Notes under the pieces: model-generated | Database searches by the model: none | Seen by the model: the letters and a program-made list of their open reading frames with translations, nothing else | Told to the model about the DNA's origin: nothing | DNA from: Neopestalotiopsis rosae | Taxonomy: Eukaryota; Ascomycota; Sordariomycetes; Amphisphaeriales; Sporocadaceae | DNA length: 64,000 nt | Assembly (NCBI GenBank): GCA_023078685.1 | Contig: JALGAS010000001.1 | Span: 1,488,001 to 1,552,000, forward strand | Direction: 5' to 3' | Position numbers and translations under genes: made by a program | Shown: positions 1 to 64,000 of the stretch, piece by piece | How the letters are laid out: every line of letters starts with the position of its first letter | How positions within the stretch are numbered: position 1 is the first letter of the stretch

Positions 1-2
1 AG

Positions 3-394
3 ACTGTATTGATTCCTGTCGGCGTTGTGGGTGGTGCTGTTACGGGTGCTTTGCTTATGGGACCCGTCTTAGGCGCCGTAGGCTTCAGCAGCATTGGTCC
101 AGTGGCTGGTAAGAGAGTGTTACTTCCCACATCAGACATGAGCTGATCTGTGATACTTGTTAAGGATCGATGGCGGCAGGTATGCAGTCGGCTGGTACGG
201 CTGGGGCGTTGTTCAGCACGTTTCAGAGTGCAGCCATGGGAGGCTACGGAGTAGGAGGTGTTATGGCTGCCTTCACTGGTGCTGGAGCTGCAGCCGGTGC
301 AGCCGTGGCTGTTGAAACAAGTAATCTGGATGATCCCAGGCCTGCAGATCAGGACAAGGCTGCAGATAAAGACGAAACCCCGAAAGCCGAGTAG
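3..394 (+). CDS. Ifi-6-16-like small membrane protein, 5' end outside the window
   Basis: Two exons are visible, 3-108 and 165-394, joined by a 56-bp intron (donor GGTAAG, acceptor TTAAG). The join gives a continuous Gly/Ala-rich hydrophobic protein. It contains GAVGFSSIGPVAGS followed by MAAGMQSAG and a second hydrophobic stretch with MGGYGVGGV. This Gly/Ala pattern with 'GFSSxGPVAG' and 'GGYG' is characteristic of the Ifi-6-16/ISG12 family, small integral membrane proteins linked in animals to mitochondria; the fungal role is unknown. The tail, from about VETSNLDD on, is acidic and Lys-rich. The first exon runs off the left edge, so start and signal peptide cannot be judged. The family call rests on recalled motif similarity. 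Confidence 0.75.
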
Positions 395-2049
395 ATCGAC
401 TTAACCGAGTTGGGTTGTTACGACAGATGACGTTGTATTCGTTTTCTACTTCACACTACGTCCCAACGTTCAGTAGGTTAGCACTCTAAAGTGATTGGAA
501 TTTGTGCTATACTCTCAATTTCATACCGCTCAAATCAGGTTCATTCATGGCTCAGATGCGCAGGATATGCAATATGCGACGGTAAGCATACTTATTATAC
601 TGTTCTATGTTGGTTACTGTTCTGTGTTGGGACATTCTTCCATGCCTTGGATACTCCTCTGTGGTGGGATACACTAAATATGCATCAATCAACGTCTTGT
701 TCCATTTTGAATCTCACTTCAAACTATTACTTTAGAAGTGGTATCATCACCCTATGCCTGCTGAATGCGCCCGCTCTTCTTCCTACAGTACATGAGTATC
801 TTCGCACGTAGAGTAATCCAGATATAACATAACAGAAGGGGAACCCGTCGGTTACTGTACCGTGTCGACTTCTCACATCCGCCGCACCACCCTCTCCCCC
901 CCCCTCTTTTTTTTTTGTTCCTTTTCAATTCTTCTCTTTGAATACATGCAAAAGTAGTGGAGCAATTCCTGAGAACAAGGCCCACATCACCAGTGAGTTG
1001 ATATCCTCAGCAAAGGGATTACGCTTTGGTAGCGAATCACCAGGACGGGAGTCTAGGCACTCTCCCGGGCCCTCTGCATCCTCTGTTTATTCAACTTAAT
1101 TGTCCTCGAAAGTTTATTCTCTTCGTTTCTTCCCCTTTCTCCTCTCGGCATGTGTCATATGCGTGTCTGATCTTGTTAAGGTGAAGGAGATGGGCGGAGG
1201 ATCGTGTAGTGGTGCAGCGGATGTAGTAAATAAGGAGAGCATTTTGCGAACTACGAACGCGAGGAAATAATTTGGTCGAGACAGATTCAATTCGGGCTCT
1301 TCATAATTGATAGGAAAGCTTCATACACATAACAGCTGCGGAAGTTTGCAAGTTTTGGAAGTATCTTGCCTTCGCGCGAAGATGTGTCTGCGTCATCGTC
1401 AACTGTTCCCTTACGATACGGAACGGCTTTTGCCTAATGTAATTTGGATGTGCAGCATACGTTCGCCTTTTTCTGCAGCGTGGGTCATTACAAGGTTGGT
1501 CTCCTGTTGGCTCCAAAGAGATGTGAACACTCTTTAGTCTCCTTCAGACAGCCATCGACACTCTCAGAAGTGTATCCCACCACAGAAGTATATCCCACCA
1601 CAGAAGTATATCCCACCACAGAAGGAAATCCCACCACAGACGTATATCCCACCACAGCAGTGTATCTCACCACAGAAGTGTATCTACCACAGAAGAGTAG
1701 CCTAGATAAACAGGACAGAATACTACGTCGAAATTGTGCCACTCTGAAATGATCATTACGTTCTATTTAATCGTCGTGTTTCCGAAGGGTGTCCGCTCTA
1801 GACTGTTAGAGGTGGAGTAGTTGTTGTCGAGATACACTTCTGTGTTAGGATACTCTTCTGTGTTGGATGCTCTTCTGTGCTGGGATACTCTTCTACGATG
1901 GCTCTACAAAATCAATGGGCTAACGATGGAAGAGGTTGCCGATACCATGGCCAAGCTTCACAACTTCGAAGCCTCGTGCGTGATTCAATGCTATAAGTGT
2001 CCATATATGACCATAATCTGACTCTTTTGGGAAATCGTATAGGATATCT
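395..2049. repeat. Gene-free block of minisatellite-bearing repeats (R1 family, copy 1)
   Basis: No credible gene. 565-690 has degenerate units resembling TTCTGTGTTGGGATAC. 845-985 holds a unique-sequence part (GTCGGTTACTGTACCGTGTC), a C/T-rich tract and a short AT-rich tail. The same order, inverted at 55.0-55.5 kb and direct at 59.8-60.15 kb, marks one repeat family, called R1 here. More degenerate units lie at 1820-1895. Short open frames here arise from the repeat units. Confidence 0.7.
1561..1695. repeat. 18-bp tandem minisatellite
   Basis: About seven imperfect direct copies of an 18-bp unit close to TATATCCCACCACAGAAG. Because 18 is a multiple of three, it stays open in several frames and gives a spurious EVYPTT peptide repeat. 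On the minus strand the unit reads CTTCTGTGGTGGGATATA, the form seen dispersed in the other R1 copies. Confidence 0.85.
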
Positions 2050-3082
2050 ATGTACAAAGCCAAGATTGCTGAATGGGGCGGACCCTTTCACAAGAACAAA
2101 CGGCAAGGGATAGGGAGCAACAACGACGCTACCGATCTTCGACCCCTGGGCCACGCCAAACGCACCCGCGTAGCTGCCTCCCTACCTAAAAGGGAGAAGG
2201 TAGAATCTGGAATGGCGGTGGCGTTGTTTGCCTCCACTGGATCTGTCCCTAAGACCCTGTCGCCCAGACAGTACAAGATTTACGAGGCAATGCTGCACGC
2301 GATGGGCAACAGCGTCAAGGCACTGTTTGACAAGGCCAACATGAAGCAGCGGTGGAGCTGGGACGATTTCGGCATCGTAACGTTGGCCGACGCCGTCGAG
2401 CATTCGGACACGTGGAAGGCTATATCGGATCAGTGCCACGGCGCCTCGTCGCTGTGCCAGGCGCGGTGTACCCAAAAGGCGTTGGCAACGATCGCGAGGG
2501 TCAGCCAGACACTCACCCGAGTTGTGGGAGAACACGGACCGTGGATATTTGTGTACCTCTGGCGCATCATCCTGTCAGTCCGTGGCATCAGCCACCGCTT
2601 GACTGCTTCCAAACACTCCTTCCTTGGCAGCTTTCTGGTATTTTTCCGGAGGCTAGCCAGACAACAACTGGGCGACAAGCACCAACTGGCTGATTTCTTG
2701 AGCGCTCTCATTCGCGTCCCCTTCACTGAGACCAAGAACGCGCTTGAGATCGTCCAAGCAGGCCACCAAAAAGTTTGAGGTCATGGGCTCGACTCATCCG
2801 ACGGTGCTGGCCATGCAAAGCCACTTCCTCAAGTATTGGAAGGGCACGATGCTCAGCGCAGGCGTCTATGCCAATTACGACAGTTTGGTCAGGCGTGCCG
2901 ACATAGAGCTCGAGCCAAGGGACACACGCACCCTGACTCTGCGGACCGAGTATATGTACGTGGCTTTCTACCACGGCGGCGACCTGGACCTTACACACAA
3001 ACTGGCCGTGGATCTCTGGTTGCGGACGGATGTGGCAATATTCCCGGGTTTGGTTTCACGGAACCATGTGTACACCCCATGA
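2050..3082 (+). pseudogene. Clr5-type protein relic, frameshifted and lacking the Clr5 domain
   Basis: A 242-residue open frame (2050-2778) is followed by a second frame (2744-3082) that continues in the same style, so a frameshift lies near 2750-2778. The first part carries W/L-rich helical segments such as WIFVYLWRIILSV and FFRRLARQQLGDKHQL; the second has STHPTVLAMQSHFLKYWKG and TEYMYVAFYHGGDL. This order of helical blocks resembles the C-terminal region of fungal Clr5-domain proteins, but no Clr5 motif is present upstream. The region upstream is minisatellite repeat, so the 5' end appears lost. A degenerate Clr5-family gene is the best reading; a different fungal helical-repeat protein remains possible. 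Confidence 0.45.
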
Positions 3083-3306
3083 ATGTTCACATCCGGACCA
3101 TGCGCGATTACATTTTGAAGTCACAGCAATGATGGACTGCTGTGACTATTGAAGTATAGGAATAACAATTTGGTATACAAACTTTGAAGAGCCCAGCCCA
3201 CTATCTTATGCACCAGCTGCTGAACGGGCCCGATCAGGGGTTCCGAGTGACCGGCGGAAGGACAATACGCATCCTTTGAACCCTCCTCACAAGCTATACC
3301 GGATCA

Positions 3307-3329
3307 AGATGTCAGTCCGACTGACATCC
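3307..3329 (+). repeat. 23-bp palindrome, copy A
   Basis: Arms GATGTCAGTC and GACTGACATC flank one central base (C here); the first outer base is A instead of G. The left flank has CGCATCC and CCCTCCT and ends AGCTATACCGGATCA, as in copies G and I. Orientation is plus. Confidence 0.85.
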
Positions 3330-3705
3330 GAATTGATCCAAGACAAGGATTGCGTCTGTTCTAGCTGTTGACTCAGGTATCACATTGGACGAGCGCCGCC
3401 GCGCCTGAGCATCCTTGTAAGCGAGAGCCATGCATGACCGCCTTCAGCTCTAGGCCCGGATGGCTCGCTACTCGTCATCACCCGACAAACATCCCAATAA
3501 TCGGGAATTGTTTGGACAAGAGCTCGCGTTGTACAAATATCATAAGCTACGTGTACCCATCCCCCCATGTGTCATTACGAACCACGCGGTTTCAGTACGC
3601 GACTCCTCTACGTTGCTCTTAGCACGTCCAGCAATAGTGTCCTTTCGCCCCGGCCTCTCCGACAGCAATTCCAAGCTCATATACATAAGATTTTGGCTCT
3701 TAGCG

Positions 3706-4311
3706 ATGCGCATTTTTCAGCCGCGCGATGATTTTGTGACTGCCTTTCGGCGAATCTCCTGCAGACTCCCTCGTTCGTGTTGGCCCGGCGAAGACCAGAA
3801 GCTCACTAGAGTCGTATTGGCCGGTCCAGAGGGCTGTGGAAAGTCCAGTCTCATTCAGAGATACCATCGCGAAGAATACTCCGACGTATGTTGAACCTTG
3901 GTTGTGTCATAATGGAGCTAAGCATAATTCCAGTCTCCCTTAACCATTCTTGACTCAACCAGAATTGAGGTTGGACGATACAAGATCGAAGTTGACGATA
4001 CGGGCGATTGGAACACATACGCACATATAGTCGATGACTGCTTCAAGGTCGCAGATGTATGCATTATAACGTACCGCGACGACGACTCATTTGCATCAAT
4101 CAGGACCTGGAGTCCACCACGTCTCGATCGGAATGTACCAATAATCTTGGTTGCGATCAAAGAGGCGGAAACACAATCAGTAGGGAAAATAGAGGCTTCA
4201 AAACTTGCGGAGGAACGTGGTTGGTTGTTTTGGCCTGAGGAATTGTTTGGCAACCCTTTCTGGGCTGCACTTTTATGGCATGCGATGTTTACCCACATAG
4301 ATTCAAGCTGA
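3706..4311 (+). pseudogene. Degenerate Ras-like small GTPase
   Basis: The first exon (3706-3885) encodes a G1 loop, GPEGCGKSSL, inside VVLAGPEGCGKSSLIQRY, then HREEYSD and a GTATGT donor. Reading resumes near 3963-3970 with RYKIEVDDTGDW (G3-like), CIITYRDDDSFASIRTW (typical Ras beta4/alpha3 pattern), VPIILVAIKEAE where the NKxD motif should be, and LAEERGWLFWPEELF, ending at TGA 4309-4311. The joined length would be about 173 residues, right for a small GTPase. The DxxG and NKxD motifs are both altered. The best acceptor by consensus (CAG at 3962) gives a stop, while a weaker site (GAG at 3969) keeps frame. The gene is therefore probably inactive or an atypical, non-cycling GTPase. Upstream open sequence back to 3460 is probably not coding. 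Confidence 0.6.
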
Positions 4312-4499
4312 TTGCAGAGCTTCTTTTTCGCGATACGACCGAATGATTTACTGCAACATGAGGATATGTGTGTAATGCATCGGAGGGCCCAGCATTAGAG
4401 AGAGAGCACTAGACCAGCGGATTGCATTATACCAAAACGATGACGGAATGCTCCCACTCGCGTGACATGTTCCAAGAATGTTTTCGTAGATGTCAATAT

Positions 4500-5390
4500 T
4501 TGTCCGAGGGGCTGCTTTTTGATCAACCGTTCAGGTGGGTTGATGTCTGAATAGTTCTTTTTACCAGCGTAGTGAATTGATAGCCAAACATCAGCAGATC
4601 GAAGATATGATGTCCTCTGGTTTGGGCCACATCTGAGCTAATAACACCGGCATTCGATCTAGCAAGTATAAACTTTTTGATCACATCACTGGCAGGTGCT
4701 GGTTCCTTTTTAGTACGATCAGTCGTATTCTGCGCCACGGTAAGTGTTCCATCGCTACTCCTGGAACCTGTGCACAATTCTCAAGAAATCACAAAAGAGC
4801 TACCTTAAGAACCAATCCATAAACATACTGTTCAAATCGTTTTGAAGATGCCTCCACCGTCTCGCAAGAAATATTGTTTACTGTGTCATTCCCAGCTGAC
4901 GAATATGAAGACCATCTCCTTGATGTACTCAAGGATGAACGTGAAAGGTACTGTTGATGTGATTCTCGAATCCGATTGGTCAAGGAAATGCATCTGGACA
5001 CGATTGTGGTAGGCAATATCGTGTTTCGTTCCTTCGTCTCTTGGCAAGCAGGGATGTAATGGGCTGATTAAGGCTATGCCGATTTTGGATGTCAGTCTGA
5101 CTGACATCCTAATTTGGCCAAAACAATTTTCTTCATGTTAGCAGAGGTAAAACCCCGCCTTTGTACAGTAGACATCGAGAATTTCGAATCTTTTCCTGAC
5201 GGGAAGCCAAGATTGCTTATTCAGTTATGTATCAAAGATTAAACCTCAACACACCGCGGTTTGCTATGAAAAGAAATCCACTCATCTCGTATCAGTCGTG
5301 GAAGGAGGGTTCAATGATGCCGGCTAGAGAACCCTGGACGAGCAATTGGCGACTAGATTGGTCCCTATAATTGGAATCGAACCATTATCA
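4500..5390. repeat. Segmental duplication, copy 1 (partner 20730-21640)
   Basis: This ~0.9-kb segment aligns in direct orientation with 20730-21640, including a palindrome (5087-5109). On the minus strand it carries a gene relic: an exon with SCETVEASSKRFEQYVYGLVLK, a short intron with GTAGCT donor and CAG acceptor, then RSSDGTLTVAQNTTDR and VISSDVAQTRG. Both copies share the relic and the intron. Differences between copies are mostly C/T and G/A changes plus small indels. The relic family was not recognised. Confidence 0.7.
5087..5109 (+). repeat. 23-bp palindrome, copy B
   Basis: Perfect arms GGATGTCAGTC and GACTGACATCC around a central T. The flanks AAGGCTATGCC on the left and AATTTGGCCAAAACAA on the right match other copies. 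It lies inside the 4.5-5.4 kb duplicated segment. Confidence 0.9.
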
Positions 5391-5401
5391 AGGCGGTAGC
5401 T

Positions 5402-6419
5402 TTAGGCCGCACTTGCTTTTTCGGTGTGGCTGCTGGTTGGTCGAGGTGTGCTTTGTTGTAAGCTCCTGAAGGCCTCACCCGATTCTTCCGTCTCCTTGGC
5501 CTCTCTCGGCTTCGCATCCTTCTTGTCCATATCTTTCGGACGTAATGGCCCAGATCGTGTTGTCAGAGATACTTCTAGTACTGCAACTCGTTTTCTCCTT
5601 GACTTTTCGCTAAGCCGCGGGCTATCATCTCCGTGATCCGGTCCCTCAGCTATCATTTGCCGTGCCGCTGGTTAACGAATCAACTTCGGTCTCTTCGTCT
5701 TCATCTTCCACATCTGAACCAGCGGGCGATACGAACCGAGCCGTGGGCCGCGGACCCGATGAAGACGGCCCTCTTGTATTCTTCAAGATTGGGTGGGCGG
5801 GAGGCGGTCTTGTCGAAGATGGTGCCAAATCTTTGGGAGGCTCTATCTTTGGTGCCTTTCCATTGGCTGCACCTGGACTGCCCGGCGCCTTGTCCTTTTC
5901 GTTGCCGGACTGAGCCTGCTTCAAAATTGCCTAGTATCGATATTCAGGAAATCCTCCAGTTTCTCCAGTGGTTGAGCATACCGGAATCGAAGGTCCTTCA
6001 TATCGGTTCGTGGGCCCTCTCAGCGGCACAAACGTAGACCCATCGGATATTTGCTCAAAAATCCTGGCGAGTGTCGGGCCTGAAAGCTGGCTCCTATCGC
6101 TACCCAAGACATGCCACCAGAAGTTTTCCAAGCGATTAGCAGTGGGGTCCTTCAGCTTGCCAAAGGTAGTGGTATACACTGAGACTTGATTAGTATGGTG
6201 CAGCAGCCACAGGAGCAAGGCGGCCGTCATGATACCATGCCAGTAATGCCATATTTTCTCACGCGGGATAACGGGATAGCTTGCAATCTCGTTGTAGATT
6301 CGAGGGTCGTTATATACGATGCCTTTGGGCAAGAGCATCGCCATGGTATGCGTGTTCATATTGCTTTTGAGATGTAACCAGCTATGTGGCGGACTCCGGC
6401 CGGCAACGTCAAGACACAA
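5402..6419 (-). pseudogene. Broken gene of an uncharacterised fungal family (GPRPTARFVSP motif)
   Basis: Read on the minus strand, the first exon (to about 5985) gives GIVYNDPRIYNEIASYPVIP, one TM-like segment (MTAALLLWLLHH) and SGPTLARIFEQISDG with TFVPLRGPTNRYEGP. A 51-bp intron (donor GTATGC, acceptor ATACTAG) joins to a Pro/Ser-rich acidic part with HPILKNTRGP, GPRPTARFVSPAGSD and a DVEDEDEE run. Near 5653 the frame is lost by one base and continues in the next frame (basic, Lys/Arg-rich) to 5402. I recall the motif pair 'GPTLARxFE..ISxG' and 'PILKxxRGP..GPRPTARF' from uncharacterised ascomycete proteins; no function is known to me. The frameshift marks it as a likely pseudogene. Confidence 0.55.
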
Positions 6420-6814
6420 CTTTCGCCCATTCGATTCGACGATTCGTGGTTCTTTTGCAGACTGTCAAGGAGCCAGGTGTTTATGACCACTGTCAAGTAT
6501 AGACTGATGCTAGCGAATGTGGGAAGTTCTAAGCTTGCTGTGCAAATATCGGACATGTGACCCCTCATTTCTTTTTCTCTCTTTCTTTTTTTCAGTCCTT
6601 TGGAAGGCACATATATGGAACTAAAGCCTCGAACTAGTACTTCAGCATAGATCTACGTGACATTCGGCGCTTATAGTCCCGATCGTGGGGCCAGGGCGAA
6701 ACCAGATGTCGCCGAATAGAAGTTTTGAGATCAAGAATAACAAGAAATGAGCTAATTCGCTACCGTACGTATAATCAACTTTTGACGTCGAATACTCAAG
6801 GCTATGCCGGATCA

Positions 6815-6837
6815 GGATGTCAGTCAGACTGACATCC
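6815..6837 (+). repeat. 23-bp palindrome, copy C
   Basis: Perfect arms with central A. Left flank AAGGCTATGCCGGATCA, right flank GCGTTGGGCCAAAACAA. Confidence 0.9.
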
Positions 6838-7037
6838 GCGTTGGGCCAAAACAAGGGTGGCGTCGCTAGCCTTGGGCGGTAGAGTGTCGCATCGGTGACC
6901 ACTTCTATACCAAGTAATTATATGATGCACCGCTGATCAGTAAGTGGATTTTGGCGGTTTCCTAAGTGGCCAGCGGGATGGAATCGTCGTCATCTGTCAA
7001 CCCCGCCCCCTGGCAGTATCGTCACTATGCCAAATCG

Positions 7038-7060
7038 GGATGTCAGTCTGACTGACATCT
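7038..7060 (+). repeat. 23-bp palindrome, copy D
   Basis: Arms are perfect except the last base (T for C); central T. The left flank CACTATGCCAAATC matches the family. Confidence 0.85.
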
Positions 7061-7689
7061 TGATTTGGTAAAGCGCCAAAGGTGCTTTATGATGTGACAA
7101 TGATTTTGTACGAGTTTGCTGCGGTCCTGACCAATCTTTTTTTATTTCCTTTTCAGCATTTATGATGATGGAACAGGGTGAGAAGATGGAGGCAGGCAAA
7201 ACTGCAATTGATTTGGACAAGAGTGATAACTTTAGTGGGGCTACTACCTTGAAACCAAACTTTTGAGTCGATACAGCACAGCAAAATGGAATTGTAAATG
7301 ACAAGGTTGCACTAATTTTATGGATGGCCGATGCTCAATATGTTCCTTTCTCTCGTATGTACCCCCCGACGCGTGTAGGCTAGTTGATTGAGGAATATAG
7401 CTGAGGTTGGAAACTGCATCATTGTGTTGAAGTGCGTTGGGAAATGGCAGATTTGGTTCTCACATATATTCTTGGTCTTCCAATACACCTTGTAATACCC
7501 AATGCGCAGTACCAGACTTGACCTTGCTCGATCAAGAAGCTGGAATCCTGAATGTAGTGCAACTGAGACGAAAGGATAAGAGTGACGACTAAGAGATCCG
7601 ATCTTTGGCTTTGTTTTATTCGATGGAGACAATTATTGAAGAAGTGGTTGATCCGAGACGCGTGGTTGGAAGACTAGCCGACGCGAGGG

Positions 7690-9265
7690 GCGGGAGCTAA
7701 AAATGGCAGCCCACGTAGATGCGGAGATCAGGGTGGGGGCGTCAGATTCGACCGCGACGACGGCCAGAACAGTAGCCGTGGAGATGTCGGTTAGGGCAGG
7801 ATGGGAGATGTCTCCCAGGAAGTGCTGGACATGCTGGCACTGTCTGCGCGACAAGTGAAAGAAACGAATGAGGTGGTTCTTGACCTGCAGAGTCAGGTGC
7901 AAGAGCGAACGACTGAACTCAAAGGCGTGCGAGAAAAATTGAACGATGTCAAGGCCGGCCAGGCACTTATAGTTAGTGCACAAACAAGCCCGCAAGCATT
8001 GTATGCCGATGTTACACGTACTCGGACAAGTCAGCGCACGAATATACAGTCCCTGAGCACTGGAAACACAATTCTTTCGAGCCTCACGGACACGTTGTAC
8101 TGCACAATCGACACTACGAGAGTGAGCGAGAGTGAGGCGAACGTGAGGAATGCTGGAACGACGTGAGCGGCAGTGAAGAAGGAGTTACGATCGATGGAAG
8201 GGTACAAGGAATGGAGATGCAGGGCAGTGACGACGGACCGGAAGAAACCCCAGAAGACCAAGATGGTGTGCCGCGACGAGTGTGAACATCAGCTGGTGAA
8301 GAGGTCCGCCGAGAAGATCATGACAGCCGGAGCAAGAGTGCTGCGAGATGAGGTACACCCGATCAAGGTGGACAGCGTCAACCGGACTGCCGTACTTGAC
8401 GAGAACGGAAACATTCACCAAGGAGCGACAGAAGCTTTCGGACAGGAGTACGAGACGACCGTGACCAAGATCTCTTGGCTAAGCAAGAAAGATGTGCCCA
8501 AGGCATATGGATCTATGGTAGTCTATCTGACTAAAGCAGCGGATGCGCGAAGGCTGTTGGCGGATGGCTTCTTCCACGCCGAAGGCGAGTCGGGCTACAC
8601 GAGAGTGTTTGAGCGTCGTGAAGACCCCAGACAGTGTTATAAGTGCCAGCAGGTTGGACACAAGTCTTTCCAGTGCAAGAACGGCCAAGTCTGCGGAAGG
8701 TGTGCCAAGCCAGGACATGACATGCGCACAAGGAATGCACAGAGGTGGTCTTCAAATGTGTGCCCTGTGGCGGTCCCCACGAGTCGTCCAGCCGAAACTG
8801 TCAGAAGCTCTATCCTGTCTATCATGAATAAAGAGCTCCAGGTGGTGCAACTGAATGTGGGCCGACAGGCGACGGTGCAGGAGAGCCTGATGAATGATGA
8901 GAGGATGAGGGAGGTATTAGTCGTAGCCATACAAGAACAACAGACGAGGATTAAGGAAGGAATTTTGATGACGGTGCGTCGCCGGACATGACGGGGGTGA
9001 TGATCAGAACAGGAGACAGGAAAGTGCTGGTAGTCTCGGTGTACATTCCATCGACTGATCAGGACGCTCTTCGGGATGCGTGTGATCTACTGCGCGCGGT
9101 AGTCAACCACGCGCAGAGGGGACGAGGAGAAATGGTGGATGTCATGCTGGTTGGAGATTTAATCAGCACGATCAATTATGGGGTGGAGAGGATGTGACAT
9201 TTGCTAGGCAGGGAGAAGCGAATGCGATCATTGACCTGATGAGCGACTGTTCAGGAGCCGTGACA
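7690..9265 (+). mobile_element. Non-LTR retrotransposon (LINE) relic: gag-like ORF1 plus start of ORF2
   Basis: The frame from 7801 runs to 8991 with one in-frame TGA at 8164-8166. A further upstream part from an ATG at about 7702 appears frameshifted. ORF1 carries an RNA-binding-like core (GSMVVYLTKAADARRLL) and two zinc knuckles, CYKCQQVGHKSFQC and CGRCAKPGHDM. From about 8824 comes LQVVQLNVGRQAT and, after another frame change near 8990, VLVVSVYIPSTDQD and VDVMLVGDLIS. These resemble the N-terminal part of the ORF2 apurinic-type endonuclease. Nothing resembling reverse transcriptase follows; similarity stops near 9265. The order gag, zinc knuckles, endonuclease suggests a Tad1/I-like element. 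Retention of the 5' half is unusual, since LINE copies are normally 5'-truncated. Confidence 0.8.
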
Positions 9266-9553
9266 TGAAAGATTCGAAAGAGCGATGGACGTTGAGTCTA
9301 CAGCTAAGTGTCTCTATCTGCAAAATCAAACCTGAATTAGCAGACCGCGTTGTGTACTCTTGACACGGATTTCGAAGGCTGTCCGTGTCGTCTACAGCAA
9401 CTGTCAATTATTGAATTATTCACGCATTATATAAATTTGATGCAATCCCTGAAAACCTGAATAAGCAGTAAAGTTGAGAAAAGTTGAAATCATCATGGTT
9501 TCGATATTGTTGGATGCTAATACACTACTTTATCGATGTCCTTTCACAATCAT

Positions 9554-10438
9554 TCACCGCTTTGTGAGTTTACGTTTACCATTTTCCTGCACGCACTTCA
9601 TCATGAGTTCGCCGATGTTTGGTATTTTTATGCCTCGGGGCATTTGGATGGGACCTCGACTTCGTTGAGTATGGTTTTGAAACTCGCATTCTACAAGATG
9701 AACTTGTTCAATCTCTGGAAAGTCTTCGTGGTGGTCTTTCGCCGAGTTCCTCCAACGGTCTCGTATATGGTTGATTCCGGAATCTTCCAGAAACCGAACA
9801 GCCGATGGGGCCATGGCTTCGCCCTCATAATCGTCTTTGACGACCAAGTAGAGCGTTCTCAATCGCGGAAAGATAGCCACCTTCTCTGTGGATGATGCGG
9901 CTCCCAAATTCTGCACTTTTGGCTGCCGAAAACACTCGAAGCACTGTGCCATGGAGTCTTTATTTTTGTAATTAATCCTCCCATTGGAATCGAAATAAGT
10001 CGAACGTATATCCTTAGCTTTCAATGATAGATAATTTGACCCCAAATTGAAGTTTGCGAATATGGCGATGTTTTGAACCAGCCTTAAGCTATCAGAAATA
10101 CGAAGACTTCGAGGCAAGCGGTCCAAGCCGAGGTCGAGATACAATGTATCTACGGTGGGATGGATATATATGGCTTGATTTGAAGCCTGGCCGTTTTGAT
10201 CAGAGGCTTCTGGGGTTGTGATGATCACGTAGTGTTCAAGGCCAATCTTCCGCGACTCTTGAGACACAGCGAGGAGCGGAGGATGATATGCACCGCTGCA
10301 GGAGAATCTGGGTAGGGGGACAAGAGTACTATCATTGCAGAAAACTTTCCGTATCTTCACTACTCGAGCGATGATCATTAACTTCCAGATTGTGAACCTG
10401 ATCTCAGCAGGTAATGAAGCAAAGCAGTGGGAAGACAT
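9554..10438 (-). CDS. 2EXR domain-containing protein
   Basis: A single intact exon of 294 residues. The N-terminus FASLPAEIRFTIWKL, followed by an Arg-Lys strand (RVVKIRKVF) and LLAVSQESRKIGLEHY, is the signature of the fungal 2EXR family: an F-box-like 'LPxEIRxxIW' followed by 'LLxVxxESR'. The downstream part has the usual YIHPTVDTLYLDL, a conserved block, and VQNIAIFANF. The basic tail ends KRKLTKR. Molecular function of the family is unknown. The gene lies just 3' of the LINE relic, faces away from it, and has a TATA-like box 68 bp upstream. No breaks are visible. Confidence 0.85.
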   Translation of the reverse strand: MSSHCFASLPAEIRFTIWKLMIIARVVKIRKVFCNDSTLVPLPRFSCSGAYHPPLLAVSQESRKIGLEHYVIITTPEASDQNGQASNQAIYIHPTVDTLYLDLGLDRLPRSLRISDSLRLVQNIAIFANFNLGSNYLSLKAKDIRSTYFDSNGRINYKNKDSMAQCFECFRQPKVQNLGAASSTEKVAIFPRLRTLYLVVKDDYEGEAMAPSAVRFLEDSGINHIRDRWRNSAKDHHEDFPEIEQVHLVECEFQNHTQRSRGPIQMPRGIKIPNIGELMMKCVQENGKRKLTKR

Positions 10439-10505
10439 GTCGAAATGAGTTGAACAAGGTGAAGTGTAATTGCGTATGACTTTACGAAAAGGAGAAAGGA
10501 AGAGG

Positions 10506-10513
10506 TATTTATA
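10506..10513 (-). promoter_or_regulatory. TATA-like box of the 2EXR gene
   Basis: TATAAATA on the minus strand, 68 bp upstream of the ATG at 10438. Confidence 0.5.
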
Positions 10514-12245
10514 GGAAACAAGCTGCGCCTGTGGGGAGATGGTTACAAGTGGGGATCACCAGGTACATGTGGGGTCAGATGAAATGTGCTTTAGTGAGGT
10601 CGGCGGCCCAAGCAATACTATTTCAGGGAAGTTCATCTAGACTATATCAAATCCGGTTGACGACTCGATATCCACACCAAAACCAGCAGTCCCAATGCCC
10701 TGAGTGGGTCAGCATCGTTGTACTACCCTCGCAAGTCCCCAGAACGTGTGTGGTTTGGCCACGAAGGGCAACTGGACGAGAACACTTTGCAAACAACAGA
10801 CGCCTCGAGAGCAGTGGGCCGTATTCATCAACAATGGTCAAGCTTGCATGCGACGCCCGGACGCATCGTTTCCGATTGAAGGCATCCCTGTATGCTGCTT
10901 ATCAAAAACAGAACAAGTCCGCAGTCAGTGTCTGCTACCTGGCCTTGTGATTGCCACTATGGCGTAAGTCACATCTTGGAGGCTACACAGCACGCATGAG
11001 TAGTCTAAATTTAGCTTCGGTCGGTAGTCAGTGTTGGACATATCGCGCGCTTTCTTGAGCTGCACTAAACACCATGAATATGGACCGTAGTACGGTTGAT
11101 AGAAACGTCGACAGTTTTGTCGGCTCTGCGGTGACTTGTACGATTGTCGCATAGGATACAAAATGAAAACCCGCAAGCCGAAGATATGTGGGCTTAAGCT
11201 CCGGCTCTCCGGGTGTAGACCGCGGAGTGTCAACAGTGCCTGTGGACACACCTAAGCCAGGTCTTTGCAATGGCGGAAATTTGACTCTGTTAATGTGGGT
11301 CTTATAACCATACTCCGGTACTAGAGCTCTTTCTGATATAGAAAGGGCTCGAAAGCCTCGGAAGCGGACTCCACCCGTGGCGGAAGCCCTTGGCCTGTGG
11401 GCCTAAAATCCGTCCGCCGAAGAATGTGGGTCTAAGCTCGCTCCAGTTTTCCGGATGTAGATCGTGCTCTCCATAATGCTGGTTCCTTTGAGCCAGGTGA
11501 GCCAGGTAAGGGTGGGAACAACAACAGTGATTCCTTCTTGATGATGCGGGTCTTATGACCGTAGCCCGCTGCGCTCATGCAGTTTGCCCCCGGCACATAG
11601 GTATGGCAAGTAGTGCACGATGTGTCCAGTCCAAGTTTTGTTTACGATCAGCCACGGCTTAGCTGCAGCGTTAGTACAGCGTGACCGAGATGAACCCTCT
11701 GTCGACCTCCATGTCCATGCTGGAAGCATGGATTCCATTCTACCTAGATTATTAGTCTTTAAATCTCGGATCAGATGTTTGTTCACTTGAAATCCGAGTG
11801 TACCCGAAATCGCTTCCTGTAAAATGCGACCTGACTCACGTCTTTTGCCATGGATCGTACGGTCTTGATTTAACCATTCTTCTGGTGGGTTTGGTTATGC
11901 TCGAAAAGTCGCCATGGGACCCACTATACACGAGTTTAGAACTCTCATATTGATCAATCCGCTGCTGTACGTCTCATGTATGCTCCATGCATGAGTATGT
12001 GTTTTTGCAATAACGCGAAGTAAATTGGGGGACCTCCTGAACATTGGACTGAGACGCTGACACAAGCGTCTCCTGTTATTGAGTCACTAGTTTTATTACT
12101 TGAGTTGTTTGGCTGTCCATATGTTCATTGTGAATCAGGGCGTGGTATAGATGTGCGCAATCTTTGTTATTGCTACGCACTTAGAAGTTCTTCCCCAAAC
12201 AATAACTACCGCCTTGACTTGTCATCCGGCTAGTTGCCTCCCTTA
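10514..12245. repeat. Intergenic region with two inverted R2 repeat copies
   Basis: No gene is supported. About 11160-11300 and 11330-11580 match, on the minus strand, the repeat here called R2. Its diagnostic pieces are GGTCATAAGACCCG, CATCCGGAAAACCGGAG, and a tail close to CCCACATATCTTCGGC. The same pieces appear on the plus strand at 37.4, 42.9 and 46.4 kb. Confidence 0.6.
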
Positions 12246-12629
12246 TCAGCTAATGATGAAATGTGTCCTGTTCGAAAAGCGCTGGGTCCATGAAATCTTC
12301 TTGTTCCGGCCCCGCCCATCTTGGCCGTACTGGATCTCATCCATCTCGAGTGCTTCCTTGAGAATATCCATCAAGGACTCGGCTTCTTGACAGCCAATGT
12401 GAGACTCTACAGACATGATTTCATCCATCTGCTTTGTTGCTCGAGCCATCCTCCTTGGGTACCGATATGAATCTTCGACTCCTGTGAATATGTAGTTAGC
12501 GCTGATAGAACGAACGGTGAAGGCGACATAGATCCTACTTACAATTTTCATCATACGCTGCATTTGGGCCATACCGAGGGACGAATTGTTTTAGAAGTTT
12601 CTTCGATCCGATATTTGCCTACGATTGCC
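12246..12629 (-). pseudogene. Two terminal exons of an unidentified gene
   Basis: On the minus strand, a putative exon after a TAG acceptor (about 12622) reads KKLLKQFVPRYGPNAAYDEN. It is followed by a GTAAGT donor, a GCTAAC branch site and an acceptor around CACAGGAG. The next exon, YRYPRRMARATKQMDEIM and DILKEALEMDEIQYG, ends at 12246. The splice signals are good, and joining at GGAG rather than CAG avoids a stop. No upstream exon with a start could be placed. It is probably the 3' remnant of a larger gene, and the family is not recognised. Confidence 0.4.
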
Positions 12630-12770
12630 AGCAGGTCTCGTCAAATCAAATATCGAGGGAGTGGAGAAACTTCGTACAGAGATCCCTTGCTGAAGCATGC
12701 AGGCATGGAATCAGATGTTTTGACGTAGCTAGATTTTATTGCTGTGACCAGCTCGGGCCACATACTTGCA

Positions 12771-12778
12771 TATAAATA
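12771..12778 (+). promoter_or_regulatory. TATA box of the small gene at 12860
   Basis: TATAAATA, 82 bp upstream of the ATG at 12860. Confidence 0.55.
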
Positions 12779-12859
12779 CGGCTAGCACCTTGCCTTCTGA
12801 TCACAAAGAGAATCACCATCTCCCAAAACTACAATTTCACTCGTCTCACTTTGCTCGAA

Positions 12860-13164
12860 ATGAAAGAACAACAAATACAACTCACTGCCGAAAGGCTTCG
12901 CGATACTCTCAACGATCACGCTGATCTTCAAAGCGAAATGCGCAAAAAGCTGGGATCAGGTCCACTCCGTGATTCACCTCACACCATTGGCAAGCACTAC
13001 TTCCTCATCTCTGAGGATGAGCTAGAGAAGTTTGGTACGTAGTCAACTGGTTGGTGCAACGCGAAGCTGACCTTGGATCAGAGCTTGAAGAACCGCTCAA
13101 GAATCTAGTGAAACTAGCTCCCCAGACTCTGGACAGGGAACACTATGATATTCGTACCCAATAA
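12860..13164 (+). CDS. Small two-exon protein, 85 residues, unknown
   Basis: Exon 1 is 12860-13034 and exon 2 is 13082-13164. The 47-bp intron has donor GTACGT, branch GCTGAC and acceptor CAG. The joined frame is uninterrupted: MKEQQIQLTAERLRDTLNDH, then LISEDELEKFELEEPLKNLV, then stop TAA at 13162-13164. The N-terminal third is predicted helical and amphipathic; there is no signal peptide or TM segment. A TATA box lies upstream, and transcription would diverge from the exon relic at 12.2-12.6 kb. I do not recognise the family. The clean splice, TATA box and open frame support a real gene. Confidence 0.55.
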
Positions 13165-13532
13165 TGACCGCTCGATCTTAAACCTGGCTGCGCTAGGGGG
13201 TGTCGCAGCTACTTGGGTGGTGGTCGCCGCAAAATTTATTATGCATTCATAAATTATTAGCTCAGGTCATAGCTGAAAATTCGGAATGATTTGCCATGGT
13301 CAACACAAGAAATCGTACCTTGAAATAATTCATATACGACTCAAATCGTCTTTGGAGAGATAAGTTTCTGTCCTCGTCTCACGCGTTGACCAAAATCCCA
13401 CATCTAGCCGTGAGCCATCGCTGTACTTGCCTTTGTAATATCCGCCTTTGCCACTTGATTCGGATGGGCGCGTGACCAGGTTGCACCTTGGTCGACTCCT
13501 CTTCAGCTCGACATTGCTTTTTCAGTAGCTCG

Positions 13533-14435
13533 TCAGGATCCGGGACCGCATTTATCTTCACCGCCTCCATGAAACACAATTATACATAGTGTTAAGCCGT
13601 CGTCGTTGCAATCTGCAGGGCGTGTATGCGCATATTGTCTGACAGTTATCGAAAGACCTGGGCTTTCAGAAATGATGTCTGCCGATGACAACGGCGGAGA
13701 AATTGTCCTTGTTTTTCGGCCGTTGAATTCGTTTATCACCCAGTAGGGCGCGGCTTCTGCAACTGAGAAGACCTGGCCGCCGTGTGATATTTGGCGTAAG
13801 AAATCCAGGATTTGCGCCGCACTCCAGCGGTTTTCAGGAGTTCGCGTGAGCATCCCTTCCAGAAGTGGCCAGTACTTCGACTCCGCGTTGGCCACCATGT
13901 GAGGGTAAATTGATTTGACCATCCACCCCTGTATGTCCTTTGAACTTCGCGGAGGGTATTCTCGTAGGGTTTCGTCCTGGTATGGGTTGTACCCGGCGAA
14001 GAAGCGCAGTGCAAGGATGCCAAGAGAGAATACGTCCGCCTTGGCATTGTACCACTCCCCATCCAGAACTTCGGGTGCACAGAAGAATAAGGACCCCACG
14101 AGACCATCAATCCGATCTTCCACGATCTGTGCATTGCCGAAATCCGTCCACCTATACAGCCACTTTTTGACTTCGGTCGAATTCCCATCCGTTCCCACAA
14201 CAGCTTGACTGACAAGCTGCATCATGACATTGGCCGGTTTCACATCTCCGTGAATGATGTCCAAGTCATGTAAATGTCTCAAACCACTAGATAGCTGCAA
14301 CAGCATATCTGCTGCATCTATAGGAATGGGAAAGTCGTCCATTTGAAGGCACCACTCCAAGTAGTCCTCGATTATCCATGGTTGGGCATCGGTGCCAGGT
14401 ATGTAGGAAATATCATACACCGTGTTGATATGGGG
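13533..14435 (-). pseudogene. Protein kinase C-lobe; N-lobe not found
   Basis: An exon starting after a CATAG acceptor (14435) encodes a Ser/Thr kinase catalytic half. It has LRHLHDLDIIHGDVKPANV (catalytic loop, HGD in place of HRD), TDFGNAQ (metal-binding DFG), FFCAPEVL (APE) and ADVFSLGILALRFFAGYNPY (helix F). RTPENRWSAAQILDFL is the conserved C-lobe end. The Gly-rich loop and VAIK lysine are not seen upstream. The sequence immediately upstream (14461-14535) is a dispersed repeat (R3), and 14998-15532 holds only frameshifted fragments. The C-terminus may also be shifted, because another frame at 13379-13579 continues plausibly (VPDPDELLKKQ). The gene is most likely inactivated by repeat insertion or decay. 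Confidence 0.6.
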
Positions 14436-14460
14436 CTATGACGGTGATGTATCAGTTTAA

Positions 14461-14535
14461 CGAAATAGACACAGCAACATGTATCGTTGCTGCAACTGTA
14501 ATTGCCTGGAATCTCGATCGGCTGGCGCAATACTG
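14461..14535 (-). repeat. R3 hairpin repeat, copy 1
   Basis: Shares TTGCGCCAGCCGATCGAGAT (minus strand) with 18535-18625. It contains an inverted repeat, AGCAAC-7 nt-GTTGCT. It sits right at the 5' edge of the kinase fragment. Confidence 0.6.
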
Positions 14536-14997
14536 TCGCTTCCAGGAAATTTGGCTCACCTTCAACTGAACTCTCAACAGGGAAGTTATTCTCTTCATAC
14601 CCAAGAGCAGTCGGTCAAGGCAACTGGTTTAAGAGTATATTTCCTTCCTGACTGTCTATACGTGTTTGCTCTCTTCCAAGGGTGCATAACCAAGATTATA
14701 TGGTTGATCAAAAGCATGGAGTTGTACTCTATCTGTGCATCTGCCGCATCGATTTCTTCTTCTCTATCTTCGAAAGAGGCTGGAACGTGGGGGTAGCGAA
14801 ATCCAGGCGTGATTAATTGTTGGCCTAGGGAAGTCGTTGCCTAGAGAACGACAAGGGTGAGCGACTGGAAGCGCTGTGTTGCATGTCGTCGGCGCTGGCG
14901 GGACACTGACTACGTATAATATTTCAGCGAACGGGAAAGCGTCTAAAATTGACTGCACCAATCGATACCTGTCCCAGACCCAGACTGATAGGTCTTC

Positions 14998-15532
14998 TCA
15001 ACGATACGACGCAGTTAGGCTGACAAGCAACAAGACTATGAATTCTTTTTGAAGATCCAGGAAGGCTTTGGTGCCCGTCAGGTGTGCCTCCAAGTCAGAA
15101 ACTTGGGGGAACTCAACGACTGGGTTGTGCTCCGAGCTATCATCTGAATTATAATTTGAACCATCGTTAAAGCCCTCGCCGAAACTTTCTTCCAATTTAA
15201 AATCGTATTCCGCTACGCCTTGGTACCTCTTCCAAAGGGCTCCTATCATGCCAGCGTCGTTTCATATCATCAGACGAGGTGTGTCCCACCTCCACTTTTG
15301 AATACAGCCCCTTCGATTCATTATTAACTGGGGGCTCTTCCAAGTACCACTTTACCCCCTCGTGCTTGGGTATGTAACATATGTATACCCTGGCGTGATG
15401 CATGAGTTCTGGATCCCATCGTCCCAAGTCAGCTCTGTGCACTGAACACAACCCGATATTCAATCGCTTCATTTCTCCACTTTCGCATCGCTTGAAATAT
15501 GTTCTTTCAGGGGTCGATCCATATAGATTCAT
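14998..15532 (-). pseudogene. Frameshifted coding relic upstream of the kinase fragment
   Basis: Two overlapping minus-strand frames join by a one-base shift near 15236-15250. The first (15532-15197) contains CESGEMKRLNIGLCSVHRAD and ARVYICYIPKHEGVKWYLEE. The second (15249-14998) contains MIGALWKRYQGVAEYDFKLE, a Ser/Asp/Asn-rich linker and HLTGTKAFLDLQKEF. It may be the former N-terminal part of the kinase gene, because it lies upstream on the same strand, but the family is not recognised. Confidence 0.4.
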
Positions 15533-15634
15533 GTCGTTTTCATATCTTCACCCCGGACAGTCCATCGTTGTAATACCTAACGCAATTTTTTTGGAGTTCT
15601 CCTGATAGCAATCCACTTCCAGGTGACGAAGAAG

Positions 15635-15888
15635 TTACTTCTTCTCATGAACTTTATCTCGCATATCGTCGTAGATGGCAATAGCCACACTGAGAATACT
15701 TGTCCATAAAGATACAGTGAACTCTAGGGTCAGCTTTGGAAAAGAATTTTGCCTGGGGTACTTACGAGGCCTTTCGCCGGTTTAGAGAACGGGAGATCAA
15801 AAATAAGCATATTCTGATGTATGAGTAACACGAAAGAAACGATCGCGACCCATGTAAGATAGCTACGAATGAGTGTGTAGAAACGCAT
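15635..15888 (-). CDS. Tiny two-TM protein, 69 residues (paralog of 17549-17878)
   Basis: Exon 1 is 15888-15766 and exon 2 is 15721-15635. The donor is GTAAGT and the acceptor CTAGAG. Exon 1 gives one hydrophobic segment (YLTWVAIVSFVLLIHQNML) and KPAKGL. Exon 2 gives a second (FTVSLWTSILSVAIAIY) and a charged tail, RDKVHEKK. The frame after the splice aligns with the paralog (SLSMWSMILGLL versus TVSLWTSILSVA), and the intron sits at the same place, which supports the model. A TATA-like box lies 95 bp upstream. Function is unknown; the length suits a small membrane subunit or peptide. Confidence 0.5.
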
Positions 15889-15982
15889 TTTGAGGTGCTA
15901 GGGAGGTGACAATGCTGATAATAGTAGGTTCGAATAACACAGCCAGAGAGCTATTTGGTGTTTATCGGGGAGTAGGGATCTC

Positions 15983-15988
15983 TATATA
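15983..15988 (-). promoter_or_regulatory. TATA-like box of the 15.6-15.9 kb gene
   Basis: TATATA on the minus strand, 95 bp upstream of the ATG at 15888. Confidence 0.4.
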
Positions 15989-15989
15989 T

Positions 15990-17540
15990 TGCCAATGCTA
16001 ATCCGTCGTGGATACGTCTAACAAGAAGCCACTATCTGATGCACGTGAGCCTGGGTTCAGCGGACGTAACATGGTCTTTCCGCGGCTAATCGGAGTCCAT
16101 CCACCTTGCTGATGCATAAGACGCTGGTTGGCCTTTTCTCGACAGCGAACCGCGACTTGGTATTTGTTATCGCCGAGACGTTCAAAAGTCCCGTTCGAAC
16201 TGGCCCACTCAGCCCGGCACTATATGATCCTTATCCTACAACCAGCCCCCTTGCCACTGTTGATTCTGGCTGTCCCCAACGCCAGGCAGATTATTCCCTG
16301 CCAGCATTCCAACTTTCGGCACCCCAAGTACTAGGCTGCATCGCCGCTTAACCTGTAATAGACGCATTTTCCCACCTGTTCACTGAAGAGCACGTAGAAA
16401 GAAAAGCAGGGTGGGGGCATGATGTCCGAACTCATACCACGTCGCATTGGAATTTTTGCAGATCTTTAATTGCATCAAACTGTCGGGCTATCTTCAGTAC
16501 CGGGACATTGATATGGATCGCCTCGTGACTTCACATTGACGAGAAAGCGACTCGGAAGATCGCTGCCTGTGGGGTGGCTGAAATTTACGCAAGATCAAAT
16601 CAATTGTGAGACCCGAGAGATTTTTTTTCTGATACGAGCCAAGTTCTGCTGCCAAAGTGGGCAAAAGGTTCGGCCATAACTTCCGTACATGGAGGCAAAT
16701 TGACGTGAACTACCTTGAACAAGGAACGTCATTCAAATTATACCGTAGCCTCTATGCTTGTACAGACTGAATGTCGAAAAGCTAGAGCTAATTGTTTTGA
16801 CCCAATGCGGATGTCAGTCTGACTGACATCCTGTTTTGGCTTAGTTCGAAAGCTGTTCAGGAAGGTTTGGCGGATGCGCCTTGCCTTTCCGCCGACCAGT
16901 CGGGATCTTGTTCAAGCCTGACCCTCAGACACAAGCTAGTTCGTAAAGAGAATTGTACGTGCAAAAAAAAAGTGGATTGAACGAGGTCATCAAGCAAGGA
17001 TAAGGTAGAAATTTTGATCTATGAGCGTAATCTCCTTCTACTGTATGGGGTTACTGAATTGACAGTCCAAACCTCGTCAGAGGCGGCGGCGTGACCCTCC
17101 TCGGGAGATATGGCTACTACCTGAGCGGCTGGGTATGGGCTCAAGTCAGAGTCAGGATGGAAACTTGAGAAATGGATGTGTATACTTAGTAGCATTAGTT
17201 GCCCTCTAGTGGAATGGCCCGGCGTAATAGATTGTGTGTGTGCGTGTATGTGAGGCTACTGACTATCTAGACTCCCAGTCATTCCAGTAAGAACCGCTGG
17301 CTGGTCATTTATGTGTAAGTCTCCCCCCCCCCCCGGTTTGTTTGTTACCGACAATGTTTTGTTGATAATCTCGATTCTTCAGCTATGAGTTCTATCATCA
17401 TGTGTTCTCCTTTCCTTGTAACTTGCTGAATAATGCCAGAGCATTCTTTGATGCCGGGGAGACAAGGAACAAATCGAAGGACTATTTCACGCTTATTATC
17501 ATGAAGATTTAGTATATCTGAATAAACCAAGAACCGACAT
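15990..17540. other. Intergenic region with palindrome E
   Basis: No gene is supported; the open frames are short and overlap on both strands. It contains palindrome E (16809-16831) and a 12-C homopolymer at 17323-17334. Confidence 0.5.
16809..16831 (-). repeat. 23-bp palindrome, copy E (inverted orientation)
   Basis: Perfect core with central T. Its flanks show it is the only copy in reverse orientation. Read on the minus strand, the left arm CCGACTGGTCGGCGGAAAGG and GCGCATCC precedes the core, as in copy A. Confidence 0.9.
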
Positions 17541-17548
17541 ACCTCTAT

Positions 17549-17878
17549 TCAAGCATTTCCTCTTGCAGCTCTATACAAGAGCTGTAAATCGCAAAGCAAG
17601 CCAAGTATCATTGACCACATTGACAGAGACATCTAAAAAGTCAATCTTGGAAAAAGAATTTTGTCTGCAGTACTTACAAGGACTTTTTGGAGTGTTCTCT
17701 CAGGCGCTTGAAGAATACGTATTTGATTACCTGCACCAGCTACGAAAGCTAATAAAACGATCCAGAATATCGCTCGATTGCTAAGTTCATGATTTGCAGA
17801 AATGTCGCTGCTGGATAGGTTCGAGGCTCTCGGGAAAATAGAAGGAAGTTGATTTAAATTGGATGTGTGGAGATGCAT
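17549..17878 (-). CDS. Tiny two-TM protein, 94 residues (paralog of 15635-15888)
   Basis: Exon 1 is 17878-17678 and exon 2 is 17632-17549. The 45-bp intron has donor GTAAGT and acceptor TTTTTAG. After a 30-residue polar N-terminus comes a TM segment, AIFWIVLLAFVAGAG, then RTLQKVL. Exon 2 gives a second hydrophobic run (SMWSMILGLLCDLQLLY) and a basic tail, RAARGNA. Intron position, intron sequence (AAAATTCTTTT) and 5' untranslated sequence (GGGAGGTGAC) resemble the 15.6-15.9 kb gene, so the two arose by duplication. Family and function are unknown. Confidence 0.5.
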
Positions 17879-18012
17879 CTTGTCTCTTCATGGGAGGTGA
17901 CGATGCTAAGATGAATATCAGTCTTGAATGAAACACCCGAAAGGATGCACGCAATTCTTCGAGAGGTAAGGATATTTAAATACTCCATGATTACACAAAT
18001 CCCCCTCGAGGA

Positions 18013-18018
18013 TATATA
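18013..18018 (-). promoter_or_regulatory. TATA-like box of the 17.5-17.9 kb gene
   Basis: TATATA on the minus strand, 135 bp upstream of the ATG at 17878, in a position like that of its paralog. Confidence 0.35.
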
Positions 18019-18372
18019 GGGTGAGAGATTGAATACGTTCGGTGCCCCGAACAAAAAGAAAGAAAACAAAGCTCTGACTGCAATGGGGGCCGGTCTGGTT
18101 CTGCGTGTATTGATGATAAGTGCAGGCGCAGGGTCATAGCTTCTGATGGCACGAAGAGCAAGTTTGTTCGAAATATTAATTTGCAAGGTTTGGCGCGATC
18201 TCCACCGCTGAAGTGCAGTCGACGTGGGATCCTGTTGCCAGTGTCTGCATCGCTTTGCTTTTCGCTGCCGAGGGATATCTAGAGAGGGGTGGGGTGAACT
18301 GAAACTTCTAATTGGACGGTGGACAGAAAATTTTGTACCCACTGAACCTTTTGTCGAAGCTATGCTGAATCC

Positions 18373-18395
18373 GGATGTCAGTCTGACTGACATCC
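18373..18395 (+). repeat. 23-bp palindrome, copy F
   Basis: Perfect core, central T. Left flank GAAGCTATGCTGAATC, right flank AGATTGGGCGC. Confidence 0.9.
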
Positions 18396-18534
18396 AGATT
18401 GGGCGCATCGAGGTTGGCCAAGCCAAATGCAAAGGAGAGGAAATTCCCCCTACTTGCTTTTTCTAGACAGGGAATAAGGATGCGTTGCGAGTTTGCCGTC
18501 ACTTCGATTGAAGGCGTGTCAGATTCTATGGACG

Positions 18535-18625
18535 CGGCAGTCTTGCGCCAGCCGATCGAGATCCCGGATAATTGCAACCACAGCAACAATGCATGTTGCT
18601 ATGGCTATCTCGCTGAACATGGGTG
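18535..18625 (+). repeat. R3 hairpin repeat, copy 2
   Basis: Contains TTGCGCCAGCCGATCGAGAT as in copy 1, and an inverted repeat, AGCAACA-5 nt-TGTTGCT. Confidence 0.6.
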
Positions 18626-18760
18626 ACATACTGTATCTGATTGTTGTTTCGAATGGGCAAGCCACTGGCTTAGTGCACTGTGGCTGGCCAGGATTTCTGA
18701 CTAGTTGGCAGAAAGACAATGTCGCATCCGCTTAACGTCCCTCGAAGCTATGCCAAATCC

Positions 18761-18783
18761 GGATGTCAGTCAGACTGACATCC
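18761..18783 (+). repeat. 23-bp palindrome, copy G
   Basis: Perfect core, central A. Flanks GCCAAATC and AAATTTGGC extend the dyad with mismatches to about 40 bp, the most extended copy. Confidence 0.9.
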
Positions 18784-19533
18784 AAATTTGGCCAAACTAA
18801 TGTTCGTGTCATTGTGAAGTGCATCCATTTTTCACCGCCCTGGCCCATGAGCCCGACTGATTACGGTTTGGCTTGCCGGATCGGAGTCACGATCACAGCG
18901 CCGCCAGATTTTCGTGAAAATTTCTGATGAAGGGTTAGTTATAAGAAAGCCGCTTTAGCTTGGGTCCGAAAAGACCCATATGGAAAGCGACACAACGCGA
19001 TGATGAAGAAATATTGCGTCTAGGAGGACGCCAGGGTCTAGGTAATAGGAGTTCCGATCTATCAAAGTATTTCGTTCAACTGAATCATCTGCAACGTCTT
19101 GTTTGAATGAGTATACTCTGGTTGTGACTCTACCCTCTCGTCTTCTGATGTAGGCAAATCCTCGAGGGCAATGGTCCGTAGCCAAGACGGAGGTCGAGAT
19201 TCCAACATCTTCTGACAAATCAGTCTAGGCGAGTATGCGTCAATAGTTAGTACCTCACCCTACTCCTGGGATGCAGGAAAGTACTAATGGGCAACGGAAA
19301 GATGCGTGAGAACTTGGCGGGATGATGGCATGTGGTACATATGTGACAATACCAGAGTTTAATTGCCGTCTTGCAGCGGGTTGGCCTACGACTGTAGCGC
19401 CTCGTATGGCATAACTATTATTATCTCTCACTGTCGATAGTACCATCAAATGGTATTTATTGCTGGTCTATTTTTTCACTCTCGCAGCTCGTCTCGCAAC
19501 TCACATAACTAAGAGACATGAGCTTCATTTAAA

Positions 19534-20510
19534 ATGAGCACGGAATCTTCTGCTTTAATTTGTTCACTGGCTCCTTCGTCAGCCCGCAAACCTATTTCTT
19601 TCCACCGTTGCGGCTTGGCCTTACTTTTATCTGTGGGTTTTGCTTTGACAGACACGGCCATCAGCACTAAACTACTTCCATGGCTGACAAAAGAGCTACG
19701 ATCTGACGAAAGAATGCTATGGATATACGGCGCCTCGTGTTGTTTCGATCACCTTGCTGAATATTCGTGGACGGATATTTCAGATTTCATCCGCAGCTTC
19801 TGGTTTGACGTGCTTTATGACCGGAGGCTCATGCTTGACAAGAAGGAACTTGACAGCCTCAGAAAAAACAGCAGTCTAGATTCAGTATTATCTATACTGG
19901 TCACCAAGCTTCCCTCGTTCGCAATCAAACAGGTTACGGTGTTGTGGCCTACCTTTGGAATATGGTCCGCCTTTCTCCCTGTCTTTCTAATATCTGCCAA
20001 TGTCATCATCAAATACAGCTCAGGCCAGAAAGAGGCGATGCATGACAACTGGGAGAAAGGCGTCAAGCTTCAAGATAGTTTGTGAGTATCCTAGCCCTCA
20101 TGGCTGCCAAGCGGCATCTTCTTACGTAACAAAGCAATGGGGACGATGAACAAGTTCTGCAATTTAGCCAACGAGAAGCGAGCCGATCACTTCGTCAGAG
20201 CGAATGGATCAAGTTTCGTTCCAACATCCTATGGGCGATCATCGTTGTGGGCTCGCTCGCGTATATATGCGATCGGTCCAAAATCTTTACGTCTTCGAGC
20301 CCAGTTCTCCTCATTATCTTGAAAGACGCCTTCGCAGTGAATACCAACCTACAAAAGTTGTGGCAAAGCCTCGCACCAGCTTGGACACTGATGAGATCGA
20401 GCGAAAGGATACCCCGCAGCGACTATTCACGTTATCCGACAATTTTGGCATTGATCGCGGCCCTGGTACGTATACTCAAACCCAGAGGAGAGCGAATCCC
20501 AGCAAGATGA
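19534..20510 (+). CDS. Predicted multi-TM membrane protein, 307 residues, unknown
   Basis: Exon 1 is 19534-20081 and exon 2 is 20135-20510. The 53-bp intron has donor GTGAGT, a GTAAC branch site and acceptor AAAG. Hydrophobic segments: CGLALLLSVGFALT, FGIWSAFLPVFLISANVII, ILWAIIVVGSLAYIC and YPTILALIAALVRIL. Between the first two is a soluble stretch with EYSWTDISDFIRSFWFDVLY, and after the third a polar loop with RSKIFTSSSP. The joined frame stays open across the splice to TGA at 20508-20510. The acceptor is weak (AAAG). I recognise no family. Confidence 0.5.
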
Positions 20511-20729
20511 TGTGTTGTTTCCAGATGTCTGGTCTTTTCACATCATTGCCACGGTCGGTAGGACACGGAGAGTGCTGTTGACTCCAGTGTCATAGCCCGT
20601 TAGTTTAGATTGAACAATAAGTATCAGAGATTCACATCTTCAAGTCTAATATCTCATTCTATCATCGTGATCTGCTCGCAACTTTCGGCTCTGGAAGACC
20701 ATACCAGTCAATTCGTCGCAATACTGCAA

Positions 20730-21640
20730 AAATTTGTCGGAAGGGCTGCTCTTGATCAACCGTTTGGATGGGTTGATGTTCCCAAAAGTTCTTGTTGTCA
20801 GCGTAGTGATTTAACAGGCAAACACCCCCAAATCGAAGATGTCCTCTTGTTTGGGCCACATCAGAGCTAAGAACACCGGCCGTCAATCTGGTAAGTGTAA
20901 ACTTTCTGATCACATCATTGGCAGGTCCTGGTTTCCTATCAGGACGATCGGTCGTGTTCTGCTCCACAATAAGTATTCCATCGCTACTCTTAAAACCTTT
21001 GCACAGTTCTCAAAAGATCACAAAGAGCTACCTTAAGAACCATCCCTTGAACATGCTGTACACACAGTACAAGTTGTCATGAAGATGCCTCTACCATCTC
21101 ACAAGAAACATTTTTGTTGATTGTGGCATTCCCAGTTGACCAATTGGAAGGCCCATCTATTGACTTACTCAGCATGGAATTGAAGGAGCGGTGATGTAGT
21201 TCTCGGATCCGATTGGTCAAGGAAATGCATTTGGACACGTTTGCGGTAGGAAATATCGTGTTCCGATAGGTTCTATTCCAATCCTTTCCGTTCTTCGTCT
21301 GTTTGCAAGCAGGGATGTCAAGGGCTGATCAAGGCTATGCCGATTTTGGATGTCAGTCTGACTGACATCCTAATTTGGCCAAACAATTTTCCCTTTGTAC
21401 CCCGCCTTTCTACCGAGGATTTCATTTTTTTCCGACGGAAAGCAAGTGCCAACGTTACGTTAAACCTTGCCATTGGCCTACCCACCCACCAAGCCGTCAC
21501 GTATCAAAGGCCAGACCTCAACGCACCGCAGATTACTACGAGAAGAATCCCATTCATCTCGTATCACTCGCGAAAGCAGGGATCAACGATGGCGGCTGGA
21601 GGGCCCAGGACGAGCAATAGGTGACTGTATTGATCACTAT
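20730..21640. repeat. Segmental duplication, copy 2 (partner 4500-5390)
   Basis: Direct repeat of 4500-5390, with the same minus-strand relic (LIVEQNTTDRPDRKPGPAND, GVLSSDVAQTRG), the same short intron and palindrome H in the corresponding place. The second half is longer than in copy 1 by a small indel. Confidence 0.7.
21348..21370 (+). repeat. 23-bp palindrome, copy H
   Basis: Perfect core, central T; flanks identical in type to copy B because both lie in the duplicated segment. Confidence 0.9.
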
Positions 21641-23002
21641 AGTTGATTTTGCGTCCGATGAGAAGGATTTTTCGTTTCCTTCAGTGACGCCTCCGCTGAA
21701 CCATGCAAAAGTGGTTTGCGCTTATGAGTCAGCCGTCGTATTTCATGCAATTTCCTCGTTTACTTGCGTAAGCATATCGATCTTTCCAGCATTCGCATCG
21801 TACAGGTTTCACAAGTTGTTGGATTAGCAAATCTGCCGGCGAAAAAGCCACCGTTTTTCGAGCTTGTGCCGGTATACTCGCGACCTAACAGCTGCAGGCT
21901 ATCGATGTTCCGACCAATGCTACACCCAATGGCTCCTGGTGGAACAAAGCTGCGGTACCGCTGGAGTTTCCAGTCTATAGTAGGCTTTTAAAACACTAAT
22001 ACCAACTACTGTCTACTTTGTTTTCGCCCTACCGTTATTGCTACGCTAAAGGCCATGCTTCCCGCCAAGCGTGTAAACAGCAACTCACGAGAAAGTTTGC
22101 TGAACACGGGCAACGGCGTCCTTAAAGAACACTCAGAGTTCTGGATTCAAGGGTTATCTTTTGGATGCAATAGTTGGTTCAATCATTGACGCCTAACGAT
22201 CGTTCCGAGGAAACGTGAACAATTATTATCCGATACACTTGGTAAATGTTGCTGATACTTGATGCTTGGAAGATTGACTTTTTACTGTTGATTCTTACAG
22301 GTTCACAAGTTGTGAGTACGGTCTGTCAATCAAGGATCAGCGAGCCCTTTCTTTTTCTGGATCAGAATTTTGGAAACGCAACACATCAAGCGCAAATATC
22401 TTGTCATATAGTCGTCGCGAACCATGTTCAGCAGGATAGCCACAGCAGCACGCATCGCTGCTGTGACACGTACAATTCATTCCAGTACACACATGCGGTG
22501 CAGCCACTGGGGAGAGGACAATACCCGACGATACATTACGATGTTGGAATCGGCTGCAGCTCACCACGGCACAGGCTTTCGAGGACAAGTTTGCATGCAA
22601 TCAAGATGCAGTTCCAATGAATGATCAACATTGTTGCATTCAATGGTCTGGTTGTACATAGGTGCCGGGCGAAGACTAGCAGGGGAGACCAGCAGCTTAA
22701 GGAACTTTTCTAGACACTCGCCAGCCTGATTTAGATCTCACCGACTACATTGCACCCATTTGTACTGATCGAGGTACAGGGAGACGTAACCAGAACCGAA
22801 AACCACAGAGTACCCGCCGTGTGATATCTTTGGATGAGCACAACGGTGCCCACTAATTTCTCCTAGTGACCTTGTCACAGAAAGATGCTGGCTATGATGA
22901 ATATGGTCAACCTGACCACAGTCGTCATACTATTTCAACCTCTATCCCGCTGAAGCTGTATGACCAGCGTTGAAGTCCATAGCATTTCGAGTGCCCCTCC
23001 AT
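21641..23002. other. Intergenic region, no gene recognised
   Basis: Only short overlapping open frames. It contains R3 copy 3 at 22415-22480. Nothing else is supported. Confidence 0.45.
22415..22480 (-). repeat. R3 hairpin repeat, copy 3
   Basis: Shares AACATGGTTC-type flank and the hairpin, here CAGCAGC-7 nt-GCTGCTG. The arms differ from copies 1 and 2 on both sides in a pairing-preserving way. Confidence 0.5.
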
Positions 23003-25271
23003 TTATGTCACGCCTTTAAAGTAACTGAAGTCAAATTTGGCGTCAACCTTGTGATGCATAGCTTCCCCTATCGTAGCCCAAGAATTCTCAACGAGCTCCC
23101 ACGCGGCTATCCGCTTGAGGTCTTGTTGAGAAGACCTACGGACAATCCCAGTTTGGCTTTGCGCACGATTTGAGGTTGAATGCACATCATCATGAGTGCC
23201 ACATGGTAATTCCGTCTTACGGTTCGACTTTCGGGCTTTCCCGTTTTGACCAGTCACATTGTTCTGCTGCTGGACTTCACTGGTATCGTGATTCATTTTC
23301 TGAGACTTTATGCCTCTCGCGTGCCTCGATCCAGCCATTCTTGTCGCTGGGTCGAATGAGAGCGCTACCAATACTTTCATGGTATTGCTGCCTCCCCCAT
23401 CGCTTGTCGAATAGACGATAGTTCGGGTATCGCCTGCTGCTGTAACGTTTCCACGGAGGTCCACTGGATTCATAACCCGATTGAGCCTGTGGATAATTTC
23501 TGCGCCAGCCTCGGTCTCAGCGTGATCAGCATCAGGCGGCCAAAAGAAGATGTCGTTGAGTTGGGCCCGACCTGACTCTTCTCTGGCCACTTGTCCACAG
23601 TGGGGGCCATTCTGTGCAGCCTGTGTGACAGTGTCCGAGTCGCATGTTCTCGAACCAGTCCGAATCCGAAGACGTTGTGTATCTGGTTCATGTGGGCAAG
23701 GATCATCAACCAAATCCATGAATGTACCACACGAATGCGAGTAAGACGACAAGTACGTTTTGCTCCTGCTGAACATGGAGGGTCCGTGATCACCTGGATG
23801 TGACTCCCTTTCCGAGCTTATGCTGAAGCTGGGGCGATTACTGCTTCGGATCAAAAGTACCAATGGTTCATCTGGCCAAGGATCGTTGCCGTCAATGCCC
23901 AGGCTTGTGTTCCCAGACCCATCCCGCTCATCGCTCGGGAGATCGAAATTGACATCTTTAGTGTAGTATGTCCGCCTGTTCTCTCTCCCGCCATTGAGCC
24001 ACTCTCGGCGGCACTCCATCAGCTTGATTGAGCCAGTCTCCTCGTCTTGACTCAGTGTAAGAAAGGTCCAACGATCATCAATCGGGCCTTCTTTGTGTTG
24101 CCTCCTGAAAGCATTTCTTTTGTGCATTACCTCAATGCTTTCGCGATTGAAGCTGTCGAGTGGAACGCGAAAGCAGTAGTAATAAGACGTCCAGTCAATT
24201 TCTTCCAATTCAAACGATGTCTGATTTGAGCATCCATATAAAGAGTTGTGGAATATTTCAAAACATACAGCGGATCCGATTTCGTAGCCAACCAAGTCAG
24301 GCATGGTCATCTTCCCGGCCGCTAATAAGGATTGTGATCCGATGTTGTAGTGGTGGAGGACCCATTTGCGATTGCCGCTCGCATCGTAATCTGAATGAGT
24401 ACCATACACTAGATCATTCTCATTATTTCGCACAAAGAGGCGTATCGTAGAATCCAGCGGGATTATACCAAACAACTTCTGCTCCTGTGCCTTGAAGACA
24501 ATAAGCCAGTAGCGCGGGGTGGGGCGTAAGTAGGACAGCAAGCATGTTGTGATACCTGCTCCGTGATACAAAGCTCGAAAATTGTATTTTTTACTGATTT
24601 CGAACCCGGGAATCGAGCGGGTGATAAGCCTCGGTATGTTGACAGTGACTTCTTGGTTCGTGGCGATTTGCAAATCAAGAATATGCAGACGCTTTTCAGG
24701 GCGGTCGCTCACAATGTACAAAAGATGACTATTGTAGAAGATATAGGAATCAGCGACGCCAACGATTCCCACTGCATAAGGGGAGGCCGTAGAGAATGCT
24801 CTTCGGCGCTTGACAAGCCTCCTAAGCGCCCTGCCATAGAGACCGTCATCAGCCGCATCAGTAGCTTCCGGCGAAAACGGTGCTTTCATCTAGGGAAATG
24901 TTGTCAGAAAAGCTTAAGTCCTCAGACGTATCGGGATCTACCTTTAGGAGCATTTTGCACAGGGTTGCCTCTTTAACCAAGTACTGAAAATGGTGGCAAG
25001 TCAGAGCCAAGTCGAAAATGGTCTCAACTGACAGTTCTTGCACAATATACGACAGTATCTCATACGGCAACCGTTTCAATCCTACAAGTCCTGCGACTTC
25101 TACTTTGGGGTGAGAATAGGAGTAACGAATGAGACCTGCGCCTTGGGGTGTTCGGCTCTGGCATGCTACAGGAGGATTGAGGGTGGATGTGAAGTGGACG
25201 TATTCAGTGGAGCCATCCTCGGAATCTGGTATGGCAGTTTGCGATGTACTGTCAACTGAAATTGAAGACAT
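23003..25271 (-). CDS. F-box domain protein, 738 residues
   Basis: Exon 1 is 25271-24942 and exon 2 is 24889-23003. The 52-bp intron has donor GTAGAT, branch CTGAC and acceptor CCTAG, and both exons are in phase 0. Residues 66-105 form an F-box: LKRLPYEILSYIVQEL, then IFDLALTCHHFQYLVKEATL. Such a domain would bind Skp1 and place substrates on an SCF ubiquitin ligase. Exon 2 starts ALRRLVKRRRAFSTASPYAV and GIVGVADSYIFYNSHLLYIV. This region up to about residue 450 has regularly spaced strands (VLHHYNIGSQSL, WTFLTLSQDEETGSIKL) and resembles the conserved core of long fungal F-box proteins. The C-terminal 200 residues are polar and low complexity. No breaks were found; this is one of the best-preserved genes in the window. 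Confidence 0.85.
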
Positions 25272-26969
25272 CTCCCCGATTCTTTCGCGATCAACCCTTC
25301 AAAAGCGCTCCCAAGATAACACAAAGACTGGACCTGAAAACGATACGAAGGTGAGTTCGGTTGAAGTAGCGAGGCAAGGCTTGTAGTACGGGATGAGCCA
25401 TATCATTGCGGAGATCTTGTCCAATGGCTCTTATCCCTTTGACTGCGGAAAGCACATCATTTTAGAGTTTGCAGGATTTCCACTTTTTCAACAAACCAAA
25501 ATGCAATCTTGAATGGCTTCTTACAGGGCGATTTGTGTTGTGCAAAGCTGCTACTCACGTTGTCTCGCGTGTGTATAACCAGTCATGGGATCTTGCACTG
25601 GTGGGTCTTATCCGGGGTCTCGATTGGCCACTGGAAGAACAACACGCATCCGCTGGACCCTCCTGACGAATACTGGAAGCTACGCCGGATCAGGATGTCA
25701 GTCTGACTGACATCCGCATTGGGCGCGTCGACATTGCCAAAGATTATAGTACCCGGTCATTGTGCCCATGGTTTTGGGGGCGCTTAGGGTAACCCCGGCT
25801 TGTATGGCGACCAGTCGGATCCGGACAAACCGTACAACGTTGCTCACTCTGAGCTTGCAGTCACCCTGGAGGAGTAAAAATGTCCTTGTCCAATGCTAAG
25901 GCAGTGCTACGTCAGTCTGTAAGGTCATTTTGTAGCTTGCATTAGGCGGTGAGCAAACCGAAAAAGAGAAATCTCGGTCCAAATCTCTACCAAGAGAGAA
26001 CGACAGATCATGACACTGTAACTCGGTTGGAAGTGAGATTGCGCGAACAGGCAAATGACGAAATGCAGAATAATGTACGGAAGATACTCGGATACGATGA
26101 ACGACGCGAAACTTGTTCTGCCTTGAACACGAAAATAATGATGTCTTTGAAGAAACATCTACGACTTATGATCCTACACGATATCGGGAAGGGCACCATC
26201 ATGATTAAAGGCGCGAAACGCAAGATCTTGATAGGCTTCAAAGGCACAACTCGTGGATAATAAAACAAGCTAGTCTTTTCTGTATCCCTCAATAAATGGA
26301 GAATGAAAGAGATTACATCACATGATTACCCTGATACATCTGGAAAACTAGTGCTATAATGATCTCATTAATTGGAAGGGAAACGACATTCCATCCATTA
26401 GGCTGGTCTACATCGCCGTGCGTTTGCAGCATGTAATCGTGGCTCTTTCGCACGACAGTGTAGAGGGATCTCTCGACAATGCTGCAGCCAAAATTGTGCA
26501 ACTAGATCCCGGCGACAAAGGAAATCCCCGAGGCATCCCTGCTTGTATGAGGCTTTGGCTCTCAGGTGTGCGAGCAGCAGGTAGTGATAGTCAATCGATT
26601 CATCGCTGATTCCATAGCAACTCAAGGCGTTTAGCACGAGCTGGTAGATGTTCTATTTCAGGCGTGCAGAGACGGCAACTTGACCACCACAGCTTATCAG
26701 TTCAGGATGGCCAGAAAACGTACAGAAACAATTGCAAAACACTACCGATGGCGTATACAGGTTCCATGTTACGACTGCTTCAGAGTACTCAGTTCTGTAC
26801 AGTATCTACTAACATTAAAGATAGGTCAATAGCATCACCTTCACGTTTTAGTTGGAATCGGCTATATTCGAAACCCTTTTGTGTAGATTTTAAAAGAATG
26901 CTTGCAGGTACAGTAAGTCGTGATCGTGTACTGAAGCAACCCAACATTGATGCTATTTGAGAATCAGAC
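25272..26969. other. Intergenic region with palindrome I and an unsupported open frame
   Basis: A plus-strand frame at 25949-26260 (GTG start, no ATG) gives a basic, helical 103-residue peptide, and 26398-26637 on the minus strand gives another. Neither has recognisable motifs, a good start or splice signals. I treat them as relics or chance. Confidence 0.4.
25693..25715 (+). repeat. 23-bp palindrome, copy I
   Basis: Perfect core, central T. The left flank matches copies A and G over about 75 bp (ACGCATCCGCTGGACCCTCC). On the right, GGCGACCAGTCGG at about 25807-25819 is the inverse of the outer left arm seen in copy E. Confidence 0.9.
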
Positions 26970-27090
26970 TTGTTGTACATAGCAGTACCGTCCTGGGGGC
27001 GCTTTGGTCGCGCCCCCAATCTGCCAAGCCCAATGAGCTGGGCTCATGGGCAAGGGTGGTGGAGACAGATGCACTTCACAAACATCATTC

Positions 27091-27111
27091 TGGCCAAATT
27101 TGGATGTCGGT
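27091..27111 (-). repeat. Half palindrome (truncated copy J)
   Basis: GGCCAAATTTGGATGTCGGT corresponds, inverted, to the right half and right flank of copy G. The other arm is missing. It is the most distal trace of the family in the window. Confidence 0.5.
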
Positions 27112-27181
27112 ATTTCAGAGGTTGTGCCAGGTTATCTCTGCCTTGTCGCACCCCCCTGACGAAGCAGGGGTGTAAGATGCA

Positions 27182-27659
27182 TTTTGGGCGTTGGCTGAAC
27201 GGGACGTGGCGATCAGCTGGCATGAAGCAGGCAGATCCGAGGGAGGACTGGGAACTGTTTCATGCCCCCGGGACAAGATCCAGCAAAGGATTCGAATGGG
27301 ACTCGATTGAGGTGAAGAGGCTTGAGGGCGAGGATAGCTTCAACAGAAATATGGTCAAGGAAGCTGAGGAAGTGATTGCCCAGCCATTCTTCATTCATAA
27401 CAACATTGTTAAGCTGGATGTTGAGCTGCTGCAGCAGAACGGGAGCCCTCTGTTGGAGAAAAATGCTATTGGAAGCTTGCAACGGCTCTGGGGGCCCGCT
27501 GAAGGTCTTATGAAGGCTTTCGGTTACGACATTGAGAGGACCATGTGGGAAGAGCTTGTGCTGACCGGATGCCAGTTGCTGGCCGAGCCGGATTGCCACA
27601 AGTCTTTGCGTTTGGCAGAGGGTGTTTTGGACGAGAGTCTACATAGATTACTGAGTTAA
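27182..27659 (+). CDS. Hypothetical protein fragment, about 158 residues
   Basis: The frame is open from 26970, but a credible start is the ATG at 27182 (MHFGRWLNGTWRSAGMKQAD). It contains WDSIEVKRLEGEDSFNRNMV, the helical EEVIAQPFFIHNNIVKLDVE and WEELVLTGCQLLAEPDC, ending at TAA 27657-27659. No signal peptide or TM segment is seen. Composition and codon use look coding. The family is not recognised; it could be the last exon of a longer gene whose 5' part is lost next to the half palindrome at 27.1 kb. Confidence 0.4.
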
Positions 27660-28067
27660 AGAACTCCAGTCTCTAGCCAAGTGATCTTTCGTGTTAGCAG
27701 CCAACTTGTTCAAAACATATGTTGCAGGACTTGATCAGGGCCAATACGTGCCAGACAGGATGTTGCCGACTGCGCGGAATCTCGAGCTGGTCCAGAACTT
27801 GTGGTAGCTTGTGTAGAAACTGTTTTTTCCATACATCTCCTAAATTAGAGGAAACATCCATTGAAATGAACGAAGGCATATATACTTCGAGAATGGATTG
27901 ATTTTCATAGCTAATCAATCATGTCATGAACATTCGAGGGAACTTATACCGATGATCAGACCGATCCTGCTTTGCACTCCCCCTCTGTCACCAAATCCTG
28001 CGATTCTATGGAGAAATTGCAGGGGTCTAGTCTGATCTTCATTACTCCGACTTTTATGGTTACAATT

Positions 28068-28927
28068 TTAGTCCCAAACCCAAAGCAGAATACAGGATGC
28101 CAAGCTGAGTAAACTGCACACGAAGACTATTATTGAAGTGTCGAACATGAGCCCTCGATCAAAGCTCGCCGATAAAGTCGAAGCGATTTTGGAAAAGCTT
28201 TCAATCGCAGACCATATAAAGGCAGCAGCGATAGAGAAAAATAAGAAGCTCACTGCGCTTGAGCCCAAGAGAATAATTCGTGCAAAAGGAACTCGTTTCC
28301 ATACCCCGAGCAATGACACAAAAATGAAGACATTACCGACAATCATCAACATCTGGACGGAGGGTAATAATTGAAGGACTTGGAGAATCGGCTCAGATCC
28401 AGACTGTTCGACTAACAGTGTTGCCAATGACCCGGACTCGTTGATAGGTAAAGTGTGACAGTCCATGCTGTCACTGTACCCAACGCAGGCAGCCTTGGTG
28501 CCCAGAGAGAAGTTTTGAGGGATTGCCGCGTGAACAAGACTCTCTCCTGCGGCGACTGCACTACTCACTAGAGCAGAAGCTTGGCCGATTACGCTTGTTG
28601 CGACTTCCCCGCCTTGGGATGCGATTTGAGTGGCTATAGGTTCTGCTGCTGTCAGAATAGAGGTCAGTTCTGGGACGATGTCCCCTGGATTGTCGATGTT
28701 CAAATGCTCAATGGAGGCTGTGCGACGAAGAAGGCCAGGAAACTAGTTGTCATCAGCTTGCGAAGGCGGGTGAATGCCCTATTGGTTCACTGTACCTCTA
28801 TAGTAAAGACGCCGCTAGACTGGTTACTAATTGTATCCAGTGCTTTCCACGAGAAGTACAAGGAAATGGTGATTGTGATGACGTAAATCGTCCATATTGC
28901 GATGGATATATGGGGTCTGATGATCAT
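28068..28927 (-). CDS. Four-TM membrane protein, 268 residues
   Basis: Exon 1 is 28927-28796 and exon 2 is 28742-28068. The 53-bp intron has donor GTACAG and acceptor CAACTAG. Exon 1 encodes a first TM segment, SIAIWTIYVITITISLYFSW. Exon 2 starts FPGLLRRTASIEHL and continues with an Ala/Ser-rich extracellular-like loop (two Cys: AACVGYSDSMDCHT). Three TM segments follow: MLMIVGNVFIFVSLLGVW, IILLGSSAVSFLFFSIAAAF and SIIVFVCSLLSLASCILLW. The topology (one N-terminal TM, Cys-containing loop, three C-terminal TMs) resembles SUR7/PalI-type fungal cortical proteins, but I see no decisive motif. The join is in frame and unbroken. Confidence 0.6.
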
Positions 28928-29367
28928 TTTGATTTGTGGCAGTGTACTGTCTCCGCAAATGATCTCTTGAGGTGTAATTTCATATGTATGTACGTACAGT
29001 ACTATATATCAGTCCTAGTAGAAAAGTCGAGATCCAGAATCAGCCACTTCCTTGCATGCCTTTCCAAGGGGTCGTAAATCCAATTCCGGACTTTGACAGC
29101 ATTATCATACAGATGACATCAGTCGACCCTTTTTGCAACTATGTTTATTTCTCTCCTAAAATGAAGATATGGATCTTGGCCGTCATGAGTAGTGGGCCGG
29201 AGACACCTAAGGCATCTTGTGTCCTGGTCCATTTCTACCATTGGAGCAGTACGATCACAGTACAGTCGTAGCCCACTCTATGCTGCATATCCAGTTTCCT
29301 TCTGACATGCCCCTCACAACAACAGCCACAAAAGGCCCTAGCCCAACGCACCCAAATCTTTCGACCC

Positions 29368-29373
29368 TATAAA
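29368..29373 (+). promoter_or_regulatory. TATA box of the coiled-coil gene
   Basis: TATAAA, 64 bp upstream of the ATG at 29432. A short out-of-frame ATG at 29392 could start an upstream reading frame. Confidence 0.5.
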
Positions 29374-29431
29374 CAGGCCATCTTTCCGGGCATGCCATCA
29401 CGCAGTGAAGCAAAGACTGACATGCACAAAC

Positions 29432-29800
29432 ATGCCGAACTGCGAGAATAGAATCAGCACCGACAGTCCTTTCGAAAGATGTCGCTCACCCCTGCATCCT
29501 ACCGCGTCCGACATCGAGATCTGCGGCCTTGGAGGAGTAACAACTGCTTTTGATACATCAATCGATCACATACAGTCGACTAAATCATCTATAAGTACCG
29601 AACAACGTCTACTAGAGCTCGTTCGCGAAAACGGCAGACTGCGACAGGAGGCAGCATATTTCCGAGAGCTCAATGATCAAGCGTTGCCGATGCTTTCAGT
29701 GCTGCGTTATCACGTCGGCGAGCTGTTGGAAACAATAGACAAGTCTATTGAGCATATAAATAGCGCCAGTAAGCGCTGGGAAGTGGAGAGAATCATCTAG
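29432..29800 (+). CDS. Short coiled-coil protein, 122 residues
   Basis: Starts MPNCENRISTDSPFERCRSP (first in-frame ATG), preceded by a TATA box. A central segment EQRLLELVRENGRLRQEAAY with heptad-spaced Leu, then FRELNDQALPMLSVLRYHVG and LLETIDKSIEHINSASKRW, predicts a long coiled coil. Small proteins with LLELVRENGRLRQE are common in ascomycete genomes and uncharacterised. A dimeric scaffold is a guess. An upstream ATG at 29392 is in another frame. Confidence 0.55.
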   Translation: MPNCENRISTDSPFERCRSPLHPTASDIEICGLGGVTTAFDTSIDHIQSTKSSISTEQRLLELVRENGRLRQEAAYFRELNDQALPMLSVLRYHVGELLETIDKSIEHINSASKRWEVERII

Positions 29801-30025
29801 ACTCTTTATGCGTGGGAAACAAGCACAAGACAAGCTGAGAGGCATTAACGGGGTACTAGACGCAAAGCACTCCTTTGAAGCCCTGTTTCCTTCTTCAATC
29901 TTCGTTTCGATCCCGCTCATTTGGTGACCAATGATCATTTTTGAGTTTCGAGTCGATCAAGGGGCGGTCTGACTTGAAGTGGACTTGGTGGCGCTGGAAC
30001 ATGGGTAATTTAGTACTATGTTGCG

Positions 30026-30310
30026 GACAACAGTGCTATAGAATTGTGGGACAAGGACCAAAACGAGGAAGAACATAAGAGCGCATTGCTTAGTCTTGAT
30101 AATCTGCTGATCGAGTCATGTGTGAAAAGTGAGCTCACCAACTACGAACCAGTGCCGGGATCTAAAAAGTTTCATGGTGAGATCCGAAAGCATGCACGAC
30201 CATACGTAGCAAAGGAAACTATGCTAAAGGAACTTGATTTCCAGCCCGAATCATCGTGTGGAACTCAACTCGGCTTTCTAATACAGACGTTCGACAACAT
30301 CAACTCATAA
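30026..30310 (+). pseudogene. Orphan terminal exon
   Basis: After a TTTAG acceptor at 30023-30027, an open frame runs YYVADNSAIELWDKDQNEEE to HARPYVAKETMLKELDFQPE, with stop at 30308-30310. There is no ATG start and no matching upstream exon was found. The peptide is polar and has no recognised motif. Confidence 0.3.
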
Positions 30311-31371
30311 TTCTTCCTTTACGTATCACTTAACGACAGCTATGCCTACATCCATATCGAGAGGGACTTCTCATTCTAAGAGGACCATGAGGGAAATGGT
30401 TTTAATGTTTGGTGCAGTACTGAATCTGGTTTTGTGTCCATTCTGATCTCCTTGATTATTGTACACTAGCACTTTTATCAGGTCAAATATCTAGGTTAGG
30501 TCAATTTACCGTCCGGCGGCCGAAAGCGCGAGAAGAACCAAACCTTCCAACCTCCTCGGGCCGTCCCCCTTCTTCTCCCCTTACATTAGCAGCCCTCACA
30601 TGGATGAAGACAAGCCTCTGGCAATTCGAGCGTCATTCAAGCTTACCTTTCCGGAGCTTGTGACAGCGGATCACCACGTCGGCAAAGACCATGTAACAAC
30701 ACTCACCTGATAGCAGTGGCCATAGCCCAGACCCCAAGGACGTAGTTTAGTTGGTAGTGTCTGGAAGTTATGAATAACTAAGTTTGTAATGCTACAATAG
30801 CACCATCGGCCTGCTCCAAGTGTCTCCAACCCTGGCCCCATTAGCAGAGTCCGGCAAGAACATCTGCTGGCGTATACCGGACCATCATAGGTGCCGTTAG
30901 GTACGAGCCTCGGCATGTGCTCTACCATGTCGGTATTGGCGAAGCATCATCTCGCCGGGATGCCTCGGCTGTAGGTTCTCCGCAGATACTCCAGATGATT
31001 CAACAATGTCATGGGCCTCACCACCTCACCGATTGAGGATTCGCCGAAAGAGCCACCCGCGATGGAGCGAGCTTTGTCCGAGATATTGACATATGCGACA
31101 AGCTAGGGTTCGACGGCCTGCTCCGCCGTGGGCCGGTACTGCATGCTGTTGAACGTTTCAGAATGTAGGAAATAACTATATCTAGTCTCTCTATGCTCAT
31201 ATTCTTCTCGTCTTTTTCTTCGTTTTCCCTCGCCTTTCATATCTTTTATCCTTCTAGTCGTGACATTTACTGTCTCGACAAGATGAATTGTTTATTGCCA
31301 TTAATGGACAACTGCTCCCTCCATTAATGCAAGGCTCAGGAAGGATCGGGGAAATTAACAACGTCGCTCAG
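30311..31371. other. Intergenic region, nothing recognised
   Basis: Only short open frames on both strands; no repeat family defined here is present. Confidence 0.45.
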
Positions 31372-33220
31372 TCATGCAGGCCATTGTTCGTTTTGTATGT
31401 CGATGACACGGCGTCTCCTGGTGCCCGCATTCTTGCATGTCCGACATACTTTTCGCCTTGATTCTGACAGACATTTCTTGCAATTTGCTCGATCTTGAAA
31501 ACAATCATGGCATTTCAATTTCGGCCGGCAATTTGGACACATCTTCATGCCCTCAATTCCGCTCTGGATCTTCGACAATTGCTGCTCCACTTCCCTATAA
31601 CCTTCAAGATCTTTCCGCTTGTGTCGCCATGATCCTAGTGTCAAACATAACCCGATTGCTTTATTTAGGCAACCTTCATCGCCACAACTAAGTTTCTTAA
31701 TTGCATCTTCCAGAAGAAGTTCGGCTTGGCAAAAGTCTCCACGGTCGTGGTACGAGGTGGCGACAATTTTGACAGCAATGCCAAAGGCCATTGCCTTGCT
31801 TGACCACACGGGGCTCTGTGAGAAACAGGATTCTGTAGATCCAAGAACATCGCGAGCTGATTCTTCGCCCCGGAGCCTTTGATCACATACCCAGAAGCAT
31901 GCGTAAGAGTAATAACAGCTCATAAGAATGCATGCCTCCGAGTCCCGCCACTCCTCCACTGGCAGGTAATTGGTGTTGTAACAATCATTCCACACGAGCA
32001 AAAACTTTCTCCAAAGGACCTCTTTTTGGATGTGGTCCTTCAGACAATACTGAGATTGTGAAACTGAATTTCTCAGCCTTGAGGCTTTCGCCTCAGATCT
32101 TGGTTGATTCTGGGGGTTTTGTTCATGGCGTTCTTTCGTATCTTTTCGTTTCTTCTTGACAGACTTGATGTGATCTCGACAGAAATACTGAGCATAGGTG
32201 GACCAGAGCTGTAATACGAGCATATTCTCATCGTTAATTCTTTCGTCCAACACCATGAGTGTCATGCGGAATCCAAGTCTCATGGTTGCCATGAAATCGA
32301 TCTCTTCGACTTCAGTGAGGGAATTCGTGATCGTGGATATGGGGCAGTCTTTTCCCTGAAGATTGAAGCAAGTATTTCTGAGCTTTCCAAGGATGATCGA
32401 CACAGCTTTGAATTGTGGAGCCCGTCGGTCAAATCCACGGAGGACAAGAGCTAGACGCCAAATCCTTCCCAGGAACAACGGATCAGGGAAACGAGCGAGC
32501 CGTTCAAACCAATGGCTGAGTTTTGAAAGGAGAAATTTGGCGTGAGAAAGCTGATTGCAACGGATGAAAGTCGAGATGGAGTCGCATTGTGCCTCTATAT
32601 GCATCCATGTACGGAGTTGTGCCTCTCTACCATCGGAACTCAAAAAATCCGACGTGATGGACCGACCAACTACTCTGGCCCCCGTGAAACATCGAGTCAA
32701 GGAAATGATGGATCGAGTAGAAAAGCCGCTCCTGAGGTCTATACCGCAGAAACACGGGTTGTGTTGGAATCGTCGTGTTGTAACGGATTCCAATCAGTGG
32801 TATTATTTTTCCATCTATACGGGTGGGTGGCCTCTTTTTTGATGGCCGTCACCCGTGTAGGCTTCTTCGTTATATTATTCCCGTTGCGGCGGTCGTTTCT
32901 CTTTGGACATCTTTTGGAAAGCTGACTCTGGCTGTGGGAGACTTCGTTATTAGTATTTGAAGGGAGAAAACGGTGGATGATCTTGTAGATCAAGATAACC
33001 TCAAAGATTTCTGGACTATGGTGCCGACGACTCTATAATCTGAGACGTACCTGATTGTAAAGTCATATAGAGTTTCCAGCATCTCCCTGAAAACCTTGCT
33101 GGAGATATTTTCCATTATATATAAATCCTCGATTACTGTAGTGATATTGGACCATTTGAACTGTTTCTGCATCTCTGACGAGACACCGTCGGAACGAGGC
33201 CTTGAATTCAGCTCGCTCAT
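31372..33220 (-). CDS. Clr5-domain-type protein with Cys-rich tail; exon structure uncertain
   Basis: The first exon starts at an ATG near 33220 (MSELNSRPRSDG). It reads FKWSNITTVIEDLYIMENIS and VFREMLETLYDFTIR, which fits the Clr5 domain pattern (W..I..LY....L..V...M...Y.F) up to a GTACGT donor at about 33050. A long exon, 32793-31372 (473 residues), carries the helical body typical of Clr5 proteins (WFERLARFPDPLFLGRIWRL, MRLGFRMTLMVLDERINDEN). It ends in a Cys-rich segment with paired Cys (MCPNCRPKLKCHDCFQDRAN, CKKCLSESRRKVCRTC) that could bind zinc. The linker 32793-33050 is shifted or spliced in a way I could not resolve, and the usual second half of the Clr5 domain is missing, so it may be decaying. 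Clr5 proteins are presumed DNA-binding regulators. Confidence 0.5.
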
Positions 33221-33899
33221 CTTGACGCTGCTTGATGCCTTCAACCTATGATCTGACAGCTTCAAAAAGAGTGGTTTTGTCAAATCCAAGAAAAGATAGC
33301 GGGTCAGACCGTATTGTGATCCAAGGAACGAGAGAAGCGGGTGATGACGCCCAACACATGATCAACCGTGCCCAAGCAATGTAATTGGAGTTGGAGTATG
33401 GTATTCCACCAACAAGCTTGTTCGCATCGAAGACTTGTTGAGGAAGAAAGGTGAGGTAGTTACATGTGTCACAACCTGGGAGCCTTATCGACCGATCACT
33501 CTGAAGGGTTGTACAAACCCCTCACTTCACACTTGCGCATCATTGGTCAGATGCATAACAGCGAAGATGGTGTGTGGGGTGAATAATAAGGAACATCCAA
33601 TAACATGTCGATATGGGCCAGCCTAATGAAGCAATCACTAAACTGCAAGACGTAGTGCTATAACAATAGATTCAAGCAGAAAGCTGTATTTGAACTATCT
33701 CAGGAAGGATTTCGGGCGTGCGATCTGAAGCCCACTGATATAAGATTAGCTCTTCCTCCACTCTTCGATTTCCAAATCTCCTTCTTGTCAATTGATTCCT
33801 TCACTTCGAAACAGTCAGAACTTGTCGTTATTCAGATTAACACCACTATTCTCTAGCTCATTCGTTGGTCCAACACTTATTATAAGTGCTAAGTACCAA

Positions 33900-35364
33900 A
33901 TTATGTCTCACTTCGATGATAAGCTCAGCACTCAAGCTAACAAAGCTCCGGATGGCAACGAGCTGAATCCCGAATCCCGTTATTCTACGAATGACATGCC
34001 AGAGAAGTATGTTGGAGTTTACGTAGTCACAGACATAAAATTCCTATAGCTGACGATATTGCGCTACCCACAGTCTACCTGTTGACGAAGAGGTACCTCG
34101 GTCCTGGGACCTGGGCTTACACCAAGTTAAGAAAACTTGTGACCGAAGCTCGAGGGGAAGCAACGGAGCAGATTGTAAGGTTTGTGTCGAGACAGTACGT
34201 CATCAGAAGGTTCACTAGTCTTACCTCCTTGACAAATTCTGACACCTTCAAGCCTGAGAGGTACCAAGCTCATCTTTGTCGTTGGTAAAGCTGGCACGGG
34301 CAAAACGACCATACTCTCTGAACTAACCGGTCTGAGTGGATTGGAACCAGAACATTCCACAAATACGGGTAAGTCTACATGAACTCTGATGACTTGAGAT
34401 AAGTCGCTTGCGCAGATTTCTAATGCGTTCTCAATAAGGTACCAAGGAGTATTACATCTGCCCTGCGATCATTGATGATGAACAATATCTGTTCATCGAT
34501 ACGGCCGGATTTGGAGATCCCAAATGCGATGATCTTGACACTTTCCATAACATTGTCAGTTGTTTGATGGCCGTTGGGTCCTTCGTTCAAGTCGTCGGGG
34601 TCTTGTTTGTTCTAGGAAGACCAGGAACACGCTTGGATCAGCAAGACGCCAAAACCCTTCGCTGGGTTCAATGTTTCTGCGGTCCTGAATTCTTCCGAAA
34701 TGTAACATTTGTGACCAGTTTTTGGGATTCGTACAGCGCCACTTACTTCAAAAAAGCCTACGGGACAATACAATGCCTGCTCGAAGACGAGACTTTCCGT
34801 CAAGTTTTGCACCCTTTCGATCAACTCAAGAGTTACCATGGCGCCTATATTTACCACCATGGAGTCAACGGTGGGGAACTTACCATGGAGTCCCACCCAG
34901 GTCTCGCACTTTCACTTGAGGAGAACACAGAAGAGCGCCGTGACGAGCTTTATGAGTTGATTCGTCGGCGCTATGCACAACAGAAGTTCAAACCTGTCAA
35001 CATACAATTCAGGACAGAGCTAGAGAAAGGTGTGCCGTTTCTGGAAACCGAGGCTTCCAAGGTACTTCAAGCTCCTGCTGTCGGAACCACCGTCAGAATT
35101 ACTGGCGGTAAGTGTGTTACTCAAATGCCGAACGACCTGCCTGTTGCTACAGTCCCAGCTCCGGAAACGACAAGCTCTGATACTCAGCCGAACTCTTGGA
35201 CCACTTGGACTGAAAGCGTTGGGAGATGGTTTGAGCTCACCATCAGCCTTGCCAAATACTTCGCAGCGGCTCGTCAGCAGAGCGGATCGGAAACTACTGG
35301 TCGCATAAAGGATGCCTGGGACAGCATTCGTTCTTGGTGGTCGTCGGGCTTCAAGACGTCTTGA
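33900..35364 (+). CDS. AIG1/dynamin-like P-loop GTPase (G-domain protein)
   Basis: ATG at 33903. Exon 1 ends at a GTATGT donor (about 34008). The G-domain exon has LIFVVGKAGTGKTTILSELT (P-loop GxxxxGKT). It is followed by a 70-bp intron, 34369-34438 (donor GTAAGT, acceptor AATAAG). The last exon, 34439-35364, has YLFIDTAGFGDPKCDDLDTF (G3 DxxG), VGVLFVLGRPGTRL and FFRNVTFVTSFWDSY (G4-like position). A C-terminal helical region carries amphipathic WFELTISLAKYFAAARQ and SIRSWWSSGF. This layout matches fungal G-domain proteins related to AIG1/septin-type GTPases. One problem: the exon between 34078 and 34200 cannot be joined in phase to the P-loop exon with consensus sites. A join using GTACGT in another frame works at its 3' side only. 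It is either a frameshift or an unusual splice. Confidence 0.7.
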
Positions 35365-38009
35365 AGTTAGAATTCTTTAAATGATCAATTGTCTTTGAAA
35401 CAGACACGGAGAACAACTTGCTTTTTGTTTCGCACGGCCACTGAGTTTTGTTCTGTCTGTGCTTTGGAACGGCTTTTAGTTCAACGTCTCATGACACTCA
35501 TTCTTCAATGCTGCAGGGGCTTATGCAGCGGCGCCTCTCATTTTCTTCTCCCATTCTTCCTCAAGTCTCCATTGTTTGCGTCAAACTGAGTTTCTGAAGG
35601 CTGATATGCACATGTATGAGCTCTATTCGACTATGATTATGAACGCTTTTTCTCTTTATTTCAATTGATTTATCTTTGAATTGGTCTTCTTTGACTCGTC
35701 TCGCACACTTAGGGCTTTTTGTCATCGTCTCTGCTGTCATGATTTGCTTTATCGAAAGGACTCTGTGGGGTAGAAGTCAGGCGATCTGTGCCTGTAACCA
35801 CCTGGGGGACTGGGTAGTGGCACTCCTTCTCAAACATGTCAGCTGTCAATGCTCATGTCCGCAACATCGGTGACGTACGATATCGTCTTTCAATAGAGGT
35901 GTAACATCCTCGCTTGATCGGAACAGAAGTTCTTTGCCTTTATATCCTCGCTTTACTAGTTCGCAAAATCCTCTGCTAATCTACTACATTCGCTGCACCA
36001 CTTCATGATTCTCCGCCCGTCTCTTTCGTCTTAAGTAGATCACTTGGCCTTTCCGAAATGCGAATCGAATATCGCAAGAGAGCATGGGAGAACCTGCAGT
36101 CTTTGACATATCATATTAGTTTCTACTGTAGCTTTCCAACGACTTTCTTGGTTCGTGCTGACGTCCATCATTCCATTTTCGGCGACATCTGGAAACAACA
36201 CATCTCAGCTTACTATAGATCGTGGCGGGACCGGGTTATCTTCTCTTTAATCTTGCCGACGGAATCGCCAGGTCGATGACACGGCGTCATTCACCAACAC
36301 TCATTTGTATGCTTCTGGGTCGGACCGCAAGTCAGTGAGCATGCTCGATAGGATGCCCAGACTTTACCCCCACATGCACTAGGCCCAGAAAGCCATAGTT
36401 GCAAAAATGTTGGTTCCTTTTGTCTACCTTTGTCTGCCTTTTTCTCCAGCGCAGACGTTCACCCTTGTCGTTCTCTCAGCAACGACTTCCCCAGACAACA
36501 GTCTCCCGCCGATGCGTCATGAATAGGTGAAAAACCACAAACGGATGATGAAATGTGTTTCAAGCACGAGAAGGTGACAGATCCGGGTCGACTAAATGAT
36601 GTCTATTTAGGACGTGCTAGAATTAATTGAGCATGGTTAAATAAGATCCAGAAATGGCGCTCGAGAACGATAATTTTCGTCCATATGGGTGGGAGCCAAA
36701 TTCGTTACTGACTGTATTGCCACATACTGTATAACACCCAGACAGATTTTTTCCGCTTTGCCGGTCTGCTGTTAGCGTCCGTTCTGAACTCCGTGCCTGG
36801 ATGCTGGATTAGGTCCACATAATTCTGGGCTGCTCCTTCCGCCGACCAGGCAGATTTGATAGCGCAACTGTTGCCATGCATCAACTGTCGCGTGAGCGGA
36901 TAACTGGTTTCGAACTGGACAGTGGCCAACGATTCCTATATACCATACCCCATCCCAACTCAGGATGTTGGACTACGAGATGATGCCCGTGCCAGGTGAC
37001 CAGAGTCGACTGTCCGCGAAAACAGCAAAATGGATTCTTCCGGAATCGTTTAACACTGTGTCATTGCGGAACACGCAATTATCATGTTCTCTTGAATCAT
37101 CAAATCTCGGAAAGGTATCCGCTTTGCCTGTCAACGGCGGAGTGATTCTTATTGATGCTGATAAGTACTGTTTGAGGCTGTTCAGAATATTTCAAGGTAC
37201 AAGTAAATTATTCGGTGCAGGTTTCAATTCCGACCCATATAGCACGAAATTAGTGTCCTGGAGACCACTATGTACCGTTTCACTTTCGTACGCAACTCTG
37301 CTTACACCTTGGAAGGAACCGACGCATATTTCCCAAGAAAGTAAAACATGCGCATGGCCGTACCTATCTGGTACGGCAAAGTACATGTCCCAGACCACTT
37401 GAGGGCGGTACACCAGCGTTGTGGAGTGCGGTCACCGTATCGGCCTGGCAGAATCACTCTTGTCGTTGCTGTTTGCTCAACCCCAAATACACATCAAGTG
37501 TTGACGGTCCACGTCCGGAAAGCCGGAGTTAAGGTCCACATATCCTCGGGTTGCGGGCGTATGATCCACACCTCCCCAGTAATGTGGGCCTCGATGTTGA
37601 TATCGATGGCGATTGTGCGATGCATCACCTTCATGACTTCAAGACATTTCAAGCACAGAGAAGTGGAGGTCTACAGTAATGTACTTCGTCCAGCATGATC
37701 CATTCTCCACCTCAGCAAGACTCAAAATCGGTCTTTGCAATTTGAGATGACGGTCACCATAATGTATTATCCGGCGGCTAGCAAGTTTGCTGGAGGAAGC
37801 GACAAGCCAGACCACATCTCTTCCGTGCATCAACGCTGTAAACAGGCCACTCCTTTTATATGCCTAAGAGCTGAAACCGTACACTAAAATCCATTCCAAC
37901 CCATAGTCGACCGGCCATGGTTCTGTATTGTTGGCCTAATATGTAAACAGCCTCTAGTGCGCTTTTGTAGCCGGCTCACCTGGCTCGTCAAGCTTGACTT
38001 TTTATCGTC
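35365..38009. other. Intergenic region with one R2 repeat copy
   Basis: No gene is supported over 2.6 kb. About 37345-37580 matches the R2 repeat on the plus strand (CATGCGCATGGC, GCGGTACACCAGCGTTGTGG, CCGGAAAGCCGGAGTTAAGG, CCACATATCCTCGG). Confidence 0.5.
37345..37580 (+). repeat. R2 dispersed repeat, copy 5' of the P450
   Basis: Shares the order 'GCGGTACACCAGC ... CCGGAAAGCCGGAGTTAAGG ... TCCTCGGGTTGCGGGCGTATG' with 42.9 kb and 46.4 kb. It is about 570 bp 5' of the P450 start. Confidence 0.6.
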
Positions 38010-38017
38010 TATATAAG
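38010..38017 (+). promoter_or_regulatory. TATA box of the P450 gene
   Basis: TATATAAG, 137 bp upstream of the ATG at 38154, followed by a pyrimidine-rich leader. Confidence 0.55.
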
Positions 38018-38153
38018 CCCTTCTATCTTCCTCCTCCTTCGAATTTTATTGTTGCTGCCAAATACGTCCATCAACCTCCTGCTATCTAATTCATGATCCA
38101 GATACCACATAAAGTATCATCACCTACCTATATTCCGGTTCAACTGCAGGACC

Positions 38154-40086
38154 ATGGCAACAGAGGTAATTGTCCATTCCGGTGCAGAAGTCTTCCGTCT
38201 GTCCGTATTTCTTGCCCAACTACTGCAGCATGCACCGACCAAATCCTTCGTTTTCGGTTTCTTGTGTGTTGTCACAGCCTTGTGGTACGTGGTCCCTTAT
38301 ATGACCTCGCCGCTTCATAGATATCCGGGGCCCTTCTTGGCGGGTGAGTATCAACTCCTTGAACTGTCGTAATCGACCATCTCACATATCTTCTAGCTTT
38401 GTCGAACTATTGGCGGATGTACTATGCCGCAAAGGGGTCCATGCACCTCAAGATGAAATCCTTGCATGAAAAGTACGGCCCCATCGTGAGGACAGCGCCC
38501 AACCAGATTGACTTGGACTGTCCATCATTAATCAAAATATGCTTCGAGCGACAAGGGCAATTCCCAAAGGTATTCCATGTTTTCCTCTCTTTCTTCAACC
38601 GAATCTGTCTTTTTCATGCTTGATCTCTATTGTCAGTGCGTTGACTGATAGTACCAGACTGAATTCTACTCAGTGAGCGGTGTGAAACAGAACGGAAAGA
38701 TCACATACAATATTTTCAGCGAAACTAGCTCGATCATTCACGCGAGAACAAAAAAGCCGGTAGCAAAGTACTATTCTCCGAAGAGTGTACTTGCTTTGGA
38801 ATCCAAGGTAGATGAGATCATCAGTCACTTCACCTGCCACCTTGACAATCGATTTGCCGGCAGTGGCTCGAGTTTTGGCCCGGTCTTCGATTTCGGCCAG
38901 TGGCTGCTTTATCGTGAGTGACGTTCTATCTCCACGACTCAGGTCCCAAGGCTGCTTCCTATGTTAATATTGCTTTGACTGTTTAGTGACGTGGGATCTC
39001 GTTGGACAAGTTACCTTCAGCAGACCCTTCGGGTACCTTGACAAAGGATTCGACTTTGACGGGACTCTTCGCATTTCTAGAAAAGCCGTAGGCTATCTGT
39101 CTGTTGTTGGGATGCAACCTTCCCTTGACTACTTCTTGGACAAAAACCCGTTCTGTCGCATTGGCCCACCCGGCTTCAACGCTCTTGTGAACATCTCACT
39201 AGAGCAGCTGGGACGTAGAACCAAGGGGACAGACAAACGTGACGACAGCCAGGCCGACTTCCTAGATCACTTCATCGAAGCTAAAGCATCCGCACCAGAC
39301 GTGGTTGATGATCCGAAGATCTTATCATACCTACTGATCAACATGGCCGCCGGCGCCGATACGACTGCCATCACTTTGCGTTCCATATTCTACCTCTCGC
39401 TCAAGCATCCCAAGGTCTGGGCTAGACTCGAGAAAGAGGTCATCGCTGCTACTCGTGCGAGAGGAGGAGACGCTGAAGACGCTCCAGTCTCCTTTCAGAC
39501 AGCACGCGCTATTCCATACCTCGAGGCGGTCACGCGCGAGTCGCTCCGCTTGTATCCTGGGAACTGTTTCTCCATGGAAAGGTACGTTCCCAAGGGAGGC
39601 CTTCACCTTCCCGACGGATCCCTTGTGCCGGAAGGGACAGCAGTGGGCTTCAATGCCTACGTGATCAACCGCAATCAAGACATCTGGGGTCCAGATGCGG
39701 AATGTTTCGTGCCCGAGCGGTGGATTCGGGACGAGGGACAGGAGTCTGAGGAACGGTACAGGGAACGCATTTCGAACATGATGAAACATGATCTCTCATT
39801 TGGTGGTGGGAATCGCAAATGCATCGGTATGCATCTCGGGCTGATGGAGGTTTATAAGATCGCTGCGACATTGATTCGCCGTTATGAGTTCGAGCTTGTC
39901 AGTAAGCGATGGAAGATCTTTTGCCACTTCTTAGGCCCATATTTCACCGGGTCCCAGGGTTTAGGTCCACAACTTAAGTTCTTCATTTACAGGCGAGGTC
40001 CACTTTACAGGTTCCAGAGTGCTCCAGTGCGCAGCTACATATTAAGAAATATTGCCACAGCTTCCACAGTTCGAAACGGCAATTGA
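38154..40086 (+). CDS. Cytochrome P450, pisatin-demethylase/benzoate-hydroxylase type
   Basis: Four exons (38154-38343, 38397-38569, 38658-38913, 38987-40086), all with GT-AG introns and matching phases, give 572 residues. The N-terminus has a membrane anchor (FVFGFLCVVTALWYVV) and HRYPGPFLA. Class motifs are complete: I-helix AGADTT near residue 327, ESLR (ExxR) near 390, PERW near 449 and heme loop FGGGNRKCIG with the Cys near 485. The N-terminal half (HEKYGPIVRTAPNQIDLDCP) is close in style to pisatin demethylase-like fungal P450s. It would oxidise a small hydrophobic substrate at the ER with a P450 reductase. The C-terminus has an extra basic tail after the usual end. The gene is convergent with an MFS exporter, suggesting detoxification or a small metabolic cluster. 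Confidence 0.9.
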
Positions 40087-40139
40087 ATAGTGCCGGAACT
40101 GTATATCCTTCCCAGGAAAAGGAGCAACGGAACAGAGAC

Positions 40140-40185
40140 CTGCCTGATAAATGTGGATCTTATAACCGCATTCCGCTGTACCACT
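40140..40185 (-). repeat. Short R2 fragment between P450 and MFS
   Basis: ATGTGGATCTTATAACCGCA resembles ATGTGGGTCTTATAACCATA at 11297 (R2, minus orientation). It is a weak, short match. Confidence 0.3.
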
Positions 40186-40642
40186 TTCCATTAACTAAAG
40201 TTCTAGTCTACCAGCCTGCCGGCCCGAGACATATGTGGTATTGTTCAAGGCTAACTGTCTTCAGAAGTATGTCCAACCCCATCCAAATTACAGAAAGCGC
40301 TTGCGTGGATACAGGAAGGGCACGGTATATCATTATCTCCAGATTTTCCTTTTCATTTCACCATATCCGAAGCCATACCGGTATCCGTGGCCAATGACTC
40401 TGGGACATATGCATAGCAATATGGCGAGATGTATCAATTATGGATTAAAATGTCCTGATTCAGTTCTAAACTCTAAACTCAAACGTATGCACACCATTTG
40501 ACTTGATAAATAACCTGTCTCTTCCTCGTATGCTACAATGACTCTTAACAAAACAATATACGATCATGCCAAACCAAATCGTAAACGCAACTAGTACCTA
40601 AGATTCTCCCTGGGCACACCTTCACTCGTGAACCCTGTTGCG

Positions 40643-42589
40643 TCAGACCTCGAGATCCACAGCCTTGGAGGATTCGCAACCACTGCCATTTGATCCCTGA
40701 GCGTAGACGTAGTGCCCGAAAGCACTTTTCAAGCTTACGAAACTAGAAGAAGCCAAGCATAGAGCACCGGCAACAATATTGATATAGAAGCACCGTCGAA
40801 CTGTTCTCGTGATAGCCTCCAGCACGCCTGCATATAACTCCGGATACTTCATCAAGAGAGCTGAGTTTTCTTCAGCAAGCAGCCCACGCAGATCCTGAGG
40901 GGATATATCTTCAGGGAACATCAGAGACTGAAGAAGCTGGACCCCAACATTGTAGTATACGGCGCCGGCTATGGCTACACCAACAACACCGCCACTAGTC
41001 TGTGCCACTTTATGAAGAGCGATGTTGTCTCTTCGCTGGTCACGAGAAATTTGACTGTCCATAGATTCCAGAAACTTCGAGGACATGGTGAGTGTGCTTT
41101 GCCACATGAGCCCAACCCCAGTACCACTGATAGCTTCGCATGCCATGACAGAGTGGATCGAAGCATCAACTGTGATGCTCTGCTGGAGACTAGAGCCGAT
41201 CGTCAGGAGAGCTGCTCCGATGACGACAAGCAGACGTTCGCAAGACATTGCCTTGACGAGATAAATGGATGCCGGCATGGCCACGACGAAGGCTCCGGCG
41301 AATGGCAGGAAGTGCTTTGCAGCGTCGAAGGCGCTATCCCGGTGTACAAGAGTGAAGTAAATTGGCGTATAGTACAAAGTGGTGCCGCATACGATCGAAG
41401 CAAGAAAGACGCACAATTCCGAAAAGAATACTCCAGAGTGGCGCGCGACAATAATTGGAATTGCCGTGTCCTGTCGTTCTCCTCGACGAATCCTCGTGAG
41501 TTGCAGAAGCGTGTAGGCGGTTAAGATTCCGGCCACGAGATCAAGTAGGATCCACACCACGATCGTGGGCGCAGACTTCCAAGCCCATACAGGACCCGAG
41601 AATGTGCAACCTAGCCCAAAAAGGATGAAGAAGGTCATCCATGAGACAATCCCAATCCACTCCGATCTCTTGGGAGCTTCTTCTCGGTTGTACTGTTTAT
41701 TCATTGAATTGTTGTTACTTTCTCTCTGCTGCTTGCAGGTCAGTAGAGACGCGTAACCGTGGATTAGACGCTCACCTGTTTCTCGGCTGTCGGTTCATCC
41801 GACCGCAGCGAATGACTCTCGTAGCCCATGAGGAGCAGTACTGCGGCAATCATGAGCACTGGGATGACGATGAAAAAAGCCTAGAATGAGTCAGCCATTT
41901 GGATATATGATTTGCTTCATGCGTTGTATACCCAGCGCCAGGTCGCGTGTTTGGCCTCAGCAAAGGCCCCACTGACCAACGGGCCCACGAACAGGCCCAA
42001 TGGGAAGAAAATGCCAATGAATCCCTGAACCTTGGTGAACTCACTACGAGGGACCATTTGTACGTTTTCGAAGAGGGCGCTTTGACTTATTAGCGTTTGG
42101 TACCTAAGCATTAGAAGCCTTACATTTGATCAAAGATCACGGAGCCTATAGCCAGAATAACTCGGCCGAATATGATTGTCTCCATATTTGTGGCGAAACC
42201 TACGAATAGGGAACCAAGGATGCTGAACATTGCTCCAACAATGCCGAGCGTTTTCGGTTTGCAGACACTCGAAAGCTTCCTGACCACTGGGACAAATGCC
42301 ACACCAGCCAGAGCATAGACTAGGTTCAGCCAAGGCAACATCTGTATCTTGCCAAAAGCATTGAAGATAGGGACTTGGATGTTGGCAATGTTACTGGTAT
42401 TATAACCTGGCGGGATTTCTCAGTCATTGATCACATGAAATGCAAGACGCAGTTCATCGCCGAAAAAGGTAAGAAGAGTAAGAAGCGAGGTGTAGAGAAT
42501 TAATTGTGTCTTCTCTTACCGTCGATCAAGGAAAACAACGCATTGCCACAAAACAGCAATGGCCCGACTTTTCTGATTGATTGGGACAT
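40643..42589 (-). CDS. MFS transporter, DHA2-like, 553 residues
   Basis: Five exons on the minus strand: 42589-42520, 42406-42124, 42085-41932, 41880-41776 and 41692-40643. All phases agree. The protein starts MSQSIRKVGPLLFCGNALFS and has many TM helices: FVPVVRKL between helices, LGIVGAMFSILGSLFVGFAT, GFIGIFFPLGLFVGPLVSGA with WRW (MFS motif C-like), AFFIVIPVLMIAAVLLLMGY and others up to about 12-14. The last exon holds LLDLVAGILTAYTLLQL, VFLASIVCGTTLYYTPIYF and SVMACEAISGTGVGLMWQST. This layout fits proton-driven multidrug or toxin exporters of fungal clusters. The intron 42086-42123 would be only 38 bp. It converges on the P450, 556 bp apart. Confidence 0.85.
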
Positions 42590-42669
42590 GTTGCGGGAAA
42601 TGATGTTTCAACTGGCTGTGCTGATTTGAAAATCAGAATGCACAGTTTTTGTGTTTCATGGGACTGTCA

Positions 42670-42677
42670 CTTATATA
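42670..42677 (-). promoter_or_regulatory. TATA box of the MFS gene
   Basis: TATATAAG on the minus strand, 81 bp upstream of the ATG at 42589. Confidence 0.5.
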
Positions 42678-42889
42678 CACTTCTAGGTGTTATCGATTGA
42701 CAACCCATAAGCAAGCGATTAGGCATCCATGCAAACATTCAAAGAAAGTGCACTAGTTATGGTCTCGACAGACAAGGTTTGTTTTGCAACCTTGATTGAC
42801 AGCGTCTGACTCAAAGAAGGCGAATCAAAGCTCATCAATTGCTCTGTGCTTGAGCAAACATTCTGATGATCACAATGACGCCAGCACAG

Positions 42890-43500
42890 CGGAATGCGGT
42901 CATAAGACCCGTATCGGACAGATCAAACCCCTGTTGCTATTGCCACTCTTACCGGATCACAGGGAGAGGCACTATGGACTCCACGGACTACGTCCGGGAA
43001 ACCGGAGCTAAGGCCCACAATATCTACGGCTTGCGGACGTATGATCCACCCGCCAAGCAAACATGGCACGGGCAAGTCGAATAATTGACCAACCGAGTCA
43101 GATTGACAAGACGCATCGACGTACTGTGCAGTAGCTCTTGGTTGTCAGTACCTGTGGGTAGGTAGGTAGCCGTAGAAGCCGGCTCCAGAGTGTTTCCCCT
43201 CCTGACCACCAACACATGTTTGTTCTTCTTCGATCTTCATGGGTGCATGACCATGACTACAAGGATGGCCGGAAGCAACTGGGGCTGTAACTGTACTATG
43301 TAATCCTTGTCCAGTGCATGTCGACACCCCCATACCAGGCAACAAACACACAGGAGTTCCCTACACTCCACTCCCGCGTTCCATAGCTTGTTCAATACTC
43401 TGTAGGTATAGCCACTCTGTTAGCCCATAATAGCTATACCGGCTATGACTCCCAATTTGCACTGCCTCATGAACTGAATTTTGGCTCAACGTGATGATGC
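42890..43500 (+). repeat. R2 repeat, long copy 1 (direct repeat of 46475-47310)
   Basis: About 600 bp aligning in direct orientation with 46475-47310. Shared blocks include CAAGCAAACATGGCACGGGC, ACCGAGTCAGATTGACAAGA, CACACAGGAGTTCC and TCTGTAGGTATAGCCACTCT. Differences are mostly C/T or G/A. This copy lacks an internal ~250 bp present in the other. Confidence 0.8.
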
Positions 43501-43891
43501 TATATTCCTTATGTGAATGCAAAAAATGAATTTTCCTGGAGGCCTGTGATACTGTGATTGTTTCCGCATTTTCCGTCTAGGAAGCCCCTGTCGGTACACG
43601 ATTTTCACAAAACCTTATCCCTCGACGAGGGTATCCGGTCTATTGTTCTGAGAACCCGCTTGTCGCCATAATTTGGATTGCATGATACCACGTACAGCAC
43701 AACGTGTCGTGATCGAAATCTGAGGCTTTCACTAGTTGGCTTGCACAGCCCACTCGAGACCATGTATACCCAGCGCAGCATCACCCTCTGCTTTCCGGAA
43801 GTTTGCGGCTCGCCTTTGAGGTCTGGCATGTATTTTTCCACTTGGGGGCGGGGCAACTACATTCCCTACATGGCAGTGCCAGAAACAGCAG

Positions 43892-43899
43892 TATTTAAA
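43892..43899 (+). promoter_or_regulatory. TATA-like box of the nucleoside-hydrolase-like gene
   Basis: TATTTAAA, 143 bp upstream of the ATG at 44042. Confidence 0.35.
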
Positions 43900-44041
43900 C
43901 CTACGGAATGGTCACCACAGCTATTCTTCTGTGTCCAGAAACATCTCGTCCTCCAACCTCTCGCTTCATCCATTGCAAAATATTCCAACATTCTGCTGCA
44001 ACTATTTGATCATTTACACCAAGCGTTCCCGATCCATAATC

Positions 44042-45361
44042 ATGCCTCACTTGAAAGAGATTCATGACCAGCTCTCTGAAATCGACCACGTCTTCGTCTG
44101 TATCGACCCAGTTGACCTCGACAACATCTGGCTATGCCTGTGGGCTCTGGTTCGTGTTCCAAACGCTAAGATCCACATTGTCCTGTCTCCCCGCGTACTC
44201 GACCTGCGAGTGCCGAACTTTGGCGACCAATTTGGAGAGCTCTTCAGAAAGGTTGGCGCTCACTATATGCTCGACGTTCTCGAGAAGGACGCAGAAGATA
44301 TCTACAAGCAATTGGGCGATGAGAGCCTTCACGCTTATTTTTCTCGGGACTCGACGTTCCAAGACGACCCGCACACCCGAGTACACATACCACTATACAT
44401 GCGTGTATCGGCTCTCCGCATTCTGGCGAAGATTCGTTCCAAAGGGCATCCCATGTCGCGTATCGACATGTCTTGGGACGAGCGCTCCATGGACACTATT
44501 GTGCCCGGCATCCGTCATCCGACCCACGTTTTAGACATGCTTTACGCATGTACTCAAGAAGAGAAGCAGGAGGCGCTCAATGCCATGGTTTTGCGCGGTC
44601 TAGAGCGTGAGGAGGGGCTGGTGGCCGTCATGGAGAAGACAGGCAAGCGTTTGGCTGAAGAGCTCGGCTATCAGAAGATGGAAGACGTTCTTGGTCCTTT
44701 GAACGATGTAATCAAGGACTTTCAGGGTCAGACAGCTGCCGCCGCACGAACACTTATCTTAGGTGGAGGTCCTTTTACCGAAATGAGGCGCCTGCTGAAA
44801 GAGACGGCGCTGGTTCCTGTTGCTATTGTGGCTATGGCCCGCACCTGGTTTGCCGACGTCAATATATTTCCCAACAACTACAACGATCTGATGGACCTTG
44901 ATGCTTCGATGGACACGGAAGATATCATCAGAGAAAAAGCCATCCCCACGTGGATCTTTCCGACAGAATGTGCAAAGGCCAAGGTGAAGGATAAGGAGGT
45001 TCTTCGTCCTTGCGCGCTAGACTTCTCCGATGACGACACCAAGCGCATTTTCCAGGAAGCTGGCGACATGGACTCGTACACGCAGGCACGATCCTTTACT
45101 GAAGAGACCAAGACACTGGCCAAGGTGCACATGTTCGACGTCCTGACCGTTGTCCCGCTATCCCGCCCCTATGCTCTGGAATATCGAAGCTCTGAGAGCT
45201 ATTGGGGAGAAGTCGATGGAAAGCGGGTTATCAGGATCCGCGAAGTAGCCAACGGTCCCATCAATGTCTTTTATCCGGACGCAGAGAAGCTGGCGGCCTT
45301 GAAGGACGATGCGATGAAGGAGATCAGCTATGTGCTCTCGCCAGTCTCGTCCACGACATGA
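44042..45361 (+). CDS. Nucleoside hydrolase-like protein, 439 residues
   Basis: A single intact exon. The frame is open further upstream, but the ATG at 44042 (MPHLKEIHDQLSEIDHVFVC) is the first good start. The N-terminal strand VFVCIDPVDLDNIWLCLWAL with PNAKIHIVLSPR resembles the Asp-rich calcium-binding loop and following helix of inosine-uridine nucleoside hydrolases (DxDxxxDD). Here it is altered to D-P-x3-D-N. In the middle, TLILGGGPFTEMRRLLKE and VAMARTWFADVNIFPNNYND fit the family's later strands and the asparagine-containing loop. YTQARSFTEETKTLAKVHMF and DVLTVVPL fit the C-terminal active-site side. The substrate is unknown; a purine or pyrimidine riboside, or a related N-glycoside, would be expected. 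The gene stands between two R2 repeats, next to the P450/MFS pair. Confidence 0.55.
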   Translation: MPHLKEIHDQLSEIDHVFVCIDPVDLDNIWLCLWALVRVPNAKIHIVLSPRVLDLRVPNFGDQFGELFRKVGAHYMLDVLEKDAEDIYKQLGDESLHAYFSRDSTFQDDPHTRVHIPLYMRVSALRILAKIRSKGHPMSRIDMSWDERSMDTIVPGIRHPTHVLDMLYACTQEEKQEALNAMVLRGLEREEGLVAVMEKTGKRLAEELGYQKMEDVLGPLNDVIKDFQGQTAAAARTLILGGGPFTEMRRLLKETALVPVAIVAMARTWFADVNIFPNNYNDLMDLDASMDTEDIIREKAIPTWIFPTECAKAKVKDKEVLRPCALDFSDDDTKRIFQEAGDMDSYTQARSFTEETKTLAKVHMFDVLTVVPLSRPYALEYRSSESYWGEVDGKRVIRIREVANGPINVFYPDAEKLAALKDDAMKEISYVLSPVSSTT

Positions 45362-46384
45362 AGTATATTGTGTGTCTGACTCAGTCTGGCAGAAAGTCTT
45401 GGACCTCGATCAGCATGTTCCTATCAAGTATTAGCAGAGTCGTGGGCCATCTAAATAGAATAGTGAATGGAGGGAAACTGGGGAGGAATCACAAGCGAAA
45501 GAAGTGAGTAGCTAGTTGTGCTCCGTTTTAGACTTATCAATTGACATTCAAATACTTCCCTGCTTTATGAAAACTGGAAGGAATTGTTAGGAGGCGAAGT
45601 AATCTATTCTGAGTAGAAACCAAGAAAAAAAAAAGCACCACAGTAATTGTTCTAGTTTCTCTTTTCGTCGACATATCTACAAACTTGTAGAACTCTGCTT
45701 AAGGAACATCTGTTTTAAGATAGCAGAGACAGCTTGTAGATCAAGACTTTGGTGCAGTTCGATTGAGCTCAAACTTTTGTTGGAGGACCGTCGTAAACAG
45801 GCAGTCCCTCGTCTCCTGTGCTAAGGGCCCATTCTGCCCACCGACCGGGAATACACTGGACGCCTTGATGGAAGTAGAGCTTCTTCTAGCCGACGAGGCA
45901 GTCGTAACCTGGTGGTCATATATCCCTGCAAGCGATTGACTAGCTATCGCAATCAGTAGCTGGGCACATTGCAAGGGATGGACGAAGACCAATGCAGAAC
46001 GAGAAAGGGGTTGAAGCGGAAGGCGGAAGATGGTTGGTAGCTGATGTCGAAGAGTATCCTTTCGATGAGATAAAGCAGGTGTGAGGGCCATATTCTAAGA
46101 TTTTACAGCAGCACAGCGATGTACGCAGCGGGTGGGTAATGAAACTTTGGAATCCTTGGAATGATTAGAGATTTGACTCAAGGAGAGAATGCCGTGCTTC
46201 TTTTTATTCCTTCGCCCCGTTTTCCTCGTCTTTGCCTGCGCACGGTATAATCTCTATTACATCCAAATATACTCGCAGACGAAATATCTGAAAAGCTAAA
46301 TTTAAAACATCGTTGCCATGACAGGAGCACTGTGGAAGTGGTTGTAAGGCAATACGCGTCTTATGATGATATGTGTGATTAACC
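45362..46384. other. Intergenic region; one unsupported minus-strand frame
   Basis: A 116-residue minus-strand frame (46091-45741) contains ALVFVHPLQCAQLLIAIASQ and TASSARRSSTSIKASS. It has an ATG but no recognised motif. It could be the tail of a lost gene. Nothing else is supported. Confidence 0.35.
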
Positions 46385-47310
46385 ATAGCCATGCGCATCA
46401 TAATACCTCTCTGGTGCGGCAAGTCGCATGTTCCAGCACAATCGAAAGCGGTACACCAGCATAGCGGAAAAAGGCTTTAAGACCCGCAGCGGCCAGACTA
46501 GCCCCCGTTGCTGTAGCCACTATTGCCTGGCCCAAAGAACAGGCACCGTAAACTCGACGGACTACGTACTACGTACTACGCCCGGAAGCCGGAGTTAAGA
46601 CCCACAATATCTTCGGTCTACGGGCATCCACTCACCAAGCAAACATGGCATGGGCAAGTCGAATAACTGAACAACCGAGTCAGATTGACAAGACGCATCA
46701 ACGTACTGTGCAGTAGCTCGAGCTGTCGGCACTATGCTGATTGGTACGGATTAAGTATCTGATTGCGCATGACAAAGAGAAAGATGTCCAGAACTTGATT
46801 GTTCACACTTTTTGATAAGCAATGAAGAATGGGTAATTTCTTAATCTAACATTGATAAAGTGTACATCAATGCATTATCCCGGCTACAATCATCTTCGAC
46901 GTGGACCACCAGCGGTCTTCGTCTTTCATTCTCCGCTTTCCTCCTGATACAGTAGTACTTTACCGCGATGTTGTTCATACCTGTGGGTAGGCAGCCTTGG
47001 AAGCCGGCTCCAAAGTGTTTTCCCTCCATGACCGCCAATACATGTTTGTTCATCTTCAAGGATGCATGGCCATGACTACATGGATGATCGAAAGCAACAA
47101 GCAACTGGGGCTGTGAGTGTACTACGTAATCTTTGTCCAATACATGTCAGGCAGCAAACACACAGGAGTTCCCCACACTCCATTCCCGCATTCCATAGCC
47201 TGTTCAATACTCTGTAGGTATAGCCACTCTATTGGTCTGGAATAGCTACGCCGGCCATGCTTTCGAATTTGCACTGCCTCATGTGCTGAATGTTGGCTTC
47301 AACGTGTCAA
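46385..47310 (+). repeat. R2 repeat, long copy 2 with ~250-bp extra segment
   Basis: Matches 42890-43500 in direct orientation from about 46475, and 37345-37580 in its first part (CATGCGCATCAT, GCGGTACACCAGC). The extra segment is about 46725-46975. A short tandem of TACTACG units occurs at 46564-46585. Confidence 0.8.
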
Positions 47311-47684
47311 TGCCATTCGTAGGCTGAAAGGAGCACTACTAATGTTTGTATGCCTGTTATGGGGTCTTATAGAGCACGCTGAACGAGACACACATATATC
47401 TGACGGGAAAGATACAAGCCTGCAAATCTAAGCATCTTTCCTATTGACCCGTCCCCGTTCGCTGAAACTAACACTTCTCGCCAACGACTGCGCAGCTTGC
47501 TACACAATTTCTTACTTTTCCCATAGTTAATCAGATCGCCACCCACACCTCCCTTCGAGCAGCAATACCACGACACGGTCGACTGGTGCAAAGAGGAATA
47601 AAGCGTCGAGCTTGAAATCAGTCAAGCCCGTACATCTAAACTTAAAGCGGGCTACCCAGTCCTCGCATTCGCCGGTGCAGCATC

Positions 47685-48684
47685 ATGCACTGCTCTCGCC
47701 CTCACGGCTTCAACATGAACAGCCATAAAAGGGGGCATAAAAGGGTGTTGAGAGCTTGCCAAAGGTGCAGGCAAAAGAAGAACAAGTGTGACGGAGAGTT
47801 TCCCTGCAAGCGGTGCAAGGACGACGGGTCCGTATGTACGGTGGGTAGAAGAGAGAAGAAAGAGTATAAGAAGTTACCTCCAGGGTGAGTTGTGCATAAT
47901 CCCGCAACAAGGTACCGGCGTGTTTGGATACTAACTCACCTATAGCTATGGCGAGGTATTGGAAAACACACAGCTTGCTTTGATCGCCACCGTACAAAAG
48001 TTGTACGCCATGGTGCGCAATGGTGAGCAATAGGATCTTGCCGAGCCCGAGCTCAATGATGGTGGCCAGCCTGTTATCCACAATATTGTCACTCTGCTCG
48101 GATCGATTCGCCCCGCCGAGGATATTGATTTACCTCCTCACACTAGCTGTCCCGAGGACGAGGCTGGTCTTTCGAAATTGGCTGCTGAGATAGAGCTACA
48201 TCGTCAAATGAACCATGAAACCCTTCCGACATCTATCAAGACCGAAACCGAGTCGATATGTGATCGGAGAGAATGCGTCAGCTCGTCTGAGCTTGGCCTT
48301 CCGGAATCTGAGCAACACTCCCGGAAAGCGATAATGGCGAACCAAAATATCCAACCTCCGCCGCCCCCGAGCTTCCACTCCTGTAGCGATTTCGTTACGA
48401 GTACGCTATCCAACAAACTAGATCCCATTGCACTGCTCTCGGACGAGCCGTCAAACCAGACATTTTACCCAATACAGGATATGGGAACGCTAACGTCCAT
48501 GAGTGAAAGTTCGCAATTTATGCAGCAAATGGATGTGGACATGACAGGCATGATGCTTAGCCACGGCCTCCTCGGATCGGAATTCAGCATGCTCAAAACA
48601 CACGTTATGTCAAAACCCAACCCCAACATCATGCTCGGATTAGATGATTCTGCATTCTATTCAGGTTACGGCTGGGATACATGA
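47685..48684 (+). pseudogene. Zn2Cys6 transcription factor with one in-frame stop
   Basis: Exon 1, 47685-47884, encodes a complete zinc cluster, ACQRCRQKKNKCDGEFPC then KRCKDDGSVC, with Cys at residues 25, 28, 35, 41, 44 and 51, and a basic linker RREKKEYKKLPPG. The 61-bp intron (donor GTGAGT, acceptor CTATAG) leads to exon 2, 47946-48684. There the frame meets TAG at 48031-48033 after MVRNGEQ. Beyond it the same frame stays open for 216 codons (LAEPELNDGGQPVIHNIVTL, DIDLPPHTSCPEDEAGLSKL, an acidic/Met-rich tail), ending in TGA 48682-48684. From related proteins, a Trp codon would be expected where the TAG stands, a single G-to-A change. It is thus a recent pseudogene, a truncated 84-residue DNA-binding protein, or a sequence error. 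It may have regulated the neighbouring P450/MFS block. Confidence 0.75.
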
Positions 48685-49336
48685 CACTCATGAGAAGATA
48701 TGGGCAATCCATGCAACTTGTGCCTACGACAATTGAGAACCGCCCTAGGAGAGTGTAGTCAGTCAATAGTCACACGGAATAGACTTGCCACCTGTGGATA
48801 TCTTTCTTTTTCACGCCAGCATGCGCAAATCAGGACACTCGTCGTCTATATTTCTGAGTCAATTCGAGATAATGGAGATAGAATGCCAGCGCAACAACGA
48901 TCTCAGATTTTGAATTGATGCCCAAGTCAGACAACGCATGATCCATGCTCTTGGTTTAATTTAGATCAAAGCTGCTCCTTTTTCGACTTCGACGAATTCT
49001 TCTGCTTCGGATTTGCGCTGGTGACATATATCGTTCCACGTTCTAGTAATTTAATGGTTAAAAAAAACAATAAACTTCTCAGTCCATTCCTTAGTACTTT
49101 CTGCGTCTAATCGAAGATCTAGTATTGAGTACGCATGAGTACACCATTTTTGCAAATCAACAAAGATGTTCGGACCTCAGCAGGGGTTTCTCTTCCGTCG
49201 CGTCTGATTTGTGCATCTTCGCACTCAACTGCCACCCAGTAATCCGGTGAAAGAACAGGAAAACAGAAATTCTCCTCTTCATTAAATCTCGGAATAGACT
49301 CTCATTTGCTGTAGAAATTTTAGCAAAGCTGCAAGA
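48685..49336. other. Intergenic region, nothing recognised
   Basis: No open frame with coding character and no copy of the repeat families. Confidence 0.45.
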
Positions 49337-50011
49337 CTAGGGAGAAATATATGCTTTACCTCTGCGCCGCTCCCTGATACTTGCTGCGTGTTTTCGCGGC
49401 GTCTCCGTGCTAAGCATCAATCTGCTGAACCACGAATGATTGAGCTCAGGGTATGTACAAGCTGGTTCCTCCAGTCTCCCGACAACATCACCAAAATGCC
49501 ATTCGCCAACATCAACGTGGACAACATCCGTTTCGGGCGGGTGATTAAGCATGGAAATTTCGAACTTGAAAGCAAGCGTGGCGCCAGAGCTTCGCATTGT
49601 AAAACGCGTTTCAAGTATGCTCAAGTCCAACAAGAAGTAAAAGTATGTACCGCCTTGACCATCACAGGTATCAGCGCATTTGAATAGAACATACGGCTGG
49701 GCGCATAAAACATCCGCATTGCTGTTCACAGGGTAGACTTTGGCGTTGGCACCGTTAACATTACCGAAAAGACCATTCAGATATGCATGTGGGACATGGA
49801 GCACTGCCCGAAATAAGCATGCTTGGGGAGGGTGAGGCAAGTACAGCGATGGCGCACGGCAAGATGTGGGATTCTGGTCAACGCGTGACACGAGATGCGC
49901 AGGGCCATGTTGAGGGAAATCAACGGATTGAAGCGACATGTCTGGGCTGCGGAATTTGGTGAAGTGTTGAAAGATAGGTGAGGGCGATGTCAACAAGATA
50001 AAGAGTCCCAT
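49337..50011 (-). CDS. Hypothetical protein, 224 residues
   Basis: A single exon; an alternative start is MSLQSVDFPQHGPAHLVSRV at residue 25. The sequence includes ACLFRAVLHVPHAYLNGLFG, NVNGANAKVYPVNSNADVLC and GTYFYFLLDLSILETRFTMR, which alternate like a beta-rich domain, then a basic C-terminus RKHAASIRERRRGKAYISP. No signal peptide or TM segment is clear and no family is recognised. The opposite strand also has a 99-residue frame, so strand assignment rests on length and composition only. Confidence 0.4.
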   Translation of the reverse strand: MGLFILLTSPSPIFQHFTKFRSPDMSLQSVDFPQHGPAHLVSRVDQNPTSCRAPSLYLPHPPQACLFRAVLHVPHAYLNGLFGNVNGANAKVYPVNSNADVLCAQPYVLFKCADTCDGQGGTYFYFLLDLSILETRFTMRSSGATLAFKFEISMLNHPPETDVVHVDVGEWHFGDVVGRLEEPACTYPELNHSWFSRLMLSTETPRKHAASIRERRRGKAYISP

Positions 50012-50524
50012 ATACTAGTGGTATAGACCGGAATCTGTGCCCAGGTTGAAGCATTATGAATCGCAGAGGGGTGGTTAGGCCAACAAGCTAGTATTTTAGG
50101 CGTTCATTTTACAGTACCTCGAGGACCAAAGCTATGTACATACAGTGCAACTACAGTCTAGCTTGATGGAACAAAAGTAATACGCAAAACGTGCACTGCC
50201 GTTTTCAGATCTATCTCCCAAGAAACGCCAAGAATGGAGTATTCTGGATAAGTGGATACGTGTGATGTTTCCAATTCCTGCACTTCGAATCGAGCTACTT
50301 TTGGGGCAAGACTTGCGACTGGCCAGTGTCTTGAAATCAAAAGCGTCATAAATGGAGATACATAGATTGGGAATAAGGGATCGCGAACATTCCCCAATCG
50401 CTGCAGGACCGGCAAGGACTGGGAACTTGTATGTATTGCAGCACCCATACAGTATTTCGAGCAAAAACCAACAATATCATATTTCCACATCAGATTATGA
50501 CACGGCCGCATTTGCTTAGTTGCC

Positions 50525-51186
50525 ATGTGGTCTATTCTGAAAGCCCCACGGCTACTAGAATTTGATAAAAAGACGGCACAACCTCGTGAAGAAGAGGATG
50601 GCACACATCAATCGGCAACGAAGGATCTTCCCTCTCACCAAAATCGGCATAGCGACTGTATCTACAGAGACATGCTGGCTCACGTGCCTCTAAGCCAGCG
50701 TCTTGTCGATCGCTTAACCCAGGCAACGATCGATGTTATGCCAATGGATGCTTGTTCGATACATCAGTACGACCAATAGGCTCAGCCACACCCCCACCGC
50801 TTAGCTGCTTCATCGACCACGTGGTATACCGACTTCAAATATCGCCTATCATATTACTATCGGTCACTGTGTACCTCGATCGCTTGAAGTCCAAGATACA
50901 ATCTCACAAGAAAATCTTGAAGTGCACTGCACATCGAATTTTCCTGGCAGTCGTACTCATCGCCTCGAAGTATCTTGATGACTTCTCGTCCATGAATCGC
51001 CTGTGGGCAGAGGAGAGTCGGATGATTTACAACAACACACTCTTCTGGTTTACGTTGGATGATGTCAGATTCATGGAGATTGAGATATTGTTTCTATTGG
51101 ACTGGAATGTAGGCCTCAGCCCGTATAGCGTCTATGAAAAGTCGAAGCTATTCTTATTGGAAACAAGCGAGAAAGAATCACTCTGA
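50525..51186 (+). pseudogene. Pho80/PCL-type cyclin, frameshifted
   Basis: The first frame (50525-50779) gives KTAQPREEEDG and MLAHVPLSQRLVDRLTQATI. It slips by one base around 50735-50755 into the frame that reads GSATPPPLSCFIDHVVYRLQ, PIILLSVTVYLDRLKSKI, TAHRIFLAVVLIASKYLDDF and FTLDDVRFMEIEILFLLDWN. This is a cyclin N-terminal box of the Pho80 type: Pro-rich lead, YLDR, AHRxFLAxVxxASKYLDD and the helix ending LLDWN. Such cyclins partner Pho85-like kinases in polarity, cell cycle and nutrient signalling. The residues continue smoothly across the slip, so one base is missing or extra. An intron at that point lacks GT-AG signals. Confidence 0.7.
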
Positions 51187-51631
51187 GTGGTTGTTGAATA
51201 AGTGATGCGATCCGTCCAGATAAAGCTCTCATAGATCTTGCATTTTTCTTTCCACGATACTGGGTTGGTATTGCTCTCATCTAGGGGGTCCTTCTGATAA
51301 AGTTATTACGTTGGGAGATTTGCATTGAACTCCTGGTTAGATTGTAATTTGCTTCAGCTACTTATCTTATCCACCAACCATGCAGCATGCAAATGCGGCA
51401 ATCAAAGTCTTCAACAAAATGTGATTTTCGTCACTACCAAGTTTGTAACCACACGTTATTTAATAATCAAGTATGACTGCAAAAATGCAACTACAGAAGG
51501 AAACAAAGAATAACACAACCGACTCTCCCTTAGTGGCATCGTGTGAATGCTAACCGAATAAATATAGTCAAAAGGCACAAAGGACGACCAAGAAACAGAA
51601 AAGCAGCAAAAGAAAAGCAGCACCACTTCCG

Positions 51632-52909
51632 TCAAGATCTTTCGTATCCACCAATGAGGATTTCCAATACGAGAGCGCCCGACCCTGCGACTATGCCAGC
51701 AACATTCTCTTGACCAACACTGACATCATCGTAAGAGAATGTGTAACCCTTTCCATCCAATTCGTTTTCGTGGACAATTCGGCTGTAATGGTTGGTGGGG
51801 CCACTAAGATAGTAACTTGTGTTTGGCAAGGATGGCTGTATCTCACCACCATGCAGGAGGAGAGTAGTACGAACAAAGGCTGCACATAAGCGCGGTACAA
51901 CTGCACGGTGAATGGCATTATCGAAATCCATAATGGCAAACGGCCCTGTATTACAACCCCAGATGTCGGCCGTCGTGGGTCGACTGTAGGGGCGGTTGTC
52001 ACCCTCACAAGTGAGCTCATCGTTGGCGGCTACCCGGCATGTAATGGACTGATTGGCTCCGTTGTCAAAGATCAGGTCTTCCGTCAGGTATAGCTCCCAC
52101 ACGCGATCTATGTAGTCCGTGTAATAGCCATCCGTCGCCCCGGGATTGATAGTCTCATAGAGATTTGGGGATAGTGTTCGGAGAGGGTGGCCTTGAGGTG
52201 AGTAGACACATAATTGGTTCCATGGCATTTGACCCGAATCCGACTGTGTCTGCAGTTCATCGCACACTTGCTCAACTGCGTTACTTGCGAGTCCTTCTAC
52301 GATCTGGACTTCGCCGTTATCGAGTGTCAAGATCATGCCGAGTGAGAGTCCGATAAAATCCACAAAGGACAGATTTGCAAATAAGCCACCTTTCTTCGTA
52401 TAAGTAAGCTCTATAAACCCCCAATCGACTGTTGTGGATGGATCTTCCAAATTCGAGGCGGATGGTTCCTGCAGCATCGTCGCGCCGCTTGCGGATCGCA
52501 ACGCAAAAAACTCAAGCTCGCCCCGAGCGATCCATACGCGACCAGCAGATATATAATCAGGCAAAATCAGATAAGTTGCGGACGAGTCGTCATCCAGATA
52601 CGGTATAGGAATAGCAATATTAGCGTTGTCCAATTTTGTGGGCATTGATCCATTCAGTGGTGTAGGATAGTACCAAGTACCTGAGGCGGTCAAGAATACG
52701 ATGTCGCCTGCAGTGGTAATGCCAGTCACATATGCATTGAGATCGCAAAGTTTGTGACTATTGACGAACTGAATTGCCAATGATTGATTGAGATTTCGTT
52801 GTGCAAATCCAAAATGTCTGGAGCGGCCTCCATGATCAGTAGATGAAATGGGCGACGACAAACCGGCCAGGATTAACTTGACTATAGAGATCAGCCGATA
52901 ATGTCTCAT
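51632..52909 (-). CDS. GH64 beta-1,3-glucanase, secreted, 425 residues
   Basis: A single intact exon. The ATG at 52909 (MRHYRLISIVKLILAGLSSP) is preferred over the one at 52930 because it directly starts a signal peptide. The body reads LAIQFVNSHKLCDLNAYVTG, the FxNxxxxxxxYxxG opening of GH64. Then follow VDWGFIELTYTKKGGLFANL, FVDFIGLSLGMILTL, GATDGYYTDYIDRVWELYLT, TTADIWGCNTGPFAI, VPRLCAAFVRTTLLLHGGEI and NHYSRIVHENELDGKGYTFS with YDDV. These are the conserved blocks of laminaripentaose-producing and other GH64 endo-beta-1,3-glucanases with a thaumatin-like subdomain. It would act outside the cell on fungal or plant beta-1,3-glucan. It diverges from the CFEM receptor gene. Confidence 0.9.
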   Translation of the reverse strand: MRHYRLISIVKLILAGLSSPISSTDHGGRSRHFGFAQRNLNQSLAIQFVNSHKLCDLNAYVTGITTAGDIVFLTASGTWYYPTPLNGSMPTKLDNANIAIPIPYLDDDSSATYLILPDYISAGRVWIARGELEFFALRSASGATMLQEPSASNLEDPSTTVDWGFIELTYTKKGGLFANLSFVDFIGLSLGMILTLDNGEVQIVEGLASNAVEQVCDELQTQSDSGQMPWNQLCVYSPQGHPLRTLSPNLYETINPGATDGYYTDYIDRVWELYLTEDLIFDNGANQSITCRVAANDELTCEGDNRPYSRPTTADIWGCNTGPFAIMDFDNAIHRAVVPRLCAAFVRTTLLLHGGEIQPSLPNTSYYLSGPTNHYSRIVHENELDGKGYTFSYDDVSVGQENVAGIVAGSGALVLEILIGGYERS

Positions 52910-53183
52910 TATAACTAATTGAAAAACCAACTATTAATGATTTCAGGTGGTCAGGAGGCTGCTAGCCTTAAATAATAAATTACTCCTGGCTTCTTGGCAA
53001 ATCCGAAAACTGATTTGGGGTATGACATGTGCCTGGAGAGCCGTATAGCATACATACCATTGGCAGCGCCTTTTAAAGACGACCTTATGCACCAGGAGCG
53101 CCATTTCTGGAAACTTAACCCAACGACGTCCACTGCGCTCCGATTACGTCTACTTCCAACACCGCTCCGAGTATTTGCAAGCA

Positions 53184-53190
53184 TATAAAA
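53184..53190 (+). promoter_or_regulatory. TATA box of the CFEM receptor gene
   Basis: TATAAAA, 105 bp upstream of the ATG at 53289. Confidence 0.5.
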
Positions 53191-53288
53191 CTGACCAGCC
53201 GTATTCCTTGCATTTCCATCAAATAGCTGTTAGATTATCCTTCTAGTTGCACGGCCTCAGGATTATCGAAATCGCTGACGCAGCCACA

Positions 53289-54676
53289 ATGAAAGCCATT
53301 GTTCACCCTTTGTTCTTCGTATGGATCGCTGCTACAGTCTCCCAGTCTCTTCCAGCCGCCAGCAGTGCAACGCTTGATTTGCCATCATGTGCAGTAAGTC
53401 ATCCCGTTGGTTCCTGGATCGCAAGACTGAAACTTGTTACTAATAGCAACTATTACAGCAATCTTGCGTCTCAACAGCTTCGGACATATCTGAGTGTGGT
53501 GTCGCGGATGCAAGCTGTCATTGTCACAGCGAAGAATTCAGCAGTTCATTCGATGCATGTGTCAAATTAAGTTGCACAATCTTAGAAAATCTAAGTATAC
53601 ATAACAAAATCATAGACCCTAGATATCTAACTAACTTCTAGTCCTAGGCATAAAGAATGCCACACAAAATGAGTGTGGTGCATCGCCGCGCGACAAATCT
53701 CAAACATACAATGCATTATCATGTGGCCTCGTCGCTTTATCATGCTGCCTGGTTGTCATTCGACTTGTTTACAAAAAGTATTTTCAACCGAATTCGCTTG
53801 GCACCGACGACTGGCTCATATTTCTTACCATGATTGTCACGATTCCATCTGCCGTGGTAAATGTGAAGTTCCTTACTGGCAACGGTCTCGGTAGAGACAT
53901 CTGGACATTGACGCCTCACAATATCACAAATTTTGCCAAGGGCTTTTATTATATCGCGATATTATATTTCGTTGAGGTGTCTCTCTTGAAGATGTCCATT
54001 TTGTTTTTCTATCGCCGGATATTTCCAGGAAAGCAAGTGCACCGCGTTGTCTTAGCCATTGGGGCGTGCAACGCCCTTTTTGGTTTGTCTTTTGTCCTGT
54101 TAGCCGCCTTCCAGTGTCAGCCGATCAGCTATAATTGGACGCGGTGGAGGGGTGAGGAAGAGGGGCACTGCCTGGACGTTGATCACATCGCGTGGGCCAA
54201 CGCCATCATTAGCATATTGCTAGACCTATTAATGCTTGCGATTCCCTTCCTGCAGATCAAAGACTTGAATTTGCACTGGACAAAGAAAGTCACAGTAGGA
54301 TGCATGTTCATTTTGGGAACTTTGTAAGTCGTCAAAATCGCTATGCACTATATTCTGGTTGCTGATATCTCCCCAAAGCGTCACAATCATAAGTATTGTG
54401 CGTCTTGCATCATTGACGGAATTCAGCAACTCGACAAATATCACTTGGGATTACTGGAGCATTTCTCTGTGGTCGACGGTCGAGATCACGGTCGGAGTGA
54501 TATGCGCTTGTATGCCGGTACTGCGACTCATTGTGACAAGATTAGTGGCTACTGTGTCCCAGAAATCAGCACAAAGATTGAAATCGGGACAGTCCAGGGG
54601 TGATATCATCGAGAAAGAGGGCGAGTCACGCGAGAACGTGACTCCTCGTTCACCCTTGCAAGCAAGTCCCTCCTGA
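53289..54676 (+). CDS. CFEM-domain, Pth11-type 7TM receptor, 404 residues
   Basis: Four exons (53289-53393, 53459-53594, 53648-54323, 54379-54676), every splice GT-AG and in phase. A signal peptide (MKAIVHPLFFVWIAATVSQS) precedes a CFEM domain: LPSCAQSC, ECGVADASCHC, DACVKLSC, with an eighth Cys in NECG at the start of exon 3. The rhodopsin-like part follows: YNALSCGLVALSCCLVVIRL (TM1), TDDWLIFLTMIVTIPSAVVN (TM2), YYIAILYFVEVSLLKMSILF (TM3), VVLAIGACNALFGLSFVLLA (TM4), IISILLDLLMLAIPF (TM5), TMs 6-7 around VGCMFILGTL and WSTVEITVGVICACMPVLRL, and a Ser-rich cytoplasmic tail. CFEM-7TM proteins of the Pth11 class sense surface or host cues in several ascomycetes. The gene appears intact. A partial inverted copy is at 60260-60545. 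Confidence 0.9.
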
Positions 54677-57196
54677 AACGAAGCAACACTGGATATGCAG
54701 CAGTCTCGCCTGTCAAGATTCAGTCCTTCCTTTCCCTCATTGTAGCGTACTGTCCGTGTCTATGTATGTACGTCACTTGGCAAAAAGATCAATAAAATTC
54801 TTGCAACGCAAAAGTGGTGCTCCTAACATAATTATCTCTAATGACGTTCCGTGTTTCTAATCGAGTGATTTCGATACCTTGGAGTAAGATTGAATATATT
54901 TTCTAACATGATTACAGTAAATCATGCACGATTGGAAAACATACTGGTGATTTCGGAGTGGCACCATCTCGACGTAGTATTCTGTCCTGTCTAACTGGGC
55001 TACTCTTCTATGGTGAGATACACTTCTGTGGTGCGACACTTTTCTGTGTTTGATACTCTTATGTGCCATGGGTACCTTTCTGTAATTGTGATGGCAGCTG
55101 TCCACCTGCAAGTGTCTAATCGCTATTATGCTCTTTTGTCCGCAGAGTCTACAATGCCTCTCGCTTTGAGCCTGGACTGTAAGTGTGGCAACAACAACAA
55201 AATTTTGATCTGGTCGATGCGGGTTGACGGCCGTATTCGGCTATGATGGCGCACCACTTTCAATTGGGAAAATATGTATCGGTCCTTTCCAAGGTTTTGT
55301 TTTTATGTATTAAGAAGAAAAGAAGAGAAAGAAAAAAAGTCAATAGGGTTGAAACGGATGTGAGAAATCGACACGGTAGCCGGCGGAATAATCTTTTGTC
55401 TTGGAATACTGTTCTGTATTAGGATACTGTTCTGTGTTGGGATATTGTTTTGTGTTAGGATACTCTTCTGTGACGGGATACTCTCCAGAAAAGAATCCTT
55501 GTCATTGTAGCGCAGGAGTTGTGGGTATATAGTGGGGCTTGCCTGAGAATCCCATTTCTAGTGTCCCGAAATGTTGGGACGACCATCGCAACAAGAAAAT
55601 ATGGTAGGCCACTTGGCCTGCTGCAGCAGCGATCGCATGGCGACATGAAGAATGCGTATATCGGCGCGTGGCTTGCCCTTTGGCGTAACCAGTAGGATGC
55701 CAACGACTCACGGTTGGGCGGAGACAACAGCTTTTTGGAGGCGCAGTAGTTCTGGTTGTCAAACAAGAGTCCAGACGACGAGACGCATCCTGGGGGCGTC
55801 GATCGCATAGCTGCCCAACGATGAAAATTTGAGAAATATAAATGACGGGGAGAATACGGCCATTTGTCATTGGGTGTATTGTGATGAGGACATCTCAGCT
55901 GAGACGGAACGATTCGTAACTCTATATATATGCAGTGCATGTTCACAGTACTGTGATAACTTGTGCAAAGCAGCGATGCCATTGACCTGATGTGCCACAG
56001 GTGACTGGGGTGATTTCGTCGCATCAGCATCACATGCGCCAATTCGACTTCCAGAACGCCGCTCTCATCAACGATGGCAGCTGGGACGCCATTCTGGCGC
56101 TGCTCAGGGACAGCGGTTTCAGCGGCAAGCACTGGGTAGTTACGCACAATTCAACTGCTGGCAGCTGACAACCTGCGCTTTCCATTCACTGCCATGACGT
56201 CTTTGGTGAACGAAATCATGTCCGTAGACCGCATAGAAGGTCTAGATGGTCTCAGTTTCTACCAGGAACCCCAATAGTACAGCGTTTCCGATGCACACTT
56301 CACGCGACAGCTCAGATTAGATCTTAGTGTGGCCGTAATAGACTTTCACTATTTCTAATGACAACTTGCAATTTAATGCAGGTGATTTCTAGTGCCTCGA
56401 GTGCTTCCTTAGATGTTCCCATCCCAATACCTAATTTAATGTAACACCTTCTTTACCATAGAACGCTTTCCTTCAGAAGCTGTTCAATCGCCCACTAAGC
56501 AAATTCCCAATCTAGCGATGTTATGCGGTCAAATATCACACCTTCAAATCCCTTCTTCTTTTCTGATGCGAACTGACACTATAAAAGACGTTGCCGTCTA
56601 TGGCCTCTATTTTAAGTCCACCGTGACATATAATGCAATGTTTTCATGTGGACAGCCACTCTATGCGCGAGCTATAACTGGTGGCTTGAATTTTCTATCG
56701 CTAATACTTATAGCAGAGCAGGTTGTATGTAACAAATATGCGAGAAACCACCAAGAGTGAGACAAGAAGCAAGAACTCGAGCCAGGAATAGGATGCCGCA
56801 TCTAGCTCGATATCTGGATTAGTTCTGATTCAGATCAGTCGCCATGTCCAAAACATATTGAGGATAGAGCAAATTGTTTAGGTCGTATTCCCCATAAATT
56901 GCACCATGTCATCATTCCCGCATAGTTGTGCGGCTTGGGAGTTTAGAACGCAGGAAAAGGAGGGAAGGGATGCAGCAAGGAAGTTTTGTGGGCAGATTGA
57001 ATTGAGTCAATCCGATTTGAGATTTGGATACTACATGGACATTTTCGCTCTCTTCGCAGCATCATCTCCATACAACATCTTCTTGGTGTTTACTAACATG
57101 CAACGCTACAACAAGCACAGTGATAGCATGTACACAAATGCCAATAAAACATAAAATTATTTGGGCTTGGGAGGAGGCTTGGGCACTCCAGTAGTG
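54677..57196. repeat. Repeat-rich intergenic region (R1 copy 2) with a gene relic
   Basis: About 54995-55490 is an R1 copy in which the unique part and polypyrimidine tract run on the minus strand (55255-55385). Minisatellite-like units lie on both sides (55006-55075, 55395-55490). At 56035-56155 (+) a short frame, FQNAALINDGSWDAILALLR then DSGFSGKHWVV, looks like the C-terminal part of an F-box-type protein, without flanking exons. Confidence 0.55.
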
Positions 57197-57543
57197 TCAT
57201 AGGCCACCACGTCCCTCGTCGAAATTGGTGTCCTCCTTGGAAATCATCTCGTATATCAGGGTTTCCGAGAAAATTATTGAAAGATCAAATGAGACAGCTG
57301 TGCGCAAAAGTATACGATCTCGATTCTGTGAGATAAGCTTCTCAGTAGACGCACTTATGATACAAAATTGTGCGTTGAGATGATAGTACTTACAAGGAAG
57401 GAGTTTTGTACGAGAAGAAAGCAGGCGGGATTGCTTGGAAAAAGGAGATGGTATTTGCCAACAAAAGGATAAAACAATCTTTTCAACTTGAGAGCTTCGA
57501 CTAGACCAGTTGTCCACATAAACGGACGATGTAAATGGTTCAT
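57197..57543 (-). CDS. Small two-exon protein, 92 residues, unknown
   Basis: Exon 1 is 57543-57394 and exon 2 is 57325-57197. The 68-bp intron has donor GTAAGT, a CTACTGAG branch-like site and acceptor CTCACAG, and both exons are in phase 0. Exon 1 reads MNHLHRPFMWTTGLVEALKL then YPFVGKYHLLFPSNPACFLL. Exon 2 reads NRDRILLRTAVSFDLSIIF and ends KEDTNFDEGRGGL. The splice signals are among the cleanest in the window, which argues for a transcribed gene, but I recognise no family. It lies at the centre of the large inverted repeat spanning 53.7-60.5 kb. Confidence 0.4.
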
Positions 57544-57549
57544 TCTAGT

Positions 57550-58600
57550 TCAGGTAACACTGGGGCAAGCCATATCTTTATACTAGTAATGTGCCGCATA
57601 GGACTTGGTCGTACTATCGTGTCATGATCATTGTTGGCATTTCCATTGATGGCCATGAACAGGTGCTCATAGTGAATGATTCAATAATAACTCTTCCCCT
57701 AGCAAGTGACAATCATGATCCAATCGAACCATTCGCCGGGGCCACTCTGAAGGATTCATATCAATACGGCAAGAGTCATGTGTCATGTATCATGTGGAAG
57801 AGTGGATATCCCTCAAAGCAAAGAGAGCCACCTATAATGACTTACAACGCTCATACAGAGCTTCTGCTTATCTAGGCATGATCCATGTCCAAACGTGACC
57901 ATCTGTGGGAGAGCAGCCCGAGGACGTGACTTTTGTGACAGATTCCGCATGTTAGATGCATTAGAGGAAAAATAGCTAGCAACGCCATGTAGCGACTTAA
58001 TTTGCGTCCCTGATCTGCATGTCAAGGCACTGTGTTTCGACATACACAATATTTCGTAACCGTCGCCGTGTTAGCCAACCGTCCAACGTTCCCCGAGGTC
58101 CTGCACAGCATAAATTCGTGTGATCTGTATATCGCTTGGGCTATTCCGGATCTATGACAACGAAACCCTGGCGATTTACTGCAGAACACTGACACGGGAC
58201 ATAGTGTCCACTATGAGTGCACGATGTCGTTGAGATGAAGGATCCTAGCGAGAGCATAGTCACATTGACCCTGGCCGCGGAATGGAACCGGAAAGCAACC
58301 TACACGATCCTATCTGCATAGTCGAGTCATGGTCTGCATTGAAATAGTCAGCTACTCTAGTAAGGGTACTTTACCCGCTTCGACCAGGGGTGATCTGTCG
58401 CTCAAGTTCATTCATTTACCAAAAGAATGGGATAGCGAATCTCGTATCACGCGTTGACTGAGATCTCGCATTTCTCCACATGCCATCATTGTACTTGGCT
58501 CACCATCCCTAAGGATACTTGTTCCGTCTGTACTCCAGATTCGGGACGCTTGTATGGGTGGGTTTGTTCGCAGTGTCGAGGAGTCAACGCCGAAGTGAGT
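57550..58600. other. Intergenic region, no supported gene
   Basis: A plus-strand frame at 57591-57875 lacks an ATG start, and a Cys-containing frame at 58454-58639 overlaps the relic on the other strand. Neither is supported. Confidence 0.4.
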
Positions 58601-58999
58601 TCAGAGAAAATCAAACGCCGACACGTTTGCGCACTGTAAGACGTAGGTATAGCTCTCGGCGGCGACCTGTATTAAACACTCGTCCTGGAAAACGTTCCCG
58701 ACATATGCAGCAGATACCGCGAAGAAAGCAGATTGCAATAGTTTGGAGGAAGTAGATTGCTTGGCTCTGCAACGCCAAAGGGCCCATGATCTGCCTTCGT
58801 GTATCCAGAACCTCGAGTCTGAGTCAGATTCCATTAATGAACCATAAGAATCCAGAAATATTTCTACTAGTATTGATTCGACTGGAACATCGGCAGCGCG
58901 GAGGGATGAATCAGCGGTTATCACAGGATTTACTTGCAGGAAGTCTAAATTAAAAGAAGTCAGCAGACATAAGAAATACCGCGCAAGACCTTGGAACAA
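58601..58999 (-). pseudogene. Fragment of a fungal transcription factor (regulatory domain)
   Basis: The minus-strand frame reads EGRSWALWRCRAKQ, then LLQSAFFAVSAAYVGNVFQD and ECLIQVAAESYTYVLQCANV. This is the early helical block of the fungal-specific transcription factor domain common in Zn2Cys6 regulators (LLxSAFxAxSAAYVGRxxxD, followed by 'AxxxYxxALRxLN'). No zinc cluster lies upstream and no continuation follows the stop. It is a small relic. Confidence 0.5.
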
Positions 59000-59795
59000 G
59001 TTCTTATGTCAGATTTCTTTTTGAATTATTTCAAGAAGTTATGATCGTGGCATGTACATACCAGCTCTGGCTAATGATCAACCTCATTTGAAGGCACCTT
59101 CGTATCCATACCCAGGTGCAAATACGTTCAGAATGACCCGCATCCTAGCCCATCGATTTCTTTTGTCTGGGCAACGCAAAACCCGCGAATCAAAGAATAT
59201 GTTGGTCTTTATCTTTTTTGCATATTGTAAGAGCAATGACCTGCCTGGCGAGTCTGGTAATGATGGATATTATGACGAATTCTACCCCGCCGCTTTCCCT
59301 TGGTCTATATTTGTAGCTTGCCAGCCCGCCGCACAGGAAGTAGATAAGTCATCCTGGATAACGAAATATGAAGGACCCTTCACACGACGTATACGACGCC
59401 ACGAATCATCATCATTTACTGTGAGGAAGCACATTCTTGCTACGCCCTGACTAAGTGCATCTTTGCAGGATCTCGAGTGGTATGGTGACATTCGGTAACC
59501 CAACTTTGCCAGTAATGGCTAGAAAAGGCAGTAGGTTTTCAAATGCACTGCTTTGATGGTATCGTGTTTCGATTCTACTGGTGTTTACAGACATCTGACA
59601 AACTGAGTCAGACACACAGTTGGTTGATCATTGTGGTAAGCTTGATTCTTAAGCGTTTCTTAGGAATAAGTGTGTCTGGTTTATTGCAGCTCTCTTTTTC
59701 TGCTATCGCTACTGGCTTTGCCTGGTACACACCAGGCAGGAATGTCAGGGGGTTACACAGAATATATATTACTCTGGAAGAAATTTCTCAATATG
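59000..59795. other. Intergenic region, nothing recognised
   Basis: Short open frames on both strands only; no family, splice signals or defined repeat. Confidence 0.4.
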
Positions 59796-59914
59796 TGTAG
59801 GACAGGAGGGTATCCCAACGGAAGAGCATACCATTACAGAACAGTACAGAAAGACAAAAGAGTAACCCGTCGGTTACTGTATCGTGTCAACTTCTCACAT
59901 CCGTCTCACCGCTC

Positions 59915-59952
<38 letters not shown>

Positions 59953-60150
59953 TTTTTTTTTCTTTCTAATTCTTTTCTTTAAATACGCACAAAAGTGGCG
60001 CAGCACATTGACTCCAGGCTCGAGGTTCTGAAGCTGTGCTCAATCGATTCTATAGATGCCAGGACACTCTTCTGTACTTGGATACATTTTTTGGGGTACT
60101 GCGATATTGTTCTGTGTTGGGATATTCTTCCGTGTTGGTACAAATTTGGC
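59796..60150 (+). repeat. R1 repeat, copy 3, with 34-C homopolymer
   Basis: Carries GTCGGTTACTGTATCGTGTC, a pure C run at 59916-59949, a T-rich tail and AAAAGTGGCGCAGC, then degenerate minisatellite units at 60058-60140. It is inverted relative to the copy at 55.0-55.5 kb. Confidence 0.75.
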
Positions 60151-60259
60151 CCATTCCATTGTCGTAATAAATCGCGTCAATGAATCGTGCGGGGTCTGTT
60201 TTGGATCATGAACATGATTGTGAGCTACGCCTAGCTCCAAATCCAACCCCACGACCTCA

Positions 60260-60545
60260 ACACCTCAACGAAATATGATATTGTGATATAGCAAAAGCCC
60301 TTGGCAGGCAAAATTTGTGATATGTGAGGCATCGATGTCCAGATGTCTTTACCCAGACCGTTGCTAGTAAGGAACCTCACATTTACCACGGCAGATGGAA
60401 TCGTGATAGTCATGGTAAGAAAGATGAGCCAGTCGTCGACGCCGAGCGAATTCGGTTGAAAATACTTTTTGTAAACAAGTCGAACGGTAACCAGGCAGCA
60501 TGACGTGTATAATCGATCTTTGTATTGCGGACAGATTCGTTCTGC
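60260..60545 (-). pseudogene. Partial inverted copy of the CFEM receptor gene
   Basis: On the minus strand this matches about 53690-53985 of the receptor gene, covering TM1-TM3: CTTGTTTACAAAAAGTATTT, then ITIPSAVVNVRFLTSNGLGK and GFCYITISYFVEV. It lacks the rest of the gene, has a small insertion within the TM2-3 loop (QILPAKGF) and breaks off into unrelated sequence. Differences are largely transitions. It is non-functional. Confidence 0.85.
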
Positions 60546-63153
60546 TTTATTTCAGAGAAAATGTAGCGTAAGTAGAAGTTCTTCAGTGAATGCTGGAAGT
60601 GTTCTGGAGGCACAGATCCGTCCACTGTCCTCGCTTGTGTTACTTTCTCATTGACATGGTCATGTCCCGACAGTTCGTTACACTAAAGGCAGGAATGTCA
60701 GGGGAGCTCCACGACAACAACACGCACATGATTCCGTAATAGAACCCTTGTCGTCTGCTTGACAGAACAGTATCCCAGCACAGAAGAGTATCTAGGGTAC
60801 AAAGGAGTTTCCAAGCATCTACGAAGGTCCGCCAGGATACTGCAGCGCTTTCTGTAAATCGGCGGGCTCGATCATCCCAAAGGGCTCAAGTGAATATCAA
60901 GAACGACATAGCATAAATTGTCTCCAGAGTTTCAGTATAGTCTTCCAGAATGATGTATGAAACTCATTTAGGCATACATTGGGTTCCGTTACAATATGAT
61001 CTCAGCCATGGTTTCATCCCAAGTACGTCCATATAAATCGAGTCAAGTTTTAAAGCTGCTTACATCGCAGCTATCAAGTTCGGGAGCATTTGCATCCAAA
61101 CCTGGTTTCAAGAATTGATCCGCCGCCCTGATGAGTCCTCCTGGATAGCTCCGACATGTCCCATATGCCGAGACGTAGCAAGGCATCCAGTTTGTGGCCA
61201 CCTCGTCTTCCAGAGCCCTTGGGTACCACAACGCCAATGCTTGGCTCAGCCCAGTTCTCCCACCGCAGCTGTTGCTATGGGATTCCTAAACCAGAGATCC
61301 AGGAGGCGTCGTTGGTATCATCGAGCAAGAGACTATGAACGTTATCACGGAAGGAACTTACTATTGGCTGCCAATTGGAGAGCAGATGATGTTGGGTATT
61401 GCACATCTTGTCTTCGTGCAGCAGGTAGCAAGTAGATCAACATCTGACTTTGTCCGTCTCAAGACTCCCTTGAAATAAGCTCAGCGTGTCATGAAATATC
61501 ATTTAGGGAAGATGAGGCTCAACCCGAAGCGTAAGAGTACTTTGCGATGGATTGGGCGACTAAGCAAACTGGATGGAAAGCTCTTTGGAGAAAGGAAAAA
61601 AAATAAAAATGAACTACATATTGGATCAGGTCATGTCTACTAGATTGAAGGTTACTAGATCTCGGGACTCGAGCAGGTTGTGTAAACCATTAGATCAATT
61701 TTTTTTGAATTACTTTTCCATTTCAAAAGCAAGAAGCGTTTTATTAAATTGTTTCTGCGAAAGGATACGGACACTCCTATTCTTAATCCTAGTCAAAAGA
61801 CGTCTTTGCCAGCATAGCGCGCATAGCAAGCTGTGCGGGGCCTCGCAGACCGGCTGGACCTCGTGCTTTGCGTAGAAATGGGTGCTATTCAGAGTCAGGC
61901 CGGTTTGAGTTTGAGACTTCAACGAGCAGACGTACACTGAGAGGGGGCAAGTCGCCACTGTAGAGGATATCCAGAAAGTCTGCGCCATCGAACGTCCAGG
62001 TGTACATATGAGGACATGAAATTTTCATCAGCTGCTCCACATAAGATACCATAGACCGATACATCTCTTTCCTGCGGATAATGTCTGTTGTCGGTCGGTG
62101 TCGAAAGTCGAGAGCTGACCTGTCTTAGTGAACGCGAACATCTATCTCCAATTTCTATAACGAAAAGTGAAGAGTTCCGGCTGAGGCACTTGGGATGCAT
62201 ACTTAGCTTGACTAGGCTGAGCGGTGGCTGCGCCGTCTTTCCAAGTCGATATCGATATGCAACAGCAGGTGTGGGCCGGATGGATGCCCGGACTGGGTCG
62301 TCTTATGTGCTTACCAGGATGCTCTGCGTACGCACCTGAAGGAATGGATCGATTCTGTAAGCTTTACGGTAAGCCAGAGTATCATGGAGAGCGGGTCTTG
62401 CGTGGAGATGGAACAGAGCGACACTCTGCTCTCATCGTTGCCGGCAATCCTCATATCCGATATACGGATAGTGGAGTTCTTGTCAATAGTCTTCAAGAGC
62501 CCCAAGGTGGAGAGTCTGATGCAACTTCTTCGGCAGACTGTCGAAGAGTATCTTTCTGGCGGCAGCGGCGATGATTGGGGTTTGGCTGTTTTTGTGCCAC
62601 ATGACTGCGATCAGTGTTGCGTTTACTAGAGGAGCCATGGAAATTGGCTGCATCGTCAAAATTGAAGTTGAGGCCGTGGTCATGGGGTGTGTCACAGTTT
62701 AAGTTTGTCAGTATATTTGTGCGATACGCACTTTTGGTGGCTGGAAGCGCCATTCAATTGAAGTTTGCCGCCCTATCGTGATTTGGGAGACGCACTTCAT
62801 GATCTGCTGTTGCGCATTTCTGGCAGCGATTAGAGTACCGAAGACACAGACTACCAGTATTCTCCTCGTGATGAGCCTGTCATTGTTTCGCATGGTTATG
62901 TTACTTGTTTCGATGCTGTTCATATATGGGGATCACCAACAAGGGACCAGTCAATCTATTATATATGCAACAAATTAGGTCCTTTTCGCTGGGTTTGTGC
63001 TTGTAGCTTGCACTTTGTTGACAGTGCGCCATGAATCCCGGTTACACTTGCCCTCGAAGTTCACCATTCTTCCAGCGCCGGCAATGGCCACAATCCTCTT
63101 TGACGACGAATCCCTACTAAACAGACCTCTTATCTCTGAGATCCAGGTTCGCT
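60546..63153. other. Gene-poor region with possible membrane-protein relic
   Basis: 60765-60805 has isolated minisatellite units. At about 62706-63188 (+) one frame reads RTFGGWKRHSIEVCRPIVIW, ILLVMSLSLFRMVMLLVSML and, after a single TAG at 62976-62978, FAGFVLVACTLLTVRHESRL. It could be the end of a multi-TM protein gene. Frames at 61.0-61.4 kb, at 61.9-62.2 kb (minus; EQLMKISCPHMYTWTFDGAD) and at 62.2-62.6 kb compete on both strands and could not be resolved. Confidence 0.3.
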
Positions 63154-63819
63154 TTATTGACTTGTCGGCCGACTCGAGGATCCATTAGCAATAATGACGC
63201 CTCTATTGATTGATTCCTCTCCTTTCCTCTTCCCCTGGGCAGACGATGTGGACTGCGAGCCTGTCACTTGCTGCTGCTGCTGCTGCGGTGAAGCTTCTTG
63301 CTGCCGCTGAGGTCTTGCTCTCCGCCCCTCGTTTGGCGAGACACCCTCGTTTGTCAACCTTACTTCAAGCTGGTGACCATCGAAGTTGTAGTGGTGTAAT
63401 CTCTGTACTGCTCTCTCTGCACAATTTATGTTGACACAGGTGATGGTCGCGTGTCCTCGGTTGCCTCCTTCTCTAGATCTGGGGATCTTGATGCTGTTGA
63501 TTTCGTTACCGCCCAAGCCGCATTTCGAACGGAGCAGAGATTTAATCTGTTCGCTTTGAGTCCGTTTGGATAGTCCCCTAATGATTATTTTCCGGTATTC
63601 AGTCTCGATAACTGTAGTGGCCGCCAGGGTCGGGATCTGGACTGGTTTGGTTGAGATGGAGTAACAATTGTCATGCATGTCTCTCGGGCGTGGAACATGA
63701 TACAATGGCTCTGTGTGATATGTGGGAACTTGCCCAGGTGGGACGACGGGCGAGTTGCCGACATAGCTACTATCATGAGACTGATACCAGTAGGTGGTTT
63801 CTTGATAGTCACTAGCCAT
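63154..63819 (-). CDS. RRM-type RNA-binding protein, 221 residues or longer
   Basis: A minus-strand frame starting MASDYQETTYWYQSHD. Pro/Tyr-rich N-terminal 70 residues precede an RRM-like domain: EYRKIIIRGLSKRTQSEQIK (RNP2-like), GGNRGHATITCVNINCAERA (RNP1-like; RGHATI in place of KGFGFV) and FDGHQLEVRLTNEG. A Gln-rich tail (QQEASPQQQQQQ, from CTG repeats near 63270-63300) and a Ser-rich end follow. Upstream, another frame reads SSPANYGMQPMHIQQ up to 63866 and beyond, and would need a one-base shift to join; a TCTAG acceptor stands at about 63860. So the 5' end is either spliced or frameshifted and may extend past the right edge. Confidence 0.6.
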   Translation of the reverse strand: MASDYQETTYWYQSHDSSYVGNSPVVPPGQVPTYHTEPLYHVPRPRDMHDNCYSISTKPVQIPTLAATTVIETEYRKIIIRGLSKRTQSEQIKSLLRSKCGLGGNEINSIKIPRSREGGNRGHATITCVNINCAERAVQRLHHYNFDGHQLEVRLTNEGVSPNEGRRARPQRQQEASPQQQQQQVTGSQSTSSAQGKRKGEESINRGVIIANGSSSRPTSQ

Positions 63820-64000
63820 TGTTGTATATGCATGGGCTGCATCCCATAATTCGCAGGACTAGACACAAGTGAGACTGTGCCAGGTGTAGACCACTGTTGG
63901 TATCAAATAAGATTAGCGATTTTATCTTCCTGAAAGAAGGGGGTTCATGGACGGACGACTTGCCTGGACATAGCCTGATGCTGTCGGTGCCATCAATGGC

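Follow-up and report, generated by a model that had tools for sequence, protein, structure and literature searches.

Bipartite sites of dimeric proteins are exemplified by NF-I, the lox and FRT sites and the CENP-B box, and accessory, transposon-rich blocks of fungal genomes are usually distinguished by their gene content, repeats or chromatin marks. The element analyzed here, centred on a 23-bp palindrome, resembles the former in layout only, having two-fold symmetry and contact blocks parted by free bases, and it marks blocks of the latter kind almost exclusively, as one short DNA word held far more tightly than the surrounding DNA. Like MITEs and other hairpin repeats, it is small and non-coding, with an inverted-repeat core and many copies, but it lacks target duplications and defined ends, has few solo ends, and showed no clean empty site in 97 paralogous comparisons.

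The PstI palindromes of Neurospora mitochondria, MUSE1 and fungal mitochondrial GC clusters are considered mobile and recombinogenic according to one study (PMC7218506). As described there, they share with our element a short conserved palindromic or ultra-short unit and wide dispersal in fungal DNA, a likeness of description and not of sequence; in contrast to these mitochondrial units, the palindrome is nuclear, nearly limited to two blocks, and combines free internal spacers with polar flanks. Genes of the DUF3435 and DUF3723 types are tied to Starships in a second paper (PMC12134995), and in our genome they match only on the two block-bearing contigs. Unlike a Starship, however, the element is about 60 bp long and non-coding, carries no DUF3435 captain at one end, and occurs as roughly 150 palindromes against some 10 DUF3435 loci, with no fixed captain-adjacent place. 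The term "palindrom" was absent from the Starship papers found in our literature search, and the titles and abstract openings of work on accessory-chromosome palindromes, Starships, Pestalotiopsis genomes and MITEs, and nuclear palindromic repeats did not describe the element; papers matching its 11-mer were all unrelated, as judged by title.

Distribution of the palindrome across the genome

The window, a 64,000-nucleotide stretch corresponding to C1:1488001-1552000, contains nine copies of the palindrome at the starts given by an earlier note (Table 1), seven without mismatch and two (3307 and 7038) with one, compared to no matches at up to three mismatches in 100 dinucleotide shuffles. The right 37 kb is indeed devoid of copies, but the proposed confinement to the left 27 kb is an artefact of the window: perfect palindromes lie to its left (C1:1447420-1475454) and resume 2.9 kb beyond its right end, from C1:1554914 onward, a pattern explained by chromosome blocks.

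Table 1 Copies of the 41-bp dyad in the window. Each dyad comprises the 23-bp palindrome and 9 bp on either side; strand is given by the side of the ATAGC arm.
Feature	Coordinates	Strand	Palindrome	Remarks
41-bp dyad	3298..3338	-	3307-3329	1 mismatch, centre C
41-bp dyad	5078..5118	-	5087-5109	perfect
41-bp dyad	6806..6846	-	6815-6837	perfect
41-bp dyad	7029..7069	- (tentative; arm cluster 11)	7038-7060	1 mismatch
41-bp dyad	16800..16840	+	16809-16831	perfect
41-bp dyad	18364..18404	-	18373-18395	perfect; member 1 of direct pair
41-bp dyad	18752..18792	-	18761-18783	perfect; member 2 of direct pair
41-bp dyad	21339..21379	-	21348-21370	perfect
41-bp dyad	25684..25724	-	25693-25715	perfect

The genome-wide search with the core that the earlier note had proposed returned 152 places at up to three mismatches in the 53.8-Mb genome of the host, a Sporocadaceae-like fungus, compared to none for a reversed-pattern control under the same threshold. 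Exact palindromes with a central A or T number 103, all of them inside C1 1.447-2.747 Mb and C17 1.599-3.001 Mb, which together make up 5% of the genome. Of these, 100 comprise 65 on C1 and 35 on C17, and three further exact copies in fetched loci, at C17:2998199, C17:3000038 and C17:3000506, account for the rest. Among the 49 imperfect palindromes, 37 were located, with a single one outside both blocks, on C10. The exact motif had no matches in viral contigs or in prokaryote genomes (one per species). No orientation skew was seen at chromosome scale, with 33 plus, 28 minus and 11 unassigned copies on C1, and 12, 11 and 5, respectively, on C17.

Matches to DUF3435 and DUF3723 are confined to C1 and C17, with about six of ten DUF3435 loci inside the two blocks, whereas DDE_1 transposases are not so limited. 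A link to HET allorecognition was ruled out, as HET matches were scattered over many contigs (150 of 350 candidates scored). The compartment is dense in duplicated segments of about 67-99% identity, and many copies of the palindrome are carried within larger ones. In the window, the copy at 21348 sits in a 0.9-kb repeat (20729-21645) with 73% identity to 4495-5373; the direct pair 18373/18761, spaced 388 bp apart, recurs as a unit at several other places; and the last dyad has 96-97% paralogues at C17:2232675-2232835, C17:2900132-2900292 and C1:2627550-2627701. The best reading is that the copies spread largely by segmental duplication.

Architecture and conservation of the element

The constrained unit reads GCCnAAT-nn-GGATGTCAGTC-W-GACTGACATCC-nn-ATTnGGC-ATAGC, in which both 2-bp spacers vary freely. 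In an information profile of 41 non-redundant copies (another profile used 83), the inner arms held 1.67-1.95 bits per base and the centre 0.8, while the spacers fell to 0.24-0.54 bits. The outer blocks returned to 1.1-1.95 bits, save for their middle base (0.04 on one side and 0.85 on the other), and ATAGC held 1.2-1.95 bits, followed by TT at 1.3 and mostly 0.1-0.7 beyond. The strong divergence noted earlier for the flanks applies past about 20 bp; nearer in, the initial 12-20 bp show conservation as well, apart from the two spacers. Beyond the core, homology fades subfamily by subfamily, with no fixed termini. The element is best explained as a dispersed, non-coding unit of about 60 bp, with a two-fold symmetric core and a one-sided ATAGC that gives it direction.

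Conservation was assessed throughout by comparing copies within one genome. When loci were retrieved genome-wide by the 19 bp outside the palindrome, it was retained (at up to three mismatches) in 56 of 58. Across 25 disjoint close pairs, differences amounted to 7/550 in the palindrome and 507/10934 in the flanks (1.3% versus 4.6%, p = 2.5e-5), and in pairs with distal-flank identity below 40% the palindrome was still 94% common. Across the 263 kb fetched, all of it selected by the palindrome, no other 12-mers occurred in as many distinct contexts as those of the palindrome itself. At least one change was found in 28 of 99 fetched copies (up to three mismatches), indicating that single sites are not strictly essential; most changes were restricted to one copy or one subfamily.

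A putative protein site and competing readings

The element combines base-specific conservation, free spacers, retention in nearly all copies retrieved by outside sequence, a location in two blocks that bear Starship-type genes, and the sharing of many copies by segmental duplication. Base-specific conservation together with free positions at symmetric places is the pattern of a protein-binding dyad, and we assign a probability of roughly 55% to the palindrome being a candidate site for a symmetric DNA-binding protein. Each half would consist of an inner 11-bp block and an outer 7-bp block separated by a 2-bp gap that is probably not contacted, and would be read by one subunit of a putative dimeric or tetrameric protein, whose candidate roles are long-range regulation, recombination or the marking of chromatin; copies that lose the site may be eliminated or not passed on. 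Among the options raised by the earlier note, selection on such a putative symmetric protein site is the best supported. Gene conversion and recent spread fared less well, since neither easily leaves two bases free to vary when the adjacent 23-mer is near-invariant and ATTnGGC-ATAGC, farther out, is conserved too.

A more specific and rather doubtful version is that some 150 copies of the 41-bp dyad, read by a dedicated symmetric protein, mark the Starship-bearing blocks of the two chromosomes as an address. The reader might be derived from a transposon, a captain-type tyrosine recombinase being one option, and the blocks could be flagged for special chromatin, segregation or recombination, which would help to maintain their separation from the core genome. 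If a protein does read the palindrome, it would open a way into the organisation, upkeep or rearrangement of such blocks, and other fungi could be screened simply for this system by scanning their assemblies with the motif as GCCNAATNNGGATGTCAGTCWGACTGACATCCNNATTNGGC.

The palindrome could instead be a point of breakage, exchange or deletion, acting through a recombinase or cruciform cleavage to shuffle the compartment. Alignment ends cluster 15-60 bp past its centre (167 of 668, compared to about 12 expected), and of 167 pair-sides whose homology extends far to one side of the palindrome, 54 lose it within 30 bp on the opposite side. The single palindrome at C1:1596815 corresponds to two on C17 (2843778 and 2846753), 2,975 bp apart, with matching outer flanks (315 bp at 90% and 297 bp at 89%); breaks close to the centre occur at two sites (C10:1773110 and a rearrangement at C1:2053983/2054026), and at C17:2455410 the palindrome is missing. 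However, several apparent switches are indels adjoining the palindrome, and indel density nearby is not elevated, an indel hotspot being absent from 30 disjoint pairs that include some doubtful alignments. A conserved 23-mer amid diverged repeats would also attract recombination passively, conversion leaves the free spacers unexplained, and captain genes do not adjoin known copies (one of ten DUF3435 loci lies at 1.9 kb, the others at least 12.8 kb away). We consider a recombination site unlikely. Were the palindrome the heart of a small non-autonomous transposon, or of a hairpin element, that could be copied only when intact, the dispersal of about 150 copies among several contexts and their mostly private changes would be accounted for. 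This proposal of the earlier note found little backing and is quite improbable: in 98 copies, direct duplications of 2-8 bp flanking the 23-mer, the 41-mer or the -29/+29 core never exceeded the maximum of 500 shuffles (for 2-bp duplications next to the 23-mer, 7 copies versus a shuffled mean of 2.8 and maximum of 8), and solo half-sites were rare (5 half-only versus 190 full half-site hits), both of which argue against a MITE. The latter also ruled out a head-to-tail junction of transposon ends. No clean empty site occurred among the 97 non-standard paralogous comparisons listed for palindrome-selected loci; at C17:2455410 the ATAGC-side arm is kept and about 30 bp are lost, which does not match a clean unit and looks like a deletion. 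The want of fixed termini and the carriage of many copies in larger duplications likewise speak against a transposon core.

A structured non-coding RNA with the palindrome as its hairpin appears very unlikely. The single-stranded 41-mers of five window copies fold stably under DNA parameters (z -3.2 to -7.7), but so would any palindrome. Covariation was in excess by two of five measures, and weakly: five pairs with changes on both sides were reached by 11 of 500 shuffles and the covariation score by 34, whereas the number of paired cells was no higher than in shuffles (reached by 176 of 500). Relatedness alone can yield such excesses, and the both-sided changes fall mostly in the outer blocks, where 26 of the 41 copies have one middle pair unpaired. 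Within the 23-mer, one compensated pair contrasts with 38 uncompensated changes, and Rfam gave no match at gathering score in window positions 1-30000, leaving the earlier idea of a folded element with weak covariation at best. Finally, the conservation could be that of a passive repeat, a product of palindrome-based finding and recent duplication, given that most loci were retrieved by the palindrome from a compartment full of duplicated segments. The 56/58 retention in the search from outside sequence, and the slower change of the palindrome relative to its own flanks within each set of paired copies compared, disfavour this reading, which we regard as highly improbable.

Gene context of the copies

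The codon model assigns a coding share of 17% to the window and palindrome-centred loci. The placement of copies between genes, as described earlier, holds for codon-model genes, which contain none of 64 copies compared to 11.1 expected (loci of 9 kb or more; 34 copies are edge cases that lack a gene to one side), but stop-to-stop frames of 130 aa or longer contain six of the 64. One of these six, the window copy at 18373, is inside a 202-aa frame without other gene-like signs. The notion of a gene-poor compartment was not upheld, as open-frame cover was 0.58 in the compartment and 0.43-0.57 in three 3-kb samples of the core, with no cover in a fourth (L070). Based on 44 palindrome-to-5'-end distances for codon-model genes, the median distance to the nearest predicted 5' end was 2.1 kb, farther than for random points (1.6 kb), ruling out a proximal promoter element; with it goes the plainest use of a protein-binding site. 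Frames on the non-ATAGC side tended to point away from the palindrome (39 versus 15, copies not being independent), and divergent intergenic positions were in excess (16 versus 7.2 expected).

Number and distribution of palindrome copies

We recovered all nine copies of the 23-bp palindrome, two 11-bp arms around one centre base, that the earlier note had placed in the window, which spans C1:1488001-1552000 in a 17-contig, 53.77-Mb genome. Of these, seven match exactly and two carry one mismatch, and no match occurred in 100 dinucleotide-preserving shuffles; the palindrome is real and strongly non-random. A whole-genome search with the 23-mer, the check proposed at that stage, returned 152 places at ≤3 mismatches (reversed control, 0), including 103 exact copies with A or T at the centre. 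The sequence and literature searches made here found no described family that matches it.

Nearly all located copies fall in two chromosome blocks, on contigs C1 and C17 (see the table). Three further exact copies on C17 fit the three that are not among the 100 listed. For the imperfect copies, 37 of 49 were located, with 36 inside the two blocks and one on C10. Similarly, GACATCCnnATTCGGCATAGC matched 147 places at ≤3 mismatches, compared with one for the control, and all 100 among the matches listed lie within the blocks. Confinement to the blocks is therefore strong, with the C10 copy as an exception that shows how duplication of a segment can export a copy. The apparent restriction to the left 27 kb of the window is merely a gap within this two-block pattern.

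Palindrome blocks, individual sites and other sequences discussed in the text
Feature	Location	Particulars
C1 block	C1 1.447-2.747 Mb	65 exact copies (among 100 of 103 listed)
C17 block	C17 1.599-2.992 Mb	35 exact copies (among 100 of 103 listed)
Further exact copies	C17:2998199, C17:3000038, C17:3000506	
Copy outside the blocks	C10:1773506	2 mismatches; in 1.5-kb segment, 95% identity to C17:1598387-1599889; FTA2-domain gene nearby
Decayed site	C17:2259606	6 mismatches
Site without palindrome	C17:2455410 (locus L052, C17:2455280-2455560)	88% identity to C1:1447501-1447810
Single palindrome	C1:1596815	
Two palindromes	C17:2843778 and C17:2846753	2,975 bp apart
Site broken near centre	C10:1773110	
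Site broken near centre	C1:2053983/2054026	rearrangement
DUF3435 locus remote from blocks	C1 7.14 Mb	
DUF3435 genes	C17 1.42, 1.81, 3.20 Mb	equal or near-equal scores
L070 sample	C1:4000001-4003000	3 kb; 23.7% GC; no 100-aa frame
G run in locus L010	about 3540-3590 (C1:1554.6 kb)	~40 G; beside five palindromes clustered within 2.3 kb
Short tandem repeats, 17-18 bp	window 1565-1695 and 1831-1894	
Sequence resembling these repeats	window, near 55015-55484	

Conservation and retention of the site

Across 83 oriented copies, identity at the 22 arm positions is 95-100% and the centre base is T or A in most, the 2-bp spacers flanking the palindrome are at background level (49-61%), and past them conservation returns as GCCnAAT and ATTnGGC, plus ATAGC on one side. 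In 41 non-redundant copies, the spacers hold 0.24-0.54 bits, the arms about 1.8 bits per base and the outer blocks 1.1-1.95 bits, with the middle base of the outer block free on one side (0.04 bits) and looser on the other (0.85 bits). Homology past this core is common to subfamily members only: the share of pairs still aligned falls from 75% at 12 bp to 30% at 20 bp on the ATAGC side, and from 52% at 9 bp to 19% at 20 bp on the opposite one.

Since most loci had been fetched by the palindrome, retention was tested by sequence outside it. Scoring these palindrome-selected loci with a profile built from the ATAGC-side arm alone gave 80 arms, 77 of them accompanied by a palindrome. Searching the whole genome with ATTCGGCATAGCTTCGAGG gave 95 places at ≤3 mismatches (control, 7). 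The retention count covers the 58 places at ≤2 mismatches, where the palindrome (≤3 mismatches) is present in 56, the other two being the decayed site and the site without palindrome on C17; of the remaining 37, at 3 mismatches, ~14 lie on other contigs, near the control expectation. When 25 disjoint pairs of closely related copies were compared, 7/550 palindrome positions differed versus 507/10934 in flanks >30 bp out (p = 2.5e-5), with 10/97 in the spacers and 14/343 in the outer blocks. In a looser 30-pair set, which includes doubtful alignments, 22/659 palindrome positions differed, as did about 8-10% of flank positions and 29% of spacer positions.

Interpretation of the symmetric site

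Gene conversion or a recent burst, both raised in the earlier note, would carry along the two adjoining bases, yet of all the bases close by these show the lowest conservation, which argues against either. As for a folded DNA or RNA element, the strands can indeed fold, as those of any palindrome can, but base pairing is not clearly what has been preserved: the 23-mer shows one compensated pair versus 38 uncompensated changes, and covariation in the 41-mer (palindrome plus 9 bp on each side) is weak, with 11 of 500 shuffles reaching the pairs changed on both sides, 34 the covariation score and 176 the cells paired. The suggestion of a MITE core fares poorly, given that lone half-palindromes are rare (5 versus 190 full half-site hits), no direct duplication adjoins the site and none of the 97 non-standard comparisons reported turned up a paralogous site lacking the palindrome. 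The loss at C17:2455410, where the ATAGC-side arm is retained and about 30 bp including the palindrome are missing between otherwise recognisable arms, reads as a deletion. Exchange or breakage at palindromes is supported by one strong case, in which a single palindrome on C1 corresponds to two on C17 with shared outer flanks, and by two sites broken near the centre. Homology also frequently ends at the palindrome, in part due to indels beside it. All of these patterns may, however, follow from one conserved word amid diverged repeats.

Taken together, the free spacers, the weak covariation, the MITE negatives and the deletion fit base-specific reading of a symmetric site. Selection on such a site for a putative dimer-type protein, with arms kept and spacers free, appears the best of the readings first offered; a candidate protein would read each half base-specifically, making two contacts per half. 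Judged from sequence, the palindrome is best read as a putative dyad recognised by a protein and belonging to a chromosomal compartment that bears Starship genes.

Gene and repeat content of the blocks

The blocks are built as mosaics, their segments being homologous to one another at ~67-99% identity (845 alignments with E below 1e-20 among fetched loci, overlapping loci counted in). Genome searches placed DUF3435, the Starship captain, and DUF3723 on C1 and C17 only, with 20 matches at about 10 loci for the former and 10 matches for the latter; PMC12134995 ties both to these giant transposons. Of the ten or so DUF3435 loci, about six fall within the blocks, three at ≤ about 0.2 Mb from block edges and one remote from them. 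DDE_1 transposases occur genome-wide (C1 and C17 carry 8/31) and HET domains are scattered across the genome too (150/350 candidates scored), so a general effect of repeats does not account for the distribution of DUF3435 and DUF3723. The matching scores of three DUF3435 genes on C17 suggest recent duplication or movement.

Genes for NACHT, ankyrin, Hsp70, RRM, FTA2 and DDE_3 domains lie among the palindrome copies. Contigs C1 and C17 carry 50/60 FTA2 matches. Genes with this domain, whose name refers to the kinetochore Sim4 family, are amplified in both blocks; some hold stops, and several lie within 0.5-0.8 kb of a palindrome. Contig C6 holds a segment with part of an RRM gene that is also copied in the blocks, and its upstream sequence contains no palindrome and no match to the fetched palindrome loci. 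A 628-aa frame in the window resembles F-box-type proteins, the best named matches being 78% for Neopestalotiopsis clavispora and 73% for Pestalotiopsis fici. Both species belong to the Sporocadaceae, which points to a Sporocadaceae-like host.

Many DDE_1 copies outside the blocks contain numerous TAA/TAG stops, presumably the result of RIP; fetched duplicated segments inside the blocks retain about 47-50% GC. The L070 sample from C1 is possibly centromeric or RIP-affected. When words in the fetched, palindrome-selected sequence were ranked by distinct contexts, ACAGAAGAGTAT, noted alongside the 17-18 bp tandem repeats, came second to the palindrome.
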